Origin: a virus
Length of the DNA stretch: 64,000 nt
IMG/VR virus record: IMGVR_UViG_3300034072_000758
Coordinates: 186,001 to 250,000 of that record
Direction: 5' to 3' (one strand)
The position numbers and the translations under genes were made by a program. Within the stretch, counting starts at the first letter, position 1, and each line of letters begins with the position of its first letter. Below, one piece after another: positions 1-64,000 of this stretch. Under the pieces are notes generated by a model, which was not told where the DNA came from, searched no databases, and worked only from the letters and a program-made list of their open reading frames with translations.

Positions 1-119
1 AAAATATCGATATTTGCCCGGTACAGTTTTTCATTAACGAACTTCTTATAATCAAGCTCCTTTTTAGTAATATACTCATGCAGCCAGACAGCCGTATCCC
101 GATCAAGCTCCTTGAACAT
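1..119 (-). CDS. Hypothetical protein, 3' part outside window
   Basis: Only the first 39 codons are present. The protein begins MFKELDRDTAVWLHEYITKK and continues past the left edge. The Trp-containing amphipathic N-terminus would suit a TMF member, but the diagnostic C-terminus is not visible. The ATG at 119 lies inside the end of the upstream 41-codon frame, a 17-nt overlap like those elsewhere in this operon. Confidence 0.5.
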   Translation of the reverse strand, partial: MFKELDRDTAVWLHEYITKKELDYKKFVNEKLYRANIDI

Positions 120-228
120 AAATCACCCGATCAACATAAAGCGCATGGAAAGCATTAGCAGATGGTCCCGCGATGACGGCGCAACCGCTGATCTTCTTAT
201 AACCATCAACCCAACGTGTATCGATCAT
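103..228 (-). CDS. Small hypothetical protein (41 aa)
   Basis: A 41-codon frame starts MIDTRWVDGYKKISG and ends YVQGA. Its ATG overlaps the TGA of the upstream gene as ATGA, the coupling used throughout this operon, and that is the main argument for it being real. It fills an otherwise empty stretch between two coding regions. There is no recognisable domain and no TMF tail. It could be a chance frame. Confidence 0.42.
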   Translation of the reverse strand: MIDTRWVDGYKKISGCAVIAGPSANAFHALYVDRVIYVQGA

Positions 229-530
229 GCTGTCAGCGATAAGATCATCACCGCTTCCTCTTCGTCTGTGTTTATGTCAACGCGAGAAATAAACATCTTA
301 CCACTACCAAAATGAATGATCAATGTGGGTGTGGTGACTTTTATTATCTCATAATTACCTTTACCCTTTAAGCCAATAATGGTCGCAGTACAGAGATCGT
401 CGCCTATACGAAAATCGATAACTTCTCGTGTTTCTGGTGTCAGCATAATAAGTCCGTACCGTTCGCTCACGCGCCGAACAATTCCATTAGCAATAGGCCA
501 GTAAGCTGGGTTCGAGCGTTCAAGGATCAT
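225..530 (-). CDS. TMF paralog (101 aa)
   Basis: Member of the tail-motif family described in the summary. It starts MILERSNPAYWPIANG, with the N-terminal Trp, has a strand-rich middle with alternating hydrophobics (YGLIMLTP, TATIIGLKGKG), and ends DEEEAVMILSLTA. The start overlaps the upstream gene by 11 nt, so translation is probably coupled. Function unknown. Family membership rests on the C-terminal motif and the size and operon pattern. Confidence 0.8.
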   Translation of the reverse strand: MILERSNPAYWPIANGIVRRVSERYGLIMLTPETREVIDFRIGDDLCTATIIGLKGKGNYEIIKVTTPTLIIHFGSGKMFISRVDINTDEEEAVMILSLTA

Positions 531-885
531 GGCGAGTAATTACCGGCACAGCCTTATCGTCGGGCATATGAAGAGTGAATATCATCAGAGCTTCATCAAG
601 AGTATATTGCGAGTCACTAAAGTTCACTAAAAAATCGTTAGAAGATATTTCTTCCAGCAAAGAATACACCGAGATCGCTTCGCATTGTAACTCACGGAAA
701 CGAAGCTTGTTTTCCTTGATGGATACCCGCTCACAAACATAAATTATTTTATATTTACCAATGGTAAAATGAATTTGTGTGCCGGGATGCCAGCCCAATC
801 CAGTCAATGACAGATGGCTGATAGCGTTCGAAATGGTGTCGATGATTCGCGCACCAAGCTCTCTTGGGACTTCAATACCAATCAT
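520..885 (-). CDS. TMF paralog with C-terminal extension (121 aa)
   Basis: The tail motif DEALMIFTLHM is present but is followed by about 18 more residues (ending TRHDP), so it is internal, which is unusual for the family. The extension coincides with the overlap into the downstream gene, so a lost stop codon is a plausible origin. N-terminus MIGIEVPRELGARIID. The ATG overlaps the upstream stop as ATGA. Confidence 0.8.
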   Translation of the reverse strand: MIGIEVPRELGARIIDTISNAISHLSLTGLGWHPGTQIHFTIGKYKIIYVCERVSIKENKLRFRELQCEAISVYSLLEEISSNDFLVNFSDSQYTLDEALMIFTLHMPDDKAVPVITRHDP

Positions 886-1247
886 TCGACCACCATCAGT
901 ATAAGCATCATAGCATCATCCCCGTCATCATACGTGGGATGCCTCATTATAAAATATTCTGTAAAGGGGTCGATTCCAGCCGCTTTATTGATCACTCGTA
1001 TCAAGTGAATGTCACCATATTTTATTTCACGCAGAACCCAGCGACCGCGTATTGGTTCTTCTTTAAAGGGGTTATCATCTGGGAAAAATTGAAATGTCGA
1101 AATAAAACGTCCGGTTTCAAGCGTGACTTGCTGGCCATGTTCTTTCGAGCGCATCATGTCCATGCGCGCCTTACCCTCAATCGTAATGTTCTTCCGAACA
1201 TACGAAAGCACCATATCATGATATTCTTCTTCGATGTAGTAGGTCAT
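882..1247 (-). CDS. TMF paralog (121 aa)
   Basis: Begins MTYYIEEEYHDMVLSYVRKN and ends in the family tail DDGDDAMMLILMVVE. Central strands include WVLREIKYGDIHLIRVI. It overlaps both neighbours by 4 nt (ATGA). Function unknown. Confidence 0.82.
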   Translation of the reverse strand: MTYYIEEEYHDMVLSYVRKNITIEGKARMDMMRSKEHGQQVTLETGRFISTFQFFPDDNPFKEEPIRGRWVLREIKYGDIHLIRVINKAAGIDPFTEYFIMRHPTYDDGDDAMMLILMVVE

Positions 1248-1573
1248 TTATATTTCAAAAGGAATGTCGTAAACTCGGTATCAATTTCAGTGGTACGGTC
1301 TTTAGGGTTTCGATGACTCACCTTAACCGAACTGACCTTACTCTTATCCCACTCAAATTCGAAACGCAGGGCCTCATAGAGAACTTCTTTAATGAAACTA
1401 CCAACCGAAGTATTGATCATTGTGATTTCGATGTCGGGGTCAAAATATAGCGTCTCTTCCCCGCGATTCCACTTAGTAGCAACTTCGCTGTCATAATACA
1501 TTTTGTGGAAATAATTGTATATTTCTGCGCTCTTAGGCGAGTTATAACAAAGGGAAACGATAAACTCATTCAT
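1244..1573 (-). CDS. TMF paralog (109 aa)
   Basis: Starts MNEFIVSLCYNSPKSAEIYN and ends TEIDTEFTTFLLKYK, a weaker fit to the tail (acidic lead, then TTFLLKY). Both ends overlap neighbours by 4 nt. Strand-rich middle (TLYFDPDIEITMI). Function unknown; family assignment is less secure than for the flanking genes. Confidence 0.75.
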   Translation of the reverse strand: MNEFIVSLCYNSPKSAEIYNYFHKMYYDSEVATKWNRGEETLYFDPDIEITMINTSVGSFIKEVLYEALRFEFEWDKSKVSSVKVSHRNPKDRTTEIDTEFTTFLLKYK

Positions 1574-1905
1574 CGATAGTCACTCTCTATTTTATCACGC
1601 TTCGTCATTGGTTCTTTTTTCAAACTTACAGAGAAACCCAGATGTGGAAGAATGCTTGCGAAATTTCGGATGGTATCACCGTGAATGGTTACGCGACACT
1701 CATATTCCCCGGAGGCCAGCAAGGATGATGCCACCTTGGGAATAATAAAGGGGGGACATCCAAAACTAAACACCACACCAGCCGCATAGTCGGCCTGTTG
1801 CTTGGTTGGGTATCCTTCACCTATCCACTTAATGCGGATCGGAGTGCCATCTGGATAGCCGTAAGGTTTGGGTAAGCTTAACATGGTAAATTTCGTATCA
1901 CACAT
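1570..1905 (-). CDS. Hypothetical protein, first gene of operon (111 aa)
   Basis: This is the promoter-proximal gene of the leftmost minus-strand operon and differs from the TMF genes after it. It has no tail motif; it ends MTKRDKIESDYR. The segment GEYECRVTIHGDTIRNFASI followed by LPHLGFSVSLKKEP has an alpha/beta pattern reminiscent of the ribosomal L7/L12 C-terminal fold, but this is only a visual impression. No clear Shine-Dalgarno precedes the ATG at 1905. Confidence 0.7.
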   Translation of the reverse strand: MCDTKFTMLSLPKPYGYPDGTPIRIKWIGEGYPTKQQADYAAGVVFSFGCPPFIIPKVASSLLASGEYECRVTIHGDTIRNFASILPHLGFSVSLKKEPMTKRDKIESDYR

Positions 1906-2024
1906 TTAAGCCATTTAGAAGCCCCTACAGCGATATAAATGAATTTAGTCAACACTTATCGATTATCTTATTAACGCCCGTCCTGAGCCTTGTCTGGGGC
2001 GTAATGACGTGATATGGAAGAGTT
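1906..2024. promoter_or_regulatory. Divergent intergenic region
   Basis: It separates the leftward operon from the rightward TMF run. On the plus strand TTGTCT (1990-1995), a 17-nt spacer and TATGGA (2013-2018) place the predicted start near the ATG at 2025. A purine run GGAAGAG could instead act as ribosome site. An inverted repeat ACGCCC/GGGCGT (1974-1979, 1997-2002) lies upstream. No good minus-strand promoter is obvious. Confidence 0.4.
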
Positions 2025-2396
2025 ATGCCAGACTTATCTTACGACACCATTACATCGTTGCTTGGAAGCGCACAAGGAATGCGCTGGAAGAACGGAGCGT
2101 ATCGCGGCAAGCTTACAAATGGACTCAAAGTCCTAGTGAATACTCTCAATGGTTTTGGCGCGGATACCTCAGCAATGACCTACCATATTACTGATGGGAG
2201 TGGAAGGATTCATATTTGGGGATGCGTCGATAACTATGAAGCAGACATCGAAGGCAAACGCATTTGCTTAGATGAAAAGCTACAGATCACCAAAACGGTT
2301 TTCGAAAGTCCGAAGTTTCAATGTATTGTTAGGTCTGACTTATCACCTGAAAAAACCGATGAGTTTCTGATGAGAGTGATCCTGACATGCGCATAG
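2025..2396 (+). CDS. TMF paralog (123 aa)
   Basis: First gene of a seven-gene rightward run. Starts MPDLSYDTITSLLGSAQGMR and ends EKTDEFLMRVILTCA, a very typical tail. Middle strands include GRIHIWGCVDN and FQCIVRSDL. Its end overlaps the next gene by 10 nt. Either an upstream purine run or leaderless initiation could start it. Confidence 0.85.
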   Translation: MPDLSYDTITSLLGSAQGMRWKNGAYRGKLTNGLKVLVNTLNGFGADTSAMTYHITDGSGRIHIWGCVDNYEADIEGKRICLDEKLQITKTVFESPKFQCIVRSDLSPEKTDEFLMRVILTCA

Positions 2397-2716
2397 CTTC
2401 TGATAAACTTCCGCCGATGGAGTTCTTCAAAAACCAAATCGACTACAACCGCGCCTCATTTATCAGGCACACAGACGGGAAGGCATTTGGTTTTTGGGTA
2501 AATGTCTGTGGAGACCACTATGATGTTTGGTGGAAGGAATGGGATCACAATACGGAAATGATGGTGGTAAAAGGTAAACACTTCACTATCACTTACAAAG
2601 CACGTCCCAAAATACGTAGTAAAGATTTGGAAACGCTCGCTGAACTTAAGGTGAAGTATTTCCACCAGAACCGCGCCGAAGACGCCATGACAAATCTTCT
2701 GGTAGCCAGCACTTAA
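2387..2716 (+). CDS. TMF paralog (109 aa)
   Basis: Starts MRIASDKLPPMEFFKNQ and ends NRAEDAMTNLLVAST. The middle has several aromatic strands (FGFWVNVCGDHYDVWWKEW). A 10-nt overlap with the preceding gene suggests coupling. Function unknown. Confidence 0.82.
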   Translation: MRIASDKLPPMEFFKNQIDYNRASFIRHTDGKAFGFWVNVCGDHYDVWWKEWDHNTEMMVVKGKHFTITYKARPKIRSKDLETLAELKVKYFHQNRAEDAMTNLLVAST

Positions 2717-2719
2717 TTG

Positions 2720-2748
2720 TTGACAGCATGTCAATATAGTGACATATC
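2720..2748 (+). promoter_or_regulatory. Promoter-like dyad TTGACAgcaTGTCAA
   Basis: A perfect dyad (2720-2725 and 2729-2734) embeds a consensus -35 hexamer, and a second overlapping dyad TGTCA/TGACA spans 2729-2744. The only spaced -10 candidate is CATATC (2743-2748), which is weak. It could be an operator-controlled promoter for the gene at 2755, or simply a dyad between two genes. Confidence 0.35.
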
Positions 2749-2754
2749 AGGTTC

Positions 2755-3084
2755 ATGAAGTTTTTCAAAAACGATCACGAAAAGATTATGAGTATCTTGA
2801 ACGGACTTACGGCCAAGTACGAGCCGCAAGACGGTCATATCGTGATGAACGATAACTGGACCCTTTCAACGAAGACCTACGCGGACGGAACGGTCATTAT
2901 CTGGAAAAGACCAAAACCAAGCCGAAGACTCACATCATATACTCTAGCAATCCACCAAATTACGGTGGATGGTGTAAAGTTTCGCTTTGTCGGTAAAGCT
3001 GATCGTTTTCACTATATTGAAGGTCTGGGTCCGATGGTTAGTGATCGGATGATGGATTTGGTGTTATCCTCATGGTCCCAATAA
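2755..3084 (+). CDS. TMF paralog (109 aa)
   Basis: Begins MKFFKNDHEKIMSILNGLTA and ends MVSDRMMDLVLSSWSQ. The tail has Ser-Asp in place of the usual acidic cluster. Thr- and Arg-rich strands in the middle (TLAIHQITVDGVKFRFVGK). Separated from the gene before it by a short dyad-containing gap and overlapping the next by 13 nt. Confidence 0.82.
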   Translation: MKFFKNDHEKIMSILNGLTAKYEPQDGHIVMNDNWTLSTKTYADGTVIIWKRPKPSRRLTSYTLAIHQITVDGVKFRFVGKADRFHYIEGLGPMVSDRMMDLVLSSWSQ

Positions 3085-3416
3085 GACCCTTCCTGAATTT
3101 TCTGGCTGCGATCCCCGAATGGAAGTCGGATGGAATCAATATCGGCTATTCGGATGACCGAGTGTATGCCAGCTTAAACTTTACGGCTGGTCTTATGGTG
3201 TTCACCATTAAAGACCGAAACATCGGCCTCGAATATCGAGGCGTATATGAAGGTCATCGTCTCTCCGGGTCTACCGAAACGCCAAGTGGGTCGGTCCTCC
3301 GTCTACGAGATCGACAGGCTTACTTAATAAGAGAAGATAGCCTTGACGACGAACGTATGCGTACCGAGGGTTCGAGCGAAGACGCCATCATGGCTTTTGT
3401 GTTGAAGTATAGCTGA
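3072..3416 (+). CDS. TMF paralog (114 aa)
   Basis: Starts MVPIRPFLNFLAAIPEWKSD and ends GSSEDAIMAFVLKYS. Middle strands VYASLNFTAGLMVFTIKDRN. The start overlaps the previous gene by 13 nt and the stop overlaps the next ATG (TGATG). Function unknown. Confidence 0.85.
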   Translation: MVPIRPFLNFLAAIPEWKSDGINIGYSDDRVYASLNFTAGLMVFTIKDRNIGLEYRGVYEGHRLSGSTETPSGSVLRLRDRQAYLIREDSLDDERMRTEGSSEDAIMAFVLKYS

Positions 3417-3964
3417 TGCGCGAACTTTCCAATAAAGAAATTGCGGCATACATTATCCATTGCGTCACCAGCGGCGTTTTGGTTGTTACCGATCTCAACG
3501 ACATGTTCAAGAAATCGTATCATCCCGAAGATGATCCAGAGCAATTCCTGTTGCTCATGGGTATTCGAGTCGCGCCACCCATCGCAAAACACTTCCCAGA
3601 GACGCCCGCAATCCGCGAGACATTCAATGAATCGACCATCGCGTTATTGAAACTAATGTGGGATCGTGACCAGAAATATTTAGACACACGGGATTTCTCA
3701 CAATGGTGGAATGTTCGAGCAAAGGTACTCGGCCTAATATTTGCGTGTGTGCTTGTTAAACATCTGATCGACCCCACAACCAAAGAAGCAATTGAAGAAT
3801 ATCTTTTGACTTTCGCCGCTCCTAAGAATACACTTAATAGCTATGCCACCCGCAAGTCGATAATGGAAGAGATTGATTCGGTTTGGGCTGACGACGATGA
3901 TTTCCGCGTCCGCTACAAGTTGGCTGCGCTGCCATTAGAAGATGATTATGACGACAACGACTAA
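3416..3964 (+). CDS. Hypothetical helical protein (182 aa)
   Basis: Predominantly helical, with no TMF tail; it ends in an acidic string EDDYDDND. A hydrophobic helix VLGLIFACVLVKHLI lies near residue 105 but is probably buried rather than membrane-spanning. Translationally coupled (TGATG) to the TMF gene upstream and embedded in the TMF run, so probably co-expressed. No family recognised. Confidence 0.78.
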   Translation: MRELSNKEIAAYIIHCVTSGVLVVTDLNDMFKKSYHPEDDPEQFLLLMGIRVAPPIAKHFPETPAIRETFNESTIALLKLMWDRDQKYLDTRDFSQWWNVRAKVLGLIFACVLVKHLIDPTTKEAIEEYLLTFAAPKNTLNSYATRKSIMEEIDSVWADDDDFRVRYKLAALPLEDDYDDND

Positions 3965-4008
3965 ACTACTTTCCGACGAAGACCGATCAAATTTAAGCTC
4001 CTACACGC

Positions 4009-4416
4009 ATGAACGCCCCCTCATTTGAACAGTTGCTTGCGCTTTACAATCAACTTCGGGAAGATCAATCTTTCACGAGACATAAGCAGCATTGGTTGTT
4101 CAATGAAAAGGGTCATGTTCGATCCAATCTCGCGGGTATTCCTTTCAAGCTTTCGTATCACATCTGTAGACTGGATGCTTACAATACCGATGTGACATTC
4201 ATCCTTGAAAGCCGCGCTCTCAAAATCGTATATAAGGCCGAACAAACTATCCTCACAATCTTGGAGAAATACGACCTCGGTACAAAAGGCTATCCGGTCG
4301 TCGTGGGGAGCGCGGAATACATTCTCAGGCTTCACCATCACCACGTTCGTCTAAAGCGTCGAAACGAGGGTGAAGACGAACTAATGCGACTTATTTTGTC
4401 TTGGCCAGAGGCGTAA
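4009..4416 (+). CDS. TMF paralog (135 aa)
   Basis: Starts MNAPSFEQLLALYNQLREDQ, an FEQLLALY version of the N-terminal helix, and ends EGEDELMRLILSWPEA. A His-rich strand LRLHHHHVRL lies near the C-terminus. No Shine-Dalgarno is visible in the 44-nt gap upstream. Function unknown. Confidence 0.85.
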   Translation: MNAPSFEQLLALYNQLREDQSFTRHKQHWLFNEKGHVRSNLAGIPFKLSYHICRLDAYNTDVTFILESRALKIVYKAEQTILTILEKYDLGTKGYPVVVGSAEYILRLHHHHVRLKRRNEGEDELMRLILSWPEA

Positions 4417-4417
4417 A

Positions 4418-4822
4418 ATGTTTTGGAATGTTTCTGATTTACGTCGCCCAGAAGTATCAAGAATGATGGATCGTATCAACGATCTCATGATGGGTCAGTC
4501 TGCGGTGAAATCGCATAACATATGGACTAGGATCGAGACCTTGCGCGTCGATCTAAGTTTCGGCACCAAAACGAAACTTAAGATCACCGCGTGGCACCTG
4601 TCGCCAATATCCAGCCGGGTACGAGTGGATATTATCGGCCAGAACTTCAAGCTACGCTATGAAGGCTACGATGACCCAATCCTTATTCAAAAAATCGCTA
4701 AGACCGATTTCTATGAGATCAAAATAAAATTCAAGCATACTGTACTGTTTATAGAAGATTTTCTTTGGCTTCGTGGAACAAAAGGCGAAGACGAATATAT
4801 GACGTTCTTGTTGTCTCTATGA
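4418..4822 (+). CDS. TMF paralog (134 aa)
   Basis: Starts MFWNVSDLRRPEVSRMMDRI and ends KGEDEYMTFLLSL. AGAGG in the end of the upstream gene serves as ribosome site. Last gene of the rightward run; its 3' end overlaps the convergent gene at 4817 by 6 nt. No terminator hairpin separates them. Confidence 0.85.
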   Translation: MFWNVSDLRRPEVSRMMDRINDLMMGQSAVKSHNIWTRIETLRVDLSFGTKTKLKITAWHLSPISSRVRVDIIGQNFKLRYEGYDDPILIQKIAKTDFYEIKIKFKHTVLFIEDFLWLRGTKGEDEYMTFLLSL

Positions 4823-5116
4823 TAGAGCCAGAAGAAGCATCATGACTGCCTCTTCATGATCGTTATAACCATGATTTTCATCTATAAAGTATTTTAGTTT
4901 TACCCTCTCGACCACGATGTCTTTATATTGAATCCGATCAAGCTCCCAAATATAATCTTCCTCGCCGGGAACGAACCACACCATTTCCCGTGAGGCGACT
5001 ATGTGTCCACCATCTATTTCTTTATAGAAACGACGCACACGATAGTCCAGATTGGGTAAATGTCGCAGTATTGCGGACTGAACCTGTATACCTAAGATGC
5101 TGGGAAGGAGGAGCAT
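4817..5116 (-). CDS. TMF paralog (99 aa)
   Basis: The chosen ATG at 5116 shares its A with the upstream TGA (TGATG); an in-frame GTG at 5134 lies farther into the upstream gene and is less likely. Starts MLLLPSILGIQVQSAIL and ends NDHEEAVMMLLLALS. Strand-rich middle (IVASREMVWFVPGEEDYIW). Function unknown. Confidence 0.82.
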   Translation of the reverse strand: MLLLPSILGIQVQSAILRHLPNLDYRVRRFYKEIDGGHIVASREMVWFVPGEEDYIWELDRIQYKDIVVERVKLKYFIDENHGYNDHEEAVMMLLLALS

Positions 5117-5730
5117 CAGACAGACATCAGCCACAAACCATCATGGGCGATGTTCGAATCAAACACGGCGAACTCGGTGTCGGGCTTACCCACTTCGAAC
5201 CGGCTACCCAGATCGGCGATCAAATCCGCACACTCATCCAAGAAATCTTCATAGGTTCCTGTCGTAGCCCGCTGAGTGACCATGATCACGAATTTACCAT
5301 TGTCGTATTGCTTGTTGAGGTTCTGAGACAGATGTGCGTAATTCCGCTTGGCGATCTCTTTGATGACCTCAAAATCGGCTTCGTCTGCCAAGACATTGAT
5401 GTGAGTCTCGAAATATTGCCCTGAGAACATCATGAGGCCGTTTTCAGCGCTGGGGGCGCTCTCATACCAAGGAACCGTCTCGATCTTCTCCCTGACCACT
5501 CTGAGGCCCGCTGCGGCCAATGTGTCGGCAATCTCCTTCATGCGAGCGACCACTTGGTTGTAATCGCATGTCATCTTGGAAGAAGTCATCAAGTCCAGCA
5601 TCTTGAGACGACCGGAGATATTGATCAATTCGAGCGGCTTCACCCCAAGAGAATTAGACACGCTCTTGAACACTTCCAAGTCACTATGCGGATCGACGGT
5701 TACGTGAATTTCAAAAGGGTAGTCGGTCAT
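5116..5730 (-). CDS. Hypothetical protein with internal duplication (204 aa)
   Basis: Two related alpha/beta halves: PFEIHVTVDP near residue 5 and YFETHINVLADEADFEVI near residue 106, each a strand followed by a helix with conserved H. The second half continues KFVIMVTQRATTGTYEDF, EFAVFDSN and DGLW. This looks like a duplicated small-domain fold present in bacteria and phages, but I cannot name it confidently. It is not a TMF protein. It overlaps its neighbours by 1 and 4 nt. Confidence 0.82.
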   Translation of the reverse strand: MTDYPFEIHVTVDPHSDLEVFKSVSNSLGVKPLELINISGRLKMLDLMTSSKMTCDYNQVVARMKEIADTLAAAGLRVVREKIETVPWYESAPSAENGLMMFSGQYFETHINVLADEADFEVIKEIAKRNYAHLSQNLNKQYDNGKFVIMVTQRATTGTYEDFLDECADLIADLGSRFEVGKPDTEFAVFDSNIAHDGLWLMSV

Positions 5731-6203
5731 GTGGAAAGCCTTAAGCGAATCATGAAGTCATCATATTTCTTTTGATCAGTGGTGAGATAATCAAAAGAAC
5801 TGTAGTTCTCGGCAACGTGAACGAAATGTTCATCGTTATGAACAACGACAGTCTCGTGAAAATCACAATACTCATCTTCGAAATCCGCCGCAAGAACCTT
5901 ATTACCAATCCACCCGTTTAACAGTCCGGGGATTTTGATACCCAAGACAAACGCGCCATAATAATTTGGTATAGTATTTTTGATACGATGATCGATATAG
6001 GCTAAGAAGTAAATCTTCTTGTTACCAAACGCCAGTCGTCTACGTTCAAACTTGGTGTAGGAACTCGACGGTATATTAAAGAGTTTCTTATGACATGCGC
6101 GCGCTGCCAGTCCGTCACTACTGTAAACTGTTCTAAAGTTGACCCGTTCAGCTTGTTCATAAAGCTTGAGCCAGAAGCGCATGTCTAATAATACATGGGT
6201 CAT
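5727..6203 (-). CDS. TMF paralog (158 aa)
   Basis: Longer than average. MTHVLLDMRFWLKLYEQAER carries the clear N-terminal FW helix, and the end is TDQKKYDDFMIRLRLST. Middle strands KIYFLAYIDHRI and YGAFVLGIKIPG. Overlaps both neighbours by 4 nt. Function unknown. Confidence 0.85.
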   Translation of the reverse strand: MTHVLLDMRFWLKLYEQAERVNFRTVYSSDGLAARACHKKLFNIPSSSYTKFERRRLAFGNKKIYFLAYIDHRIKNTIPNYYGAFVLGIKIPGLLNGWIGNKVLAADFEDEYCDFHETVVVHNDEHFVHVAENYSSFDYLTTDQKKYDDFMIRLRLST

Positions 6204-6601
6204 GGTAAATCCAACATAAGTTTCATCAGAAAGTCGTCAGCGTCTTCTTCGCAACGGACGCGCATCTGAATGATGGTGGGGAGCTTGCCTTCTTGCGGTT
6301 CTTCATAATCAAATACAATACTGAACGTATCGCACTTGACCCACTCTGGATAGAAAATCCACTGGTCGCGGACTAACCGACGATGGCGGATGCGAACTTG
6401 AATAGTCTCGTAATGGTAAGACGGAAGCTCGTAAGAAATGTGGAATGGAGCCGCACTAGCCAATCCCGCATTGAGTTGATTTAAGTCGTCATCTATCTTG
6501 ATCGTTCGGGTTACTCCCGCGCGCACCGCCTCAATCGCCTCTTTATCCGAGACGATCTCCCCTTGGGGTTTTGTGAGTTTTTTCCGAAAAAGGTCTATCA
6601 A
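6200..6601 (-). CDS. TMF paralog (133 aa)
   Basis: Starts MIDLFRKKLTKPQGEIVSDK and ends CEEDADDFLMKLMLDLP, close to the family consensus. Middle strands ETIQVRIRHRRLV and FSIVFDYEEP. Coupled by ATGA overlaps to genes on both sides. Confidence 0.85.
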   Translation of the reverse strand: MIDLFRKKLTKPQGEIVSDKEAIEAVRAGVTRTIKIDDDLNQLNAGLASAAPFHISYELPSYHYETIQVRIRHRRLVRDQWIFYPEWVKCDTFSIVFDYEEPQEGKLPTIIQMRVRCEEDADDFLMKLMLDLP

Positions 6602-6918
6602 GATGTAGCCAGTACAATTCTCATGAGAAAGTCGTCAAAGTCCGCGCGGGTTGACTTACCATGATACATGAAAGACTTGAGCTTGGCACGAATATTTTTC
6701 GCATCGGTTGCGCCACAGACAGCAAAGTTTACCGATACCGATAAATCCATTTTGAAGATACCGGGGGCATGAAAGCTAACGGTATTTGAACGCGAGATAA
6801 TATTAAGAACGATACCGTTCTTTCTAACTACCCTACGTTCTAAATCTCTAATAGAATCAATCTGTTCAGACTTATGAAACAAGTCATACCAGAATTTAGG
6901 ATCGATCTCTTTTTTCAT
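6598..6918 (-). CDS. TMF paralog (106 aa)
   Basis: Starts MKKEIDPKFWYDLFHKSEQI, one of the clearest PKFWxxLF N-termini, and ends ADFDDFLMRIVLATS. Middle strands GIVLNIISRSNTVSFH. The upstream mini-frame's stop overlaps its ATG. Confidence 0.87.
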   Translation of the reverse strand: MKKEIDPKFWYDLFHKSEQIDSIRDLERRVVRKNGIVLNIISRSNTVSFHAPGIFKMDLSVSVNFAVCGATDAKNIRAKLKSFMYHGKSTRADFDDFLMRIVLATS

Positions 6919-6971
6919 AGGTCCAGAGCATATTTCAACATGTAGTCTTCAAACTTTTCGGTCGTCGCCAT
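6915..6971 (-). CDS. Mini-ORF consisting only of a TMF tail (18 aa)
   Basis: An 18-codon frame reads MATTEKFEDYMLKYALDL, which is just a TMF C-terminus. Its stop overlaps the next ATG as ATGA, the standard coupling. It could be the decayed remnant of a paralog whose body was deleted, or a real leader or decoy peptide carrying the tail alone. No Shine-Dalgarno is evident before its ATG. Confidence 0.45.
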   Translation of the reverse strand: MATTEKFEDYMLKYALDL

Positions 6972-6990
6972 ACAAATCGTCTGTAATCGA

Positions 6991-7338
6991 TCATTTGGCC
7001 ACCATCATAAGAAAAAGCATCAGATGCTTCTCAACATCAACCATCTTGGTTGGACCAATGAGTTTGATCGCAAACTTGTCCATCGAATCTGGTTGACCGT
7101 CCCGAACATAGAACGAGACCTTCATTTTCGTTGGGAAGTGGAAAACACGCTTCCCCGTCTTCTTGGAATGAAAAACGTTCACCCATTCCGTATTTTGTTT
7201 GAACTTTAAACGGATCAGCGATTTCGATTCTGGCACACCATTCGTATAGAACTGCCAACGACCAGCATATTGCGGTCTTGTTGTAGGACGCGAATTGTCA
7301 AACACCATCCGCCAGAATTTTGGGTCGTGTAAGATCAT
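6991..7338 (-). CDS. TMF paralog (115 aa)
   Basis: Starts MILHDPKFWRMVFDNSRPTT, the same PKFW helix as the gene at 6598, and ends DVEKHLMLFLMMVAK. Basic middle strands KTGKRVFHFPTKMKVSFYV. Overlaps the upstream 324-aa gene by 4 nt. Confidence 0.86.
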   Translation of the reverse strand: MILHDPKFWRMVFDNSRPTTRPQYAGRWQFYTNGVPESKSLIRLKFKQNTEWVNVFHSKKTGKRVFHFPTKMKVSFYVRDGQPDSMDKFAIKLIGPTKMVDVEKHLMLFLMMVAK

Positions 7339-8309
7339 TGGGACCAGACGACCAAATACCCATCTTGGCGATACACAACCACCATGTTCCGATAGCGTCC
7401 GATCAAATCAAGCAAGCCATCGTCGGACAGAGCGGTAATATCAACATCGGCGAAGCGACGAATATTCTGACCCGCAACGTTCAGGGTAGTAATATCGGGG
7501 ACAGGATTACCCGAAGATACCAAATTGAATTTCTTTGGCGTAAGCTCAATAATATGTTCGCCATTAGCGAACATGTTCTTAGAACCGCGTTTGAATTTGT
7601 AGACGGTGTAATTGATGTAATTAAACAACCCACTGGCAAAATTCTTAGGACGGTTACGAATGAGTTTCGCCAGTTCAGGCGGAACTTTATCTAAGTTCTC
7701 ATGTGAATCGCGGTGGCCGTAATAATACGCACTACCAATAGCATCCAACCAGTTCATATCAAGCTCACCAACACAGGTGTAGCGATTCTTCTGGTAGGAA
7801 ACGATGTCCCCTGCCACAACCTTGGTGACCACCTTGAGCTTGGCGCGTTCCACGATACGAGGATCGTTTTCCTTCACCAGATAGATATTGTTGTTCTGTT
7901 TGGTCAGTATGTATTCACCCAACAGAACACCACCGACAATACCATCATTCAGAAGAATTTCTGCCAGATTGTCGGCATAGATTTCGAATTGAAAGCCTTG
8001 CGGGTGCGTGACCCGGAACGCCTTGTTCGAGGTCATATAGCGCGACACGCTCTTGGTGATCTTATACCCGGCGACGGGCTTATCATTATCAAACTCAAAC
8101 TGTTTGATTTCAGGCTTTTCGTTTTCTTTTTTGTATTGCCAACCCCAACCTTGCGCCCAATTTAATCCGGTATCCTTACGCTTCTCGAAAGCCGCATCAG
8201 TACCAAATGGCGTAATATACGCCAGCGGCACGTCTTCATCAGCATCGCGTTGTTCTTCGGATTGAAGAATCGCATACCACTTCGGATCGTAAGTTAAATC
8301 GACCATCAC
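7335..8309 (-). CDS. Hypothetical protein (324 aa)
   Basis: Soluble mixed alpha/beta protein starting MMVDLTYDPKWYAILQSEEQ. The N-terminal DPKWYAIL resembles the TMF N-terminal helix, but the C-terminus (YRQDGYLVVWSQ) is not a TMF tail. A central strand-rich stretch (EYILTKQNNNIYLVKE) and a Tyr-rich segment follow. No domain recognised. It is coupled to flanking genes by 4-nt overlaps, placing it in the operon with KptA. Confidence 0.82.
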   Translation of the reverse strand: MMVDLTYDPKWYAILQSEEQRDADEDVPLAYITPFGTDAAFEKRKDTGLNWAQGWGWQYKKENEKPEIKQFEFDNDKPVAGYKITKSVSRYMTSNKAFRVTHPQGFQFEIYADNLAEILLNDGIVGGVLLGEYILTKQNNNIYLVKENDPRIVERAKLKVVTKVVAGDIVSYQKNRYTCVGELDMNWLDAIGSAYYYGHRDSHENLDKVPPELAKLIRNRPKNFASGLFNYINYTVYKFKRGSKNMFANGEHIIELTPKKFNLVSSGNPVPDITTLNVAGQNIRRFADVDITALSDDGLLDLIGRYRNMVVVYRQDGYLVVWSQ

Positions 8310-8680
8310 AGACCAGCCTTAGCACCAGCATTCAAAAAATCTCTGAGTAATTTAGAGATCGGTTCATTTCGTGGGACATCCCACACTATACCATCATCCC
8401 AAAGCCAACGGGACATCTTCAACACAAGAGCGTCTACGTTCGACAAATAAGGATATAGGTCAACTCTAAAGTCGCGTGGGACTTGGAAGCTTGATGGATT
8501 CAATTGTACGAAATCGTCAACGATTTTCATCACCTCGGATTTCTTTTCTGTGCTCAAATCATTTACGAATTGAACCTCACGGTCGATCACGATTCTCGCA
8601 AGCCAAAAGAACGGATGGCGATCCACCTCCGTCTTTGAGAGTAATGCGTCTATATCGGCGTCCGTGAGGGTCTGGGTCAT
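8306..8680 (-). CDS. Hypothetical protein (124 aa)
   Basis: Helical protein starting MTQTLTDADIDALLSKTEVD, with a Trp-rich middle (RHPFFWLARIVID, MSRWLWDDGIVWD) and ending LLRDFLNAGAKAGL. No tail motif or recognised family. It overlaps neighbours by 4 nt on both sides. Confidence 0.78.
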   Translation of the reverse strand: MTQTLTDADIDALLSKTEVDRHPFFWLARIVIDREVQFVNDLSTEKKSEVMKIVDDFVQLNPSSFQVPRDFRVDLYPYLSNVDALVLKMSRWLWDDGIVWDVPRNEPISKLLRDFLNAGAKAGL

Positions 8681-9039
8681 AGGAGTTGATGCGCGATTTC
8701 GGTGAGCGGGAGAGTTCCTTCGAACTGGACCTTCTTCCCGGCCTTTGTGTGAGTCACGGTAACGATATTGTCACCCAGACCCTTGAGCAACACGTCGAGA
8801 ATGGTGTTCTCACCATTCTCGACATCGCTCTGGTATGGGCGGACATGGGCTTCACCCACATGAATCATTTCTTGTTCCCATACAAAAAGGAGAAACATAC
8901 GATACGCACCAAGCTTCTGACCGTCCCACTTACGCAGAATAGCGAACTGTACGTCATCTTCATCGAAGACTTCGGTGCTGATCAACGCATAGACCGTATC
9001 GTCCGTCTCGCTGCGTTTATATGCCTGATAGACTTTCAT
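8677..9039 (-). CDS. Hypothetical protein (120 aa)
   Basis: Starts MKVYQAYKRSETDDTVYALI. The ATG at 9039 overlaps the KptA stop as ATGA and has GGGAGG upstream, so it is preferred over a longer frame running into KptA. Predicted beta-rich (AYRMFLLFVWEQEMIHV). Conservation unknown. Confidence 0.8.
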   Translation of the reverse strand: MKVYQAYKRSETDDTVYALISTEVFDEDDVQFAILRKWDGQKLGAYRMFLLFVWEQEMIHVGEAHVRPYQSDVENGENTILDVLLKGLGDNIVTVTHTKAGKKVQFEGTLPLTEIAHQLL

Positions 9040-9608
9040 TGGGGCCTCCCGAACAGAAAATACTTTGTCGGTACGGTGTCTGTCAACCAAACACCATTCT
9101 CGGACAAATAAAATTTATACCCATCCTTGGACATGTGGTAGGCGTCCACGATGATGATATGAAGATTGCCGCCTTGACGCTTACCGACTTTCTCCGCCGT
9201 TTCACGATCCTTGGACAGGTGAACGTGCTGACGAGACATCTTGGAGATCGCCCCGGATGCCAGTATCTTACTTAAATTGTCCGTGGACGTTCCGTGGTAA
9301 AGATAGGCCGGGGGTTCTTTCTCTTCAAGCTTGAGATCGACTTCGATGGAATGCCCTTGGTTGGCGCGCACTCGAATACCTTGCTCGACCCGTTCATAAG
9401 CGAACCTTTGCTTATCGTTCGTTTCTATCACAGAAAGAATATCGTTCACCGTGATACTAGTATCGACTTTAGAGCGCACGGCCTTGAGAAGGTCTGACAT
9501 ACTGACCCAACCGTTTTCATCCAAGGTGATGCCACCCGCCGCCGGATCGTGGCGCAGGATCAGTGACATGAACTTGGAGACTTTTGTTTTTTGTTTTTCG
9601 GTCATCAT
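9036..9608 (-). CDS. kptA: RNA 2'-phosphotransferase (Tpt1/KptA family)
   Basis: A full-length 190-aa match to the Tpt1/KptA family, which removes an internal 2'-phosphate from RNA splice junctions by NAD+-dependent transfer, giving ADP-ribose 1'',2''-cyclic phosphate. The N-terminal module shows SKFMSLILRHDP and LDENGWVSMSDLL. The C-terminal ADP-ribosyltransferase-like module shows YLYHGTS, SRQHVHLS, VDAYHMSKDGYKFY and NGVWLT with VP. All blocks expected of an active enzyme seem present. In a phage it could act with RNA repair or remove 2'-phosphates made by host defence; that is inference. Overlaps the downstream gene by 4 nt. Confidence 0.95.
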   Translation of the reverse strand: MMTEKQKTKVSKFMSLILRHDPAAGGITLDENGWVSMSDLLKAVRSKVDTSITVNDILSVIETNDKQRFAYERVEQGIRVRANQGHSIEVDLKLEEKEPPAYLYHGTSTDNLSKILASGAISKMSRQHVHLSKDRETAEKVGKRQGGNLHIIIVDAYHMSKDGYKFYLSENGVWLTDTVPTKYFLFGRPQ

Positions 9609-9612
9609 GGTC

Positions 9613-10164
9613 TTATATTATTACGGTTGGAGTATTGTTGGATAACGAAGCTATAACTTCGTCATTGATTTTGTGGGCGTGGTGGTCGGCATGTTCCTTT
9701 TTACCGAAGCCACAGGCACTAGACAGTCGAATCCATTTATTATTGGTAGTATTCCACTTCCAACAATCATATGAGAAATCCCAATACTTACGATCCAGCA
9801 TAATACCATCAATCGATATGGTATTATACGTTTCTTTGACAGCCGCATATTGAAGTTGTGTAACCACCATCGGCTTAGACGATTTGTGGTGTGTTACAGA
9901 GAAGGGTGGGGGCGCTTCCCAAGCTTCTCCTTGAATGCGGAAATATGGCTTACCCCACGGCGACATACCATTGATCCACTCGCGCGCTTCTTCCACAGTA
10001 TCAAAGACCAAAAGCCCACCTTCGGGTGACTTGTAGAGGTTAGAAACATCAACCCATCGACCGGGAGCGCTCAAGTCAACAATCTCCGTGTAATCCACGT
10101 TGTTAGGAATTGGTTTCCATGAGGGATTGTCAGACGGAAAGTATCTCTCAACGATAACGGTCAT
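9613..10164 (-). CDS. Hypothetical protein (183 aa)
   Basis: Starts MTVIVERYFPSDNPSWKPIP, rich in Trp, Pro and aromatic residues (GRWVDVSNLYKSPEGG, EGEAWEAPPPF-like segment). A His cluster HADHHAHK precedes the C-terminus. No signal peptide or membrane segment. Lies 4 nt upstream of kptA and overlaps the winged-helix gene upstream by 4 nt, so it is in the same transcript. Function unknown. Confidence 0.78.
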   Translation of the reverse strand: MTVIVERYFPSDNPSWKPIPNNVDYTEIVDLSAPGRWVDVSNLYKSPEGGLLVFDTVEEAREWINGMSPWGKPYFRIQGEAWEAPPPFSVTHHKSSKPMVVTQLQYAAVKETYNTISIDGIMLDRKYWDFSYDCWKWNTTNNKWIRLSSACGFGKKEHADHHAHKINDEVIASLSNNTPTVII

Positions 10165-10487
10165 TTAATGCTCCTTGGGCCGAACTTAGCACCAATATTG
10201 TCAACATCAGCATCTAGTAAGACCTTCTCACCGGCTTTACTGATCTTATATACAGAAACATGGCGACTACCTTTTCCAGTTCCGAAACGAACCTTCAAAG
10301 GATTTTCTTCGACCATATCTTTATTTTGGAGACGTTTGATAGCCACGACCACTTGAGCAATAGAAACTTTGCGGCCTTCGACTTCGCTGATGATCTTAGC
10401 AATGTTCGCCGCATACGCTTTATCTTCCAGTGTCTTCACCAGAGCCAACGTGGCGCGCTCAAACTTTTGTAGTTTATCACCGAACAA
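10161..10487 (-). CDS. Winged-helix DNA-binding protein (PadR-like)
   Basis: A 108-aa protein with the layout of a small winged-helix regulator: helices AATLALVKTLEDKAYAANIA-like at the N-terminus, a recognition helix VSIAQVVVAIKRLQNKDMVE and a basic wing GTGKGSRHVSVYKISKAGEK. Close in layout to the protein at 10900-11214, so the two are paralogs. The best start is TTG at 10487, with GGAG buried in the terminator stem upstream (see the terminator). Target unknown. Confidence 0.8.
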   Translation of the reverse strand: MFGDKLQKFERATLALVKTLEDKAYAANIAKIISEVEGRKVSIAQVVVAIKRLQNKDMVEENPLKVRFGTGKGSRHVSVYKISKAGEKVLLDADVDNIGAKFGPRSIK

Positions 10488-10490
10488 TGA

Positions 10491-10522
10491 AAAAAATGCT
10501 CCTAAACTTTGTTAGGAGCATT
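10491..10522 (-). terminator. Intrinsic terminator with embedded ribosome site
   Basis: A perfect 11-bp stem AATGCTCCTAA/TTAGGAGCATT (10495-10505, 10512-10522) is followed on the minus strand by a T run, giving a good terminator after the Tat-exported protein. The 3' arm contains AGGAG, positioned as Shine-Dalgarno for the TTG start at 10487, so folding would also hide that site. Confidence 0.82.
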
Positions 10523-10551
10523 CTTATATATTAAGTTAGCGGCTGTCAACT

Positions 10552-10890
10552 TTAAAAAACCAACATTCCGTTTACAATTTGAACAGGTATGTATGTAAAC
10601 TCGGTGGCATTGACTGGTTTGATAGCAACATCAACCCATAGTTCATTTGCGGCGATCCGCGCAGGAGTGTTGTTTGTTTCGTCACAGACAACTACATAAT
10701 CTTCGGGAGCGGGAAGACCCGCTTCTTTGACAAAAAGATCGATGAACTCACCGGTAACTTTCGTATTGGATGTGTTCATAAAAATCCGAGAAAGAATATC
10801 GAAACGATCCGGCGCAGGAGTAGCGAACGCCACCGAGGGAACAATAGCGGTCAGTGCGGCAGCACCTATAAAGAATTGACGACGTTTCAT
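10552..10890 (-). CDS. Tat-exported periplasmic protein (112 aa)
   Basis: The N-terminus MKRRQFFIGAAALTAIVPSV carries a twin-arginine motif (RRQFF), a hydrophobic core and a cleavage site near VAFA-TPA, so the mature protein is about 90 aa and predicted to be periplasmic. The mature part contains Cys in VVVCDETN and mixed strands (YIPVQIVNGMLVF). AGGAG precedes the ATG. Role unknown; a superinfection or envelope function is possible. Confidence 0.83.
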   Translation of the reverse strand: MKRRQFFIGAAALTAIVPSVAFATPAPDRFDILSRIFMNTSNTKVTGEFIDLFVKEAGLPAPEDYVVVCDETNNTPARIAANELWVDVAIKPVNATEFTYIPVQIVNGMLVF

Positions 10891-10899
10891 AACATACTC

Positions 10900-11214
10900 C
10901 TATTTGGTTGCTAATTTATCCGATTGGATAACCAGACCTTGCCACATACGCAGGGTTTCATCGAAGGATTTACCGCCTTCTTTGGTGACCTTGTAGAATT
11001 TCACCGGGCGACGGCGTGTGTCGATCTGATGAAGCATATGATCGGAGGCTATATACCCCTTCTTCACAAGACGCTGGATTACCACGACCACTTGATCCAA
11101 GCCGACTTCGCGTCCAAGGAACTCCGTCATGAGTCGGGTAATCTGCGCAGGATATGCTTCTCCGTCAAGGAGTGTTATGGTACGCATCACCGCGCATTCA
11201 AAATATTGCATCAT
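10900..11214 (-). CDS. Winged-helix DNA-binding protein
   Basis: A 104-aa paralog of the protein at 10161-10487: MMQYFECAVMRTITLLDGEA, then the recognition region VGLDQVVVVIQRLVKKGYIA and the basic wing TRRRPVKFYKVTKEGGKSF. The ATG at 11214 is chosen because AGGAG lies upstream and a longer frame would run deep into the upstream gene. May regulate phage or host promoters. Confidence 0.8.
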   Translation of the reverse strand: MMQYFECAVMRTITLLDGEAYPAQITRLMTEFLGREVGLDQVVVVIQRLVKKGYIASDHMLHQIDTRRRPVKFYKVTKEGGKSFDETLRMWQGLVIQSDKLATK

Positions 11215-11224
11215 GGGGTGGCTC

Positions 11225-12073
11225 CTATATGGATCGCATGACGGCGACCATAGCCGCGTCGTCATCTTCTGTAGTCTGAACAAACAACCGAGCAAGTATC
11301 GGGTCTGTCACGTAATGGACGTTCTCTCGAATGATAGATTCGTCGTAACCGTACCCGTGCATGGTGCTGTTATTCCAACAAAACAATTCAACCTTTTGTT
11401 CTCTGCTGAGGACATCGGATAAATGACTCATCATATACAGGCTTTGCCAGCCTATTTCCCGACTACCTGCGACTATCCCCGCCTCGAAGCCTACTTTCAA
11501 AGCATCCATGCTGATATTTGTGAAGTAGCGCAGATTTTGGAAAATATGCGGGGCAAGCGCAATTTGCCCTTCTTCACCGAGTAAATCTTCATACTTCCTG
11601 ATAGTCGGCTCGATGAATTGCTTCTGATAATCCAACATACCCCGAATAGCGAAAATAACCTGATCCCTTGTTGGGTTCTTCACCATCAGAATATAAGAAG
11701 CACTACGCCGCAAATATTCATCATTGACAGCCTCGGTCGGATTTTTAATAAAGGCGTAGCTCTCGGCTTTCTTCTTGACCGCACGAAGCTGTAAATCTTC
11801 CGGCTGATCCTTCATATACCGAATAGCATCCACATCATTGGAAAACGCTGTGCGCTTAACCTGATCGGACGGATTATTGATGTGAGCCAGCATCAACCCA
11901 TTGATGCGGACCAGAGCCAGTCGAATTTTTTCCGCCATAGGCGTGTCGTTATGAAGATCGGCCCAGATTGACCAAATCATTGCGTTAAGGTGATTATCCC
12001 CATACTTATGGATGGGATAGTTGACCTTGAGAATATCCGCTGACATCTTCCTAAGTTCTTCGGTATTAAACAT
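11225..12073 (-). CDS. Helical repeat protein (282 aa)
   Basis: Contains degenerate repeats of about 25-30 residues of the type I-x-N-P-[ST]-x5-A (HINNPSDQVKRTAF, FIKNPTEAV, MVKNPTRDQVIFAI), a pattern seen in phage and Legionella DUF4116-like helical repeat proteins. Paralog of 12073-12912, with the same N-terminal WSIWADLH/WAIWADLQ block, and more distantly of 42272-43378. The ATG shares its A with the upstream stop (TGATG). It ends DDAAMVAVMRSI, an acidic/amphipathic end reminiscent of the TMF tail. Probable protein-interaction scaffold. Confidence 0.82.
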   Translation of the reverse strand: MFNTEELRKMSADILKVNYPIHKYGDNHLNAMIWSIWADLHNDTPMAEKIRLALVRINGLMLAHINNPSDQVKRTAFSNDVDAIRYMKDQPEDLQLRAVKKKAESYAFIKNPTEAVNDEYLRRSASYILMVKNPTRDQVIFAIRGMLDYQKQFIEPTIRKYEDLLGEEGQIALAPHIFQNLRYFTNISMDALKVGFEAGIVAGSREIGWQSLYMMSHLSDVLSREQKVELFCWNNSTMHGYGYDESIIRENVHYVTDPILARLFVQTTEDDDAAMVAVMRSI

Positions 12074-12912
12074 CAACAATTCCTCAGTACAGCAACAAGG
12101 GCTTCGTCCGATTGCGACAGGCCCGCGAATAATTTTGTCAGAGTGACATCCCGAATATAATCCGAGTTTTCGATCAGAATATTCGAGTCATAACCGAAGC
12201 CGAACATGGAGCGATCATATATCTTGAAAAGGTCTACCTTTTGCTCATATGTCAGCTTCGGGGAAACATGCTTGAGATATTCAAAGAACTCTCGCAGATG
12301 AACATAGCTTTCATTCTCGTGAGTTACATGGCGGACATATCGCGTATACGCCAGCGTTAGATCGAACGGCGGATCAACCAGCTTGTCGAAATACCGATAC
12401 CATCTGTTCATGTTCGCCACGAACATCCAAGTCGGAATCAAATGACCAAAGTGCGTAAAGAACCAATCAGTATTTTGGCTGAAACGCTCAATTGCAAGTT
12501 CGATTAATTCCGGCTGAGGATCATCGATGTCCGCCAGATTCTTATAATAGTTTTGTACATGGGCGATCTTCACATCTTCGGACGGATTTATGAAATATCG
12601 ATATAGACCGCGCTTGCGTTGTCTCAGCAACCACAGTTGCTCGTCTTCGTCCTCAACATTCATATACTTCACCAGCCACGGCGTCTTGCGCATGGCGGCA
12701 CGAACAACCGTGCGGGACGGGTTCTTGATATGAAGAAGATTGAAACCGTTGTCGTTGACCAACTTCATTCGAGCTTTAGTGGCAAGAGCTTTACTTGTTT
12801 GGAGGTCAGCCCAGATCGCCCAAATCACAGGAGCATACGGTGTTATACCCAAGGGCCAACCGCGATCCAGTTCCTCATAGGTGAGGGTTTTGATTTGTTC
12901 GAGCTTATACAT
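12073..12912 (-). CDS. Helical repeat protein (279 aa)
   Basis: Paralog of the downstream gene, sharing VIWAIWADLQ, HIKNPSRTVVRAAM and FINPSEDVK repeats. It ends QSDEALVAVLRNC, again like a TMF tail. The ATG at 12912 is chosen because a TATAAT box lies only 7 nt upstream, predicting a leaderless mRNA. An upstream in-frame GTG at 12951 would be before the transcript start. Function unknown. Confidence 0.8.
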   Translation of the reverse strand: MYKLEQIKTLTYEELDRGWPLGITPYAPVIWAIWADLQTSKALATKARMKLVNDNGFNLLHIKNPSRTVVRAAMRKTPWLVKYMNVEDEDEQLWLLRQRKRGLYRYFINPSEDVKIAHVQNYYKNLADIDDPQPELIELAIERFSQNTDWFFTHFGHLIPTWMFVANMNRWYRYFDKLVDPPFDLTLAYTRYVRHVTHENESYVHLREFFEYLKHVSPKLTYEQKVDLFKIYDRSMFGFGYDSNILIENSDYIRDVTLTKLFAGLSQSDEALVAVLRNC

Positions 12913-12919
12913 TAGACCA

Positions 12920-12947
12920 ATTATAGACAGAAAACCAATATATACAA
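12920..12947 (-). promoter_or_regulatory. Sigma70-like promoter
   Basis: Minus strand TTGTAT (12947-12942), a 16-nt spacer and a perfect TATAAT (12925-12920). The start codon begins 7 nt after the -10 box, so the mRNA should start at or next to the ATG. Confidence 0.65.
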
Positions 12948-12950
12948 GCA

Positions 12951-13346
12951 CTAAATGATAGATAATGTCAACAGCATCATTTCTTCATCTAGGTCGGTGT
13001 CTTTGTCAGCTATTTCCAAATGCTGAATATTGATCATGTCTGGACAAATAGAAACAGCGCTCAAAGCTGTGTTTTCTTTTAGAGCGAATGAAACGTAATT
13101 TTTTGGTGTGGGTGTACCATACACCGTCAAAAACAAAATACCACGAATACGGAATTTATCATGACGTATATCAAAATACATTTCACCTTCTTTGTGAAAT
13201 ACACTAACGATATGCTGAACATTTACCTTTTCGTCAACAAATTGCCACGAATGATTAACACGATATGGCTGTTGGTGAGGATTTAATATTTCGTATTTCC
13301 CCTCACCACGCCTGATCATATCTATGATCCAAGAGGGTGAAATCAT
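12951..13346 (-). CDS. TMF paralog (131 aa)
   Basis: Starts MISPSWIIDMIRRGEGKYEI with a Trp helix and ends DTDLDEEMMLLTLSII. The middle is typical (MYFDIRHDKFRIRGILFLTV). It stands alone between the repeat proteins and larger genes, coupled by ATGA to the 134-aa gene upstream. Confidence 0.86.
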   Translation of the reverse strand: MISPSWIIDMIRRGEGKYEILNPHQQPYRVNHSWQFVDEKVNVQHIVSVFHKEGEMYFDIRHDKFRIRGILFLTVYGTPTPKNYVSFALKENTALSAVSICPDMINIQHLEIADKDTDLDEEMMLLTLSII

Positions 13347-13747
13347 TTCGGGGAACTCAACGAAGCAACGATGGTGGGATCAGCCGGGTTCACTGGCTGG
13401 CCTTGGAAGTCCCATACACGCTCACCGTCGCGTTCTGCCATAAGCTCTTGGTCCTTGATACGATCTACGTTGACTATCTCGCTGTTGGACAGTTCGACCA
13501 GATAAGTGTAGGACGGATCGAAAGGCTTGCGCTGATAGTGATGCGTCATGAGAATGATCCGTTCATCAATAAGACGTTGGATCACTTCATGGGGATACAT
13601 TTCCTCGGAGAGAAATCCAGCGATTGCCGCGACATCTGGATCGCTCCCGAAATGTTTCAGGAACGCTTGGCCGAAGCGCAAACCGAGATACAATCCATTT
13701 TGGGTGTAATCCCGGTAAAAGTTTTGGTAATCGCTGGGGTCAATCAT
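13343..13747 (-). CDS. Hypothetical protein (134 aa)
   Basis: Starts MIDPSDYQNFYRDYTQNGLY. The middle contains a helix pair (FGQAFLKHFGSDPDVAAIAG, MYPHEVIQRLIDERIILM) and a strand TYLVELSNSEIV. No TMF tail and no recognised domain. Immediately downstream of the coiled-coil pair and probably co-transcribed with it. Confidence 0.78.
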   Translation of the reverse strand: MIDPSDYQNFYRDYTQNGLYLGLRFGQAFLKHFGSDPDVAAIAGFLSEEMYPHEVIQRLIDERIILMTHHYQRKPFDPSYTYLVELSNSEIVNVDRIKDQELMAERDGERVWDFQGQPVNPADPTIVASLSSPK

Positions 13748-13748
13748 A

Positions 13749-14684
13749 TCAGGGCTTCCACGATGGGTCGATCATGAGGGTAAGGATGGTATGCGCCTTC
13801 TTCCTCGGCACAGCAAGGGTGTCGGAGGACGATACCAATCCACTCATATAACGGTTGCGGTAAGTGCTGCGTTGCTCGTGAATCGCCTTTGCGGTCGCAA
13901 CGAACTTTTCCTTGATTTGCTTTTCAAGCGTATCGAACGCCTGTTGAACCTTACGGATTTCGCCGCGAAGGTGACTGACATGCTGATTCGCAGCCATATA
14001 GGCATCCGAACCCATCACGACTTCACGTTGACTGGACGCGGTGTCTTGAACCTTCTGTGCGGCGACTTCCAGAGCCTTCTTCTTCTTGAGGAAGTCCCGG
14101 TAATCATTAACCGCATCGAAAAATTCAGAGAAGGACAAGGTGAGTATGGATTGCTTGGCCTTGGCTTGATATTCTGCCACGAAGTCCGCGATCTTTTGCC
14201 GCGCCTCTTCCTCAGTCTTAGCGATTGCTGCGAACTCGTCCTTGCGGATTTCCTGACAGCGCGCCTCAGCAGCAGCCAGCATCCGATGAAGTTTTTCGAG
14301 TTCGACGCTTCGAAAATCCTTCGCTTGGCGGTATTCATCGGTTTGCTGGTAGTACGATGGGTCCAGCAGTTCCATATATTCGTCCAGTTCCTTGCGGATG
14401 ATAGCTTCCCCGGACTCGCGCTGGCGCTTCTGGGTATCCTGATAGACGACGATGGACTTGATCACTTGCTGATAGGTCGGCAAAGCGTATGGCGGAAGAA
14501 GCTGTTCCAGTATCGTCCCATCGACTTGCGAGAAGATAAACGAGAACATGCGAACATTCGTTTCATCCACCTTCAAGGTGAGTGAAGTCATGTTGCGTTG
14601 ATCTCCCACGATGCGCAGGAGGTTGGCCAGAGATCGACCATCCCTGAATGTGATGGCTTCGGCGTTAATGGTAATGCTGGTCAT
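13749..14684 (-). CDS. Coiled-coil protein (311 aa)
   Basis: An N-terminal beta-rich domain (residues 1-75, MTSITINAEAITFRDGRSLA) is followed by a long charged helical region rich in Gln, Glu, Lys and Ala (about 90-280), likely a coiled coil. The C-terminus has Ser/Thr and ends TLMIDPSWKP. Its ATG directly abuts the stop of the 330-aa coiled-coil gene upstream. The pair shares length and architecture and may form a heteromeric assembly; this is inferred from architecture only. Confidence 0.83.
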   Translation of the reverse strand: MTSITINAEAITFRDGRSLANLLRIVGDQRNMTSLTLKVDETNVRMFSFIFSQVDGTILEQLLPPYALPTYQQVIKSIVVYQDTQKRQRESGEAIIRKELDEYMELLDPSYYQQTDEYRQAKDFRSVELEKLHRMLAAAEARCQEIRKDEFAAIAKTEEEARQKIADFVAEYQAKAKQSILTLSFSEFFDAVNDYRDFLKKKKALEVAAQKVQDTASSQREVVMGSDAYMAANQHVSHLRGEIRKVQQAFDTLEKQIKEKFVATAKAIHEQRSTYRNRYMSGLVSSSDTLAVPRKKAHTILTLMIDPSWKP

Positions 14685-15676
14685 CAGGCTTCCTCAGCTT
14701 CGTATTCCCACGGGTCCATTTTGAAGAAATCGTCGGAGGTAGGGGTATGGTTTGGATTGTGGAACAGGTCGATCAGAAGTTCAGCCATTTTGATTTCCCA
14801 ATCCTGAACAGGATCGACCTTAATGGTTTTTTGATAGCGGGTGATGAAACCTTCCAGTTTCTTTTCACGCGCCGCCGTGTCGATGCGCCACTGAGCTTCG
14901 ATGCGCTTCCCTTCTTCTTGAAGGGCCGCGATCTTTTGCTCGGTATCCTTCTTGAGCAAGGCGCGGGTGCGCTGAATAGAGTTGAGAAGATCGTCGCTCT
15001 TTTCCAGAGCTTCGAGTTCAGCCTTGCGCTGGAAGTACCACTTCTCAGGCGGGCGGCGGATTTGCTCGTAATGGTCCTGATGACCATAATACGTATCAAC
15101 CAGCGCCATAAAGGCTTTGTAGTCAAGGCCGTCGAAATCCACGTCCTTACCGAAATCGTTCATGTTATTGGTGAGGTGGGAGTGAACGTCTTGATATTGC
15201 TTCTTTTGATCACCTTCGAAGTCGCCCCAGATTTCACTCTTGCGAGTGTTGAATTGCTCGTAGAGCGCTTGCTGTTCCTTCGAATGCTCCGAATTGGCGG
15301 CATCAATCTTCGCCTGATGTGCCTTATATTCAGACGAATTGGTCCAGTAAACCGGGAATGTCCGGTACGCGACCTTGGATAGACGAGAAGCGGCATCCTT
15401 GAAGACGCGCTGGCGATCTGCGATCTGCCGTTCAGCACGGCGCATGACGCGCAGCCAGATCGCATTAAAACGCGCTTGCGCATCGTTCGATAGTATACGA
15501 ATGGATTGCTGTCGATCATCGTTCATGGCGAACTTGAGGAAGTTGATGGTCACTTCATCATCTTTCGCCAGAGAGATCAGGCCATTATCGGGGATGTTGT
15601 GCTTCGCACGAAACGTTGGATCATCATACCCATAATATTCCATGTCGAGAAACGTTTGATAGTGTACGAGGGCCAT
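14684..15676 (-). CDS. Coiled-coil protein (330 aa)
   Basis: An N-terminal segment MALVHYQTFLDMEYYGYDDP leads to a long helical region with heptad-like charge patterns (SRLSKVAYRTF onward, then EALEKSDDLLNSIQRTRALL). The C-terminus is acidic (WEYEAEEA). Transcribed from a strong promoter at 15709-15737 with GGGAG as ribosome site. A structural or scaffolding role is plausible; no family recognised. Confidence 0.84.
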   Translation of the reverse strand: MALVHYQTFLDMEYYGYDDPTFRAKHNIPDNGLISLAKDDEVTINFLKFAMNDDRQQSIRILSNDAQARFNAIWLRVMRRAERQIADRQRVFKDAASRLSKVAYRTFPVYWTNSSEYKAHQAKIDAANSEHSKEQQALYEQFNTRKSEIWGDFEGDQKKQYQDVHSHLTNNMNDFGKDVDFDGLDYKAFMALVDTYYGHQDHYEQIRRPPEKWYFQRKAELEALEKSDDLLNSIQRTRALLKKDTEQKIAALQEEGKRIEAQWRIDTAAREKKLEGFITRYQKTIKVDPVQDWEIKMAELLIDLFHNPNHTPTSDDFFKMDPWEYEAEEA

Positions 15677-15708
15677 ATTTTATCTCCCAAATATATTGAT
15701 ACACTATC

Positions 15709-15737
15709 AACATAACACGCAACAATTATATTGTCAA
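15709..15737 (-). promoter_or_regulatory. Sigma70-like promoter
   Basis: Minus strand TTGACA (15737-15732), a 17-nt spacer and TATGTT (15714-15709) drive the coiled-coil pair and genes below. The box sits in the 66-nt gap after the gene ending at 15743. Confidence 0.75.
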
Positions 15738-15742
15738 CGTAT

Positions 15743-16108
15743 CTACTTACTATCCCAATCAACATCTGACGAAAGAAGTTCGCGGACACGACCGAAAACC
15801 TGACCGGAAATCAGGCCGATGTCAGAGGCTTCATAGCGACCCACGAAACGTTCAGCACTCGTCCAGAAGCCTTCCCTGTCGCCACGGGTGCGCTCATGGG
15901 GGTTCTCGTCCCCAAGGCTGGCTCTGAGTTCCCAATGAGCCTTGAAACCATGATGGGTTTCGCCGTCACGCTGAATGGCTACCGCCACGAGGCGTTCGAC
16001 GTTCTTGGGGACAGTCTTAAACTTTACCGGGGTGCGTCCAGCAAGATCATTGAGTCCCTTGGGGCGGCGTTGAAGTTTCACGCTTGTTCTCCGTTTTCTT
16101 GATGTCAA
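15743..16108 (-). CDS. Conserved phage protein (121 aa)
   Basis: A basic N-terminus (MTSRKRRTSVKLQRRPKGLN) precedes a conserved-looking block: ERLVAVAIQRDGETHHGFKA, LRASLGDENPHERTRGD and EGFWTSAERFVGRYEA. I recognise this arrangement from hypothetical proteins of unrelated phages. It overlaps the upstream gene by 62 nt in another frame, which is long here, so the true start may be internal, although no better ATG exists. Confidence 0.75.
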   Translation of the reverse strand: MTSRKRRTSVKLQRRPKGLNDLAGRTPVKFKTVPKNVERLVAVAIQRDGETHHGFKAHWELRASLGDENPHERTRGDREGFWTSAERFVGRYEASDIGLISGQVFGRVRELLSSDVDWDSK

Positions 16109-16538
16109 TCAGGATACACTTCATCTGCCAAGTCAGGGGCAAGAGAAGCTTGGTGTTTTCCGAAAATGGGCGAATTTCGTCAGCCAGTTCGTTGATGTAG
16201 GTTCTGAGCTTTTTCGAATGCGCGTAGCGGATAAGTTCTTGGTTGATCAGTGGCCAGTTTGGTGTGAGGAAGTCTCGGTCGAGGGATTTGATACTGATGG
16301 CCCATTCCAGAGCCGCCATCCCGCCGCGCATGGCTTCATTTAACAAATATTCATGCCAGTCTAGCAGTTTACGTTGGCTTGACTTGCGGAACAAACCCTT
16401 GACCGTGATCGTGTGATCCATGAGTGTCTTGGTCGTAGTTTCCAGTTCGGCAATGTCGAGTTCAACTCTCGCCAAAGTCACAGTCAGTGCGGCACGAAGG
16501 TTCTTGACGCGGAAAGAAACTTGAGTGGTGTCAGCCAT
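16047..16538 (-). CDS. Hypothetical helical protein (163 aa)
   Basis: Starts MADTTQVSFRVKNLRAALTV at 16538, 5 nt after the upstream stop, preferred to an ATG 24 nt earlier that would overlap the upstream gene by 19 nt. Mostly helical, with ARVELDIAELETTTKTLMDH and WEYxL-like features; it ends TPPQGTQ. Its last 62 nt overlap the next gene. Function unknown. Confidence 0.75.
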   Translation of the reverse strand: MADTTQVSFRVKNLRAALTVTLARVELDIAELETTTKTLMDHTITVKGLFRKSSQRKLLDWHEYLLNEAMRGGMAALEWAISIKSLDRDFLTPNWPLINQELIRYAHSKKLRTYINELADEIRPFSENTKLLLPLTWQMKCILIDIKKTENKRETSTPPQGTQ

Positions 16539-16543
16539 GATGA

Positions 16544-16807
16544 TTACTTTCTGAAAATCCATTTAGCGCCGAATAGCATGGTCGCGCACATGATCGGCAT
16601 AAGGAGGGCGGAGGTATTTTGAGTGAATAGGCCCACCGCTAAAGCGAGCCACAAGACTATCAGTGCCATTATGGCAGCGAAATCAATCTTGTTTTTCCAC
16701 ATTGAAGCGAAGCCGACATCTAACACATGATAGGTCAGGGCAAGCGTTGAAATGCAGGAAAACACCGACAAGAAAACTTGCCCCAGAATGATCCAGTTAA
16801 TTCCCAT
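16544..16807 (-). CDS. Small integral membrane protein (87 aa)
   Basis: Three hydrophobic segments, near residues 5-28 (WIILGQVFLSVFSCISTLAL), 42-62 (FAAIMALIVLWLALAVGLF) and 66-82 (ALLMPIMCATMLFGAKW), predict an inner-membrane protein with a basic C-terminal end (IFRK). It overlaps the upstream gene by 11 nt. Possible holin-like or exclusion role; nothing here decides. Confidence 0.78.
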   Translation of the reverse strand: MGINWIILGQVFLSVFSCISTLALTYHVLDVGFASMWKNKIDFAAIMALIVLWLALAVGLFTQNTSALLMPIMCATMLFGAKWIFRK

Positions 16808-17045
16808 CGATCTTCCTCTTTAACTCATTGTATGCGATGTATTGACGAACAAGCATGGCGATGGCCTGAGCCTTCACATCAAAGAGACTGGTAGATTGTG
16901 AATGAAGCGCTTGGATCAGGCTTTCGAAGGCTTCATCTTCGGGCATCGTCCCAGACAACGCACCATCCACGTCGAATTGGATATAATGAGCGATCAATCG
17001 TTCGAACTCGGTGGGTTCTTTCTTATCCACGATTTTCGTCCCCAT
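16797..17045 (-). CDS. Hypothetical protein (82 aa)
   Basis: The internal ATG at 17045 (MGTKIVDKKEPTEFERLIAH) is chosen because the frame upstream lies inside the preceding gene. Helical and acidic in the middle (MPEDEAFESLIQAL), ending LKRKIDGN. No family recognised. Confidence 0.72.
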   Translation of the reverse strand: MGTKIVDKKEPTEFERLIAHYIQFDVDGALSGTMPEDEAFESLIQALHSQSTSLFDVKAQAIAMLVRQYIAYNELKRKIDGN

Positions 17046-17052
17046 AATGATG

Positions 17053-17412
17053 CTATTCCGAATACTTGAGGATATAGGCCAGCAAGTTGGCTTCCGCTGC
17101 CTTGCGGCCACCAAACCAAGGCAGTTTGATTTTGGGTTTGATACTATTCATTTCCTCGGAAGACATGGTGACGTGTTGGCCACCCTCTTCATGCTTTTTG
17201 CGCTGGATACGATAGTCCAGAACGAACCCATCCCCGACGATCTCGAAGCCGTAGAACCAAGTATCGAACATCTTTTGTGACCAATAGATCAGCAGAAGAC
17301 CGTCCCAACGCAGTTCTTCGCCCTTGACGCCGAAGCCGAAATCAACCTCGTCGGCAACACCTTTTATGCCGAAATTACGAAGCATCTTTTCGAGAGAAGG
17401 TAAATTTTCCAT
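17053..17412 (-). CDS. Hypothetical protein (119 aa)
   Basis: Starts MENLPSLEKMLRNFGIKGVA. Aromatic and strand-rich centre (LLLIYWSQKMFDTWFYGFEI) and a basic segment PWFGGRKAAE before the end AYILKYSE. The end vaguely resembles a TMF tail (NLLAYILKYSE), but the acidic lead is missing. Follows the HD gene without a gap. Confidence 0.72.
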   Translation of the reverse strand: MENLPSLEKMLRNFGIKGVADEVDFGFGVKGEELRWDGLLLIYWSQKMFDTWFYGFEIVGDGFVLDYRIQRKKHEEGGQHVTMSSEEMNSIKPKIKLPWFGGRKAAEANLLAYILKYSE

Positions 17413-18033
17413 TTACTTCTCCGATGCTTTGATGAACAGGGTGATCAATTCATGTTGATCCTTGAGGATGCTTTCAAGCGAATAGAACGCATCCATAAAG
17501 ACCGGGTGAAGCCGTCGAGCTTCCTTGAGCATCGGGAGGAAATATACCTGAACTTCTTCGGCATACTTCTTTTGTTTTTCAATAGAGAACTTACCACGGT
17601 TCATGGACTGAAAGTTGTTCTTCCGATCACAACCCTTCACCAGAGCCGTCACCGGGTCGGTGGCAAGCTGGCCGAAGTATGTGGGATAGTCCTTCCAGAG
17701 GTTTTTGTTGAGCCACTGAGCACGACGCCAGTTGTCTTCGCCGAAATTCTGAATGTACCACGATGGAGGCAGAGCTTCGGGATAGTCTTCCGGGGTATCA
17801 TGAAGCAGGGCGCAAATGATCACGTCTTCGAGGATCGAGTCAATCCCCTTGACGGTCATGAGGTGAAGGGCGATTTCGATCTGGTGTTGAAACTCAGGGG
17901 TTTCACCATCCTTACGAAAATCCTTGTGGATTTTGCGGGCCGTTTCCAGAGCTACCAGTGCGCGCGTATAGTTCGCACCGAGAAGGCGGAACTTGAGAGC
18001 GATGTAGAGCTTGGAAAACTTGGTGGCCGACAT
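17413..18033 (-). CDS. HD-domain phosphohydrolase, SpoT/MESH1-like (206 aa)
   Basis: Matches the HD hydrolase domain of RelA/SpoT proteins: KDGETPEFQHQIEIALHLMT, then ILEDVIICALLHDTPEDYPE (HD near residue 78) and VKGCDRKNN, which would supply the remaining metal ligand. No synthetase, TGS or ACT domain. By analogy with small alarmone hydrolases it may degrade (p)ppGpp or another nucleotide during infection; the substrate is inferred. First gene after a TTGACA promoter, with AGGGAT as ribosome site. Confidence 0.82.
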   Translation of the reverse strand: MSATKFSKLYIALKFRLLGANYTRALVALETARKIHKDFRKDGETPEFQHQIEIALHLMTVKGIDSILEDVIICALLHDTPEDYPEALPPSWYIQNFGEDNWRRAQWLNKNLWKDYPTYFGQLATDPVTALVKGCDRKNNFQSMNRGKFSIEKQKKYAEEVQVYFLPMLKEARRLHPVFMDAFYSLESILKDQHELITLFIKASEK

Positions 18034-18064
18034 ATTTTATCCCTTCACATGATCTAAGAATACA

Positions 18065-18093
18065 TGTGTAACAGGATTATCCAATATTGTCAA
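18065..18093 (-). promoter_or_regulatory. Sigma70-like promoter
   Basis: Minus strand TTGACA (18093-18088), a 17-nt spacer and TACACA (18070-18065) upstream of the HD gene at 18033. The -10 is imperfect. Confidence 0.6.
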
Positions 18094-18103
18094 CCTATCA
18101 ATA

Positions 18104-18481
18104 TCATTTGGTCAGCAGTATATTACTGATGAACTCTTCGACTTCTTCGACAGACAATGAAGACTTGATGTTCACAAAATGGGACCGAAAAACTGGATAA
18201 CCATTATTATCGTTCGCAAAATAATGTGTATAAAGAATACGTATCCCATCGGCTATTATTAGTGCGGAGAAATGTATTCCACTGTAATTAGGAATCATTG
18301 TTCCTATAACGGTGGATCGCCACTTAAGTCTTATGTCTCGATAGCTGTCTCTAAACTCTACACTTCTACCCGCATATCCTCGCTTGATACTTCCTGTATA
18401 GACACACGAACTTTTGTGGCGAATAACAGCAACGAGGTCATCCCACACACTTTCCGGTAAGGTGTTTTTAATTCTACGCAT
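18104..18481 (-). CDS. TMF paralog (125 aa)
   Basis: Starts MRRIKNTLPESVWDDLVAVI, with the Trp helix, and ends SVEEVEEFISNILLTK. Middle strands FSALIIADGIRILY. Last gene of a five-member TMF run; its ATG overlaps the upstream stop by 8 nt. Confidence 0.86.
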   Translation of the reverse strand: MRRIKNTLPESVWDDLVAVIRHKSSCVYTGSIKRGYAGRSVEFRDSYRDIRLKWRSTVIGTMIPNYSGIHFSALIIADGIRILYTHYFANDNNGYPVFRSHFVNIKSSLSVEEVEEFISNILLTK

Positions 18482-18929
18482 CTTGAAGCAACGTAGTCAT
18501 GAGAAGTTCTTCAAGTTCTTCGAGAGGAAGGCTCGTTTTAATACTGGCGCGGGGAGGTAAACTCTTAACACGAAAAGACATGAATGGTGTTACGGTTGCA
18601 TTTGGGTAAGACGGATCAGTACCTACTGACCAAATTTTCTCAATTACATATGGTTCATAAACATAAATTTTATATTCTTTAGCCAATATCAAGTGAGTAT
18701 ATCGTAAACCAGTATCCCGACCATCTTGATGCGTTTTCTTATTAGCTCTTGTGCGGACTATTATGCCGTCCAACTCCAATCGCATAATCCGCATACTGCG
18801 CCTCTGATACAGCGAATTTGACCAACTATCTTTCTCGGAATCGGTCATTTGGTTATAAATGCGACGGCTCATGAAGCAGCAAAAATTTTGCCATTTTTGT
18901 GGATCGATGGTACTTAGGGCACGACGCAT
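18474..18929 (-). CDS. TMF paralog (151 aa)
   Basis: Starts MRRALSTIDPQKWQNFCCFM and ends LEELEELLMTTLLQDA, a strong tail. The ATG at 18929 shares its A with the upstream TGA; the in-frame GTG at 18938 is less likely. Function unknown. Confidence 0.85.
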   Translation of the reverse strand: MRRALSTIDPQKWQNFCCFMSRRIYNQMTDSEKDSWSNSLYQRRSMRIMRLELDGIIVRTRANKKTHQDGRDTGLRYTHLILAKEYKIYVYEPYVIEKIWSVGTDPSYPNATVTPFMSFRVKSLPPRASIKTSLPLEELEELLMTTLLQDA

Positions 18930-19282
18930 CACAGACACTCTATCGCCAGATAATCTTCAAGTTCTTCACAGGAGCATCGGAGGCGCAGTCTACCCTTTGG
19001 TATATAATCTTCGCTCGTGAGACGGTGAAGCGGCACAGTCCTGCGACCATGTGGTATGTCACTCAAATCGATATGTATCATCAACGTAAACTTGGCGCAG
19101 ACGATCACAACCCTTCGCGTATCATAGCCGGTAGATTCACGATCCATCACAACCGTGTCTCGGATAGTTATATCCCCTCGTTGCGCCGTGAAATAGGCGC
19201 TGAACTTATGGAACTCAACTTTATCGCGGTCGAACCGTCGCGTTAAAGCTTGGAGCACTTTGAAGGGGATGAAATTCTTCAT
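18929..19282 (-). CDS. TMF paralog (117 aa)
   Basis: Starts MKNFIPFKVLQALTRRFDRD and ends SCEELEDYLAIECL, a short tail. Middle strands RRVVIVCAKFTLMIHIDL. Overlaps the upstream gene by 1 nt (TAATG). Confidence 0.83.
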   Translation of the reverse strand: MKNFIPFKVLQALTRRFDRDKVEFHKFSAYFTAQRGDITIRDTVVMDRESTGYDTRRVVIVCAKFTLMIHIDLSDIPHGRRTVPLHRLTSEDYIPKGRLRLRCSCEELEDYLAIECL

Positions 19283-19710
19283 TAGGTAAATATGTAATAC
19301 TTAATAGCACTCGAAAATGTCTTGAAGCCATTAGTATTCTCCACACCATAAACACGGCCACGAATGATGCCAAAGAAAAACAATACACAAAGAGACGTAT
19401 CACTGAGCGTATTCAGCAACGCGGCGTCATTTATGTCGGCTTTGTTTTCATCGTCAGGATTCAACCGTCCACCCTTTTCGATGATTACTCTCACCTGAGC
19501 GCGATCTTCATCATTAAGTGGGGCAACCGGGAAATCCGTGACGACGCCCGTACAGAACTCTTCGAGCGCGGCGGGGTCCGGCGAATATGCAGGGGGCTTC
19601 GGACCCACGCAAAGTCGGTCAACGCCGCTTTCAGGCGACGACTTCGGATTCACGAACAAAGCATTGTAGCGAACGATGGTCTCTTGAATTTTGGTTAGAC
19701 GGTCGGTCAT
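19282..19710 (-). CDS. Hypothetical protein inside TMF run (142 aa)
   Basis: Unlike its neighbours. The N-terminal half is Pro-rich (VGPKPPAYSPDPAALEEF), followed by ADINDAALLNTLSDTSLCVL and a C-terminus with aromatic strands (KTFSSAIKYYIFT). No TMF tail. Coupled to TMF genes on both sides, so presumably expressed with them. Confidence 0.72.
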   Translation of the reverse strand: MTDRLTKIQETIVRYNALFVNPKSSPESGVDRLCVGPKPPAYSPDPAALEEFCTGVVTDFPVAPLNDEDRAQVRVIIEKGGRLNPDDENKADINDAALLNTLSDTSLCVLFFFGIIRGRVYGVENTNGFKTFSSAIKYYIFT

Positions 19711-20153
19711 ATGTGATTCCTTCTAAGAAGAGTTGACTTTATCATAAGTTCTTCCAGATCGTCAACGGTATATCTTGGATGAAATTTAATCCAACCGGGG
19801 TGTACTATATCATCTACTTTGAAAAAAATACCCGCGCCAAATACAAAAGGAAATGTAATATTTTCTTCGGGCGTCACATAAAGATGATCAATAAAAAGCG
19901 TCATCGCAAACTTATATGGAATGACCATAGTTAGATGATAGCGCATAGACGAATAGTCATATCGATAATGATCAGCATTATCGAAACCTGAAAATATTTC
20001 TCGAACACGCGGAGCATCAGGCGGGGAACCCGGATGTCTCCCAAAGGTATAGATTCTGGTATTCGGAGTATTGCGGGTTATTTCTGGCCGAATATTATCA
20101 GCCAGCTTATTATATAAATCCACCCAAGCCGATGTTTTATATACGTTCTTCAT
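19707..20153 (-). CDS. TMF paralog (148 aa)
   Basis: Starts MKNVYKTSAWVDLYNKLADN (W helix) and ends VDDLEELMIKSTLLRRNHI, with five basic or polar residues after the hydrophobic part. Strand-rich middle (MVIPYKFAMTLFIDHLYV). Overlaps neighbours by 4 nt. Confidence 0.85.
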   Translation of the reverse strand: MKNVYKTSAWVDLYNKLADNIRPEITRNTPNTRIYTFGRHPGSPPDAPRVREIFSGFDNADHYRYDYSSMRYHLTMVIPYKFAMTLFIDHLYVTPEENITFPFVFGAGIFFKVDDIVHPGWIKFHPRYTVDDLEELMIKSTLLRRNHI

Positions 20154-20695
20154 GTGAATGTCAGCTTACGCATCATGAACATATCTTCGATTTGTTCATC
20201 GGTTAGCTCAATACGCGGTTCTTCATAGTTGAGAAAAAGGAAATTATTATCGGGAAGGTCTGATGCTCTACTGACTTCAAAAGTATCGAAACATTTTGGT
20301 AGATATTTGGCCGCGAACTCCCGATCTATCTTGCCATTATGTATTATGGATCGGGGTTTATCCACATTAAACGTTGTCCCGTCCGGTCTGAGGATATTCA
20401 TTACTCCTCGCACTGAAAACAATTTCCCATTGCGCCGAAAGGCTTTGAAACACACCCGTTTCAAATAGATATGCGTTTTATTAAACATAACCAAATGCTT
20501 GACCATGTATACGGACGAGACGCTGAACATCAAGCGATCATCGCCATATTCATCATCCATCCGCATACTAAGCGTATCATTCACGAAATGCGTTTCGATG
20601 TTATCTCGAAAAGGGTGTTGCTGAACAACAACCTCGTTATGGACACCATCAGCGTTGTTGATGAACCACAGCCATGTCTCTACGTCACGAAGCAT
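20150..20695 (-). CDS. TMF paralog, long (181 aa)
   Basis: One of the longest members. MLRDVETWLWFINNADGVHN opens with the Trp helix, and LTDEQIEDMFMMRKLTFT ends it. The middle holds about 40 extra residues (KAFRRNGKLFSVRGVMNILR). Overlaps the upstream 65-aa gene by 11 nt. Confidence 0.84.
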   Translation of the reverse strand: MLRDVETWLWFINNADGVHNEVVVQQHPFRDNIETHFVNDTLSMRMDDEYGDDRLMFSVSSVYMVKHLVMFNKTHIYLKRVCFKAFRRNGKLFSVRGVMNILRPDGTTFNVDKPRSIIHNGKIDREFAAKYLPKCFDTFEVSRASDLPDNNFLFLNYEEPRIELTDEQIEDMFMMRKLTFT

Positions 20696-20882
20696 TGACC
20701 ACCGGGATTTTATTGGCCTCAGCCATCCCGATTGAATCGTACAGCGAGCGTTGGGCGTCGAGCGCCGTATCCCAGCGCTGAAATTTCAGGTCGTTTTCTT
20801 TTTCGCGGACAGTGTGCCACATAAACACGAAAGAACGCTTTTGAAGCTCGACGTAACCATTGTGCTGAACGATGCGATACAT
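20685..20882 (-). CDS. Hypothetical protein (65 aa)
   Basis: A small soluble protein, MYRIVQHNGYVELQKRSFVF, with helix RWDTALDAQRSLYDSIGMAE. AGGG lies upstream and a promoter is available at 20910-20938. Leads the TMF run 18104-20695. No family recognised. Confidence 0.72.
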   Translation of the reverse strand: MYRIVQHNGYVELQKRSFVFMWHTVREKENDLKFQRWDTALDAQRSLYDSIGMAEANKIPVVNAS

Positions 20883-20909
20883 GGTGTTTTCCCTAATGAT
20901 GATTAACCG

Positions 20910-20938
20910 AATATAAGCGATATAGTTGATAGAGTAAA
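20910..20938 (-). promoter_or_regulatory. Promoter candidate after terminator
   Basis: Minus strand TTTACT (20938-20933), a 17-nt spacer and TATATT (20915-20910), placed immediately after the gltX terminator and before the 65-aa gene. Restarting transcription here fits the layout; the -35 is weak. Confidence 0.45.
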
Positions 20939-20940
20939 TA

Positions 20941-20972
20941 AAAAAATACCCGGCTCAAATCAGGCCGGGTAT
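20941..20972 (-). terminator. Intrinsic terminator after gltX
   Basis: Stem ATACCCGGC/GCCGGGTAT (20946-20954, 20964-20972) followed on the minus strand by a run of T (20946-20941). Isolates gltX from the TMF operon downstream. Confidence 0.85.
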
Positions 20973-20975
20973 ATC

Positions 20976-22646
20976 TTATGGCAGCAGCCTACGGAGTGTT
21001 TCATCCCGGCCCAAAATGTACATGACATTGTGGTTTTCCGGCGAGGACTTAGCTCCTGTCAGGGCCACACGTAATGCTGGACCGAAATCCTTCATCTTGA
21101 GGCCCTTCGCTTCAATGAACCCCTTGATAGCAAATTGAAGCGCATCTGGTTCCCAGATGACAAGGCTCAGGGCGTCAGAGAAGCCCGCCAGAGGCGAACT
21201 ATCCGCCACTTCGATACCACGGCTCCAAATGAACTCCATGTCGTTCTTGAGGCTCAGAAGCGTCGAATGCTTACCCTTGAGAACCGACACAGCGCGAACA
21301 ATGCGATCCATGATCTCATTAGTTACACCGGTTGAGCGTTGATCGATCCATTCCACGATCCGTGACTCATCAACCATCTTCATCCACTCAGCATTGATGC
21401 TGTCCAGCTTCTTGAAGTCGAAACGAGCCGGGGAAGATTTCACATCGGTGATGTTGAACTTGGCGATAGCTTCATCCAACGGGAAGACATCTTGTTCACC
21501 GAACGACCAGCTAAGATGGCACAGGTAATTGACCAGACCTTCGGTCAAGTAACCCATTTCGAGATAGTGTGAGACATCCGTAGCGTCACGACGCTTGGAC
21601 ATCTTCTTGCCGTCCGGCCCGTTGATCAGCGGCATGTGAGCGAAGGTGGGGATAGCCCAACCCATGAGCTTGTAGATCATGTATTGCTTGGGAGTATTCC
21701 CCAAGTGATCGTCGCCCCGGATAACATGTGTGACACCCATGTCATGATCGTCCACCGCAACCGCCAGATTGTAGGTCGGGGTTCCATCGGTGCGCAGGAG
21801 AACGATGTCATCCACATGGGATGAATTGAAGGTCACGTCACCTTTGATTTGATCATGGATGATGATCGTTTCATCGTTGGGGACTTTCAGGCGCACGACA
21901 TGCGGAGAACCAACCGGCTCAGGAACGTTGTATTCGTATTCCATGTCGCGGTAGAAAGAGCGGAAACCGGTCCCGGCGTTCTTGGACTTGAGCTTGTCTT
22001 CATCCGTTTCGTCCGGGGTGCTGTAGTCACGATACGCATGACCATTCGCCAGCAGGGTCGCAACAACCGACGCATGACGCTTGGCGTTATCGCTTTGAAG
22101 AACCGGGTCGGCATCGTCGTTGATCCCAAGTCGGGAAAGACCGGAAAAGATCGAGCGAATGGAGTCTTTGGTCGAACGTTCCTTGTCGGTGTCTTCGATA
22201 CGCAGCAGGAACTTACCACCCGTGGCGCGAGCGTACATATAGTTGAACAGCGCCGTTCGCGCCGAACCGATATGAAGATCACCGGTTGGCGATGGTGCGA
22301 AACGAGTCACGACCGGACGGTTATATGGTAGGATGCGAGGCGTCTTGTCCGTATAGCCCAGATCAAGAAGCTTGTTGACGAAATCATCCGGGGATGTGTC
22401 TTCGTCATGAAGACGAGACATAAGATCGAACAGTTCGGGCATTCGCCCGATCATACCCCAGCAATCGTTGAAGATTTGGAACGATGGGGTTATCGAGCCA
22501 CCGATACGCGCCCAATTGACTTCGAACGAACCAGTCAACTCGTCATCCGTATATTCGATAAAAACTTTATCGATTTCATGCTCGGACACGGGCGCACCAG
22601 CGGCCCAATCACAAGCACGATAATGGGTGAACGATTTGACGGCCAT
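20976..22646 (-). CDS. gltX: Glutamyl-tRNA synthetase with N-terminal extra domain
   Basis: Residues from about 110 on are a class I glutamyl-tRNA synthetase: VVTRFAPSPTGDLHIGSART (HIGH-type motif at 125-128), RIEDTDKERS, GTPTYNLAVAVDDHDMGVTH, VIRGDDHL and GKKMSKRRD (KMSKS-type motif at 348-352), then an anticodon-binding region of near-normal length. Catalytic motifs look intact. Residues 1-105 are an unrelated domain (LTGSFEVNWARIGGSITPSF) that cellular enzymes lack. It has its own promoter, AGGAG and a terminator, so it is a single-gene unit. A phage-borne GluRS is rare; the role is inferred to be sustaining or altering glutamate charging. Confidence 0.95.
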   Translation of the reverse strand: MAVKSFTHYRACDWAAGAPVSEHEIDKVFIEYTDDELTGSFEVNWARIGGSITPSFQIFNDCWGMIGRMPELFDLMSRLHDEDTSPDDFVNKLLDLGYTDKTPRILPYNRPVVTRFAPSPTGDLHIGSARTALFNYMYARATGGKFLLRIEDTDKERSTKDSIRSIFSGLSRLGINDDADPVLQSDNAKRHASVVATLLANGHAYRDYSTPDETDEDKLKSKNAGTGFRSFYRDMEYEYNVPEPVGSPHVVRLKVPNDETIIIHDQIKGDVTFNSSHVDDIVLLRTDGTPTYNLAVAVDDHDMGVTHVIRGDDHLGNTPKQYMIYKLMGWAIPTFAHMPLINGPDGKKMSKRRDATDVSHYLEMGYLTEGLVNYLCHLSWSFGEQDVFPLDEAIAKFNITDVKSSPARFDFKKLDSINAEWMKMVDESRIVEWIDQRSTGVTNEIMDRIVRAVSVLKGKHSTLLSLKNDMEFIWSRGIEVADSSPLAGFSDALSLVIWEPDALQFAIKGFIEAKGLKMKDFGPALRVALTGAKSSPENHNVMYILGRDETLRRLLP

Positions 22647-22673
22647 AAAATATCTCCTAGAGCAATTTTCGGC

Positions 22674-22702
22674 ATTCTAGGATAATATTGTTAGACTGTC
22701 AA
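22674..22702 (-). promoter_or_regulatory. Sigma70-like promoter of gltX
   Basis: Minus strand TTGACA (22702-22697), a 17-nt spacer and TAGAAT (22679-22674), near consensus. The -35 overlaps the stop codon of the upstream gene. Confidence 0.8.
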
Positions 22703-23412
22703 GTCAATTGCCACGATCCTTTTGAGGTTTGTATCCAATTACCTCTCGCCCTAAATGATTTTACAATCTTATGTAAGTAAAATACATCATTAGCTGAGTT
22801 ATGAAGACGCTTCTTCTTAAACGGTATGTCAAATCGTTTCAACAGAGTAGCCAGCGAGGGGGTGTTTATAACCGGAAACTTCTGATTAGGTAACCGAATA
22901 GAGTATTCAAATCCGTCTTCGATGTCGATCAATTCTTTGATAGGAATATTGTTGTCGGTCAAATATTTCGATTCGATCATCTGGTTAAACACCATAACCA
23001 CTTGGTCTTTCATGATCATCTTGAGAATATGCTTCATAAACTCCAAGGAAGAGTTCTTAAAGATGATAGTGTTATGGAACTCGTTCGTTTTGGATACACC
23101 GGGCTTTTCACGCTCATCGAATATGAAACGATAGACTTTGTTTATTTTGTTTCTACGAACAACACAAACCGAAGCCTCGTGAAACTCGACGTATTCGCCA
23201 TAAATGAAATACTCAGTGTCAAATGTCACGTAGTTATTGATGGCTTCGAGCTTCTTACGGAAGCTTAATTGGCGCTGGGGTAGCTGTTCTATGCGACGTT
23301 CGCGTCGGCGTTGTAGCAGCGCTCTACGGCGATCTTGTAGCTTTCTGATCCGCGCTACCAGAACCGGGTCTTTGCTTTGAGAAAGATCATGAAGTTTTTT
23401 ACCGATATTCAT
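22699..23412 (-). CDS. DEDD-type 3'-5' exonuclease-like protein (237 aa)
   Basis: RNase H-fold exonuclease pattern: YVTFDTEYF (D65-x-E67, Exo I) and HNSANDVFYLHKIV (Exo III-like H and D) after a basic, Arg-rich helical N-terminus (QDRRRALLQRRRERR). The Exo II position, where DEDD enzymes have Asp, reads VVMVFNQMIESKYL with Asn, so it may be inactive or use another residue. The basic N-terminus suggests nucleic-acid binding. Last gene of the long operon that starts at the HD/PPAT gene. Confidence 0.72.
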   Translation of the reverse strand: MNIGKKLHDLSQSKDPVLVARIRKLQDRRRALLQRRRERRIEQLPQRQLSFRKKLEAINNYVTFDTEYFIYGEYVEFHEASVCVVRRNKINKVYRFIFDEREKPGVSKTNEFHNTIIFKNSSLEFMKHILKMIMKDQVVMVFNQMIESKYLTDNNIPIKELIDIEDGFEYSIRLPNQKFPVINTPSLATLLKRFDIPFKKKRLHNSANDVFYLHKIVKSFRARGNWIQTSKGSWQLT

Positions 23413-23840
23413 TTGCTTGCCTGTAATATAATTAGGGCCAAAGCATCATCGGCCTGTTCTCGATTACTATATCGCTTGAGTTCAAACCCATTCCATAGCG
23501 GTTGAGCATTCAATTCCAGCGTATTCTTATCGTTCAAATTCAATGTCACGGACTTATCATTGAATTTGTCAGTGACCCGACGAAACTTCGCACTGATCTT
23601 GAAGTGTTTGGAGACGCGCAGCGTAACAATCGTACCGAAAAAGTATCCATAATGATCTTCACTATTCGGCGTCGTCTCAATGATGATACGAAGCTTCCCT
23701 GCGCAAGTCTCCAACGAACGATGATAAATTATTTTTTGTCGGTAATTGGCGCGGGATATGATCTCTTTCTCGAAGGTTGATTTCGAGATAATGTCAAACC
23801 AGAACTCAACATTTTTCAAAATATTATGGATATGCGTCAT
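23409..23840 (-). CDS. TMF paralog (143 aa)
   Basis: Starts MTHIHNILKNVEFWFDIISK (FW helix) and ends EQADDALALIILQASK. Typical middle strands VTLRVSKHFKISAKFRRV and SVTLNLNDKNTLEL. Overlaps both neighbours by 4 nt. Confidence 0.87.
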   Translation of the reverse strand: MTHIHNILKNVEFWFDIISKSTFEKEIISRANYRQKIIYHRSLETCAGKLRIIIETTPNSEDHYGYFFGTIVTLRVSKHFKISAKFRRVTDKFNDKSVTLNLNDKNTLELNAQPLWNGFELKRYSNREQADDALALIILQASK

Positions 23841-24337
23841 GCCGATAACTTTAGTTTTAGCATAAGCAATATATCACCAAAGCTCGTAGCATCAAAATTA
23901 TTTTCGACGTGTTGTACCCAAATAGATGATCCTCGAATATGAACCTTGCTACCAGTCCAAGCAACAAAATGATGCTCAACCGTAGAATTATTAGATTGAT
24001 ATGTACAAAAGCCATCAGCTTCCCATCTAATCAAACATTGATCTGGAACTTTGAAGTCTACTACTATGCTTTGAAGATTAGCATCCTGATATTTTACTTT
24101 ACTGTCTGGATATTTTACTTTACTGTCTGGGAATCTTTTACTATAGTGAATGCAATTTACTTCTATATCAATATCATCATACTTATAAGTATCAGTAACA
24201 AGTAATCCATTTGGTATAGGGGGTTTGGTACGCTCTACAAACTCAGCAGCTTTCAACACGGTTTCCCATAGGCGGATGTCGCGCGCAGCAGCAAGCACGT
24301 TCTCGACCGTATCCCGTGTTTCTTCTTCCTTGGTCAT
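23837..24337 (-). CDS. TMF paralog with internal tandem repeat (166 aa)
   Basis: Starts MTKEEETRDTVENVLAAARD, contains RLWETVLKAAEFVE as the Trp helix, and ends ATSFGDILLMLKLKLSA. A 21-nt duplication yields PDSKVKYPDSKVKY in the middle. The acidic lead of the tail is reduced to a single Asp. Function unknown. Confidence 0.84.
   Translation of the reverse strand: MTKEEETRDTVENVLAAARDIRLWETVLKAAEFVERTKPPIPNGLLVTDTYKYDDIDIEVNCIHYSKRFPDSKVKYPDSKVKYQDANLQSIVVDFKVPDQCLIRWEADGFCTYQSNNSTVEHHFVAWTGSKVHIRGSSIWVQHVENNFDATSFGDILLMLKLKLSA
24090..24131 (-). repeat. 21-nt in-frame tandem duplication
   Basis: Two adjacent 21-nt units (24090-24110, 24111-24131) differ only at the last base and duplicate seven codons inside a TMF gene. 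Near identity implies a recent event. Confidence 0.9.
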
Positions 24338-24729
24338 GATGACAGCAACCCACGCATAAAAATCTCAGAGACATCATCATCACTATATCGTTTGTATTTT
24401 TTAATCTTAAGCGTGGCACATCCTTCCCGAAAAGAATGGGTTAGCTTGTCACCCCTGTCCGTATACTTCAACACGACCAAATGATCTGGTGAGAACGCCA
24501 TGTTGGAGTTGACAAAAACATCCACACGAAAAGAATGATGCTTCTCCATGATCAAATCAAGGATAGCAAACTGCCCGAACGACAAGTAGAACTTTATCCC
24601 TTCATACTTCTTATACACCTCATAAATCATAATACCGGAAAGATTGTTTGACACCATCCTCTCGGTCTCCGCCCGATTGAACAGTGTCTCGAATTGCTTA
24701 ATAGTGAGAAGGTCTATAGCATCAGGCAT
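24334..24729 (-). CDS. TMF paralog (131 aa)
   Basis: Starts MPDAIDLLTIKQFETLFNRA and ends YSDDDVSEIFMRGLLSS. It shares the opening and the KKYKRYSDD segment with the next gene upstream (KKYKYYNDE), so these two are close relatives. Overlaps neighbours by 4 and 8 nt. Confidence 0.86.
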   Translation of the reverse strand: MPDAIDLLTIKQFETLFNRAETERMVSNNLSGIMIYEVYKKYEGIKFYLSFGQFAILDLIMEKHHSFRVDVFVNSNMAFSPDHLVVLKYTDRGDKLTHSFREGCATLKIKKYKRYSDDDVSEIFMRGLLSS

Positions 24730-25111
24730 GGGTCAGCATCACTTTGGTGATAAATTCTAGGAAACGTTCATCGTTATAGTATTTGTATTTCTTTATATCA
24801 ATGGTGTATTCGTTCTTCCAATAAGGCATGATCATTCCACCCACATCCAAAAACCCTCGATTATTCACGAGGTCTGTTGAACTTTCGTATACACGCTGCC
24901 TAAATCGAAGCGTTATCCTAAAAGACTTGGGGCCATAGATAAACGCCTCGTATATCCTGTCTGTCTTACTGTAAGACACATAGAGCTTGATGTTTTCGAT
25001 TTGCTTCCAGCTTTGGATAAACCCCGCGTCATTGTATGTGCGAAGTGGTTCAGCTATCTTGAAAAGGATTTGAAATATTCGATGATCGACCGAATCAATC
25101 GCATCAGCCAT
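24722..25111 (-). CDS. TMF paralog (129 aa)
   Basis: Start at ATG 25111 (MADAIDSVDHRIFQILFKIA), chosen because a longer frame would run over 100 nt into the upstream gene. Ends YNDERFLEFITKVMLTHA. Recent duplicate of the gene at 24334 judging by shared N-terminal DAID and the pre-tail KKYKYY block. Confidence 0.85.
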   Translation of the reverse strand: MADAIDSVDHRIFQILFKIAEPLRTYNDAGFIQSWKQIENIKLYVSYSKTDRIYEAFIYGPKSFRITLRFRQRVYESSTDLVNNRGFLDVGGMIMPYWKNEYTIDIKKYKYYNDERFLEFITKVMLTHA

Positions 25112-25499
25112 GACGTAATACCTGTTCCAAAATGTGATCTTCGATGTTGAAATCGTCCACACAAAATTCCAATGTAAAAGACAAGAACGACATTTCATCA
25201 TAGCGAGAAGAGAAAATGGTTTCACCTTTATATGTTAGACTAAACCATTCATTGTCCGCGCGCAAATCAACGTCACTTATGAACCACCTATATTCTATTA
25301 CGTATCTGAAATGAAGGGGTGTCGATACTTCAAACGTTATTACTTCATCCCTCAAAACAAAATCGACATGTAATGAACCTAAGTGTTTCCGTAGACGATA
25401 TAAGCTATTGCGGCCACCTATAGGACCGATTTGAGTGCCATCAATATCGTTTGCGTGAGTAAGAAAGTTGACCAGTTCTTTTAACGAGAGGGGCTTCAT
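25104..25499 (-). CDS. TMF-like paralog with divergent tail (131 aa)
   Basis: Starts MKPLSLKELVNFLTHANDID and ends NIEDHILEQVLRHG, so the acidic lead and the L-x-x-x-L spacing survive but the Met positions are lost. Strand-rich centre (LHVDFVLRDEVITFEVSTPL). Family assignment relies partly on its place in an eight-gene TMF run. Confidence 0.8.
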   Translation of the reverse strand: MKPLSLKELVNFLTHANDIDGTQIGPIGGRNSLYRLRKHLGSLHVDFVLRDEVITFEVSTPLHFRYVIEYRWFISDVDLRADNEWFSLTYKGETIFSSRYDEMSFLSFTLEFCVDDFNIEDHILEQVLRHG

Positions 25500-25900
25500 G
25501 AGGTTATCAACACCAATCGCATCAAATACTCGTCAATCGCTTCGGGTTTGGCGGTCTTGGGATACTTGACCTTATATTCGACCTTCGACATATCTTCGTC
25601 GTGAATAAAAAAGCCGATCATGTCGTCAACCTGTATGCCGTGCCAGCAATGCGCTTCGTCGCTCTTATGCTTGCGAGTAGTCAGGTGTATACAGAACTCG
25701 ACGGAGAATAGACCGTTGCGCGCAAAAGTGAAGCTACAGTCAATGGCTCCATTTACGTCACCCAAAACATTTAGTGTGATCTTAAGATCGTCCAACTGTC
25801 GGGTATGAATGACGCGATAATCATTCACTCTCCGATGCTTGATGTAGGTGGAGTTTCTGATCAGTTCGGCTACTATACCGGCGTTGTTGAAGACTTGCAT
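25496..25900 (-). CDS. TMF paralog (134 aa)
   Basis: Starts MQVFNNAGIVAELIRNSTYI and ends KPEAIDEYLMRLVLITS, a near-consensus tail. Middle strands LFSVEFCIHLTTRKHK. The ATG is separated by one nucleotide-scale junction from the upstream gene's stop. Confidence 0.86.
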   Translation of the reverse strand: MQVFNNAGIVAELIRNSTYIKHRRVNDYRVIHTRQLDDLKITLNVLGDVNGAIDCSFTFARNGLFSVEFCIHLTTRKHKSDEAHCWHGIQVDDMIGFFIHDEDMSKVEYKVKYPKTAKPEAIDEYLMRLVLITS

Positions 25901-26277
25901 TAGAGAACCGTCAGGATAAACGTCATCAAAATTGAATCGGCGTCCTTCACAGGATAATACATTTTATCCCAAACTACCAGTTCCGTTTCAATAAGATTTT
26001 CAGGAATGAATACGCGATCATCTATCTTGATCTCGTCCGCAAAAACATTGTCTAAACCCTTGAAACGTCGATAAGACTCATATGTCATCCGATAAGACTC
26101 ATATGTCATCCGGTACTTGATATAATAACCATTGAACTTAGGCACGGTCAACGTAATGCTGAATTTATCGTTTACTACTGGAACGATCAATAGAGTGAAG
26201 CCATGACCCTCCATCAGCATTTTATTTCTGCGGGTCGTCTTAAGAAGCAATTTCTGTATTGTGGAAATGTTCATCAC
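25900..26277 (-). CDS. TMF paralog with internal tandem repeat (125 aa)
   Basis: Starts MMNISTIQKLLLKTTRRNKM and ends DADSILMTFILTVL. A 21-nt duplication gives the peptide YRMTYESYRMTYESYRRFK in the middle. Overlaps the upstream gene by 4 nt. Confidence 0.85.
   Translation of the reverse strand: MMNISTIQKLLLKTTRRNKMLMEGHGFTLLIVPVVNDKFSITLTVPKFNGYYIKYRMTYESYRMTYESYRRFKGLDNVFADEIKIDDRVFIPENLIETELVVWDKMYYPVKDADSILMTFILTVL
26070..26111 (-). repeat. 21-nt in-frame tandem duplication
   Basis: Two identical 21-nt units (26070-26090, 26091-26111) duplicate seven codons inside a TMF gene. Same unit size as the duplication at 24090 but unrelated sequence. Confidence 0.9.
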
Positions 26278-26600
26278 GCCATCTTCAATATAAAGTTCAT
26301 GATCGCTTCATCGGTGTTCTTGCCTCGAATTTTACATTCGAGCGGCTTTGAAAAAACACGGACATAACCATCATTCCCATATGGCAAGTCTACAGAATCA
26401 TCATCCAATAATGACGCCCATTCAAATAACATGACGACTTTTGAGCTACCAACCGTCAGAGTTACCGAGTAACACGCTCCATTCTCAGATATGGAGATTT
26501 TATAGCCATCAAAACCCATGACCCACGTGCCAGCGCGGATCGCCGTACAAGAAATAAACTGGCGTTTCAATAGCTTTCGGATGAAGTGTGCGTCGATCAT
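26274..26600 (-). CDS. TMF paralog (108 aa)
   Basis: Starts MIDAHFIRKLLKRQFISCTA and ends KNTDEAIMNFILKMA. First TMF gene after the HD/PPAT gene, to which it is coupled by ATGA. Strands GYKISISENGACYSVTLTV. Confidence 0.86.
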   Translation of the reverse strand: MIDAHFIRKLLKRQFISCTAIRAGTWVMGFDGYKISISENGACYSVTLTVGSSKVVMLFEWASLLDDDSVDLPYGNDGYVRVFSKPLECKIRGKNTDEAIMNFILKMA

Positions 26601-27604
26601 ACCTTGTACAGATCGACGCCGACGCTGGCCAGTTCGCGCACGGCGCTACTGGAAATGTGCTGGAACTCAGCGTCACAAAGAATGTGCTGGACCGGAATGT
26701 CCACACCCATGTCCTTGAGGATGCGCATGTAGGTTTGTTCCGCTGCCAAATCAGCGTTGTTACGGATACCCCGGATCAGAACGAAATCGCAGTCCGGGTC
26801 TTCGGACTTGATGCCGTCGATGATCTCTTTCGCCGATTTGTAGCCCGTCGAACGAACTGTTTGATAGTACCTTTGATACCATACCGGCAAAGGCGCTTGG
26901 TTGGCGTTCTTACCCGGATTAAGAGCCTGAACGATGATCACCTTATCGAGGATCGTTTCAGCCTTCTTGACGATGTGAGCATGACCTTGGTGGAAAGGAT
27001 TGAACGAACCCATGTAGATGCCGATTTTCGGGCGGAAGCCCAACGAAAGTTCTTTGGACAGGCGGATACCTTCGATCAGCTTGTCAGCCATTTCTTGAGT
27101 GACATAATCACCCACAAGCTTGGGAGGAACGCTGGTGGCCGTCTCGAAGAAGGCATCACGCCCGATGACATACTGACTGTATGGGTATTTCTGAAACTCT
27201 CGGAAGATCGAGTGATTGACTGCGTTAAGCTTCTGGCGATCATCGGAGGCAAAGTGCGACCAGTCGATATAGACCATCAGCTTCTGAAGCTCGGTCTTAG
27301 GCTCAAAGGGAGCCTTCGTCGCCATGATCAAACCTTTAATGGTTTCGACCATAAATTCTGGCATACCCCGGATAGGATCGCGGTCACGATGCGCACGATG
27401 GTCCGCGAGCATGACTTCGATGCTGCGTTCCTCATTGTCGCCCGCGCCGGGTTCGTACACGATGTCATGGTATTTGATAGCCAGTTCGAGGCACGAACAG
27501 TCAACAATCGTTAACACCTTCTCGAACGGCTTGGCCATAGCCAGCATATGATCAATGTGTGACTGATTATGATAGTAACGGTGCGGCTCAGAATACTGGT
27601 CCAT
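26597..27604 (-). CDS. HD-domain / pantetheine-phosphate adenylyltransferase fusion
   Basis: Two enzymes in one 335-aa chain. Residues 1-190 form an HD-type metal-dependent phosphohydrolase (RYYHNQSHIDHML, then YHDIVYEPGAGDNEERS with HD at 46-47). Residues 193-335 form a CoaD-like nucleotidyltransferase: GIYMGSFNPFHQGHAHIV (HxGH at 205-208), FVLIRGIRNNADLAAEQ and HISSSAVRELASVG. CoaD adenylates 4'-phosphopantetheine in CoA synthesis; substrate preference here is unknown. The HD part might act on a nucleotide product, but the linkage of functions is inference. Good TTGACT promoter and AGGAGG. Confidence 0.92.
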   Translation of the reverse strand: MDQYSEPHRYYHNQSHIDHMLAMAKPFEKVLTIVDCSCLELAIKYHDIVYEPGAGDNEERSIEVMLADHRAHRDRDPIRGMPEFMVETIKGLIMATKAPFEPKTELQKLMVYIDWSHFASDDRQKLNAVNHSIFREFQKYPYSQYVIGRDAFFETATSVPPKLVGDYVTQEMADKLIEGIRLSKELSLGFRPKIGIYMGSFNPFHQGHAHIVKKAETILDKVIIVQALNPGKNANQAPLPVWYQRYYQTVRSTGYKSAKEIIDGIKSEDPDCDFVLIRGIRNNADLAAEQTYMRILKDMGVDIPVQHILCDAEFQHISSSAVRELASVGVDLYKV

Positions 27605-27623
27605 GAAATCCTCCTGAGAGAGG

Positions 27624-27652
27624 ACAATAATTCACTATCGTCAGCAAGTCAA
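27624..27652 (-). promoter_or_regulatory. Sigma70-like promoter
   Basis: Minus strand TTGACT (27652-27647), a 17-nt spacer and TATTGT (27629-27624), before AGGAGG and the HD/PPAT start. It overlaps the end of the TMF gene at 27641 and drives the long operon down to 22699. Confidence 0.7.
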
Positions 27653-28009
27653 TATTTTAAGGACGGCAATCACGTCCTCAATATCACTCTTCTTTTTGTA
27701 TGTTTTAAAGTAATTTACTTCTGCTGGAAAGTCATAAAGTTGATAGTAAGTTACTTCGTCTATGTGTAATTTAAATAGAGGTTGGTCGGGTTCATGCGAT
27801 TTGAAAGTCCCGGTTATAGATATATTGAAATGACGAGGTAAACGAACGTTTATAAAAACAAAAACACCAACAGTCATAAACGAACATTTAATATCACCAT
27901 ATGGTGTACACAGTGTTTTCACACCGTAACCCTCTCTGATTTTAGTTATAAGTTGGGCGCGCGAAACTACACTTACCCAGAAACCAAAATCTATCGGGAA
28001 CTTAGCCAT
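27641..28009 (-). CDS. TMF paralog (122 aa)
   Basis: Starts MAKFPIDFGFWVSVVSRAQL (FW helix) and ends KKKSDIEDVIAVLKILTC. Middle VFVFINVRLPRHFNISITGT is close to the corresponding part of the gene at 23409. Its 3' end contains the -35 of the next operon. Confidence 0.87.
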   Translation of the reverse strand: MAKFPIDFGFWVSVVSRAQLITKIREGYGVKTLCTPYGDIKCSFMTVGVFVFINVRLPRHFNISITGTFKSHEPDQPLFKLHIDEVTYYQLYDFPAEVNYFKTYKKKSDIEDVIAVLKILTC

Positions 28010-28337
28010 TTTTCGTGGTGGCGCTCAACGTAAGGATCGTCAAAATTTCTTCTAGTTCGGCTTCGCTGGAATCCCGGTGAATGCGAGAATATATAACCGT
28101 CATGTCATCGTTATCAAAGGTCACATCGAAGACATTCTTCATCGAGAATGAAGAGGTTTTCTTTTCCTCGGTCAACACCAAAATTCTTTCCGAACGCTCA
28201 TCCGTAGCTGCGATGGTCGTAGAATAAATTTCGGTGGCATTGTTTATAGGATATAATACGGTCTCTATCTCAATCCGGCGCAGATGAAACATACCGAAGA
28301 CGCTTTGCCATAATTCTTTGTTCGAGAAAATATTCAT
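28002..28337 (-). CDS. TMF paralog (111 aa)
   Basis: Starts MNIFSNKELWQSVFGMFHLR and ends EAELEEILTILTLSATTKNG, with six residues after the tail that come from the 8-nt overlap with the next gene. Strands FDVTFDNDDMTVIYSRI. Confidence 0.85.
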   Translation of the reverse strand: MNIFSNKELWQSVFGMFHLRRIEIETVLYPINNATEIYSTTIAATDERSERILVLTEEKKTSSFSMKNVFDVTFDNDDMTVIYSRIHRDSSEAELEEILTILTLSATTKNG

Positions 28338-28354
28338 ACAATGTCTCTACCAGA

Positions 28355-28747
28355 TCATTTACAGCGTGTCAAAAGGTATCGAGTGATGAAATCTTCAACT
28401 TCTTCTTCCGGTCGATACAAAATCGGAGAAGGTTTACCTTTGGCGAAAACTGTATAAGTACCGGTAATAATGGCACCAACATCATGGATAAGAAACGGTA
28501 GCTCATATTCTGTTTCTTCGCCGTTATTACTTCTACCTCTAAATCCATTTATGGTTAAGAATGCGTAATCATGAATTAACAAATTAAACGAACGCATTTC
28601 GAGACTAATAGCTATGAACGTAGACGATATTATTGTACCTTCAAACATCGTTGATCCGTTGATAATACCTTTTCCGCGATCTTCGATTTTCTTGGAAGGA
28701 TAAAATACCAAGGTGCTTACTATGGATTTAATCAGTTGTGGTGTCAT
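28355..28747 (-). CDS. TMF paralog (130 aa)
   Basis: Starts MTPQLIKSIVSTLVFYPSKK and ends EEEVEDFITRYLLTRCK. Middle strands FNLLIHDYAFLTINGF. Separated from the next gene by 17 nt and coupled to the upstream gene by ATGA. Confidence 0.84.
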   Translation of the reverse strand: MTPQLIKSIVSTLVFYPSKKIEDRGKGIINGSTMFEGTIISSTFIAISLEMRSFNLLIHDYAFLTINGFRGRSNNGEETEYELPFLIHDVGAIITGTYTVFAKGKPSPILYRPEEEVEDFITRYLLTRCK

Positions 28748-29109
28748 GAAAGTTCCAATACGAGAAGGGTCAGTAATTGCTCAAATTCGTCATCAGTTAT
28801 ACCCTTACTGATAACTAATTTCTCAGGAAGCTGATAACCCAAAGTCGCGCCAGTTCCAATGTCCAAATAATTATCGAACACGAAATCTTGAGGAAAAGCA
28901 TGATGCGCAAATATTTCAAATTTGTTAGGAAGCCATAACTCTATGGTCTGTAAATTACCATCTTTCTCTGTATGTATAGCTATTTGTATAGTCCCAGCAC
29001 TAAATTGAAAATGCTTATATGCCACAGACCATTTGGTTGAAGGCACATACGACATCTTGGCTTTGTTGATTAGATTCACCCAAAATTTTGCGTTTTTGAG
29101 GATTTTCAA
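28744..29109 (-). CDS. TMF paralog (121 aa)
   Basis: Starts at TTG 29109 as MKILKNAKFWVNLINKAKMS, a textbook FWxxLI helix, and ends DDEFEQLLTLLVLELS. Strands GTIQIAIHTEKDGNLQTIEL. First gene of its block; no strong minus-strand promoter or Shine-Dalgarno was found. Confidence 0.84.
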   Translation of the reverse strand: MKILKNAKFWVNLINKAKMSYVPSTKWSVAYKHFQFSAGTIQIAIHTEKDGNLQTIELWLPNKFEIFAHHAFPQDFVFDNYLDIGTGATLGYQLPEKLVISKGITDDEFEQLLTLLVLELS

Positions 29110-29125
29110 AGGGTGTCTCTAAATA

Positions 29126-29154
29126 TTGATTTCCTGACATTGTAATGTTATCAT
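29126..29154 (+). promoter_or_regulatory. Sigma70-like promoter
   Basis: TTGATT (29126-29131), a 17-nt spacer and TATCAT (29149-29154), 21 nt before the ATG at 29176, which also has AAGAGG as ribosome site. Confidence 0.7.
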
Positions 29155-29175
29155 CCACACCAAGAGGTGTCAATC

Positions 29176-29895
29176 ATGCGAATTATTTCAAATTATAGAG
29201 ACTACTACGATTTTCCGAACTTCGGCTACGACACCGATAATCGTATAGTTTATGAGCGTACAATCTCGGAAGAGTATATACCAAATGATCAACGCTTCTA
29301 TCCGCCCGAAACCTACAACACCGGCCCGCAGTGGCGTCAACAAGGTCTGAAAAGAAAAGACTTTCATTATGTTGGGGAAGATGAATCCACCGCTCCTAAG
29401 TTTGGCTTCCGTCATTATCTGAGACCACACTTCTTATTCATCTGCGACAAGTGTTATGTCGTATATATATACGATAAAAGCCAGATCGTTGAAGCTTACG
29501 ATCATAACAAGGCTACGGTTATGCGTCCGGTCAAGATACCCACTACCTTCAATGCGTTTGAAGCGACTATCGCTTATCATAAGCAAAGTCATTGGCATTC
29601 ATCCGACATTAGTGCTCGGTTAATCGAAAATATGCCGCCGCTGAACAGCGAGCTTGGCTCCCCGGTCATTTTGGTGAAGGGCGGGCAAAAAGATGATGAC
29701 ACCATGACGATTATCAAGAATCCATCCTTGATGGCGCTGGGTTTCAATCTTATGTCTATCGAAGAGATTTATCAGGAGATCGAAACATTTGTCGGAAAGT
29801 CCAAGGATATTCCGGCTCCGGTTGTTCCAGATAAGGAAAAGGTTGAGGCCAAGGGTTTCGATAAGAAGACCAGCTTTAGGAACCCGGTGAAATGA
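29176..29895 (+). CDS. Conserved phage protein (239 aa)
   Basis: The N-terminus MRIISNYRDYYDFPNFGYDT with IVYERT resembles a hypothetical protein I recall from many large phages. A Cys pair FICDKCYVVYIYDK at about residue 95 suggests a metal site. The ATG at 29176 is preferred to an in-frame GTG at 29167 because AAGAGG precedes it. Pro/Lys-rich C-terminus (SKDIPAPVVPDKEKVEAK). Function unknown. Confidence 0.85.
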   Translation: MRIISNYRDYYDFPNFGYDTDNRIVYERTISEEYIPNDQRFYPPETYNTGPQWRQQGLKRKDFHYVGEDESTAPKFGFRHYLRPHFLFICDKCYVVYIYDKSQIVEAYDHNKATVMRPVKIPTTFNAFEATIAYHKQSHWHSSDISARLIENMPPLNSELGSPVILVKGGQKDDDTMTIIKNPSLMALGFNLMSIEEIYQEIETFVGKSKDIPAPVVPDKEKVEAKGFDKKTSFRNPVK

Positions 29896-29897
29896 TA

Positions 29898-29919
29898 AAG
29901 GCGGGATTTCTCCCGCCTT
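29898..29919. terminator. Bidirectional terminator hairpin
   Basis: Stem AAGGCGGGA/TCCCGCCTT (29898-29906, 29911-29919) lies between two convergent genes. T content on either side is modest. Confidence 0.7.
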
Positions 29920-29925
29920 CGTTTA

Positions 29926-30675
29926 TTACATTTTCAGGTTCTTACCGTACTCACGAAGCGTTTTCAAAATGTGAGCACGTGTGCGCTCATTGTCCGGCCA
30001 GTCATGATCTTTCAATTGTTGATCGATCTTCGTGGTTTCTTCCGCCGTCTCTGGATAGACGCGGCGTGTCGCCAAATCGAACTCCATGATCAGTTCTGGA
30101 TTGGTGTGTGGTGCCAGAGCCTTATTGGCTTCTTCCATTACCTTCTCAGATACTTCGGCGCGATCCCCAGCGTGATTTACTGCTACCAAGATGTTCTTCA
30201 TCTTCTTGGCTTCTTCGGACATTTTGTCTTCTTTAGTTTCAACCTTGACCGGCTTATCAGTTTTCTGGAAGAAGTAGTCATCATCAATTGTCAGATCATC
30301 ATCGGAGCCGCGTACCTGCTTCTTGATTTTTTCCAAGTATTCCTCTGCCTTGTCCGGTGGTAAATTCCCAACGTCAACATGATATACTCTTCTTTCCGGG
30401 GCTTTCTTGATACGGTCGATAACGGTTGCGTCATCAGACTTCTTCCCGTGACCGCTCACGAAACGATTAAGTTCATCGGCTTGCTCTACAATTTGTGCGA
30501 TTGTTGGGTATACCGGGGCTTCCTTTAGACCATAATCATATATTCGATCAGTATCGGTCATGAAACAGCCATTTTGGCGGAGGAAGCGATTGTTTAATTC
30601 GTGGTAGTTGCCTTCCAACGATCTTTGCGCCACTGAGATCAACTCAAGACGGATTTCGAATGGTGATTTACTCAT
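29926..30675 (-). CDS. Phage protein with portal-like motif (249 aa)
   Basis: The opening MSKSPFEIRLELISVAQRSL resembles a small T4-superfamily protein type. The middle ERRVYHVDVGNLPPDKAEEY closely resembles a signature of T4-type portal proteins (RRVFYIDVGNLP followed by KAEEYL). The rest is charged and helical. It is far too short to be a portal (usually over 500 aa), so it may be a chimera or mimic containing a portal fragment. GGAAATAAGAG precedes the ATG. Confidence 0.72.
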   Translation of the reverse strand: MSKSPFEIRLELISVAQRSLEGNYHELNNRFLRQNGCFMTDTDRIYDYGLKEAPVYPTIAQIVEQADELNRFVSGHGKKSDDATVIDRIKKAPERRVYHVDVGNLPPDKAEEYLEKIKKQVRGSDDDLTIDDDYFFQKTDKPVKVETKEDKMSEEAKKMKNILVAVNHAGDRAEVSEKVMEEANKALAPHTNPELIMEFDLATRRVYPETAEETTKIDQQLKDHDWPDNERTRAHILKTLREYGKNLKM

Positions 30676-30740
30676 TCTCTTATTTCCTTTTTTTAATAGT
30701 GTGTTTTGTGTGTTGGGTTAAAACCCACTATTATTTAGTA

Positions 30741-30768
30741 TTGATATGTTGACAGGCCGATTTATTAT
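30741..30768 (+). promoter_or_regulatory. Promoter candidate
   Basis: TTGATA (30741-30746), a 16-nt spacer and TATTAT (30763-30768). A consensus TTGACA at 30749 lies between them but has no spaced -10. The 129-nt divergent gap holds nothing else apparent apart from AGGAG before 30805. Confidence 0.5.
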
Positions 30769-30804
30769 GATAATTTAAAACAAACACTATATAGGAGATA
30801 TAAT

Positions 30805-31125
30805 ATGAGCCGCCAATATTATCCCAAGGGTTCTGTTCAAACCATCGAAGAATTTCTGAACAGCTTTGATGAATACGCAGCGAACGGCGAAGCAGTTCTG
30901 TTTATCGCCAATGGATCGACCGGGGAAATATCCACACTCTTCATTGACAGTTCTATGATCGTAGTTCATGATGACGGCGAATACATTCTCGGTAATTTCT
31001 TGTTCCCGATCCTGAATCTGGCGGAATACAACATCGGTCGCTTCACCGACGAAAGCACTTTCATGTTCCACAACATGCTTCACGCCAAGCAATTTCTGAC
31101 CCAGAAAGTGTCGGGTGTCTATTGA
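30805..31125 (+). CDS. Hypothetical protein (106 aa)
   Basis: Starts MSRQYYPKGSVQTIEEFLNS after a strong AGGAG. Mixed alpha/beta (SSMIVVHDDGEYILGNFLFP), ending LTQKVSGVY. First gene of a rightward operon leading to TMF genes. No family recognised. Confidence 0.8.
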   Translation: MSRQYYPKGSVQTIEEFLNSFDEYAANGEAVLFIANGSTGEISTLFIDSSMIVVHDDGEYILGNFLFPILNLAEYNIGRFTDESTFMFHNMLHAKQFLTQKVSGVY

Positions 31126-31421
31126 TCACCTTCTCCCCTCAGTATCGTCACGACTGTAACCGATGCCGGTTCCTTGGCCATGTCAAGACGCTGTATTGTG
31201 AGTTTGACATGTACATCTGTAACCCGTCTCTGATCGCCCGTCTGAGTGACGAAGAGGGTGATTATCATTCGGGTGATCCCGCAATACTGGCGTCTAACTA
31301 TGACCGCCAGAAGCCGTCTTTTGACCAGAAAAACCCTTTGACCATCGCCTACCATCTTCACAAACAGATGGAAACCGTACTTCCATTATTCGTGCCGGGG
31401 TTCAATGGCTCTCTTCAATAA
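31122..31421 (+). CDS. Putative zinc-binding protein (99 aa)
   Basis: Four Cys in two pairs (HDCNRCRFLG, then LYCEFDMYIC) predict a small zinc ribbon near the N-terminus. Translation appears to begin at TTG 31122, overlapping the upstream TGA as TTGA. The rest is polar and helical. Function unknown. Confidence 0.75.
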   Translation: MITFSPQYRHDCNRCRFLGHVKTLYCEFDMYICNPSLIARLSDEEGDYHSGDPAILASNYDRQKPSFDQKNPLTIAYHLHKQMETVLPLFVPGFNGSLQ

Positions 31422-31941
31422 CACCAAGGACATCGCCGCATTTCTGAATAAGAGCATCATTCCCGATGTGTCACAGGCGCGCATCACGCAGTTATATAAG
31501 GATGAGATCACGTGGAAATCGGCGGGTTACACAAATATATATCGGCATCTACCGTATAAGGTAGAAGCTTTGTATGGTGGTAAATTTGTGTTCACCCTCA
31601 CTATGCAAAAATCCAACCTGAGACAGGTCGGTAATCTCGGCCACAGTCGAAAAGTTTCCTATGGTATGGCAGCTTTGTCGGCGGAAGTTTTCATTTCTAC
31701 CATCATTATCGAAACCCCTGAATTTAAGGAAACGGTTGAGTTCCTGATCTCCGGGGATTATGATTACGATGTGCCACAGAAAGCTAAAAAGCATCTGATC
31801 AAGATTACACCAATGTACAGCCCCATTATCGGCGCGTGGTGTGTTAGTGGTAATGCTCACCTAATGTCTCACGAGTTCATCCCTCTCGCCAGTGAGCAAG
31901 AGATCGATGAAAAACTTATCATAATGAAGTTGGCCGTATGA
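31405..31941 (+). CDS. TMF paralog, long (178 aa)
   Basis: Starts MALFNNTKDIAAFLNKSIIP and ends SEQEIDEKLIIMKLAV. Middle strands YGGKFVFTLTMQKSN and SAEVFISTIIIETPEF. Overlaps the zinc-ribbon gene by 17 nt and the next gene by 4 nt. Confidence 0.84.
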   Translation: MALFNNTKDIAAFLNKSIIPDVSQARITQLYKDEITWKSAGYTNIYRHLPYKVEALYGGKFVFTLTMQKSNLRQVGNLGHSRKVSYGMAALSAEVFISTIIIETPEFKETVEFLISGDYDYDVPQKAKKHLIKITPMYSPIIGAWCVSGNAHLMSHEFIPLASEQEIDEKLIIMKLAV

Positions 31942-32453
31942 AAAAGCTCCCAGCAGACAGTCTCGTTTTCCTGTTCGATAACTGGAAATGGTTTCTCGAA
32001 AACAGCACTCAGCTTTGCGCCGCACCCGACTACGGGCGTCATACGCGCACAGTGGGCTACACCTATAGAACCAAGACACACAGCCTTCTCAGTACGCTGG
32101 TAATCACCCATCAAAACGTCATAGAGAACATCAACGACATTCTGGGTAACCCGGTCGTCAAAGTTACGATCCTGTTCCAACTGTCCGAGGCTGGTCTTAA
32201 GCGCCATCCTGATAAAGGCTATCTGTATTCAGAAGAGTTCATAGTGTTCCGTTACGATCTGTCTGGATGCTTCGACACATCCAAGCCAATGATCGATGTT
32301 ATTGGTGCTCTCAATGACGGCGGGACATACGCAATCCCCATGAACCACCCTTCGCCCGAATATCTTCATAAGACAACCGATGTCTTTGAAATGAAATGGA
32401 GCGAGGATGTTCTGGTCGATTTCATCATGAACCAAAAGTTAACTAAAAATTGA
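31938..32453 (+). CDS. TMF paralog (171 aa)
   Basis: Starts MKKLPADSLVFLFDNWKWFL and ends SEDVLVDFIMNQKLTKN. Long middle with strands VVKVTILFQLSEAG and EFIVFRYDLSGC. Its stop overlaps the promoter of the MazG-like gene. Confidence 0.83.
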   Translation: MKKLPADSLVFLFDNWKWFLENSTQLCAAPDYGRHTRTVGYTYRTKTHSLLSTLVITHQNVIENINDILGNPVVKVTILFQLSEAGLKRHPDKGYLYSEEFIVFRYDLSGCFDTSKPMIDVIGALNDGGTYAIPMNHPSPEYLHKTTDVFEMKWSEDVLVDFIMNQKLTKN

Positions 32454-32479
32454 TTGCTGAGATACCAGTGTGATATACT
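32450..32479 (+). promoter_or_regulatory. Sigma70-like promoter (leaderless type)
   Basis: TTGATT (32450-32455), an 18-nt spacer and TATACT (32474-32479). The ATG at 32486 is exactly at the expected transcription start and no Shine-Dalgarno is present. Confidence 0.68.
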
Positions 32480-32485
32480 TTCTGT

Positions 32486-32794
32486 ATGTCATACTTTCAT
32501 TTCAACAATCTCACCCCGGCTGAAAACGAACGCTTGTCCATGCTCATAGAAGAGTTCTGTGAGGCCGGTCAGATTATCGGTAAGATCGGGCGGCACGGAT
32601 ACGAAAGCTATAATCCGTATGATGCTGAACCGGAAACTAATCGCCAGCTTCTTCGCAAAGAAGTTCTTGACGCTTTAGGCGTAATCGCTTTAATGGTCGA
32701 GCGTGGTGATATGGCTGCGTTTTCCGATGAAGAAATCCAAGCCTCCAAGGTCAAACGCGCCTCAAGGTTCACTCACCACCAAAACGAAGAATAA
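32486..32794 (+). CDS. MazG-like NTP pyrophosphohydrolase (102 aa)
   Basis: An all-alpha NTP-PPase of phage type: LTPAENERLSMLIEEFCEAG (E23-x-x-E26) and LLRKEVLDALGVIALM (E59-x-x-D62) give the ExxE/ExxD metal sites. Such enzymes hydrolyse nucleotide triphosphates to monophosphates, acting on dNTPs or alarmone-related pools. Apparently started from a leaderless mRNA and coupled to the TMF gene after it (TAATG). Confidence 0.85.
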   Translation: MSYFHFNNLTPAENERLSMLIEEFCEAGQIIGKIGRHGYESYNPYDAEPETNRQLLRKEVLDALGVIALMVERGDMAAFSDEEIQASKVKRASRFTHHQNEE

Positions 32795-33195
32795 TGCTCA
32801 CCTACGAAAATGTCATAGACTTACTCGATCATCTTCCGCTTACGAAGCACGAAGGCGAACATGGGTTGTTCTATTATGATTTTATTGATGACGATCTGGC
32901 ATTCGAATCGCATTTCCTCTTTACTAACAAGTCACGAACCGGAATGCAACTCACTTTCGCTTATAGAGGGTTAATGATCCACGGGCGCATAAGTATTTTA
33001 GGCACCGTGAATATAATTAACGTTTCGGCTGAAACCCTGAGCGCGTTCCCAAACAAGTTAATATCGGTCGGTGGGAACGACTATATAGTCAGTCATCCCA
33101 AGAATTTCTGGATCAACATTCAACGTGAGAATGTTCAAGAGGATGAAGTAGACGAACGTTTGATCTCTCTGATGATAAAGTATGGCTCGTGCTAG
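32794..33195 (+). CDS. TMF paralog (133 aa)
   Basis: Starts MLTYENVIDLLDHLPLTKHE and ends EDEVDERLISLMIKYGSC. Strands MQLTFAYRGLMIHGRISIL. Overlaps the next gene by 7 nt. Confidence 0.85.
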   Translation: MLTYENVIDLLDHLPLTKHEGEHGLFYYDFIDDDLAFESHFLFTNKSRTGMQLTFAYRGLMIHGRISILGTVNIINVSAETLSAFPNKLISVGGNDYIVSHPKNFWINIQRENVQEDEVDERLISLMIKYGSC

Positions 33196-33572
33196 ACTTC
33201 CAGACCGTATGTAAAATTCTTCATGGCAAACCATACAAGACAAGTATGTCGAGGGACGACGAAATGACATTTCGTCACGATGACCTGAGCATACATGTTA
33301 CCTATCGCGTTTCGATTGGTGGAATGGAAACGATAGGTATTTTCTACGATATAAAATTCCGCGATGTATTTTTCCACGGGCTGATCGCCGAAGCTCCGCT
33401 ATTTCACGAAACCGATGTTCGATATAAAAAAACTAAAGTGACCAAGCTCGCTATAGGTAATCATGACGCATACCCGGTAATAGAAAAAGGATTCTGGTGC
33501 GAAGTCAATCCAGCACTTACACAGGAAGAGGTTGACGAACTGGCGACGGTCATGCTACTTCTGTATTCATGA
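33189..33572 (+). CDS. TMF paralog (127 aa)
   Basis: Starts MLDFQTVCKILHGKPYKTSM and ends QEEVDELATVMLLLYS. The N-terminal DFQTVCKIL corresponds to SFDTICSIL in the next gene, marking a recent duplication pair. Overlaps neighbours by 7 and 4 nt. Confidence 0.85.
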   Translation: MLDFQTVCKILHGKPYKTSMSRDDEMTFRHDDLSIHVTYRVSIGGMETIGIFYDIKFRDVFFHGLIAEAPLFHETDVRYKKTKVTKLAIGNHDAYPVIEKGFWCEVNPALTQEEVDELATVMLLLYS

Positions 33573-33904
33573 CATTATCATTTGATACCATTTGTTCTAT
33601 TTTAGACCGAACCGAATTTCATAATAAGAAGTCGAGTATAGGTGGGTTTTTAGTTTCATATGATTGTAAAAGTCTTAACGATCTCTATGTAAAAATCTCA
33701 ACACCTAACACCATCATAAAAATAGAAATGACGTATTCTAAGATTTCACTATATACAGGTGTATGGCGCAAAATAACTTTAGATTATGTGCCAATTATTT
33801 TATATAATCACGATGATTGTGAAGCAAAAGTCCACATAGAAAGTGATCTTCCGCAAGATGAACTTGAGGAAGAAATTTTACTGCTAATTATGAATTATGT
33901 GTAA
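33569..33904 (+). CDS. TMF paralog (111 aa)
   Basis: Starts MTLSFDTICSILDRTEFHNK and ends QDELEEEILLLIMNYV. Noticeably AT-rich compared with its neighbours. Its 3' end overlaps the convergent ADP-ribosyltransferase-like gene by 17 nt. Confidence 0.84.
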   Translation: MTLSFDTICSILDRTEFHNKKSSIGGFLVSYDCKSLNDLYVKISTPNTIIKIEMTYSKISLYTGVWRKITLDYVPIILYNHDDCEAKVHIESDLPQDELEEEILLLIMNYV

Positions 33905-34808
33905 ACAGCGGACCTTGGATGAAAATCTTGCTGTCTTCCTTGTACAACCCTTTATTCATCTGAGCCATCACATCCGGGGTCATATGGCGTCCTCGAACTT
34001 CACGCTTCTGACCATGACCGATGATGTGAACCTCTACAGGAATATCCCCGTAAAGCCTCTTGATGGCGCGCATACGGTTGCGACCTTCATGACCGACAAC
34101 ATGACCTTGTTTTGAGTAATCACCATCAGACCATTCGTCTGGGAATGCTACGAGAAGGAACGGTGCGCCAATAGCTTCACCATCCTCAAGCTTCTTCTCG
34201 ATCTCATAGCTCGTATCGAAACCCCCGGAGAGAGCCAATTCGAGAAAGACACTAGGCTTCATCTTTACACGAATGCCTCGATAATCGATATTGGCATTAT
34301 AGCCGGTTGCGCCAAGTCCATAAACATTATCGTATGTGAGGTCTTCTTCGAGCATATTGACAACTTTGACTTGACGAGCGGGATAGAATGGAACGTACAC
34401 AGTCCCCGGATTATGATTTGTATCATCATAAACCGAAAGCCCATCAAAACCTTTACTGATCAGTAATTTCTTGAATTGGTCGTTATCCGAGACGTAATCA
34501 GCCAAAGATGTGTAGGCATCTTCACTAGCTTCATAATAATCATCAAAGTCTTTTCCGGTCAATTCATTGTATGCCGAAACCAAATCATCTTCTTCGGCTG
34601 GGCGTTCTATTTTCAAATAAGCACAATATATTTTATCGCCAAATTCCTGAGCGGTTCTCTTATTCCCGGTCCACCAACCAGATGCGAATTGATCTATGTT
34701 TTTTCCTGTACCATGATAGCAGAGAAGAGGTTCTTCATTATGATCTACTATTTGACTATTTCCAAACCATGACTTGATGTCATTACCTATGATCTCATCC
34801 AGTTTCAT
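33888..34808 (-). CDS. ADP-ribosyltransferase-like protein (306 aa)
   Basis: The N-terminal half looks like a phage ADP-ribosyltransferase (ART) module: IKSWFGNSQIVDHNEEPLLC and YHGTGKNIDQFASGWWTGNK, then YCAYLKIERP and KGFDGLSVYDD. The C-terminal half carries GHVVGHEGRNRMRAIKRLYG, a ParB/Srx-like GHEGRxR motif. Start MKLDEI at 34808 follows GGAAA; an ATG at 34826 is possible. The opening L-D-E fits a prohead-protease site, and a TATAAATA late box lies upstream, so it may be packaged in the virion and injected. Confidence 0.78.
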   Translation of the reverse strand: MKLDEIIGNDIKSWFGNSQIVDHNEEPLLCYHGTGKNIDQFASGWWTGNKRTAQEFGDKIYCAYLKIERPAEEDDLVSAYNELTGKDFDDYYEASEDAYTSLADYVSDNDQFKKLLISKGFDGLSVYDDTNHNPGTVYVPFYPARQVKVVNMLEEDLTYDNVYGLGATGYNANIDYRGIRVKMKPSVFLELALSGGFDTSYEIEKKLEDGEAIGAPFLLVAFPDEWSDGDYSKQGHVVGHEGRNRMRAIKRLYGDIPVEVHIIGHGQKREVRGRHMTPDVMAQMNKGLYKEDSKIFIQGPLFTHNS

Positions 34809-34844
34809 ATGATTTTCCAATAGCATTTCAGACAGTTGATAAAC

Positions 34845-34852
34845 TATTTATA
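34845..34852 (-). promoter_or_regulatory. T4-type late promoter box
   Basis: A perfect TATAAATA on the minus strand, about 37 nt upstream of the ART-like start at 34808. It matches the T4 late consensus read by a gp55-type sigma factor. Confidence 0.65.
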
Positions 34853-34875
34853 GTTTATTACCATGAATAGTCTTT

Positions 34876-34947
34876 ATCCCCCCACAGTAAGAATACCAGA
34901 ATTTAGGCGCAATTCGCCTATTGTCCGTTTTCTCACTGTAGGGGGAT
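34876..34947. ncRNA. Candidate structured RNA (72-nt compound hairpin)
   Basis: Outer stem ATCCCCC/GGGGGAT (34876-34882, 34941-34947) plus ACAGT/ACTGT (34884-34888, 34935-34939) with one mismatch between, and an inner hairpin TAGGCG/CGCCTA (34904-34909, 34915-34920). No T run and no tRNA cloverleaf, so neither a simple terminator nor a tRNA. It sits between a late-promoter gene and small uncertain frames. Strand unknown. Confidence 0.5.
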
Positions 34948-34970
34948 TAGATTACCACTCGGTATAACAA

Positions 34971-35192
34971 TTACGAGGCTGACATGAGGCTTACATGTCG
35001 GATCAAGCGGACTCCCGGTCTCTTGATCGCAACCATCGCTAATCCATGAACATCTGAGAGTAATACACATTGAAGTGAGAAAGGGTTGTTCGACGCAGTG
35101 AGGATAGCTTTCGCCAGTGTCTTTTTCGTCAAGTCCCAATCCTTACAATCAGCGCAGAAGTCGGTTAGGAAGTTAATTTCCAGCAACGCCAT
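34971..35192 (-). CDS. Uncertain small protein (73 aa)
   Basis: Starts MALLEINFLTDFCADCKDWD with a CxxC pair; the first half looks protein-like. The ATG shares its A with the upstream TGA. A second frame (34933-35139, same strand) has an equally plausible C-terminal half, so a frameshift or overlapping gene is possible. Low confidence. Confidence 0.4.
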   Translation of the reverse strand: MALLEINFLTDFCADCKDWDLTKKTLAKAILTASNNPFSLQCVLLSDVHGLAMVAIKRPGVRLIRHVSLMSAS

Positions 35193-35374
35193 CAAATCTT
35201 GTTATTTCGTCTGACCAGATAGCGTTCGGCCATTACGCAATTACTCAGCGCTGGCCGTCTTTTTATGATCCGTTCATATTCTTTCGAATATCGGTGGAAC
35301 CGTGTCAGGGTGGGGTCTTCCCTGTCGATAGCCGTTCGACTGATCTGTCTCATGCGGTGGGTCATGTTCCCCAC
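35192..35374 (-). CDS. Uncertain small basic protein (60 aa)
   Basis: Starts at GTG 35374 (MGNMTHRMRQISRTAIDRED) and ends YLVRRNNKI. Basic and possibly nucleic-acid binding. An internal ATG (MTHRM) is an alternative start. The coupled stop/start with the next frame supports it; nothing recognisable. The 80 nt between this gene and 35456 hold no clear feature. Confidence 0.4.
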   Translation of the reverse strand: MGNMTHRMRQISRTAIDREDPTLTRFHRYSKEYERIIKRRPALSNCVMAERYLVRRNNKI

Positions 35375-35455
35375 ACAACGTTTCGCCCCGATGTCAAGGG
35401 CATATACATCTGATCAATGGTCACTTGCCACAGTGATACCCAAGTATATTTTGAA

Positions 35456-36181
35456 TCAAATTAAAGAGTCAATTTTTAGATTCCTATATTCGGATAGGTT
35501 ATTATACGCTCGTTGTTTCTTTGTTCGTCCATAATTTCTCCAATATTCGAGAAATTCCTCTTCATTTTTGAATATAGGTGTTCCTGATCGAAAATCATTT
35601 ATTGATCCTGTTATACTACCTATATTGGTGGTGTTACCACTACCGGCCTTATCACCGGATATTTCCCATTTTTCTCTGACAAATATTTCTATATTATTGT
35701 ATGGTAGTTCTATATAAGATATATCGTCGGTGCGCCAGCAACATTCGGTATTTACATCGACTCGATTATAAACAAATCCTACTACCAAATGAGATACATA
35801 CTCATTAAAAGGATACAATATATTTTTATTTGGAGTTTTTTCATTCATAAAGCTAGTATAGCTACCTAATGTATATGAAAATTTATCCTTGTTATTTCGT
35901 CTATAGGTAGTCTTTATATCGATTGCTATATGTTTTTTATCTTTGTGGAAGAATGTGAAATCTGGATATTGATTTTGTGTTTCGGCATCTTTGAATATGT
36001 AGTTATAGTCACCTGCTATTTCTTTCAACGTTTCTCGCGTTACCAATTCAAATACAGTTGAAAGCACTTTAGTATCTGTGCCAAGAGGTATTACTGTTCC
36101 ATTTTTTGCGACGAAGCCGCAAATGTTGTAATCGCTTAATCGTTCATTTATGCGGATGGTCAAGTCATGTATTAATGTCAT
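35456..36181 (-). CDS. EcoRV-like type II restriction endonuclease
   Basis: A full-length (241 aa; EcoRV is 245) homolog of R.EcoRV, which cuts GATATC to blunt ends. Recognisable blocks: PLGTDTKVLSTVFELVTRET, QYPDFTFF (catalytic D74), IAIDIKTTYR (D88, K90), YTLGSYTSFMNE, the DNA-reading loop AGSGNTTNIGSI (179-190) and EEEFLEYWRNYGRT. Every catalytic and recognition-loop residue I remember is present. No EcoRV-type methyltransferase lies nearby. The gene is more AT-rich than its surroundings, suggesting transfer. Its start lies inside a dyad with a leaderless-type promoter. Confidence 0.96.
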   Translation of the reverse strand: MTLIHDLTIRINERLSDYNICGFVAKNGTVIPLGTDTKVLSTVFELVTRETLKEIAGDYNYIFKDAETQNQYPDFTFFHKDKKHIAIDIKTTYRRNNKDKFSYTLGSYTSFMNEKTPNKNILYPFNEYVSHLVVGFVYNRVDVNTECCWRTDDISYIELPYNNIEIFVREKWEISGDKAGSGNTTNIGSITGSINDFRSGTPIFKNEEEFLEYWRNYGRTKKQRAYNNLSEYRNLKIDSLI

Positions 36182-36216
36182 TACTAATATTAATACATGA
36201 TTAAGTATTTTATCAA
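36166..36216 (-). promoter_or_regulatory. Promoter and operator-like dyad of EcoRV-like gene
   Basis: Minus strand TTGATA (36216-36211), an 18-nt spacer and TAATAT (36192-36187), with the ATG 5 nt further (leaderless type). A perfect 11-bp inverted repeat CATGTATTAAT/ATTAATACATG (36166-36176, 36189-36199) covers the -10 and the first codons, so a repressor or the product itself could block expression. Confidence 0.65.
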
Positions 36217-36224
36217 TTTAATAT

Positions 36225-36836
36225 TTAATGAGCCTCGAAATAGCTCTTTATTTGTTCCTTGCTCCAAACAATGTAGAAATTGTGTTCAGGAACAATTACA
36301 CCATCGTAAGCAGTGAACTTCAAACAATTCTTCAAAAACAAAGCTGTATCGTCTCTGTAGAAATCATTACCCAACATATTCAGACCACGCAAATAGCTTT
36401 GACCAACATAACCTTTGATAGCGGCAGTAATGACCTTTTGCTTACCCTCGTATTCCCAATCACCAAAGTTCCAGAGAGTATCTTCCAAGTCCGGCGCATT
36501 CATGATCAGCTTGGTGATAACTGCGACCGGAAGGTTTTTATTGGTATCGCCTCGATCATCAACAATAAGGGGTTTCTTTATAGACAAGAAAGACGGACGA
36601 ACGTTGCCGCTATCATTTTCACCCCCGGTGTACCCACCAGCAGCATCGGGGTCACCCGCGAAATAAATCCCCGCACCATACATGTCGTTACCGGTCCCCA
36701 GCTTATTGTCATCGAAGTCGTGGAACGAATGAGGGGTGCCGTGGAAAACCATCAACGGTGCGCCGTTCTTATCTACGACCTTCGATCCTTTAAACCAAGT
36801 ATCAAACTCATTGGAATATAATTCAAACAATCTCAT
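36225..36836 (-). CDS. ADP-ribosyltransferase-like protein (203 aa)
   Basis: An ART module like that at 33888: FDTWFKGSKVVDKNGAPLMV and FHGTPHSFHDF, then GAGIYFAGDPDAAGGY and a C-terminal YDGVIVPEHNFYIVWSKEQI in which the acidic residue could be the catalytic Glu. Starts MRLFELYSNE (L-F-E cleavage-like); its ATG shares the A of the upstream TGA. Likely a virion-delivered enzyme that modifies host proteins; targets unknown. Confidence 0.83.
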   Translation of the reverse strand: MRLFELYSNEFDTWFKGSKVVDKNGAPLMVFHGTPHSFHDFDDNKLGTGNDMYGAGIYFAGDPDAAGGYTGGENDSGNVRPSFLSIKKPLIVDDRGDTNKNLPVAVITKLIMNAPDLEDTLWNFGDWEYEGKQKVITAAIKGYVGQSYLRGLNMLGNDFYRDDTALFLKNCLKFTAYDGVIVPEHNFYIVWSKEQIKSYFEAH

Positions 36837-37528
36837 CAATCTATCCAGTGATCGTGCTTTGGCATGTTAGGTAATTTTGGGTTGATTTCGTCCGCCTTCT
36901 TTATAGCGATCTCTTTGGATGTGTAAACACCCACGACCACACCTTTGTCCAGCACATACCAATCTCTACCGATATTGACGATACGTGTTCTATTCCATCC
37001 GCTCGGAGAAGAATACGAGCGATCCAATTCATTTTCTTTTTCGAGAGCCTTCTTTTCAGCTTCTTCTCTCGTTTTATACGAATTGAAGTGTATGCCATAG
37101 ATGAACATGGCATACGGAAGATCGCGCCCCGGAAAATGGACGACTTCGATTAAGTGGCGAAGGAAGCGCTTTTTAGGCTTGAATTGAATAACCTGAGCAT
37201 CTTCGTTGAACAGGTCCAGTTGTGTGTCTGGACCACGATGTTTCTTGTAGGCGTCTAAACGTTCCTGAGCATTAACACGTCTTACCCATCGATCTTGTGT
37301 GTTTCGCGCGGCATCCGATTTGGCATCAAGCTCATCTTGAAGCTCGCGCATCTTAGCCAGCGCAGCTTTTTTCTGAGAAGGTGTGCCACGATCTCTCTGA
37401 TGAACCAGTGGCTTCCAATGACTATCATACCAAGAATCCCATTCATCTTGGGCTTGGTCGGCAGCTTTCTTCAAGTCCTCAACAGACGGCTTAGTGGATT
37501 CAAGTAATGGAATAATTCTGAAACGCAT
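36836..37528 (-). CDS. Putative virion-packaged protein (230 aa)
   Basis: The opening MRFRIIPLLESTKPSVEDLK contains L-L-E, a T4-type prohead-protease site, then a long charged helical region (residues 15-110) and an alpha/beta end (RTRIVNIGRDWYVLDKGVVV). Preceded by AATAAATA and a start 4 nt later. No enzymatic motif seen. Coupled to the ART-like gene downstream (TGATG). Confidence 0.78.
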   Translation of the reverse strand: MRFRIIPLLESTKPSVEDLKKAADQAQDEWDSWYDSHWKPLVHQRDRGTPSQKKAALAKMRELQDELDAKSDAARNTQDRWVRRVNAQERLDAYKKHRGPDTQLDLFNEDAQVIQFKPKKRFLRHLIEVVHFPGRDLPYAMFIYGIHFNSYKTREEAEKKALEKENELDRSYSSPSGWNRTRIVNIGRDWYVLDKGVVVGVYTSKEIAIKKADEINPKLPNMPKHDHWID

Positions 37529-37532
37529 GATG

Positions 37533-37540
37533 TATTTATT
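37533..37540 (-). promoter_or_regulatory. T4-type late promoter box (AATAAATA)
   Basis: AATAAATA on the minus strand, 4 nt before the ATG at 37528 and overlapping the stop codon of the 686-aa gene. Placement predicts transcription starting at or within the start codon. Confidence 0.55.
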
Positions 37541-39596
37541 TCGCTAAAGACTTAAGGGTGGCCGCATATCCATCGAGCGCCGGGTCAACTTCTTCCTCGT
37601 CTTCCTGCCGATCTCTATCAATATTTTTCATTAACTCTGAAAGGAACTTTGGATCAATATAGAATGGTATATTGAATTTATCGGCATAGGCTTTTGTGTC
37701 AATGATGATTTCGATGACTTTCTTATATGAAATAATTTGACGCCATTGATCACCACGAATTTCGATCTTTTTCACGTAACGATTGAAATTTTTTATGTCG
37801 CCTATGACGAACTCTTCGGACCACGTGAATGATCGTCCGTGTCGATCACCGCGTATGTCTGGGACCATAGCACCCTCTGGGCGGTCTCGATTAGCAAAGA
37901 CACGTTCTCCATCGACCGGGATTATTTTGTGTCTCTGGGCCAACTTGGTGTGATCCATAGTCAAGAGGATAATTGAACCATGATCCAGACGTGGATTTCT
38001 AGTGAAGCTGTTCCCTTTCACGTTTCCTAAACCGGGAATGTTGTGAACCCAACGTGCTTCCATTGTGTTGTTGGAAAAGGTCGCTTCGCCTTTGTGGCTG
38101 TCCATAAAATGATAGAGAGGATAGTCACGACCTTCGGTCAGGGATTCGGTTACAGGCTCGTTCAGGTACATATGAACGGCTTTCACGAACTCCCGCGCGG
38201 CCTTTTTGAAATTGAACATCCCAACTTTGTTGCGTATTTTTTCGAAGAATACCGCTGGGCTGAATTTAAGGTCGAATGCCCCCCATTCGATGATCGTTGG
38301 CTTACCGATACCCAGATATGCTTTGATGGCCGCTGAGAACTCTTCCTTGCGCCTTGTTGCGATCCTCTTGGCAGCTTTTTCATCACCAAACTTCGAAAGG
38401 AAGATATGAGCGTGGGAAATAATCATCGGATAGAACTCTACGTTCTGATTATGGTACTCGTCATCTGTGTCAATTTGTCTAGCATCCTTATCGGCATACT
38501 GTAAATATTGAACAGCGTGAGCCAACTCGTGTTCAATCGTACCACGGAGATTTCTTATTCCTCTGTTGAATACACTCGTAATGTAGTTCGTAATATGACC
38601 CGGCTTATAAAGAATAGAGTCAGTATCGATTGCCCCTTCGTTGAGATCGAATATGTTACTCAGAACAAGATGTATTGTTTTAGTTTTAATGATGTATTGT
38701 CCGCGATAAGTATTCTTCTTTTCTCGATCAACAGTCATCACTAACGTAATTGGATGACCGTTTATTTCTCCGATGTCAGAGTTCTCCCAAAAACCATATG
38801 CGGGTGGGGTGTGGGACAGATCGACATTGGTAATTTTGTATAAGTTGAGAATTTTAGAAAGCTCTTGACGGAAATTGTCGGTTGTCCCTTTGGCTTTATA
38901 CGCTTTGGCGGTCAATATTGAATTGACGTATTCGATATATGATCTAACAGCATAAAGCTCAATGTTCTTCATCAAGTTCTTTGGAACCTTGATGACACCT
39001 TCCGATACGTATTTCTTTGGACGATAAACATAAGACATTCCCCCGGTCTTCTCTAACCAAGGGAACTTACCGAAGAATTTGTCGTTGACAACCTTGTAGA
39101 CTTCGATGCCGATACCTTTTTCGTCGGCAATTTCTTTCAGGAGGTTCATGATCTTTGAACCAAGTCCTGACCCAGCATCCTTTACAAGGATTTCAGATAG
39201 GCCGATCTTATCTTTCAAAAAGGTAGCGTCTAGGAATACGCGCCAGCCATCCCCGCCTAGAATATACCCATCGCCTGAGAAGATCATTTGCGACGTTTCC
39301 CAATCTGGCTCTTTAGCCTGTTTGGAAAAAGTCGCCCCCAATTTATCACGCAAAATCGACGCCAGATACGGTACTAAAAAATGTTGTGGTGGTTTTCCAT
39401 CTTTCTCTTTCCACATATTCCAGATGCGCTCAACACGCTGATAAGTGGCTGTCCCCGGCGTTGATACATGATCAGCAAAGTCCTGTGCGGAAGAGAAACG
39501 CGGGGCCATATCAAAAAGATCATGAGCATCGATACCCGATCTCTTGTAACGAGGCAAAAGGTCTTCTAAGGATTCGGTAAGCTCACTATAACGCAT
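37536..39596 (-). CDS. Multidomain virion protein: acetyltransferase-like, metalloprotease, ART-like
   Basis: A 686-aa multidomain protein. Residues 1-9 MRYSELTES hold an L-T-E site. Residues about 100-195 resemble a GNAT fold (GSGLGSKIMNLLKEIADEKG, WLEKTGGMSYVYRP). Residues 350-400 carry a zinc-protease motif (TIEHELAHAVQYL, HELAH at 356-360, with E387 downstream). LTEG at 486-489 is another cleavage-like site. Residues 490-640 (DYPLYHFMD, SFTRNPRL, HTKLAQRHKIIPVDG) match the protein at 39618. Probably a polyprotein-like effector packaged in the head. Confidence 0.8.
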   Translation of the reverse strand: MRYSELTESLEDLLPRYKRSGIDAHDLFDMAPRFSSAQDFADHVSTPGTATYQRVERIWNMWKEKDGKPPQHFLVPYLASILRDKLGATFSKQAKEPDWETSQMIFSGDGYILGGDGWRVFLDATFLKDKIGLSEILVKDAGSGLGSKIMNLLKEIADEKGIGIEVYKVVNDKFFGKFPWLEKTGGMSYVYRPKKYVSEGVIKVPKNLMKNIELYAVRSYIEYVNSILTAKAYKAKGTTDNFRQELSKILNLYKITNVDLSHTPPAYGFWENSDIGEINGHPITLVMTVDREKKNTYRGQYIIKTKTIHLVLSNIFDLNEGAIDTDSILYKPGHITNYITSVFNRGIRNLRGTIEHELAHAVQYLQYADKDARQIDTDDEYHNQNVEFYPMIISHAHIFLSKFGDEKAAKRIATRRKEEFSAAIKAYLGIGKPTIIEWGAFDLKFSPAVFFEKIRNKVGMFNFKKAAREFVKAVHMYLNEPVTESLTEGRDYPLYHFMDSHKGEATFSNNTMEARWVHNIPGLGNVKGNSFTRNPRLDHGSIILLTMDHTKLAQRHKIIPVDGERVFANRDRPEGAMVPDIRGDRHGRSFTWSEEFVIGDIKNFNRYVKKIEIRGDQWRQIISYKKVIEIIIDTKAYADKFNIPFYIDPKFLSELMKNIDRDRQEDEEEVDPALDGYAATLKSLAK

Positions 39597-39600
39597 CCTT

Positions 39601-39612
39601 TATTTATAAATA
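39601..39612. promoter_or_regulatory. Divergent pair of T4-type late promoter boxes
   Basis: The palindrome TATTTATAAATA gives TATAAATA on both strands (39605-39612 plus, 39608-39601 minus). The plus ATG at 39618 lies 5 nt after it and the minus ATG at 39596 lies 4 nt after it. Confidence 0.72.
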
Positions 39613-39617
39613 TTGAA

Positions 39618-40277
39618 ATGGATACTTGGGATGAAAGACTTAAAGCTCTGAACGAAGCATTGCTGAACGAAGGACGTGATGCGCCTTTGTTCCATTGGAC
39701 AAGGGAACAATCGTTATTCAATATAATATCAAGTGATTATTTGACGGCTAATCCTAGTAATGTTCCGATGGGCGTTAGCACTTCACGAAATCTGAATACT
39801 ATATTTTTTAACAATAGATTCGCGGTTCTTATTCTTAACCAGTCAAAGTTGGCTCAACGATATAAAATAGTACCTTTATACGGTGATAGCCCGGTTCAGA
39901 TGCGCGCCAATGAGCAAGAGGAACGCATCATTACCGCAAAATTGGATGATGTTCATAAGTACATCACCGCAATTGGTATTGACAGCAGCGTCTTAGCCTA
40001 TGGTTCTAAAGAATTAAGTGATGTTGTGAGTGATAGCTGGCAACTGGTCGGTGTGATGCTTCTGGCAGCATACGCGACCAAGCACCATATCCCCATCGTA
40101 GACAAGAAGTCTATCAGCAAGAATGGCGCTTGGTCTAAAGACATAACGGCAGAAATCAAAGCAGTAGCTAAGAAAATCAAAGCCGTGTGGGACGCAGAAG
40201 AACCGGAAGATCGCACGAGCAATCTTCTGTCAAACTTTAATTATCAGAAGGATATTCTTAGTCCTTCGGATAAGTAA
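39618..40277 (+). CDS. ART-like virion protein (219 aa)
   Basis: Contains a block homologous to the C-terminal domain of the 686-aa protein: LNEGRDAPLFHWTREQSLFN, GVSTSRNLN, FAVLILNQSKLAQRYKIVPL and a following EERII. Such phage proteins look related to ADP-ribosyltransferases (H-S/T-E type), although this is fold-level inference. The opening ALNEALLNEG has two L-N-E sites. Its late box is 5 nt from the ATG and no Shine-Dalgarno is seen. Its 3' end overlaps the convergent gene by 20 nt. Confidence 0.78.
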   Translation: MDTWDERLKALNEALLNEGRDAPLFHWTREQSLFNIISSDYLTANPSNVPMGVSTSRNLNTIFFNNRFAVLILNQSKLAQRYKIVPLYGDSPVQMRANEQEERIITAKLDDVHKYITAIGIDSSVLAYGSKELSDVVSDSWQLVGVMLLAAYATKHHIPIVDKKSISKNGAWSKDITAEIKAVAKKIKAVWDAEEPEDRTSNLLSNFNYQKDILSPSDK

Positions 40278-40563
40278 ATCCGAAACCATCGTCGCCCCAG
40301 AACTTCGCATAGAAGTCCCACTGAGCCTTGTCAGTCGTGTCAAGAACCACGACCTTTTCGGTTTCGGCACGAAGAGTCGTGTTGGTCGAAATCATGGCCA
40401 TGTTGCTGGCCTTGTCGCCGCGAATCTCAGCGTAACGATGATTGCCGCCGCGTTCAGCCATACCACGCAGCGCTGCTTGCGCGTCACAGGACGCCCTATC
40501 CAGAATGATGATGTTAAGACCCGGTTTGTTCAGGTCAACGGTAAGATAGTGAAAACCGCTCAT
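40258..40563 (-). CDS. Hypothetical protein (101 aa)
   Basis: Starts MSGFHYLTVDLNKPGLNIII after GAGAC, and transcribed from a near-consensus promoter. Alpha/beta (EKVVVLDTTDKAQWDFYAKF), no recognised family. Single-gene unit, convergent with the ART-like gene. Confidence 0.8.
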   Translation of the reverse strand: MSGFHYLTVDLNKPGLNIIILDRASCDAQAALRGMAERGGNHRYAEIRGDKASNMAMISTNTTLRAETEKVVVLDTTDKAQWDFYAKFWGDDGFGFTYPKD

Positions 40564-40590
40564 ATTTTGTCTCCTATACAGTTTGAGACA

Positions 40591-40618
40591 AGAGTACCAC
40601 GAACAAAGTAATTGTCAA
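40591..40618 (-). promoter_or_regulatory. Sigma70-like promoter
   Basis: Minus strand TTGACA (40618-40613), a 16-nt spacer and TACTCT (40596-40591). Confidence 0.68.
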
Positions 40619-40619
40619 G

Positions 40620-41102
40620 CTACTTTGCGATATACATTTTAAGCCACATCAATTCATCTTCAATATCTGTGAACCGGCCAGTAACACGGAAATCATCTTC
40701 GTCGGCAATGACGCACAATATATGATCTTCACCCGTGGCATCCTTACAAATGAGTAGGTGTTTAATCCGCTCATGGCGTGAATACCATGAATGAAAAGTT
40801 AAGAATATCTTATATTCAAAAGACTTGCTTTTGAAAAGCAATATGGCCTTACTGGTATAGGAAGCATCCTGAACCAGTTTGAACTTATATGTTGTGCCGA
40901 AAATTTCCAACACTCGTTCGCTATGCTGAACACGAACCTTACCATGCTTGGTATCATGGCGGTAAAATTGAGTGTACTTCACTTCCCCGGCGCGCTGATA
41001 CAAATCGAGAATGACATCCATCTTGATGCCATGCTTTTCCAACTTATCTTTGATTTGAAAGTTGTGAGCGTTTGGATTCTTGATCTTCTTTGGCTTTTTC
41101 AT
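40620..41102 (-). CDS. TMF paralog (160 aa)
   Basis: A Lys-rich start MKKPKKIKNPNAHNFQIKDK, then MDVILDLYQRAGEVKY as the N-terminal helix, ending DIEDELMWLKMYIAK. Strands YEYKIFLTF-like and HLLICKDATGE. Last of four leftward TMF genes. Confidence 0.84.
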   Translation of the reverse strand: MKKPKKIKNPNAHNFQIKDKLEKHGIKMDVILDLYQRAGEVKYTQFYRHDTKHGKVRVQHSERVLEIFGTTYKFKLVQDASYTSKAILLFKSKSFEYKIFLTFHSWYSRHERIKHLLICKDATGEDHILCVIADEDDFRVTGRFTDIEDELMWLKMYIAK

Positions 41103-41476
41103 AGGATAGCCATTTTGATAAGTAACTCGTCCTTGATCTGTTCTTCTAAATCATCTTCGACCGTGACTAACAAAGATTCGTAAGGCATGAACTCCGCATC
41201 ACGATCAACATTATCACCAACCACGTCATAGAAGACACGATAAGCATAGCTTGTGTGCTCTGTCTTATACCATACGAAGACGGACAGGTATACTATCCTA
41301 CTGTTTTCTGCGGGTTCATCCGCTATGGTATATTCGATGTCGAAATTAGGCGTAGTGACCGTGAACCCAAAAAGATTTAATTCATCTTTCTTGGTGAATG
41401 TTGGGCTATTCGATAAGGAATTAAACCAACGCCGTTTCCGAAACACTTCATTATAAAGATATTCTTCGAACGTCAT
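41099..41476 (-). CDS. TMF paralog (125 aa)
   Basis: Starts MTFEEYLYNEVFRKRRWFNS (Trp later than usual) and ends DLEEQIKDELLIKMAIL, with an extended acidic lead. Overlaps neighbours by 4 nt. Confidence 0.84.
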   Translation of the reverse strand: MTFEEYLYNEVFRKRRWFNSLSNSPTFTKKDELNLFGFTVTTPNFDIEYTIADEPAENSRIVYLSVFVWYKTEHTSYAYRVFYDVVGDNVDRDAEFMPYESLLVTVEDDLEEQIKDELLIKMAIL

Positions 41477-41856
41477 GCCACATACAACGTAAGAATCATC
41501 TTCGCATCCGAAAGCGCTTCGCTATTAAAAGTGTTCTCTACCGCCATGTAATCGATGTAACCAAGACAATCTTGGATGAAGGCGGTATCTTTGGTGAAAT
41601 AGTATTTGGACCGATAGACCATATTCTCTTTGAACAGAGAGATTTCAAAGTGAATGATCTTAAACCCGCGCCGTTTGATAGTCACGATCATAGACAGATC
41701 GGCGTCTGAGAATTTAGAGGTGCTGGACCATTCCGCACCGGGGCCTCGGCTTCGTGCTGCGTCATTCACATCAGACGAGTTTTCCATCTTCTTCGCCATA
41801 TCTAAAGCGATGAAGGTATCGAGCAAAAAATAAGAAAAGGTTGATGAATAATTCAT
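41473..41856 (-). CDS. TMF paralog with divergent tail (127 aa)
   Basis: Starts MNYSSTFSYFLLDTFIALDM and ends SEALSDAKMILTLYVA. The acidic cluster is reduced, but the MILTL core is intact. Strands FKIIHFEISLFKENMVYRS. Confidence 0.82.
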   Translation of the reverse strand: MNYSSTFSYFLLDTFIALDMAKKMENSSDVNDAARSRGPGAEWSSTSKFSDADLSMIVTIKRRGFKIIHFEISLFKENMVYRSKYYFTKDTAFIQDCLGYIDYMAVENTFNSEALSDAKMILTLYVA

Positions 41857-42173
41857 TGCCCGAATATGACGATGTTCGTGATAAGGTCTTCCAGAATGTC
41901 TATATCATACTCATAATGAAAATCAACCGCTTTACCACGTAAACCCATGAACATTGTCGGTGGAGAAATTTCATAGGTAATGTAGGCTTTACCATGTGAC
42001 GAATGTATAATCACACAAGTGTATCCATGACCTTTGCTTCTGAGTTCAAGACTAGCGTTTATCTGCGGGAGTTCTAACGTTCCTATTGGATCGGTTATTG
42101 GCCCTGATCTATCAATTGTAAACAGATCAAGATTTTCTCTCACATATTCATAAAGGACTTCTGGGATTGCCAT
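41853..42173 (-). CDS. TMF paralog (106 aa)
   Basis: Starts MAIPEVLYEYVRENLDLFTI and ends DIDILEDLITNIVIFGQ. Strands YTCVIIHSSHGKAYITYEI. First gene of this block; no clear minus-strand promoter in the 98-nt gap to 42272. Confidence 0.83.
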   Translation of the reverse strand: MAIPEVLYEYVRENLDLFTIDRSGPITDPIGTLELPQINASLELRSKGHGYTCVIIHSSHGKAYITYEISPPTMFMGLRGKAVDFHYEYDIDILEDLITNIVIFGQ

Positions 42174-42271
42174 GACTAATAGTTAAACATAGTCCACATA
42201 ATTATGTCAAATACCATCTTGCGTCCCCTCAGACTTTGTTGTAGGGTCGTCAACTAAACCCATGAGGAACC

Positions 42272-43378
42272 ATGACTCCCGAATATCCCGAAGGCTTGAT
42301 TGAAGAGGCTATCGTCCACTTGCTGAACCGCAAGGGCGACAAGCTGTATGGTATCAAAAACCCTACGGACAAGATGATCATGGTCTCCCTGAATGGTAGC
42401 AAGGGGGCGTCGATCAAGCATGTCGAAACTCCGAAGCCGGAACATGCGGTCGAGGCTGTCAGACTCAATTTCGATAACATCAAGCTGATTTACAATTTCT
42501 CAGAAGAGACCAAAGAGGCGTTGCTTTATGAATGGCCGTCGAAGGTCATTCAAGAGCTTGGTGAGCGCGCGTTTACGACAGCGCAATTGGAACGTGCCAT
42601 CAAAATCAATCACGAATGTATCGAGCACATCCATGATGCTTCGGAAGAACTTCAACTGCTGGCACTTAAGTGTAGCCAATATGCTTGGACGAAGTTCCGC
42701 CCTAAAAATGTGACGATCAACGTGAAGCTGGAAATCTTTGCGCGCAATCGCTATGATGCGCTCGAAGAAACTCTTCAAAGACTGCGCACGAACAACGATC
42801 ATTACATCAGCCGTCGCCAGATGCTCGATGTTGATTGTCAGTACGGCGAGCAAATTATGCGTGGCGATAGCCAGTATAAGATGATTCGCTTCATCACGAA
42901 CCCGACTGTTAAACAACAATTGGCGTTCGCTGAACGTTTCTTGAAATACTTGAAGCATGAGCGTCACGACATTTCGAATGTTCGTAAGTTCATTAAAGCT
43001 CGTGCTCTGTGTCTGGAAGTCGCTCAAATGGTCCTTGCTGATTTTCCGCGCGCCTTTGATGATACCGAGTATCTTTCGGCCACCGCCGAAGATATACAAA
43101 TAGCCCGTATTCGAATTTCGCCCTCCGTGATTTCGTATGTGAAGTCACCATCTGAGAAGCTGGTGCGCATCGCGGCTGAGGTCGGTGGTATTAATGCTCT
43201 GATCAGCGTTAATCCAAAATGTATCCCAAGTGATCTTGTGGAAAAGTATTATCTTGATGTTGACGCAAAACTTGCTAGAAAGTTCTATCTAGCGACGGAT
43301 GACGATGACATCAAAATGCATTTGGCTGTCAAGTACAGCATCAAACCTCCCAAAGCGCGCAAAGGAGTCCCAGCGTGA
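42272..43378 (+). CDS. Helical repeat protein (368 aa)
   Basis: Third member of the I-x-N-P repeat group: YGIKNPTDKMIMVSLN, FITNPTVKQQLAFAER, YVKSPSEKLVRIAAEV and LISVNPKCIPSDLV. Unlike the other two it has TGAGGA as ribosome site and a weak promoter (TTGCGT 42219-42224, TAGGGT 42242-42247). Coupled to the 782-aa gene by ATGA-type overlap. Probable scaffold or adaptor; function unknown. Confidence 0.83.
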   Translation: MTPEYPEGLIEEAIVHLLNRKGDKLYGIKNPTDKMIMVSLNGSKGASIKHVETPKPEHAVEAVRLNFDNIKLIYNFSEETKEALLYEWPSKVIQELGERAFTTAQLERAIKINHECIEHIHDASEELQLLALKCSQYAWTKFRPKNVTINVKLEIFARNRYDALEETLQRLRTNNDHYISRRQMLDVDCQYGEQIMRGDSQYKMIRFITNPTVKQQLAFAERFLKYLKHERHDISNVRKFIKARALCLEVAQMVLADFPRAFDDTEYLSATAEDIQIARIRISPSVISYVKSPSEKLVRIAAEVGGINALISVNPKCIPSDLVEKYYLDVDAKLARKFYLATDDDDIKMHLAVKYSIKPPKARKGVPA

Positions 43379-45723
43379 GTTCAGCCGACATCAAGGACAT
43401 TCTGCCTGATTATTTCGAAGGCACCAAAGCTTCGGAATGGAAGCGCATGTCCAAGAAAAAAATCGATGGAAATGAAGTGCGCATCTTTGCGAACTCCGTT
43501 CACAATATCGAAGCACTGGTTATCGGCGACGGTGATGAAGTCCGCGAAGTCGGGCCGCTGTCGTTCACGATCATCAATGGGTCTTTGTGCTTCGCCCCCC
43601 TTCGTTCGCGCATCGCCTGTTCAGGCCCCGAAGGCGACAAGCATTACGAGTGGTTGCTTCGCAATCATTATAACATTGACATCGATAGCTTGGGTCTGGA
43701 AGAGAATCAAGAGAACGATTTTTCATTCGATGACGAAGATTTGGTCATTGAATCTCTTGAGGCGGCTGGCGCTGTCTTTACGCCGCATGAAGGCGAAGAG
43801 GACGAAGACGGGGATTTCGATCTTTCGTTCAAATACGACAAAAACGATCCGATCTATTTCTTCATCGGCCTGTATGAAGATGCCCTCGGTATGGTCGAAG
43901 ACGAAGACGGTATGGCGGCTACTCTGTCGATCTGCCCCAAGAGCTATTGGGATGCCAACAAGGCGATCCCTTCCGACCATGTGGTCGATTTCCTCGAAAC
44001 GACACTGAACGTTGATGTCACCGGCTTCGATGAAGTCTGTGAAAACATGATCATCGTCCCACGTCCAGCGGCGGCGGTCAAGCGTCACCTTGAAGCTCGT
44101 GGTCTTGTCTGGTTCCCCGATCTAGCCAAGGCTGGAAGTGGTCGAGAACCCGAAAACCTCGTTCATATCGACGTGAACGAAGAGGGCTATCATGGTCCCG
44201 AAGATGAAGCCCCCAAGGTTCTGGGGCCGTGGGAATCGATGTTGGCCTTTGTGTCGCCCATGACCCGCGAGCAAGTCCTCATGGACGATTACGGCCTTCC
44301 TGTCGAAGACATCGACTACGGCTTCAATGGTTCGACTGACAATGACGCCCGTTCTCAATGGAGCGGATTCGGCCTCCAATTCTATTTGGGTCGGCCAAAC
44401 CGTTCTATGCTGAAAGCGGTCGAGCAACTGTTCTATGACCTGATCGTGGAATACAAGGTCTTGTACCACTACAAGGACGATCTCTACATTTTCGATCACA
44501 ATGAAGCCGCGAAGGTTCTGTCGGATTTCCCGCGCATTGGTCCTCTCCCCCTGCGTGATCTGCTGGTCGAAATGATTACCAAGCGCACCAAAGCGGTTAT
44601 TGAGCCGCGTCTTTGGGCTGACGTGTTGTCGTCTGACATCAAGGTCGAAGGGTTGTTCGAAATTTCGGTCGCGGAAGGTGAACCCGAAACCGCTGATGGT
44701 CTGTTTGCCTTGAAAGAAACAACCGACAAAATGTCGTCGGCTGAACGCGCTGAGTTCTCGAAAGAGTTCCCGGTAGTGATCGGCCCCAAAGATGGCTGGA
44801 AGACCAAGTGTAATGGCGACAAGCTGAAAGAGCTTTTTGCGGACCTTGATGGTATTCTGACTATCAATCATCGGGATTACGCTTCGTATCACATGTTCAG
44901 TGTGAAGCAAGCGAACATCATCTTCACTGATTTCCCGTCCGACCCTGAAACCATCGTCAATCAGGTGTGGGAACTGGTGAATAAGCGTCTGACCGGATCA
45001 TCAGCCTATACCTCCGGGGATATTCAGGGCTTTGCTGAGTTCCTTCGTGAGACCCCGGCTGCTGACTATAAGACCGAACCACAATATCTGGTTCAGCCCC
45101 CAGCCAAAGAACCGGAAATCGATACACAAGGTATCGATGATACCGACGACAATGACGAAGACGAGGACGAAACCCCGATCCCGGCCCCACGCCGCCCATT
45201 CTCGAATGAAGCGCTTGAGCACTTCTGTGAGCATACAGGCACCAAAGAAGTTGACTGGCGGGTTCGTTTCTTGGAAGTCGAAGAAAACCCACGATGGGAT
45301 TCCAAGACTTATCTGTTCCTGTACACATGGATTTGCCCGAACTTCAAACGTCCGAGCATCGAAATCCTGTATTCAGAAACGATTGACGCCAACGGCAACG
45401 TTGATTTCGATTGGCACGAAGTCGGCCCCATGTGCTATGGTGTGATTGAAGTTCCACCGGAGCACCGTAAGAGAGAGAATGCTAAGACGGTCGTAATGTT
45501 TATCACGGCGCGCCAAGTGGCCGAGAATGAACCACCATCGGATCAACACCTCAGTGGTGCTCTCAAGTGGTATTACGGTTTGGATACCGATGGTATCTTC
45601 AAAAATGAGTCTATGGAAAATAGCTTCTGGGTCAACCATCATATCGATGATGTCCGTGAATATTTGGACAGCTTGGGTATGCGCGAGAAACCCGATTTTC
45701 TCAAGGCCGATATGTACTTCTAA
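43375..45723 (+). CDS. Large acidic hypothetical protein (782 aa)
   Basis: A soluble acidic protein with several low-complexity acidic stretches (EEDEDGDFD near residue 140, DDTDDNDEDEDE near residue 600). Repeated alpha/beta segments such as GPLSFTIINGSLCFAPLRSR and FLYTWICPNFKRPSIEILYS suggest a modular, possibly duplicated architecture. It starts with GTG overlapping the repeat-protein stop and ends in a strong terminator, so these two genes form one transcription unit. No enzyme motif recognised. Confidence 0.85.
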   Translation: MSSADIKDILPDYFEGTKASEWKRMSKKKIDGNEVRIFANSVHNIEALVIGDGDEVREVGPLSFTIINGSLCFAPLRSRIACSGPEGDKHYEWLLRNHYNIDIDSLGLEENQENDFSFDDEDLVIESLEAAGAVFTPHEGEEDEDGDFDLSFKYDKNDPIYFFIGLYEDALGMVEDEDGMAATLSICPKSYWDANKAIPSDHVVDFLETTLNVDVTGFDEVCENMIIVPRPAAAVKRHLEARGLVWFPDLAKAGSGREPENLVHIDVNEEGYHGPEDEAPKVLGPWESMLAFVSPMTREQVLMDDYGLPVEDIDYGFNGSTDNDARSQWSGFGLQFYLGRPNRSMLKAVEQLFYDLIVEYKVLYHYKDDLYIFDHNEAAKVLSDFPRIGPLPLRDLLVEMITKRTKAVIEPRLWADVLSSDIKVEGLFEISVAEGEPETADGLFALKETTDKMSSAERAEFSKEFPVVIGPKDGWKTKCNGDKLKELFADLDGILTINHRDYASYHMFSVKQANIIFTDFPSDPETIVNQVWELVNKRLTGSSAYTSGDIQGFAEFLRETPAADYKTEPQYLVQPPAKEPEIDTQGIDDTDDNDEDEDETPIPAPRRPFSNEALEHFCEHTGTKEVDWRVRFLEVEENPRWDSKTYLFLYTWICPNFKRPSIEILYSETIDANGNVDFDWHEVGPMCYGVIEVPPEHRKRENAKTVVMFITARQVAENEPPSDQHLSGALKWYYGLDTDGIFKNESMENSFWVNHHIDDVREYLDSLGMREKPDFLKADMYF

Positions 45724-45727
45724 GAAT

Positions 45728-45756
45728 GAAGGCCGGGAATACCCCGGCCTTCTTTT
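45728..45756 (+). terminator. Intrinsic terminator
   Basis: Stem GAAGGCCGGG/CCCGGCCTTC (45728-45737, 45743-45752) followed by TTTT, directly after the 782-aa gene. Confidence 0.88.
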
Positions 45757-45765
45757 GGGTTTATT

Positions 45766-46275
45766 ATGCATATGCTTCTCAACGCCCTGTTTTACGTGCC
45801 GATGACGATTGTAACGATTCTGATTTTGGTATGTGTCGTTTTGTGTGTTGTGCGGATACGATACGTTGAGAACTTTGCTTATATCCACCGCGAGGCATGG
45901 CGACGTAATCAGGAAGACACTAATTTAGACTGGTATAGAGGCGCAGCCAAGCATCTGTGGCTCTTACTCTTTGCTAAGAAGGTTGACGTAGATGTTAGCT
46001 TTCTGAACAAGTATATAACCACCGGGTCGTTGACTAATCTGCGTGAAACGAACGTGGTTTATTTTAAGCACTATTTCGTAAACAGCACAGCTTGTGACTA
46101 TGTGGAAATTCGGACTAACGAATGGTTCCTGACCAAAAGCCCGGTCCTACCCCACATGAGTATGCGGTCTATGCCGCCCGGTGAATGGCATAAGACGGTC
46201 ACTAAAGACTATTTTGTCTATGGTGATGTTGAGCAATTTGAAGAAGACATCATGAAGATGGCTCTGTTCATATGA
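45766..46275 (+). CDS. Membrane-anchored TMF paralog (169 aa)
   Basis: The N-terminus is a transmembrane segment (residues 5-30, ALFYVPMTIVTILILVCVVL) instead of the usual amphipathic helix; the end VEQFEEDIMKMALFI is a normal TMF tail. So the tail would face the cytoplasm if the anchor is N-out. Located 10 nt after a terminator and coupled to the next TMF gene by ATGA. Confidence 0.82.
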   Translation: MHMLLNALFYVPMTIVTILILVCVVLCVVRIRYVENFAYIHREAWRRNQEDTNLDWYRGAAKHLWLLLFAKKVDVDVSFLNKYITTGSLTNLRETNVVYFKHYFVNSTACDYVEIRTNEWFLTKSPVLPHMSMRSMPPGEWHKTVTKDYFVYGDVEQFEEDIMKMALFI

Positions 46276-46796
46276 ACCTGATTGATAAAATTCAAGACGG
46301 TTGGTTCGCTTGGTTTCATGCGAATGATCGCTTCGCTCAATACATGGCTGCGAAGGCGCTCTACGTCACCAATTTCAATCACCCTCGTTTTACATACCCA
46401 CCCTTCCATCGCTGGAAAAATTTCAAAGATCGCCGGGACGAGATCACTTTTGAAAAAGTTTATACAGCGATAAATAAGCGCCCCAAGCGCCCACAATCGA
46501 TTGTGTGTAGAGAAGGTGACACTAAGTCTCTCGGTATCTCTCGGTTTGATGTAACGGATACCGATATAGTCATGGTGACTAATCTTGTAATGATCAAATC
46601 TGAGCTAAAGAAATACGATAAAGGCGACGAAGTACATCTTGCTATGTATTTTGAAAACAATGACTGGAAGTGCTCAATCACCCACACGACGATTGACTAT
46701 CATCGTCCAGTTACTATGTATGATGATCTCATGTTTGTTCAAGGAAATATAGACAAGTTCGAACAGGATATGATAACATTACTCCTTACTACTTGA
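46272..46796 (+). CDS. TMF paralog (174 aa)
   Basis: Starts MNLIDKIQDGWFAWFHANDR and ends IDKFEQDMITLLLTT. Its tail resembles that of the preceding membrane-anchored gene (VEQFEEDIMKMAL). Strands TDIVMVTNLVMIKSELK. Confidence 0.84.
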   Translation: MNLIDKIQDGWFAWFHANDRFAQYMAAKALYVTNFNHPRFTYPPFHRWKNFKDRRDEITFEKVYTAINKRPKRPQSIVCREGDTKSLGISRFDVTDTDIVMVTNLVMIKSELKKYDKGDEVHLAMYFENNDWKCSITHTTIDYHRPVTMYDDLMFVQGNIDKFEQDMITLLLTT

Positions 46797-46807
46797 GGAA
46801 TAAAGTA

Positions 46808-46963
46808 ATGAATATGATCGTGCCTGTTTGCTATAAAATCGATTGGGATAAAGTAGAAACCCTAGAAGACTTGAAGAATATTGTCAAAGCACTTGAAATG
46901 CAGGTCTGGGACAACCATCCTAAGTTCGAAACTCTTAAAGAATATTTGGTTCCTAAGAATTAA
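46808..46963 (+). CDS. Small hypothetical protein (51 aa)
   Basis: Starts MNMIVPVCYKIDWDKVETLE and ends EYLVPKN, with GAGGAATAAAG as ribosome site. Helical second half (LEDLKNIVKALEMQV). It fills the gap before the methyltransferase promoter; length and ribosome site argue for a real gene. No family recognised. Confidence 0.7.
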   Translation: MNMIVPVCYKIDWDKVETLEDLKNIVKALEMQVWDNHPKFETLKEYLVPKN

Positions 46964-46965
46964 AA

Positions 46966-46995
46966 TTGACTTAGATACTTGTCATTTTCTATAAT
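46966..46995 (+). promoter_or_regulatory. Strong promoter of the methyltransferase (leaderless type)
   Basis: TTGACT (46966-46971), an 18-nt spacer and perfect TATAAT (46990-46995). The ATG at 47002 is 6 nt further, at the expected transcription start; no Shine-Dalgarno. Confidence 0.78.
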
Positions 46996-47001
46996 AGGCG
47001 A

Positions 47002-47856
47002 ATGACTTCTTCTAAAGACCTTGATAAGTATTACACTAAAGCCCCGGTCGCGCAACAGTGCTACGAATGGATGAAACCCTTCGTATCAGATAACACACTG
47101 TATATTGAGCCTTCGGCTGGGGCTGGTGCTTTTCTTAGCGTGGTCAAACCCGAAGCTGAGATAATTGGTTTCGATCTTGTTCCCGAAGGGTCGGGCATCA
47201 TTCAGTGCGACTACACGCTTACGGACGTTAGATCGTACCTGACGCCAGAACAAAACGCCAAGAACATAGTTTGTATAGGCAACCCACCCTTCGGGAAAAA
47301 GGCGAAGCTGGCTATTAATTTCGTCAATAAGTCTTTGAATGACTTCGGCTTAGTTGGGTTCATCTTACCAATTCAATTTAGAAAATGGTCGGCCCAAAAG
47401 CACATCATCCCAGACGGTCGCCTTATCCTCGATAACACTCTCCCAGAGGATTCGTTCGAGCTTGACGGGAAGACCTATAAGGTTCGATGTTCGTTTCAGC
47501 TATGGTCTTTGGCTCACCCTGAGTACGCCGATCTGCGCATGAGGGGGAAGCCGGAAACGACACACCCGGACTTTGACATGTGGCAATTCAATAGAACCCT
47601 CGAAGCTGAGAAGTTCTTTGATTACGATTGGGACTTCGCTGTCCCTCGTCAAGGGTATCAAGACTATACTTTCAAGGCGACTGATAAGAGTCAGTGCGAC
47701 CGTAAGAAACAATGGATTTTCTTCAAGGCAAAAACAGAAGAGGCTTTGGAGAATTTGCGGAACTTGGATTTCGTTGCTTTGTCATTGAAGAACACCGGCA
47801 TACCGGGCTTCGGTAAGGCTGATGTCGTGGAAATGTATCAAAGTAAATACGAATAA
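47002..47856 (+). CDS. DNA N6-adenine methyltransferase (284 aa)
   Basis: SAM-dependent amino-methyltransferase: an SAM-binding motif IEPSAGAGAF (36-42 core) and the catalytic motif CIGNPPFGKK (NPPF at 94-97), preceded by DKYYTKAPVAQQCYEWM typical of phage and viral adenine methylases. The C-terminal half would be the target-recognition region. It is followed 58 nt later by a PD-(D/E)XK nuclease with its own promoter, so the pair looks like a type II restriction-modification system. Target sequence unknown. Confidence 0.88.
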   Translation: MTSSKDLDKYYTKAPVAQQCYEWMKPFVSDNTLYIEPSAGAGAFLSVVKPEAEIIGFDLVPEGSGIIQCDYTLTDVRSYLTPEQNAKNIVCIGNPPFGKKAKLAINFVNKSLNDFGLVGFILPIQFRKWSAQKHIIPDGRLILDNTLPEDSFELDGKTYKVRCSFQLWSLAHPEYADLRMRGKPETTHPDFDMWQFNRTLEAEKFFDYDWDFAVPRQGYQDYTFKATDKSQCDRKKQWIFFKAKTEEALENLRNLDFVALSLKNTGIPGFGKADVVEMYQSKYE

Positions 47857-47858
47857 AA

Positions 47859-47888
47859 TTGATTCAATCCATTTTGTTGGGATATGGT
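47859..47888 (+). promoter_or_regulatory. Sigma70-like promoter of endonuclease
   Basis: TTGATT (47859-47864), an 18-nt spacer and TATGGT (47883-47888), followed by AAAGGA before the ATG at 47914. Separate control from the methyltransferase would allow ordered expression. Confidence 0.6.
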
Positions 47889-47913
47889 TAATGAAAGATA
47901 AAGGATCATCTTC

Positions 47914-48564
47914 ATGTTTAACCTAACCTACAAAAAATCCAGAATCCAAGTGTTCTTCTCTCTCGCCAGAGAAATTCGCCTTCCGGTAGGAAGCGGCTCG
48001 AACAGCACCAAGCATGAAGCTATGGTTCATGACTGTCTTAAGAAGGCTGGATATATTGAAAGTAAGAGCACCCTCACCACCAAGCAAAAGAAGGACTACA
48101 AGGCCGGTCTGAGGATTGATTGTCCCGTGGCGGTCGGTGAGTTCGTAGCGCAGCCCTATGGCCCTCAGAACAACCCGGATTTCATTGTCAATGATCCTAC
48201 CCTTGGTCTGATCAGCATCGAAGCCAAAAGCTCTCAGCAAAAGTATCCGACATACAATTCTGGTTACCCGTCCCCGGAAGTTATTTACGTTTTCACATCG
48301 ACACACAAGAGTATCGGCCCAAATCAAACTGTCCTGTTCCTTGGGGCCGACGCCCTAACCCCGGAACAGCGCGAGATCATCAAGATTGCCAATGAAGAAA
48401 TGAAGGAATACGTGGCGAACGTGAATAGCCAACTTCGCGGATTGGGCGATATGCTGATCTACCCCCGCGTTCAGTTACAGGCGTCCAAAAGCAACTACTT
48501 CCGATCTGACTTTGGATCGATTTTCGCTTCGCAATACGGCACTGAAACACGAGCAATCGCCTAA
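47914..48564 (+). CDS. PD-(D/E)XK restriction endonuclease-like protein (216 aa)
   Basis: Core motif NNPDFIVNDP (D89), then LISIEAKSSQ (E103-x-K105), the PD-(D/E)XK nuclease signature, followed by YNSGYPSPEVIYVFTS as seen in several type II enzymes. The adjacent methyltransferase strengthens the reading as restriction-modification. Unlike the EcoRV homolog, no isoschizomer can be named. It may degrade host or competing DNA while the methyltransferase protects the phage. Confidence 0.82.
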   Translation: MFNLTYKKSRIQVFFSLAREIRLPVGSGSNSTKHEAMVHDCLKKAGYIESKSTLTTKQKKDYKAGLRIDCPVAVGEFVAQPYGPQNNPDFIVNDPTLGLISIEAKSSQQKYPTYNSGYPSPEVIYVFTSTHKSIGPNQTVLFLGADALTPEQREIIKIANEEMKEYVANVNSQLRGLGDMLIYPRVQLQASKSNYFRSDFGSIFASQYGTETRAIA

Positions 48565-49019
48565 TGGACCAAGTGGCCTTCGAGAAAATCTTGAATAAAG
48601 TGTTCAACGAAGCTGAGTTCACATACGTCGAGTATGACGATGAACTTGAAGGTCACGGCTTCCACCATCTTATCTTGATGTCGGTAACTAAACCCCTCGT
48701 TCAGAACGCCTACTATAAGCGATTCAAGTACGGCGGCAAACTCATTGAAATAAGGGCGCTCGTGGACGTAAAGAACTCCACGGTCCCCAATCGCACAACT
48801 AAGCTGGCTGAGTTTGTTTTCAAGTTCAACGATCAATACGTCATCACGATGTCGATGACACAAGATTATAAATGGATCGGCGCTGGCTCAGTAACGCCCC
48901 TTAGATACAATCTAGGCGGCGGCGAAATGATCACATACATGGTTCCTAGCGGAATAGTGCTATCGGACGACCGGGTGTTGGACGAGCTTACAGAGGCCGT
49001 TCTATACCTTACTACGTAA
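48564..49019 (+). CDS. TMF paralog (151 aa)
   Basis: Starts MDQVAFEKILNKVFNEAEFT and ends DDRVLDELTEAVLYLTT. Directly follows the endonuclease (TAATG), so it is co-expressed with the restriction-modification pair. Its 3' end overlaps the convergent gene by 18 nt. Confidence 0.83.
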   Translation: MDQVAFEKILNKVFNEAEFTYVEYDDELEGHGFHHLILMSVTKPLVQNAYYKRFKYGGKLIEIRALVDVKNSTVPNRTTKLAEFVFKFNDQYVITMSMTQDYKWIGAGSVTPLRYNLGGGEMITYMVPSGIVLSDDRVLDELTEAVLYLTT

Positions 49020-49547
49020 TATCTCTGTGGTGAGCATCTGTTCGATCTCTTCGTCGGTATATTCCTGAGAATAGAACACTAGCGTAGATGTTTCTGGTGT
49101 AGGATCGCAATGATAACGACCCGAATTGATCACGAATAGGTCGGCGAGAAGATAATCCAGACGCAGCCGGATAAGAACAGAAAACTCATTTCTGAGCTTG
49201 AGTTGTATTTCGAATGTGTCGGGGTCTTCGTTCTCGTCATAATGAATTATGCCTTTAACAAAAGCATCCCCCACATACATGGTGTAGGATCGCCCTATCA
49301 CGTCCCATCCACCCTCTATATTGTTATCGAGAATGGAGGTGGAGTTTGGTTTAAAGATGGCATAGACCTGATTATAAAAATCTACCCAGAATTTCGGGCG
49401 GACTTCTTTTCGAATAAAGGTCATAGGATAATCCTCATCGGGGATGCTATCGGTATCTAGCGTATCAAGAGATTTACTGTGCGCCAAGTAAATTTGAGCA
49501 CAATTTGTAATTCTTAGAGCCAACAATGGGTCAAAAAATTTTGTCAT
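49002..49547 (-). CDS. TMF paralog with N-terminal extension (181 aa)
   Basis: From residue 42 on it is a normal member (RKEVRPKFWVDFYNQVYAIF, ending TDEEIEQMLTTEILRSKV). The first 41 residues (MTKFFDPLLALRITNCAQIY) are extra and partly repeat the helix pattern. An internal ATG at 49424 with GAGGA could start a 140-aa form; the promoter at 49555 favours the longer one. Both may be made. Confidence 0.8.
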   Translation of the reverse strand: MTKFFDPLLALRITNCAQIYLAHSKSLDTLDTDSIPDEDYPMTFIRKEVRPKFWVDFYNQVYAIFKPNSTSILDNNIEGGWDVIGRSYTMYVGDAFVKGIIHYDENEDPDTFEIQLKLRNEFSVLIRLRLDYLLADLFVINSGRYHCDPTPETSTLVFYSQEYTDEEIEQMLTTEILRSKV

Positions 49548-49554
49548 CACACAC

Positions 49555-49582
49555 CAGATACATTGTTACAAAGAATTGTCAA
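49555..49582 (-). promoter_or_regulatory. Sigma70-like promoter (leaderless type)
   Basis: Minus strand TTGACA (49582-49577), a 16-nt spacer and TATCTG (49560-49555). The ATG at 49547 begins 7 nt after the -10 and has no Shine-Dalgarno. Confidence 0.6.
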
Positions 49583-49644
49583 CAGGTTAATTGAAATGAC
49601 ATGAAAATTATAGTAAATAATGTTGCAACACAACATAGGAAAAA

Positions 49645-49836
49645 ATGAAAATGTCTAAAGCACTAATATTTGCGGTTATCGCAGCAGTCATGGCTTTTAT
49701 TGCCATCGTGTTGACTGGAAAGATTTCTATAGCCTTCATGATCGGCGCACTGTTCTTCTCTGGTCTTTCTCTGGTCTGTCGCTTCCATGACGATGTGACC
49801 AAATCTTATATCCCCGGAATGGATCGTCATTACTAA
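49645..49836 (+). CDS. Small membrane protein (63 aa)
   Basis: Two hydrophobic segments (ALIFAVIAAVMAFIAIVL and IAFMIGALFFSGLSLV) with a polar C-terminus ending GMDRHY. AGGA lies upstream. Possible holin or envelope protein; nothing decides. Confidence 0.75.
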   Translation: MKMSKALIFAVIAAVMAFIAIVLTGKISIAFMIGALFFSGLSLVCRFHDDVTKSYIPGMDRHY

Positions 49837-49837
49837 A

Positions 49838-49863
49838 AAAAGCCGCTTATCTAGCGGCCTTTT
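49838..49863. terminator. Bidirectional terminator hairpin
   Basis: Stem GCCGC/GCGGC (49842-49846, 49854-49858) flanked by A and T runs on both sides, between convergent genes. Confidence 0.72.
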
Positions 49864-49870
49864 TCTTTAC

Positions 49871-50068
49871 CTAATCATCGTGCCTTAGTAAAACAGACAT
49901 GGCGTCATCATGTGTGATACGCTCACCTCGTAACGCTTTTTGTCGAACTCGTTCATAACGAGCATCACTACAGCGCCATAGCCTTGTCATATAATGAAAT
50001 GCGATTATAATACTAGCAATACTGGCCATAAGCAAAATGGCTAGGATGATTTTAATAAAAACAATCAT
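49871..50068 (-). CDS. Small membrane protein (65 aa)
   Basis: An N-terminal transmembrane helix (VFIKIILAILLMASIASIII) and a basic C-terminal half (RVRQKALRGERITHDDAMSV). The C-terminus DDAMSVLLRHDD partly resembles a TMF tail. Coupled by ATGA to the M23 peptidase gene upstream, so it could assist lysis, although this is inference. Confidence 0.75.
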   Translation of the reverse strand: MIVFIKIILAILLMASIASIIIAFHYMTRLWRCSDARYERVRQKALRGERITHDDAMSVLLRHDD

Positions 50069-50595
50069 GGCTTCACAAATAACCTAAGTGGGTTCAGTAG
50101 ACCGTATGGTCTTTCTGTATTTACTCTCCATTCGACCGGTTCGTAATATCCATGCTCATATAATTCTAAATGAAGCATGGACATCGGACGACCCTTATCC
50201 GTTGTAAGTACCTTGGCAACGTGACCTAATAACTCACCTTCTTCAATCAGTTGTCCGACTTTCTTATCGCTTTGACATAAGAGTTCGCCGTAATTTATGA
50301 CGCCACTATCACCCTGAACCATAATGAACTGCGTGGAACCCCACCAAGGACTATCGGCTTCCGGCCCGGTGAACCAACCCATGTTGACAATCATCCCCGG
50401 CTCAATAGCGTAAACTGGATCGCCTTCTTGAGCGTACAGGTCGATACCTTCGTGAGTATGGAATTTGCGGATGGTTCCGAACGCGCCTACGTGATCACCA
50501 GTCGGTATCTCGACTTCGGTGGCGATGTCGATCTCTTTGAAGCTATCGCTATCAAAGGTGAAGCCGATGAAGATTTTGTCCAGAGGTAAAATCAT
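50065..50595 (-). CDS. M23-family metallopeptidase-like protein (176 aa)
   Basis: LytM/M23 endopeptidase fold: FHTHEGIDLYAQEGDPVYAI has the HxxxD zinc motif (H48, D52), then VGQLIEEGELLGHV and MLHLELYEHG. In active enzymes the last block is HxH; here the first His is Met (M140), while H142 is kept, so activity is uncertain. No signal peptide. Cell-wall role at infection or lysis is likely. Overlaps both neighbours by 4 nt. Confidence 0.82.
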   Translation of the reverse strand: MILPLDKIFIGFTFDSDSFKEIDIATEVEIPTGDHVGAFGTIRKFHTHEGIDLYAQEGDPVYAIEPGMIVNMGWFTGPEADSPWWGSTQFIMVQGDSGVINYGELLCQSDKKVGQLIEEGELLGHVAKVLTTDKGRPMSMLHLELYEHGYYEPVEWRVNTERPYGLLNPLRLFVKP

Positions 50596-50900
50596 ATCAC
50601 TTGTAGATATATGGCCATCAGATAATTGTCCAGAGTTTCCTCAGACAATCCGGGGTAAGTCGCATATACAAAATCTAAGACACTCCCATTAGCATGGACG
50701 GACAAACCAATATGGAAAACCCCCGGCACCATAAAATCGTATCGGACGGAATTTGGGAAACTTGAAGTGGCTCCACAAATACCAATTTTCTTTGATTCTT
50801 CATTAACAACGAACGGATAATACACCAGATTGAAGCCGTTACCTTTGGACTTAAAAAGGTTTACCCATATTTCTGGTTTGAACTTGCTTTCGAAATTCAT
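50592..50900 (-). CDS. TMF paralog (102 aa)
   Basis: Starts MNFESKFKPEIWVNLFKSKG (IWVNLF helix) and ends SEETLDNYLMAIYLQVI. An isolated member between unrelated genes, upstream of the M23 gene in the same transcript. Confidence 0.86.
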   Translation of the reverse strand: MNFESKFKPEIWVNLFKSKGNGFNLVYYPFVVNEESKKIGICGATSSFPNSVRYDFMVPGVFHIGLSVHANGSVLDFVYATYPGLSEETLDNYLMAIYLQVI

Positions 50901-51244
50901 GGTATCCGATTAGCTAATGCTTTAATGTTCTCGAACTTCGAACCATAATACTCGCGGCATCGCTCATCGGCGCATAGCTTTATATAGTCAACGATCTTGT
51001 CTTTTTTGATCTTGGTGATACCACAATGTCTGATGCTACAGGAGCCAACCCCAGCCGCCCCTTCAACAAAGGGTGTTTGTCGAGCATTAGAAAATAAGCT
51101 GATGCCGTCAATAACGCCTTCTTCATAACTTACGTGTACGGCGACGTTGAGGTCATACGAGCAATCCTCGTAGTAATCTCCCACCTTGATGCGACCGTTA
51201 CCCCAACAAGCCTCGAAGGCTGCTTTAAATTCTTCATCGGTCAT
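50897..51244 (-). CDS. Hypothetical Cys-rich protein (115 aa)
   Basis: Starts MTDEEFKAAFEACWGNGRIK and contains six Cys, including GSCSIRHCGITK and KLCADERCREYYG, so disulfides or a metal site are possible. Coupled to both neighbours. No family recognised. Confidence 0.75.
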   Translation of the reverse strand: MTDEEFKAAFEACWGNGRIKVGDYYEDCSYDLNVAVHVSYEEGVIDGISLFSNARQTPFVEGAAGVGSCSIRHCGITKIKKDKIVDYIKLCADERCREYYGSKFENIKALANRIP

Positions 51245-51540
51245 AGCTTCAATTTCAATTCGGCAATCGTCTCTTCGTATTCAGCAATACGCTTACGAAT
51301 GGCTTCTTTTGCCAGACGTTCTTCGTCTTTGCGTTTATGCTCGACATACCATTGACGTATATCATCACAAGTAATACCGGCTGAGGCGTCGTCAATCTCG
51401 TCAATTACGCTGACATCAACGCCAATCACAGCGCAGAGCATCGCTTCAAGCTTATTGATTTCATCGGCGTGTTGAGCCTTGAGCTTCGATGTCTCGTCTC
51501 TATGATAATCAGCCGGATCGTAATCGTTTCTACAGCCCAT
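51241..51540 (-). CDS. Conserved small phage protein (99 aa)
   Basis: The opening MGCRNDYDPADYHRDETSKL resembles a widespread small phage protein that begins MGCRxDY; the rest is helical and charged, ending AELKLKL, probably a coiled coil. Function unknown. Confidence 0.8.
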   Translation of the reverse strand: MGCRNDYDPADYHRDETSKLKAQHADEINKLEAMLCAVIGVDVSVIDEIDDASAGITCDDIRQWYVEHKRKDEERLAKEAIRKRIAEYEETIAELKLKL

Positions 51541-51630
51541 GATACATTCTCCAATTTACGGAAAGGTATCATTAACCACGATTTAGGTCAATATATTAGT
51601 GACAGTGTTACGACCATCATCATTAAAATA

Positions 51631-51657
51631 ATAAAGCCGCCTCATGGGCGGCTTTAT
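51631..51657 (-). terminator. Terminator after tRNA-Leu
   Basis: Stem ATAAAGCCGCC/GGCGGCTTTAT (51631-51641, 51647-51657) followed on the minus strand by a T-rich stretch, immediately after the tRNA. Confidence 0.82.
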
Positions 51658-51659
51658 AT

Positions 51660-51742
51660 TGGTGGGCTTGGTCGGACTCGAACCGACACTCCGAAGAAAC
51701 AGATTTTGAGTCTGTCGCGTATACCAATTTCGCCACAAGCCC
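51660..51742 (-). tRNA. tRNA-Leu (anticodon CAA)
   Basis: An 83-nt tRNA with acceptor GGGCTTG/CAAGCCC, encoded CCA end and T arm GTCGGTTCGAGTCCGAC, and an anticodon loop CTCAAAA giving CAA (reads UUG). The extra arm is short for a leucine tRNA. It has its own promoter and terminator. It may help decode phage Leu codons or replace a host tRNA cleaved in defence. Confidence 0.94.
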
Positions 51743-51750
51743 GTAGAAAC

Positions 51751-51780
51751 AATATAAACGAGCCGTCATCCCAACGTCAA
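51751..51780 (-). promoter_or_regulatory. Promoter of tRNA-Leu
   Basis: Minus strand TTGACG (51780-51775), an 18-nt spacer and TATATT (51756-51751), 8 nt before the tRNA 5' end. Confidence 0.72.
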
Positions 51781-51809
51781 TTTTAATTTTATCTTTTCCA
51801 CAGTCAGGA

Positions 51810-51837
51810 TTGACAAATAAAATTGTTCGTGTATTGA
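51810..51837 (+). promoter_or_regulatory. Sigma70-like promoter
   Basis: TTGACA (51810-51815), a 16-nt spacer and TATTGA (51832-51837), upstream of GGAGGG and the ATG at 51864. It faces away from the tRNA promoter. Confidence 0.66.
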
Positions 51838-51863
51838 TAAAGATTAAATTTGGAGGGATTAAC

Positions 51864-52241
51864 ATGTTTAGAAAAGCGTCACCTGAATTTCCGAAGCTTC
51901 TGGTCTTCAACGAGAAGCATGGCGACCGCCGCTACCTGATCAACTCTAAGGAAGACGCACTGAAAGCCTTCCGTGAGGTGTTCAATCAGCGTCTCAATGA
52001 AGGTTATTGGTATGATGATCAGGACATGATCAAGATCAATACGTATTTCCAGAACGCGCAGAAGAAAGTCGATGCTGGTACTATGCCAGCGGACAACATC
52101 GAATACGCCGTTCTTCAAACCTTTATGAAGTACAGGTCCAGCGGCGAATACGAGAACTTCGAGTTCATCGATTTCGATGTTCCCGAAGAAACCAAGCCTC
52201 TGGAAAATCCGAAGGTCGGACGCGACATCATCACACTCTGA
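51864..52241 (+). CDS. Hypothetical protein (125 aa)
   Basis: Starts MFRKASPEFPKLLVFNEKHG after GGAGGG; an upstream in-frame extension would lie within the promoter. Alpha/beta (EDALKAFREVFNQRLNEGYW), ending GRDIITL. No family recognised. Confidence 0.8.
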   Translation: MFRKASPEFPKLLVFNEKHGDRRYLINSKEDALKAFREVFNQRLNEGYWYDDQDMIKINTYFQNAQKKVDAGTMPADNIEYAVLQTFMKYRSSGEYENFEFIDFDVPEETKPLENPKVGRDIITL

Positions 52242-52247
52242 TATTTC

Positions 52248-52276
52248 TTGAGTTGGGATTAATTTTGTGTTAAAGT
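52248..52276 (+). promoter_or_regulatory. Promoter candidate
   Basis: TTGAGT (52248-52253), a 17-nt spacer and TAAAGT (52271-52276), followed by AGGAG before the ATG at 52300. Confidence 0.5.
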
Positions 52277-52299
52277 TAATCCCTGTTCAGGAGTATGTA

Positions 52300-52689
52300 A
52301 TGATAAGTCGTGATTTTGTGTATTGGCTTCAAGGATTCTTCGAGATTTCAGAAGCCACAGGTGATGTCGATGCCGTCACCCTAACTGCCGCTCAAGCAGA
52401 CATGGTGCGTAAGCATCTGTCGCTGGTTGTGGAATATGAAACCAACCCCACCCTACCATTCGTTCAGTGGTTGATCGGTTTCATGGACGCCGCAAAAACC
52501 CCCGACAAGGCACAGGTCGAGACAATCCGAGCGAAGCTCAACGATGTTTTCAAGCATGTGATCGACCCGCCGATGGGCGATGCCAAGAAGCAAAAGAAGC
52601 TGAATGAAATTCATTCGCCGCATCCATTCCAAGGCCCACAAAAGGGTCAGATCGATACCAATCCGGGGGATTTTGTAGTACGCTGCTGA
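52300..52689 (+). CDS. Conserved phage protein (129 aa)
   Basis: The opening MISRDFVYWLQGFFEISEAT matches a small protein I know from many phages (F-x-Y-W-L-Q-G-F-F-E). A second similar helix occurs at FVQWLIGFMDAA, so the domain is duplicated. The polar C-terminus includes SPHPFQGPQKG. Start at 52300 has AGGAG. Function unknown. Confidence 0.85.
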   Translation: MISRDFVYWLQGFFEISEATGDVDAVTLTAAQADMVRKHLSLVVEYETNPTLPFVQWLIGFMDAAKTPDKAQVETIRAKLNDVFKHVIDPPMGDAKKQKKLNEIHSPHPFQGPQKGQIDTNPGDFVVRC

Positions 52690-53048
52690 TGATTGTTCCT
52701 GTCGAAATGATTGTTAAGGCGCTTCTCACTTTGAAGCCGTATATACAGGTGGCGGATTTTCCGCCGCCGAATATGCGTTTTAATAATGCTGGCTTACTGG
52801 AAATCGATCCGACTTGTACTACTATGCGAACAGAGTTAGGTAAGATAGAGGTCGGGTTACGCTATAGTAGCGTCCAAAGCTTTTGGTTCATAGAAGAGAT
52901 AATCTTTTCTGACTATCGTATAAAGCAATCATCGCCATCCCATCATTTTTCTGGTACGGATTTTGTTATTGAATGTGAAACGGGTGAACCCGATCTCGAA
53001 GAAGCATTCTTAAAACTGTATCTTCTATTACCAGCATTGGAACAATAA
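52689..53048 (+). CDS. TMF paralog (119 aa)
   Basis: Starts MIVPVEMIVKALLTLKPYIQ and ends EPDLEEAFLKLYLLLPALEQ, with six residues beyond the core. Overlaps neighbours by 1 nt. Confidence 0.84.
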   Translation: MIVPVEMIVKALLTLKPYIQVADFPPPNMRFNNAGLLEIDPTCTTMRTELGKIEVGLRYSSVQSFWFIEEIIFSDYRIKQSSPSHHFSGTDFVIECETGEPDLEEAFLKLYLLLPALEQ

Positions 53049-53281
53049 TGTTCTCTATTCAAGTCTCCAAATTCGATTACACCAAGGGTCGTTACGCTCC
53101 CGAAAAAACTGTCGCTAAAGACATCAAGACCTATGAAGCCGCTGTAAAACGTGCTAAAAGATATACGGTTGTTCAAGATCATCCGTCGCATGTTCTTATA
53201 ACAGAAGAGGGTACGAGCAATCGCACACGGGTTCCCGTTCATGGCGAACCTACACGCAATTTCTGGCTTCTGGGTGGCTAA
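53048..53281 (+). CDS. Hypothetical protein (77 aa)
   Basis: Starts MFSIQVSKFDYTKGRYAPEK; strands and a basic helix YEAAVKRAKRYTVVQDH; ends RNFWLLGG. Coupled to the genes on both sides. No family recognised. Confidence 0.75.
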   Translation: MFSIQVSKFDYTKGRYAPEKTVAKDIKTYEAAVKRAKRYTVVQDHPSHVLITEEGTSNRTRVPVHGEPTRNFWLLGG

Positions 53282-53598
53282 TGGGTTCCCGCTACAATTA
53301 CGAGAAACAGTCCGGTGCCATTGCTCAAAAATGGAAAGATACCGTCGCTAAATTCACGAATGGTGAGACCGTAAAAGGTATCATCACCGGCATCTATACC
53401 GGTAAATTCGGCGGTAAGAACAACCTGATGCTTCTCGTGTCCGTGGACAATACCTTTTCCGCAATCCTCCAAACTAATGAGCCGTATGATTCTCGCCCTG
53501 ACCTAGCTATGTTTCGAGGTCGGGAGTTTGATTTCACCATCAAAAAAGTTCGTGGGCCGTCCTGCGAATCTCGTCTCGTCCTAGACTTCCCATCATAA
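53281..53598 (+). CDS. Hypothetical OB-fold-like protein (105 aa)
   Basis: The strand pattern GETVKGIITGIYTGKFGGKN, then MLLVSVDNTFSAILQ and FDFTIKKVRG suggests a small OB or S1-like barrel that could bind nucleic acid. This is a visual fold guess. Overlaps the previous gene by one nucleotide. Confidence 0.72.
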   Translation: MGSRYNYEKQSGAIAQKWKDTVAKFTNGETVKGIITGIYTGKFGGKNNLMLLVSVDNTFSAILQTNEPYDSRPDLAMFRGREFDFTIKKVRGPSCESRLVLDFPS

Positions 53599-53607
53599 GG
53601 AACGCAC

Positions 53608-54660
53608 ATGCTCGTAGAACTCAGCCCTGAGCTTAAAGAAGCTCCCATTCGCCAGTCTAGCTTTCACGGCTTGACCAATGATCTGAAACACGCCCTTGGT
53701 GTGAATTACAACGCTTCGATCCATGTTCTCCATACACCTTCGGAAGAAGGCGTAATGTCGGTGTCCGAAGGTTTCCTCAACATCATGAGCAAATCATATT
53801 CGTCGCATTATGCGCTGCGCATTTCTCCGCACGATGTCTGGTTTATCGTTCTGACCGAGATCGCCGCCCTGATCAACAAGAACGCAGAAGCCTGTCGCTC
53901 ACTCTTCACCAAGTCGGCGGAAAATATCGTCATCGCTGTCGAAACGAATGACATCACCAAGATCGATCTGAACAAAGTCGAAGCCCAGCTTCGTGAACTG
54001 GTTCCGGTGGACATCGATCAATTTCTGCCTGAGTTTTCAACCATCACCCCAGCGGCTCGCTACGCCTGTCTCGCAGCCTTCTGTGACGGCGTGAGCCAAT
54101 ACTACAGCTACATGACCTTCTGCTGCGGCCTCAAGGCCATCCACATCGACGGTACGGTCAATGATTGGGCTTTGCTCAACGAACGGGCCGAAGACATGGC
54201 AGTCCTGTTCCAAGGCGTTGGTATCGACATCACGGAATGGATGGGTCGCGTCCAAGCCGTCGCCCTGCGCTTCATTAAGGCGCTCAACGGTGATTCTACT
54301 GATATGATCGACATCTTCTCACAAAAGAATGTCGGTTCCGGTGGTCAGAAAGAAATCAGCGGATGGTTCAAAGACATCTTCCAAAAGCCAGCTTCGCAAC
54401 TCGACCATTTCCCGAATGCTTGGGCGAAGGTCACGTACAAGAACATTGAAACCCAGATGGAGTTTACCGGCATCCACGGTTGCTTCCTGATGAAGCAAGA
54501 CGAAGCTGGGACGGTCTATGGTGATTACGGCGAGATCGTGTGCTACGCTGAACAACTCTCCGACGAAGACCTCAAAGGGTTGGAGTGGAACGAGCGTCAC
54601 CGCAAGACAGGCTTGCTTCAAGGCTACACCCCTGCCCCTGCGCCGGACGACAACGTATAA
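53608..54660 (+). CDS. DUF4419-like protein (350 aa)
   Basis: Matches the pattern of DUF4419 proteins known from fungi and bacteria: LRISPHDVWFIVLTEIAALI with NKNAE (near residue 73), an internal WALLNERAEDMAVLFQG, then GGQKEISGWFKDIFQKP and FTGIHGCFL. Biochemical function of the family is unknown. The C-terminus is Pro-rich (PAPAPDD). GGAACG precedes the ATG, and it is coupled to the TMF gene after it. Confidence 0.75.
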   Translation: MLVELSPELKEAPIRQSSFHGLTNDLKHALGVNYNASIHVLHTPSEEGVMSVSEGFLNIMSKSYSSHYALRISPHDVWFIVLTEIAALINKNAEACRSLFTKSAENIVIAVETNDITKIDLNKVEAQLRELVPVDIDQFLPEFSTITPAARYACLAAFCDGVSQYYSYMTFCCGLKAIHIDGTVNDWALLNERAEDMAVLFQGVGIDITEWMGRVQAVALRFIKALNGDSTDMIDIFSQKNVGSGGQKEISGWFKDIFQKPASQLDHFPNAWAKVTYKNIETQMEFTGIHGCFLMKQDEAGTVYGDYGEIVCYAEQLSDEDLKGLEWNERHRKTGLLQGYTPAPAPDDNV

Positions 54661-55013
54661 TGCTCGAAGGAGTCGAAATATCCGCGCGATTTGCTACCCT
54701 TCTTGATCGTCATTTTCAAGAACGGGATCGGGCAGGGGAAGACCTTCCGTATTGGTCGATCCCCTTGAAGTTCGGATGTTTCGACTTCACCATTGAATAT
54801 TTTCGAAACGAGGGTCGTTTCTATCTCGATAGAGCAACGGACGGCGATCTGATTATCTATTTCGATTATGCTCACGGAATAAATCATCCGATCTATAAAC
54901 AGGTTCCCGACGAAAAGGAACTGATGGTCACGTGCCGTTTCTATACGGATGACAACGACGAAATACTGATCAAGATGGCTTTGGGGATGAGTGAGACTCC
55001 TATGTTCGCCTAA
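54660..55013 (+). CDS. TMF paralog (117 aa)
   Basis: Starts MLEGVEISARFATLLDRHFQ at the TAATG overlap with the DUF4419-like gene and ends TDDNDEILIKMALGMSETPM plus FA, with six residues beyond the core. Strands DFTIEYFRNEGRFYLDR. Confidence 0.83.
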   Translation: MLEGVEISARFATLLDRHFQERDRAGEDLPYWSIPLKFGCFDFTIEYFRNEGRFYLDRATDGDLIIYFDYAHGINHPIYKQVPDEKELMVTCRFYTDDNDEILIKMALGMSETPMFA

Positions 55014-55020
55014 ATAGGGT

Positions 55021-55368
55021 ATGGACAAAAAGCCTTCCCGAATGAGAATAGAGAAGTGTCGGCGTCTAGCCACACTTATCAATCGAGTGCGTCATCCAGA
55101 ATTTGACATATTTGAGTATTGGGAAACTCCCGATAAAGAACGACAAATCATATACAAAGACTATCTCGAACAGGTAGCTGAACTCCAAACATATTATGAT
55201 GCCAACTTTGTTAAAAGCGAGCTTTGGGATCGAATGTCAGATGAAAAGCGTAAAGCCGAATGGCTTAAAGTCGATGATGTGCTCGACGCCGAACAAATCA
55301 CCTACAAGCATATATTAGGCTTATCTTCGTTTGCTATCAACGCGCTAGTTAATACGGTATTTTACTGA
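55021..55368 (+). CDS. Hypothetical helical protein (115 aa)
   Basis: Starts MDKKPSRMRIEKCRRLATLI. Helical and charged (KDYLEQVAELQTYYDANFVK), ending FAINALVNTVFY. Its end overlaps the convergent 90-aa gene by 20 nt. No family recognised. Confidence 0.75.
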   Translation: MDKKPSRMRIEKCRRLATLINRVRHPEFDIFEYWETPDKERQIIYKDYLEQVAELQTYYDANFVKSELWDRMSDEKRKAEWLKVDDVLDAEQITYKHILGLSSFAINALVNTVFY

Positions 55369-55621
55369 GATATTCTTTCAAATCATCGGGGAACTTTGTT
55401 ACCGGGCATTCCATGTCCTTCCCCATAACATATATACCGTCTACTTTGTAAGCATAACCCACGAAACCGTCACCTTCGACCGACGCTAAAGCTGAGTAAT
55501 CATTATATTTCCAATAATAGGAAACCTCGTTCTCGGCCACGTTCGGGCTAATGTGTGGGCGCAACTTCAATCCCCGCATCGTGCGTTCGAACAAAAAAGC
55601 ATCCATTTCAACCGGGGTCAT
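55349..55621 (-). CDS. Hypothetical protein (90 aa)
   Basis: Starts MTPVEMDAFLFERTMRGLKL and ends FPDDLKEYLSKIPY. The end faintly resembles a degraded TMF tail (DDLKEYLSK). Small beta-rich middle (YAYKVDGIYVMGKDM). Coupled by ATGA to the TMF gene upstream. Confidence 0.72.
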   Translation of the reverse strand: MTPVEMDAFLFERTMRGLKLRPHISPNVAENEVSYYWKYNDYSALASVEGDGFVGYAYKVDGIYVMGKDMECPVTKFPDDLKEYLSKIPY

Positions 55622-55959
55622 CTTGCCTTACCTTCGGCTATCAAGGTGGCAATCATCAAGAACTCTTCCAATGACCCCGGTTCTTGCAAAGGACTTTCCG
55701 GGTTAGACCATCTTTGATCGAGGATAGTATATGTAGGATTCGGATTGGTGGTTTCAAAGATACGCATGCATACCTTCAAATGTAGATTACGATCACAAAA
55801 GAAATCCACGACATTATCTTCGATTCTTTGCCCCATACTTTGACAAAAGAATTTGATTAACCATTCATGTCCGGCGTATTCAAGAGTGAAATCCGCATTT
55901 ATAGATGCGAGCTTCCAATATCGTTGAAAGATGCCATTTAACAAATCTGGATTTATCAT
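55618..55959 (-). CDS. TMF paralog (113 aa)
   Basis: Starts MINPDLLNGIFQRYWKLASI and ends GSLEEFLMIATLIAEGKAR, with five extra residues. Strands LHLKVCMRIFETTNPNPTY. Coupled to both neighbours by 4-nt overlaps. Confidence 0.84.
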   Translation of the reverse strand: MINPDLLNGIFQRYWKLASINADFTLEYAGHEWLIKFFCQSMGQRIEDNVVDFFCDRNLHLKVCMRIFETTNPNPTYTILDQRWSNPESPLQEPGSLEEFLMIATLIAEGKAR

Positions 55960-56378
55960 TGGAGTAATGCCAGTTTAAATATATAGTCTTCGGCTTTTTC
56001 TTGATCATATATAGCGTAAATATTATTATTGCCGCCCGCCGCCCGTATATCTTCGTTGAAGTGCGTGTGATCATAATCGTCATGTCTCAAAATAAATTTG
56101 TCCTCGGTCGATATTCTGTTTTTCAATCTGAATATGCGTATATGTAAAGCAAATATACCGGGTACATAGAAGCTAAGTCCGGTTCCGCTACCTTTTTCTG
56201 GACAAGAGATATAGGACACTCGTATCCTTAACGCTTTCAAAGGATCATCTTCGTTCTCTATTACAAAATGAAGTTCGGCTCCGCGTCCATACTTATCTCC
56301 CCCGGTACGATGGGAAAATTTGGCGCTTTTAACCAATCGCATCCAGAACATCGCATCATGGAAAATAGGAAGGGTCAT
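55956..56378 (-). CDS. TMF paralog (140 aa)
   Basis: Start at ATG 56378 (MTLPIFHDAMFWMRLVKSAK, an FW helix), chosen over longer frames in the promoter region of the divergent gene. Ends DQEKAEDYIFKLALLQ. Strands FALHIRIFRLKNRIST. Confidence 0.85.
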   Translation of the reverse strand: MTLPIFHDAMFWMRLVKSAKFSHRTGGDKYGRGAELHFVIENEDDPLKALRIRVSYISCPEKGSGTGLSFYVPGIFALHIRIFRLKNRISTEDKFILRHDDYDHTHFNEDIRAAGGNNNIYAIYDQEKAEDYIFKLALLQ

Positions 56379-56387
56379 ATTGACAGC

Positions 56388-56415
56388 TTGACAACATATG
56401 GATTTATGGTAGATT
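56388..56415 (+). promoter_or_regulatory. Sigma70-like promoter
   Basis: TTGACA (56388-56393), a 16-nt spacer and TAGATT (56410-56415), with another TTGACA 8 nt upstream (56380). Serves the DUF6011-like gene, which has GGAAGG as ribosome site. Confidence 0.6.
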
Positions 56416-56451
56416 GATCCTATCACAAAATATCACGGAAGGTAAATTGAA

Positions 56452-56913
56452 ATGTCTCACTTTATGTCTGCTGAAATCGCTCTGGCTTATATGACTGCTG
56501 GTCGTTCGATTACCACGTTCAAGAGCAACAAGACCGAAAAGCATTTCACTTTCCGCCTGTACGAAAAGAAGATCAAGGGCCTCAAGAAGGGCGACCCCAA
56601 GCCGGACAATCTTCCGATCTTTGTTTCCGCTATGACCGGGCCGAACAACGAAGGCGATTACAGCTACTTCGGTTTCATCGACCCACGTTCGGGTAAGTTC
56701 ACCTTCTCGCACAAATCTTCGAAGCTTTCCAAAGACGAACTGTCCGTCAAGGCGTTTATGTGGGCTTATGAGCGCCTGACCGCTGGACTGCTACCCGCTG
56801 ACATGGCAATCTATCACAATGGCCGTTGTGGTCGTTGCCAACGCCTCCTGACCGTCCCGCACAGCATCGAGACGGGTATCGGCCCTGAATGCCAACGCCA
56901 AATGGGGATATAA
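56452..56913 (+). CDS. DUF6011-like phage protein with C-terminal zinc knuckle (153 aa)
   Basis: The N-terminal part contains TFRLYEKKIKGLKKGDPKPD and YSYFGFIDPRSGKF. The C-terminal NGRCGRCQRLLTVPHSIETG and IGPECQRQMGI form the four-Cys signature of DUF6011, seen in many phages and actinobacteria. A nucleic-acid-related role is often presumed but not established. Coupled to the next gene by TAATG. Confidence 0.83.
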   Translation: MSHFMSAEIALAYMTAGRSITTFKSNKTEKHFTFRLYEKKIKGLKKGDPKPDNLPIFVSAMTGPNNEGDYSYFGFIDPRSGKFTFSHKSSKLSKDELSVKAFMWAYERLTAGLLPADMAIYHNGRCGRCQRLLTVPHSIETGIGPECQRQMGI

Positions 56914-57746
56914 TGTCTCTCTACATACAATTCATCGAAGCAATCCGTAAGGGGGAGGTCATCAACCGTGTGAAGACCTACCCCGAAGCTTTGCGTAAAG
57001 GGAACTTTGCTGTCCCCAGCTTTGACTTCGGCGATCTTCTGAATATTCGTTCCCCGGAATACGTTCTCGACAAAGACGGGTTGAACTGGTGTGATGCTCT
57101 CGGTGATCCTGCCCGCCCACTGTTACCGAAGCCAACCGAACCGCGCGCCTATATTGCGCACTTCAATGATACCAATTCGCTCGATCAAAAAATGAGCTTC
57201 CACACCGGCCAGTTCGGGGAGGTACTTGAAGTCGCAGACGTGACTTGGATTGTTGTCACCAGTGGTCACTACGCCGAGGGTACGCCATACTGCGATACTT
57301 ACTATTTCATGAACGGTGACTTCTATCAGGTCGAAACCAACTCCGATTTCCCAATGTCGGCTCAGATGGTTCATGGCGCGGCAATGGCAATCCAATGTGA
57401 ATGGCTTCTCCAAAACCGCCAAACAGAATATGTTATGGCAGGATCGCAAGACGACATCACCAAGATCAATCAACGCCAACGCCTTCGTCAGAAACCTCTC
57501 CTACCCCAACCCAAGGTCATCCACCTTAAGCAAACCGTCTATGTCGGCGAAACAGCGGGCAATCGCAAAGGTCAGGGCCTTGGATCGGAACGTTGCCCCC
57601 ATGAGCGCGAGGGACATTGGCGCACGATCAAGAACAAGGATGGCTCGACCCGGCAAGTTCGAGTTCGCAAAACAGTTATTCACGCTGACAGGTTCTCTCA
57701 GGAGGCTCAGGACGTGCTTGCGCATCGTCACCTTGTTCGTCCCTAA
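56913..57746 (+). CDS. Conserved phage protein (277 aa)
   Basis: Starts MSLYIQFIEAIRKGEVINRV. The middle resembles proteins that resemble T4-group hypothetical proteins (FNDTNSLDQKMSFHTGQFGE). The C-terminus EGHWRTIKNKDGSTRQVRVR with KTVIHADRF is a block I recognise from the ends of many phage hypothetical proteins. No catalytic motif. Overlaps the DUF6011-like gene by one nucleotide. Confidence 0.8.
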   Translation: MSLYIQFIEAIRKGEVINRVKTYPEALRKGNFAVPSFDFGDLLNIRSPEYVLDKDGLNWCDALGDPARPLLPKPTEPRAYIAHFNDTNSLDQKMSFHTGQFGEVLEVADVTWIVVTSGHYAEGTPYCDTYYFMNGDFYQVETNSDFPMSAQMVHGAAMAIQCEWLLQNRQTEYVMAGSQDDITKINQRQRLRQKPLLPQPKVIHLKQTVYVGETAGNRKGQGLGSERCPHEREGHWRTIKNKDGSTRQVRVRKTVIHADRFSQEAQDVLAHRHLVRP

Positions 57747-57786
57747 GAAATAACAAGGTGCCTCTGTGGAGGCTCTGGAAGGCGAT

Positions 57787-58107
57787 ATGAGCTATACCTA
57801 TCCAACTCTCAAGCGCATGTTCGAGCTATATACTGACAATAAGGCTGGTTTAGCTTACCAACGCCTTAGTCCAAACATTCACATCTTGCGTTTGATAACT
57901 GATGATTTCTTGCTGACCTATACCGGTCACTACTTCAATAATGTCAAGATGATGGTCACTGCCGAATGTGTTATTCAGCGGGCGGAATGTATACACATCG
58001 ATAACGAACAGATTTATCTTTTTTACGATCCGCCAACCTTCCGAGTGCTCACTACCCAAGAAGAAGCTGAACACACTCTTGTAGAATGGATTATGAAGAA
58101 CCTATGA
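57787..58107 (+). CDS. TMF paralog (106 aa)
   Basis: Start at ATG 57787 (MSYTYPTLKRMFELYTDNKA) with GGAAGG upstream. Ends TTQEEAEHTLVEWIMKNL. Its MFELYTDNK helix is nearly the same as MFELYATDK in the next gene, so this is a tandem duplicate pair. Confidence 0.85.
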   Translation: MSYTYPTLKRMFELYTDNKAGLAYQRLSPNIHILRLITDDFLLTYTGHYFNNVKMMVTAECVIQRAECIHIDNEQIYLFYDPPTFRVLTTQEEAEHTLVEWIMKNL

Positions 58108-58472
58108 CTATGAGACCCGAAGACTATCTGGCGAACAAGTGTAATCTTCCCACCATACAAAAAATGTTCGAGCTATACGCTACAGACAAGCGCATGTTTG
58201 ACTTCGAGCATCATGGGGATGATGACAGTGGGTTTTTCAAATTGGTGTTCTCTGTCAATGGAACGTGTTCTCTGATCTATACGGCTCACAGAATCCGTCT
58301 GATCCAGTATATGCAATCCGTATTCGGTAAGAAAACCGAAGGGGTTTCTATAGTAATCGGTAAAAACGTTCATTACGTTTTTCCAGCGCCGCCAAAAATA
58401 GAAATAGATTCTCTTCACACTATCGAACAGGCCGAAGAAGCACTAATGCTTTGGTTATTGACCCTCAACTAG
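58104..58472 (+). CDS. TMF paralog (122 aa)
   Basis: Start at ATG 58104 (MTMRPEDYLANKCNLPTIQK), overlapping the upstream TGA as ATGA. Ends TIEQAEEALMLWLLTLN. Second copy of the tandem pair. Converges with the gene at 58465, overlapping by 8 nt. Confidence 0.85.
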   Translation: MTMRPEDYLANKCNLPTIQKMFELYATDKRMFDFEHHGDDDSGFFKLVFSVNGTCSLIYTAHRIRLIQYMQSVFGKKTEGVSIVIGKNVHYVFPAPPKIEIDSLHTIEQAEEALMLWLLTLN

Positions 58473-58827
58473 ATTGAAGGGTTAATAACATGATTTCTTC
58501 GTCTATTTTTTCCCGGTCGGCGTCATCTAAGTAAGTGATATAAACCAAGACTTCTTTTTCCAAATCTTGTTTGAAAAAATATTCATTGTTTTTACCAACA
58601 AATAAGCAACAATGCTCAATATACTTAAGAGTATTAGTATTCTTTAGTCTGGCCATGTAGTGTTGATTATCGGACAGTCTTGGGATTTTATATAGTAGAG
58701 TATAGCCATTACCCATATATATCATTCGTACAACTTTTTCATCTATGGTGGGTTCATATATTCGACTATTTTTATTCGCCATAACCCAAGCGACAGACGG
58801 ATACCCTTTGATACGCTTCTTCATCAA
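58465..58827 (-). CDS. TMF paralog (120 aa)
   Basis: Starts MMKKRIKGYPSVAWVMANKN (Trp helix) and ends DREKIDEEIMLLTLQSS. AT-rich. Coupled by ATGA to the Pth2 gene upstream. Confidence 0.84.
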   Translation of the reverse strand: MMKKRIKGYPSVAWVMANKNSRIYEPTIDEKVVRMIYMGNGYTLLYKIPRLSDNQHYMARLKNTNTLKYIEHCCLFVGKNNEYFFKQDLEKEVLVYITYLDDADREKIDEEIMLLTLQSS

Positions 58828-59225
58828 TACAGACCTAAGCCGCCCGTGAATTGATCAACCTTCTCACGGGTATCGGGACCGATGGCGATGGCCGTGTTGG
58901 TAGGAACCCCACCGAACTCAGTAAGGCCCTTGTCGGTGATCAGAGAGGCCAGCAAGCCAGCTTCTTTGGCCCGACGATAGATGTCCAGCATTTCCTCTTC
59001 GGAATTGACGGTCACCGTGATCTTAGTGAAGGCTCCCAAGAGCCAATCTTTCATGCGCTCGTCTAATTCCAAATGAAAATACACCGAGCCGTCCTCACGA
59101 GTGATATACTCACCAGCGCCGAGGATCGCGCCCATAGAAGCGTGAGCACCTTGAGAAATTTCTTTACCCCGGCGCATTTTGAGGTCTTTGCGGATAACGA
59201 TGACTTGTTTAAGCGGCGACGACAT
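58824..59225 (-). CDS. Peptidyl-tRNA hydrolase, Pth2 family
   Basis: Full-length (133 aa) Pth2-type enzyme: KQVIVIRKDLKMRRGKEISQ, GAHASM, FTKITVTVNSEEEMLDIYRR, then ASLITDKGLTEFGG and AIAIGPDTREKVDQFTGGLG with LY. Releases peptides from stalled peptidyl-tRNA. The catalytic His/Asp region looks kept (QGAHASM, ITDKGLT). With GltX, KptA and tRNA-Leu it adds to a tRNA-related set. Overlaps its neighbours by 4 and 17 nt. Confidence 0.9.
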   Translation of the reverse strand: MSSPLKQVIVIRKDLKMRRGKEISQGAHASMGAILGAGEYITREDGSVYFHLELDERMKDWLLGAFTKITVTVNSEEEMLDIYRRAKEAGLLASLITDKGLTEFGGVPTNTAIAIGPDTREKVDQFTGGLGLY

Positions 59226-59439
59226 AATCGACCTCGACTGGAATTTGAACCAATAGGTAGGCTTTTAGGATTGTATTGTATGCTAACTCAGCATCTTCCT
59301 TGAGAGTGCTACTGTGGATCAGGTTATCATTCACGAATGTCTCATAGACTTTCGATTCGATACCCGTGATACAATAGAAATCTGTGTTGACCACGGAGCG
59401 GACAACGCGCTTTATCTTGGCAATCATAATGGTACTCAA
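59209..59439 (-). CDS. Hypothetical protein (76 aa)
   Basis: Probably starts at TTG 59439, overlapping the upstream TGA, or at ATG 59427 (MIAKIKRVVRSVVNTDFYCI). A single small alpha/beta domain with helix LKEDAELAYNTILKAYLLVQ. Between the DUF2807-like and Pth2 genes, co-transcribed with both. No family recognised. Confidence 0.72.
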   Translation of the reverse strand: MSTIMIAKIKRVVRSVVNTDFYCITGIESKVYETFVNDNLIHSSTLKEDAELAYNTILKAYLLVQIPVEVDYVVAA

Positions 59440-60110
59440 TGGATCGTTAGATCGCCCGACCCGGAGCTTTTCGTGTCGGTCTTGAGCGGCCCACCGTACA
59501 CATCAACGTCACCGGAACCTGACGTGGTGCCACTGAATGACATAGAAGCGTAGCAAGAAATGTCGCCAGAGCCGTGAGACTTAAGAAGAACATGTGCCGC
59601 CTTTAATTCTGAGAGTGATAAATCGCCCGAACCGGACTTTTCGACGTAGAGGGAATTGGTCACACCTTTCAGGGAAATATCCCCCGAACCATCGGCGCGA
59701 ATAGTCAGGTCTTCGTTAGCTACATAGCCGCGAATGTCCCCGGAACCACTTCTAGTGATCTTGCTGAGCGTGTTGCTTTTGATGACAACTTTGATGCCAC
59801 GGTTGGACGTGAACGAACCGTTAATCGACAGAGTGAGAACGCCCATGCTGTTGTATTTTACTTCGATCAGTTCCGCCAAATTCTCTTCAACAGAAAGGAC
59901 CAAAGAGTTTTTAACCGAATGATCGATTTCCAACTGAACGTCGATAATACCTTGAACGTTGATTTCTTTAAGCTTGACGGTGATGATATGTGTCAGGTCT
60001 TTGGAAATAACGTTTCCATTTCCAACAATCCCGAAGCCGTTTCCTACGCCGCCACCAACGAAGTTTCCATTTATGAAAACCCCCGACCCGCTGAAAAACT
60101 TGCTGAACAT
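59436..60110 (-). CDS. DUF2807-like beta-helix protein (224 aa)
   Basis: A repetitive beta protein with GSGDI/GSGDV/GSGDL at the turns (ITRSGSGDIRGYVANED, ADGSGDISLKG, KSGSGDLSLSELK, GSGDVDVYGG), typical of the DUF2807 (GIN) domain found in bacterial secreted proteins. A Gly-rich head FINGNFVGGGVGNGFGIVGN precedes it. No signal peptide, so it is cytosolic or virion-associated rather than an autotransporter. Function unknown; rare in phages. Confidence 0.82.
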   Translation of the reverse strand: MFSKFFSGSGVFINGNFVGGGVGNGFGIVGNGNVISKDLTHIITVKLKEINVQGIIDVQLEIDHSVKNSLVLSVEENLAELIEVKYNSMGVLTLSINGSFTSNRGIKVVIKSNTLSKITRSGSGDIRGYVANEDLTIRADGSGDISLKGVTNSLYVEKSGSGDLSLSELKAAHVLLKSHGSGDISCYASMSFSGTTSGSGDVDVYGGPLKTDTKSSGSGDLTIH

Positions 60111-60167
60111 ATCACGCTCCTGATGAATAAGTAACCTACAGTCTCATTGAGGTTATGTCAATTAAAA

Positions 60168-60196
60168 TTGATTAAGAATGTTCTTTATAGTATTGT
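60168..60196 (+). promoter_or_regulatory. Sigma70-like promoter (leaderless type)
   Basis: TTGATT (60168-60173), a 17-nt spacer and TATTGT (60191-60196). ATG 60202 follows after 5 nt and has no Shine-Dalgarno. Confidence 0.6.
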
Positions 60197-60201
60197 TAAG
60201 C

Positions 60202-60717
60202 ATGATTACTAAAAAACGCATGAGTGAAATGTATGAATTGAACCGAACACTGGCTACGTCAATAATGTTCGGTGTTAATGATTTAGAAGATTACTTAGAA
60301 AAGACCGAATTGAGCCTCGAAGCTCAACTATCTATTGTCACTTTCGAGCTTCAATATGTAACGAATTTAAAAAACGTTCATGAAGATGTATTGCGTTATG
60401 TAAACTATGCTTTCCAACGCATGTGTAAAGATGACGTTAAAGCCGGAAATATTAAAAATATTTGGGACTGCGCCTGTTCAATGTTTTGTTACACGGGCAA
60501 CTTTATGGAGGTTCTTTATCCAGATACGCAAAAAATATTACGGGATCACCTCATGAATAATATTGAGCATTTTAAGGAAGAGGAAAAGGCATATACAAAT
60601 AGCTTCGGTACAGTGGGCCTCGATCCCAGCCGCAAATCGGTGATACAAAAAATAGCGAACAATATCTTCGACAATGATGAAGATCGTGTCAAATTCGTGT
60701 TGCTGGTTTCTTCTTAA
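60202..60717 (+). CDS. Hypothetical helical protein (171 aa)
   Basis: Start at ATG 60202 (MITKKRMSEMYELNRTLATS), set by the promoter position; an ATG at 60178 lies inside the promoter. Entirely helical (SLEAQLSIVTFELQYVTNLK), with Cys-containing IWDCACSMFCYTGN. It ends NDEDRVKFVLLVSS, slightly TMF-like. Its stop overlaps the convergent ART-like gene by 4 nt. Confidence 0.78.
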   Translation: MITKKRMSEMYELNRTLATSIMFGVNDLEDYLEKTELSLEAQLSIVTFELQYVTNLKNVHEDVLRYVNYAFQRMCKDDVKAGNIKNIWDCACSMFCYTGNFMEVLYPDTQKILRDHLMNNIEHFKEEEKAYTNSFGTVGLDPSRKSVIQKIANNIFDNDEDRVKFVLLVSS

Positions 60718-61421
60718 TAACGCTTCTTCAATAGCTTGGCAACTTCAAAGAAATTCGAGCCGTCTTTGACAAGCTTCTGTGAATATTTGGCCGGGATCGC
60801 CCACATTTCACGTGGGATAAGATTTCCCCCACCGTGAGCCACATGTGCTCCCAGATCGATGAATGCCAGCTTTTCGCGGTCGTTCATATCTTTGAGGATG
60901 GCTTTACCGGCTCTGGCCCAAGATGAATATTCCCCGTCCCTGACTTTACGAAGTGTACTGGCCGACAGGTTATATCCCGCACGTCGCGTTACTTCTTTGA
61001 CATCCGGGGAGTTGATGATTTCAGGATACTTCTCCTGAACATATTTCTGATCACGATTGAGACAATGGGCGACAAACTCACCTACGCTGTCTTCATCTGG
61101 TTGTATGTCTTGAAGGTCCGAACCGTCGAATACAAAGACATAGCCGATATTCTTTTCCCAGCCCTTTGGAACGGTTGAGCCGAGGAAATCCCCACCAATG
61201 GCGTAGACCGTAGCGTAGCCTACGTTTTGGGCCAGATAGACGCGCCCCGCAACCGGACGCATGTGGGGCTTACTTTCACCGTACTTGACTTCGGTAGCCG
61301 CAGGATCAAGACCCTTCTTCCAGATGGCAAGGGCGGCTTCTTTCGATCCTGTTCCGTGATAATAGCGGACGCCCTTGTGAATATCTAAAGGGGCGGCTTC
61401 CAAGAGTTCTTCATAACGCAT
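60714..61421 (-). CDS. ADP-ribosyltransferase-like virion protein (235 aa)
   Basis: ART/KptA-like module: GVRYYHGTGSKEAALAIWKK, GLDPAA, RPVAGRVYLAQNVGYATVYA and IGYVFVFDGSDLQDIQPDED, the last acidic stretch being where the catalytic Glu would be. The opening MRYEELLEAAP carries L-L-E and resembles MRYSELTES of the 686-aa protein. An AATAAATA box lies 5 nt before its ATG. Predicted to be packaged and injected. Confidence 0.8.
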   Translation of the reverse strand: MRYEELLEAAPLDIHKGVRYYHGTGSKEAALAIWKKGLDPAATEVKYGESKPHMRPVAGRVYLAQNVGYATVYAIGGDFLGSTVPKGWEKNIGYVFVFDGSDLQDIQPDEDSVGEFVAHCLNRDQKYVQEKYPEIINSPDVKEVTRRAGYNLSASTLRKVRDGEYSSWARAGKAILKDMNDREKLAFIDLGAHVAHGGGNLIPREMWAIPAKYSQKLVKDGSNFFEVAKLLKKRY

Positions 61422-61426
61422 AAGCG

Positions 61427-61434
61427 TATTTATT
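61427..61434 (-). promoter_or_regulatory. T4-type late promoter box (AATAAATA)
   Basis: AATAAATA on the minus strand, 5 nt before the ATG at 61421, the same spacing as at 39618. Overlaps the end of the lipoprotein gene. Confidence 0.6.
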
Positions 61435-61756
61435 TACAGGTGTTGGGAACCTGTTCGGTGTTGGTCCCGCTGCCCGATACCATTGAGAGATATTGACAGT
61501 TGGTCACATTGTCAGTAGTCAGGTAAACCACAAAGGGTCCATTGCCGGTTAGTTGCTTCACGGTGACCCGCGTTGTTTCCTGCGATGTGAATACGGCATC
61601 GGCCATAACTTCGGTCTTTTCTTCCGCCGTCATTTCGCGGGCGGGTTCTTCGATGCGTTTACACCCAACCAGCACTGTGCCAACCGCTACCAAAATAGCG
61701 ATTACTGGAAGCGAATGTATCACGCCGATCAGAACGTTTTCTTGAAGCTTGGACAT
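61430..61756 (-). CDS. Predicted lipoprotein (108 aa)
   Basis: Hydrophobic signal ending in a lipobox (ILVAVGTVLVGC, Cys near residue 32), then an acidic/polar mature region. Its C-terminus (TNCQYLSMVSGSGTN, VPNTCK) matches that of the next gene (NGCQTYLFVRG, VPGTCK), so the two are paralogs with a conserved Cys pair. Could be an outer-membrane or periplasmic exclusion lipoprotein. Confidence 0.83.
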   Translation of the reverse strand: MSKLQENVLIGVIHSLPVIAILVAVGTVLVGCKRIEEPAREMTAEEKTEVMADAVFTSQETTRVTVKQLTGNGPFVVYLTTDNVTNCQYLSMVSGSGTNTEQVPNTCK

Positions 61757-61761
61757 GCGCG

Positions 61762-62049
61762 TTACTCCTTACAAGTGCCGGGAACAGGCTGGGACGTGAT
61801 GCCTTCTCCCCGCACGAAAAGATAGGTCTGGCAACCGTTGGTCTTATCGGTGGAGATAAAGGCGCGGATTGTGAAACCGTCCTCATACTCGCCGATTTGT
61901 GCGATGACGGCTCGATTGCTGACCGGGGTGGATGCCGCTTCGGCGACGGCGACGTTCCCAACACGGGCCGAGTGAACTGGTGCTTCGGCGGGCTTCGAAC
62001 AACCGATTAGACCGATAGCGAGAATGAGTAGTGCGGTGGTACGAAACAT
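61762..62049 (-). CDS. Predicted lipoprotein (95 aa)
   Basis: Signal MFRTTALLILAIGLIGC with lipobox Cys at 17; short Ala/Ser-rich linker; the mature C-terminal domain shares NGCQTYLFVRGEG and PVPGTCKE with the paralog downstream. GGAG precedes the ATG. The pair is transcribed leftward ahead of the ART-like gene. Confidence 0.83.
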   Translation of the reverse strand: MFRTTALLILAIGLIGCSKPAEAPVHSARVGNVAVAEAASTPVSNRAVIAQIGEYEDGFTIRAFISTDKTNGCQTYLFVRGEGITSQPVPGTCKE

Positions 62050-62068
62050 GATGTGGTCTCCTTTTAAA

Positions 62069-62098
62069 TTGACTGTTCAGTAACAAAGCAAGTATCGT
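62069..62098 (+). promoter_or_regulatory. Sigma70-like promoter (leaderless type)
   Basis: TTGACT (62069-62074), an 18-nt spacer and TATCGT (62093-62098), 5 nt before the ATG at 62104. No Shine-Dalgarno. Confidence 0.6.
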
Positions 62099-62103
62099 GC
62101 CGT

Positions 62104-62481
62104 ATGGAAACTTTTACGCTTGACCTTCTTATCAAACTTATAACGAATGCTCCGAAGAAGTATCGCCGTTCACAACACAATGCTTACACGGCGGAGTTTG
62201 TTTGCGGGACAAAAATTTCCTTTGAGTACAAAGCAAGCTTAAAGTACATGGACTTTCGTTGCTACAAAGCGAGATCATTCAGTATACGTGGTTCCGTGAG
62301 CGCCAACACTAACCCACCACATTCAAATTATTCACAGTCTTTGAGCTTGGTTGGCTACCGCACATTTCCACTTACCCTACATTTTAGACCCTCTTCGTAT
62401 TACTGTCACCTGATCGTCAATGGCAATCAAGAGAAATCCGAAGAAGACTTAGTTAAGTTCCTGTTGGTCAACTGTGGGTAG
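62104..62481 (+). CDS. TMF paralog (125 aa)
   Basis: Starts METFTLDLLIKLITNAPKKY and ends QEKSEEDLVKFLLVNCG. A single-gene unit on the plus strand with its own promoter, unlike most members that sit in operons. Strands FRCYKARSFSIRGSVSA. Confidence 0.84.
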   Translation: METFTLDLLIKLITNAPKKYRRSQHNAYTAEFVCGTKISFEYKASLKYMDFRCYKARSFSIRGSVSANTNPPHSNYSQSLSLVGYRTFPLTLHFRPSSYYCHLIVNGNQEKSEEDLVKFLLVNCG

Positions 62482-62517
62482 CTTTGTAGAACTTGGGGGC
62501 GATGCTCATGACCCCGA

Positions 62518-62751
62518 TCAGTCCAGAAAGTTGTCGTTGCCATCGCCGATCCAGTCTGGGAGAACCCATTCCAGATGATGCTTGTTGGCGAGTTCGTACA
62601 TGTATTCCAGAGCCGTAGGAATGGTCTCGAAGCCACGACGCGAAGCGACTGAATAATCATTCAGTTCATACGACGAACTGTCATATATTTTACAGATCGA
62701 AAGCTTGGTGTGGTCCCCACCCGGAAAAATGATGTGATACATGACGGACAT
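62518..62751 (-). CDS. Hypothetical protein (77 aa)
   Basis: Starts MSVMYHIIFPGGDHTKLSIC; a small alpha/beta protein with helix IPTALEYMYELANKHHLEWV and an acidic end GDGNDNFLD. Follows the zinc-ribbon gene by 2 nt. No family recognised. Confidence 0.75.
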   Translation of the reverse strand: MSVMYHIIFPGGDHTKLSICKIYDSSSYELNDYSVASRRGFETIPTALEYMYELANKHHLEWVLPDWIGDGNDNFLD

Positions 62752-62753
62752 GG

Positions 62754-63053
62754 TTAGGGTTCCTCCACTTCATATTGGCCACGAATGACCTCTCGACTGA
62801 TTTCATTCCAATGGCCACCAAAAAGCCAAGTGCTTGGCTTGGTCAATGACCGTGGGACTTTCACCCATTCGCGCACAATTTTGGTGACGACGACTTGATC
62901 GTCCGAGTGTCTATACAGGGTCCGAGCACAGCCGGGGCAATGCTCGAAACGACTGGCGATGAAGAATCCTGTCAGGAACGTAGACTTGTCTGCCGAATCA
63001 AAACAGTGGCGACATACCGAACAGCGAGCGGTGTAATAGACGTTTAGGCTCAT
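62754..63053 (-). CDS. Zinc-ribbon protein (99 aa)
   Basis: Cys pattern YTARCSVCRHCFDSADK and FEHCPGCARTLYRHS predicts a treble-clef or ribbon zinc site. The C-terminal half has Trp-containing strands (EWVKVPRSL, STWLFGGHWNEISREVI). Overlaps the upstream gene by 4 nt. Function unknown. Confidence 0.8.
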   Translation of the reverse strand: MSLNVYYTARCSVCRHCFDSADKSTFLTGFFIASRFEHCPGCARTLYRHSDDQVVVTKIVREWVKVPRSLTKPSTWLFGGHWNEISREVIRGQYEVEEP

Positions 63054-63370
63054 TGGTTCGGATACTTCGCTGCCAGAATTGCCAGTTGGGCGCGCTCATG
63101 CTTTTCCCGATCAGCAGCGATCTTTTCTTCACGAGCGATGCGTTGCGCCATCTGTTCGTCCGTTTCGGGGACGTAGTGATATATGGACAGCCCGTAACAC
63201 TCGTTAGGGTCATAGCTCCCAGCGATGTCTTCATAGGAGATCATGGCGTTCGGATAGTCGGACTGATACTTTTGGAGATACTTGATCGCATCACCGATGC
63301 TACCGTCAAGATCGCCGGTAATCGTGGTGATGACTTCCTTGACCTTGCCGCGCACACGATTAACAGTCAT
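63050..63370 (-). CDS. Conserved phage protein (106 aa)
   Basis: Starts MTVNRVRGKVKEVITTITGD, with GSIGDAIKYLQKYQSDYPNA, an arrangement I have seen in many tailed-phage hypothetical proteins. A charged helix RIAREEKIAADREKHERAQL ends it. AGGAG precedes the ATG, and it is transcribed from the promoter at 63402. First gene of a three-gene operon. Confidence 0.82.
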   Translation of the reverse strand: MTVNRVRGKVKEVITTITGDLDGSIGDAIKYLQKYQSDYPNAMISYEDIAGSYDPNECYGLSIYHYVPETDEQMAQRIAREEKIAADREKHERAQLAILAAKYPNQ

Positions 63371-63401
63371 AATATATCTCCTAGAATATTGATATGCTCA
63401 C

Positions 63402-63429
63402 AACATAACATGAAGCGTGATATTGTCAA
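63402..63429 (-). promoter_or_regulatory. Sigma70-like promoter
   Basis: Minus strand TTGACA (63429-63424), a 16-nt spacer and TATGTT (63407-63402), 32 nt before the start at 63370. The -10 hexamer is the same as at 15709. Confidence 0.78.
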
Positions 63430-63442
63430 GTCATGCCAAGAA

Positions 63443-63468
63443 AAAAGCCCCGGTTATCCGGGGCTTTT
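63443..63468 (-). terminator. Intrinsic terminator
   Basis: Stem AAAAGCCCCGG/CCGGGGCTTTT (63443-63453, 63458-63468) with a T run on the minus strand, just after the membrane protein gene. Confidence 0.88.
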
Positions 63469-63471
63469 ATT

Positions 63472-64000
63472 TTAGAGTTCGTTTTCGTATTTCGAGAACA
63501 TCTTTTTCGAAATACCGTCGAAGACGACCGCGAGACGATGATACAGCATGTTGTAGAGACGAGTGAGTGGATCATTCAGAACCCACCACAGAGCCGACAC
63601 CGGCCAATAGGCCATCCAAAAAACAACACGACCCTTGTGTTCTTTGATGTTGGGTGGGAAGTCGCCTTCATTGTATTGATAACCAGCCAGACGCTTGAAA
63701 GTTTCCTTGTTGAAAGGCTTACCTTCTTCGGTATAAAGCTTGCGCAAAGCTTCGTACTTGTCACGTTGCTTGAGGCAGTAGAAGAACCACTTGACGATAC
63801 CCCAGAGGATGCCGACGCCGATATAACCGGCGACATAGTAGAGGATGGTCAGTGGATTGTGTGTCACCCATGTGAGCCACTGTTTGTCACCGAAAGCCGC
63901 GAACGCAGCGAAAGTGGCGACCAAAGTAAACAGGGCCATTCCGCTCTTTTCGTTCTCAACGAACGCAATAAGAAGAAGGAAAGGAATGACGGTCGCGGCC
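63472..64000 (-). CDS. Membrane protein, 5' part outside window
   Basis: The frame stays open beyond an ATG at 63939 up to the window edge (segment TVIPFLLLIAFVENEKSGMA), so the real start is probably outside. Hydrophobic segments FTLVATFAAFAAFG, LTILYYVAGYIGVGILWGIV and a Trp-rich region (VFWMAYWPVSALWWVLNDPL) predict a multi-pass inner-membrane protein. I recall similar conserved proteins in large phages; function unknown. Confidence 0.82.
   Translation of the reverse strand, partial: AATVIPFLLLIAFVENEKSGMALFTLVATFAAFAAFGDKQWLTWVTHNPLTILYYVAGYIGVGILWGIVKWFFYCLKQRDKYEALRKLYTEEGKPFNKETFKRLAGYQYNEGDFPPNIKEHKGRVVFWMAYWPVSALWWVLNDPLTRLYNMLYHRLAVVFDGISKKMFSKYENEL

Follow-up and report, generated by a model that had tools for sequence, protein, structure and literature searches.

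About half of the real genes in a 64,000-nucleotide stretch of a T4-related jumbo phage genome belong to one family of small, strongly diverged proteins. The family arose by tandem duplication and divergence, has roughly 95 members in this phage, is under protein-level selection at its conserved C-terminal tail, and is absent from the relatives that we examined. Our favored but tentative reading is that these homologous, lineage-specific proteins constitute a diversifying repertoire of host-binding proteins. The stretch analyzed, referred to here as the window, comprises positions 186001-250000 of a virus record of 516,805 bp (IMGVR_UViG_3300034072_000758) and encodes 53 of the members.

The record contains a T4-type gp23 capsid gene and a terminase. 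Because the closest named relatives of the capsid protein are those of Sinorhizobium phage Phosso (78%) and Agrobacterium phage Atu_ph07 (67%), the host is likely alphaproteobacterial. No close sister phage was found using neighboring genes as bait. Genes adjoining the members are accessory (Tpt1/KptA, PTH2, ADP-ribosyltransferases and an EcoRV-like nuclease). Octamers of the T4 late promoter type occur in the window about as often as chance predicts (3 seen versus 2.5), and TTGACA boxes are present in some intergenic gaps.

Members in the window are 101-182 aa long (median 125), end in the tail or have it close to the C-terminus, and are organized in 26 runs (Table 1). Eighteen are on the plus strand and 35 on the minus strand, and 15 of the 27 consecutive same-strand pairs overlap by exactly 4 or 1 bases, which agrees with the coupled runs on both strands described in an initial annotation of this DNA. 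That annotation had counted about 55 paralogs making up about half of the genes, an estimate close to ours. Our own first pass gave 55 candidates; two open reading frames (ORFs), at 11225-12079 and 12073-12951, were then dropped, being longer and apparently all-helical. A Shine-Dalgarno-like motif occurs ≤20 bases from the called start in 2 of the 53 members, versus 9% at random positions. A subset of members has a hydrophobic N-terminus.

Table 1. Family members in the window, with window coordinates and the evidence for each assignment
Feature	Coordinates	Strand	Evidence
Family member	225-530	-	C-terminal tail DEEEAVMILSLTA
Family member, tail 13 aa from end	520-885	-	Tail; profile E 2e-9
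Probable member	1244-1573	-	Tail; profile E 0.09
Four-member run	2025-2396, 2387-2716, 2755-3084, 3072-3416	+	Tails; profile E 2e-4, 0.007, 0.6, 6e-5
Two members	4009-4416, 4418-4822	+	Profile E 1e-9 each
Probable member	4817-5134	-	Strong tail, 15.1 bits; profile E 0.3
Three-member run	5727-6203, 6200-6601, 6598-6918	-	Profile E 2e-13, 1.5e-6, 2e-13
Second AlphaFold query	6598-6918	-	Model pLDDT 72.9, pTM 0.53
Family member	6991-7338	-	Profile E 2e-9
Family member	12951-13346	-	Profile E 4e-9; tail 18.3 bits
Probable member	17053-17412	-	Tail
Three-member run	18104-18481, 18474-18938, 18929-19282 (degenerate tail)	-	Profile E 1e-11, 1e-8, 1.5
Two members	19707-20153, 20150-20695	-	Profile E 9e-10, 8e-8
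Four-member run	23409-23840, 23837-24337, 24334-24729, 24722-25225	-	Profile E 1e-12 to 2e-8
Clear tandem duplicates	24334-24729, 24722-25225	-	Body alignment score 78
Three-member run	25496-25900, 25900-26277, 26274-26600	-	Profile E 1e-11, 2e-4, 1e-5
Four-member run	27641-28009, 28002-28337, 28355-28747, 28744-29109	-	Profile E 2e-14 to 5e-6
First AlphaFold query	28744-29109	-	Model pLDDT 74.4, pTM 0.63
Two members	31405-31941, 31938-32453	+	Profile E 6e-5, 2e-7
Three-member run	32794-33195, 33189-33572, 33569-33904	+	Profile E 2e-6, 9e-13, 9e-11
Four-member run	40620-41102, 41099-41476, 41473-41856, 41853-42173	-	Profile E 4e-10, 9e-7, 3e-4 for three
Member by tail and position only	41099-41476	-	
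Two members	45766-46275 (hydrophobic N-terminus), 46272-46796	+	Profile E 2.5e-4, 1.3e-4
Subgroup ending FVxG[DN]xxxFExD	45766-46275, 46272-46796	+	Subgroup alignment
Probable member	48564-49019	+	Tail
Family member	49002-49550	-	Profile E 1.5e-9
Family member	50592-50900	-	Profile E 1.8e-5
Family member	52689-53048	+	Profile E 4e-4
Two members	55618-55959 (tail only), 55956-56426	-	Profile E 0.66, 4.5e-13
Tandem pair	57766-58107, 58086-58472	+	Profile E 1.6e-5, 4e-11; body alignment score 59
Family member	58465-58827	-	Profile E 1.4e-10; tail 21 bits
Family member	62104-62481	+	Profile E 1.8e-9

We read the ORFs of the window and of about 108 kb elsewhere in the record, and covered the remainder by profile search only. 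Outside the window, 43 of the 161 ORFs read were tail-positive at a threshold set to the 98th percentile of interior stretches, compared with ~3 by chance. Most of these copies lie at 151-186 kb and 264-272 kb, single ones occur near 399, 437 and 458 kb, and the family thus continues well beyond positions 225 and 62481 of the window, between which it had initially been placed. Since the whole-record profile search gave only two weak matches in the unread parts (~24.7 and ~324.5 kb), the 53 members in the window and the 43 outside it bring the total to roughly 95. Among the sampled ORFs of this genome, blastp formed groups of at most two; the first pass of a profile built from the window alone added 14 extra ORFs at E<0.01, and iteration settled at ~78 joined sequences.

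We assessed whether the tail is real. Leave-one-out scores of the 55 first-pass candidates, which had been chosen by eye on the tail, exceeded the 95th percentile of shuffled proteins in 36 cases and the 99th in 29. Because of that choice by eye, the motif was rediscovered without labels. Unbiased motif discovery in 276 ORFs gave 109 for tails, 53 for middles and 68 for N-termini, and a fixed tail model, whose training set is part of its C-terminal hits, recognized 96 C-termini, one middle and no N-terminus. The consensus over the 96 tails reads acidic, acidic, x, L/I, M/T, x, L/F, x, L (78% Leu). About 75% of residues at the two acidic positions are acidic, the conserved positions are otherwise largely hydrophobic, and conservation is among the lowest in the final three residues. 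Entropy at the third codon positions of the tail is close to random (1.6-2.0 bits of a possible 2), whereas entropy at the first and second positions of conserved sites falls to 0.4-1.2 bits. Leucine codon use does not differ significantly between tail and body (P=0.09), and the mean tail score is independent of coupling (10.3 with a coupled downstream gene, 11.2 without). Selection on the tail therefore acts on the protein and not on the DNA, given the near-random third positions and the indifference to downstream coupling; the codon positions rule out an overlapping DNA signal as the source of the conservation.

Conservation is not confined to the tail. After the start Met, the strongest alignment columns are a Trp in the N-terminal helix (3.9 bits), a Phe in the middle of the body (2.7 bits), the tail Leu (2.5 bits) and the acidic pair (2.2 and 1.8 bits). 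Once the tails are taken off, same-strand neighbors resemble each other more than other pairs do (median score 27.5 versus 25.0, P=0.0004), and 15% of these neighboring pairs score above the 99% level of shuffled sequences, compared with 2.6% of all pairs. Some neighbors align over their whole length (24334-24729 with 24722-25225, and 57766-58107 with 58086-58472), and the copies are saturated in divergence. A profile of the tail-free bodies separates members (median 2.75 bits) only weakly from other ORFs (−0.05), reversed sequences (1.2) and shuffled sequences (0.8). AlphaFold predicted the same order of one helix, five strands and one helix for both queries, with the tail as the C-terminal helix in each; the agreement is between models of pLDDT 74 and 73 whose input alignments overlap. 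Neither model has a significant structural neighbor (best PDB E 0.23, best BFVD E 0.09).

What had been proposed from the letters alone is upheld in part by these analyses. The shared, conserved tail is confirmed by its near-exclusive match to C-termini, and it stands out against shuffled, interior and N-terminal controls. Purifying pressure on the tail is evident in the codon entropies, the N-terminal Trp helix corresponds to the strongest column, and the greater likeness of adjacent copies bears out an old, repeatedly duplicated family. The bodies had been described as nearly unalignable. Overall they do align poorly, but some tandem neighbors align throughout and the Trp and Phe columns are kept. 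Structure prediction, which had been suggested as a check, yielded two concordant helix-sheet-helix models, with the qualifications of confidence and shared input given above.

The family matches no described family in Pfam, PHROGs, PADLOC, PDB or BFVD beyond isolated marginal matches, and the initial annotation too could name none. No member matched an anti-defence family, and PADLOC, a defence-side library, gave one marginal match in one member. The family profile, a search that had also been proposed, found members elsewhere in this genome and none in 35 gp23-related phage records, some with a capsid ~80% identical; the second batch of these records was mostly fragments and was run without a separate positive control. 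Nothing credible came from scanning IMG/VR with each of two members or from tblastn of two members against a phage collection. The only match, at E 0.3 in Achromobacter phage JWF, falls within a gene of 378 codons and was taken as chance. We found no report of an array of comparable size in the open-access papers searched.

Several related jumbo phages carry other expanded families. A D-x-x-P-F motif occurs in 38 of the 487 small ORFs of Atu_ph07 and in 0-1 of each other genome. An FKLxW tail is present in 37 of 477 small ORFs in genome G002, 26 of 412 in Phosso and 8 of 342 in genome G005 (0-1 elsewhere). The tail of the present family, in a strict version, is found in 25 of the 248 small ORFs of this phage and in 0-1 elsewhere. 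Reversed-sequence controls for the strict motifs gave at most 1, and blind discovery recovered the FKLxW and P-F motifs without seeding. Genome G003 has neither the FKLxW nor the D-x-x-P-F expansion. Iterated profiles gave higher counts (~115 in Atu_ph07 and 88 in G002), which may include drift, so that the strict motif counts are the safe part. We found no support for placing the present family within the FKLxW family: the FKLxW model matched 10 tails, 5 middles and 8 N-termini here, and profile-profile comparison gave <1% probability.

Under the reading that we tentatively favor, one ancestral scaffold would have been duplicated in tandem, with its core kept and most other similarity lost. 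Each member is predicted to consist of an N-terminal helix bearing the Trp, a five-strand antiparallel meander bearing the Phe, and a C-terminal helix that is the tail. From this arrangement we infer that a constant core is probably formed by both helices together with the strand that bears the Phe, while strand surfaces and loops vary. Members would most likely be accessory, each with a different target in the host, such as a defence protein or an enzyme, that it binds, and the array would be a repertoire diversifying in an arms race. Because near relatives lack the family and carry other arrays, the repertoire appears replaceable and would face a changing opponent, most simply the host. The anti-defence or host-takeover role that had been suggested at the outset is a plausible hypothesis. 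The suggestion that a common partner reads the tail is not supported as it was made, since the Trp and Phe are equally conserved and the tail is modeled as the last helix of the fold; a role in the fold core would suffice, so that a C-terminal partner is not required. The proposal, in its form of an address tag with one phage or host partner reading every C-terminus and the bodies binding targets, stays alive because the acidic pair is conserved. It also accords with the position of the motif at or a few residues from the C-terminus in nearly all members, and with the conserved C-terminal motif, FKLxW, of other small proteins in G002 and Phosso. We nevertheless consider it unlikely, as it needs an extra partner and the conserved tail positions are mostly hydrophobic, with poor conservation of the last three residues.

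Members could instead be subunits of hetero-oligomers, for example of a phage scaffold or compartment, joined through the conserved helices and ordered in assembly by their variable surfaces. The conserved helices at both ends and the coexistence of about 95 copies, arranged in coupled runs, would permit this, but no sequence feature points to assembly, relatives with the same capsid gene lack the family, and the bodies differ far more than is usual for subunits of one structure, which makes the explanation improbable. About as improbable is that members guard the infected cell against rivals through superinfection exclusion or toxin immunity, with one member per opponent. Immunity repertoires, too, typically comprise large arrays of diverging small proteins, and some members of the present family have the hydrophobic N-terminus noted above; however, searches of Pfam and PADLOC returned no immunity or exclusion family. 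The extreme divergence and lack of relatives might also suggest duplication debris, in which copies appear and degenerate without having a function. This is very improbable and largely refuted, because roughly 95 intact frames with a conserved tail protein and saturated third codon positions require selection.

Returning to the host-binding repertoire, a broader version holds that Atu_ph07-like jumbo phages each keep a replaceable, fast-diverging, lineage-specific mega-family of dozens to about a hundred small binding proteins against host defences, a phage effector arsenal of which the present family would supply an undescribed fold. We regard this generalization as possible but doubtful. Most jumbo-phage genes are ORFans, and many of those here are one family masked by divergence; further concealed arrays, seen in Atu_ph07, Phosso and G002, suggest that lineage-specific repertoires make up some of the dark matter of jumbo phages. 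Were these repertoires directed at the host, they would offer an extensive natural collection of binders of host proteins, and the purpose of giant phage genomes would become a directly testable question.

We compared the family with known systems. T4 internal proteins combine a conserved, address-like end with a variable body, and known examples act on host defences. Their conserved part is an N-terminal capsid-targeting peptide that is cleaved in the capsid, whereas the present family conserves the N-terminal helix, mid-body and C-terminal helix together. By eye, we saw no capsid-targeting peptide at the members' N-termini, where motif discovery gives the Trp-helix motif. Another parallel is Bacillus phage G, in which about 35 zinc-ribbon copies were called unprecedented in an overview of 224 jumbo phages (PMC7824862). 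In each case a jumbo phage genome contains a lineage-specific expansion of a single small-protein family, but the present family has roughly 95 copies, a different predicted fold and no zinc-ribbon composition: as potential zinc ligands there are 1.5 Cys per member protein on average, and no more than one member matches a zinc-ribbon family. The D-x-x-P-F family of Atu_ph07 resembles it in having ~100-aa proteins in long coupled arrays with dozens of copies. It differs in that its motif lies mid-protein rather than at the end, and there is no profile similarity between the two; one of its members matches phrog_19845 (function unknown). The Atu_ph07 paper reported 390 ORFans, and we found no mention of paralogs or duplication in its main text (PMC6102473). 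The FKLxW proteins of G002, Phosso and G005, whose model and profile do not recognize the tails of this phage, are likewise many small diverging genes in related jumbo phages, and they share with the present family a conserved C-terminal motif with preceding acidic residues and a hydrophobic, Leu-containing, helix-like end. The expanded small-protein families of these jumbo relatives fit the expectation for replaceable repertoires.

A Shine-Dalgarno-like motif is rare upstream of the small-paralog family genes, occurring at 2 of the 53 in the window, and such motifs are also rare at the family genes that lead runs; by eye, several larger neighbour genes carry them. Translation and RNA-repair genes are interspersed in the array (see the table). 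Beside the main family we noted a second set of apparently all-helical proteins, several with N-P-x-x-x-V repeats and some with ends that mimic the main-family tail. Among related jumbo phages the large arrays of small paralogs differ, Atu_ph07 carrying a family with a mid-protein D-x-x-P-F motif and G002, Phosso and G005 a family with an FKLxW tail.

The gp20 match of the 249-aa protein lies in the middle part of the T4 portal protein. It appears to be a portal fragment or a displaced piece. The phage-borne EcoRV-like endonuclease gene adjoins ADP-ribosyltransferase genes. A Pfam search of the two proteins of the methyltransferase-like and nuclease-like pair returned no match for either.

Features in the window and in related stretches (L numbers label DNA stretches read besides the window)
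Feature	Location	Strand	Evidence
Protein with T4 portal segment (249 aa)	29926-30675	-	42 residues match gp20, E 1e-13
DUF2807 head GIN (adhesin-like) domain protein	59436-60110	-	
RNA 2'-phosphotransferase (Tpt1/KptA)	9036-9608		
Glu/Gln-type tRNA synthetase	20976-22646		
Cytidylyltransferase-like enzyme	26597-27604		
Peptidyl-tRNA hydrolase PTH2	58824-59225		
tRNA-Leu(caa)	51660-51742		
Apparently all-helical set	11225-12951	-	
	60178-60717	+	
	L014 16961-18917		
EcoRV-like restriction endonuclease	35456-36181	-	PF09233, E 2e-50
DNA methyltransferase-like and nuclease-like pair	47002-47856, 47914-48564	+	by eye
D-x-x-P-F family array	Atu_ph07 L145-L147, L150		
FKLxW-tail family array	G002 L175-L191		
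	Phosso L153-L172		
	G005 L214-L225		
MRYxEL..E, MRLFEL or MSNWYRNLINLLEG-type starts	36225-36839, 37536-39596, 60714-61421; L014 6156-15573; Atu_ph07 L135		
ADP-ribosyltransferase domain	36225-36839, 33888-34826		

Many otherwise different proteins share an N-terminus of the form MRYxEL..E, MRLFEL or MSNWYRNLINLLEG, and one of them has an ADP-ribosyltransferase domain, which is also found in a second window protein. Proteins with these starts are possibly virion effectors that are injected; the starts resemble the capsid-targeting peptides of T4.
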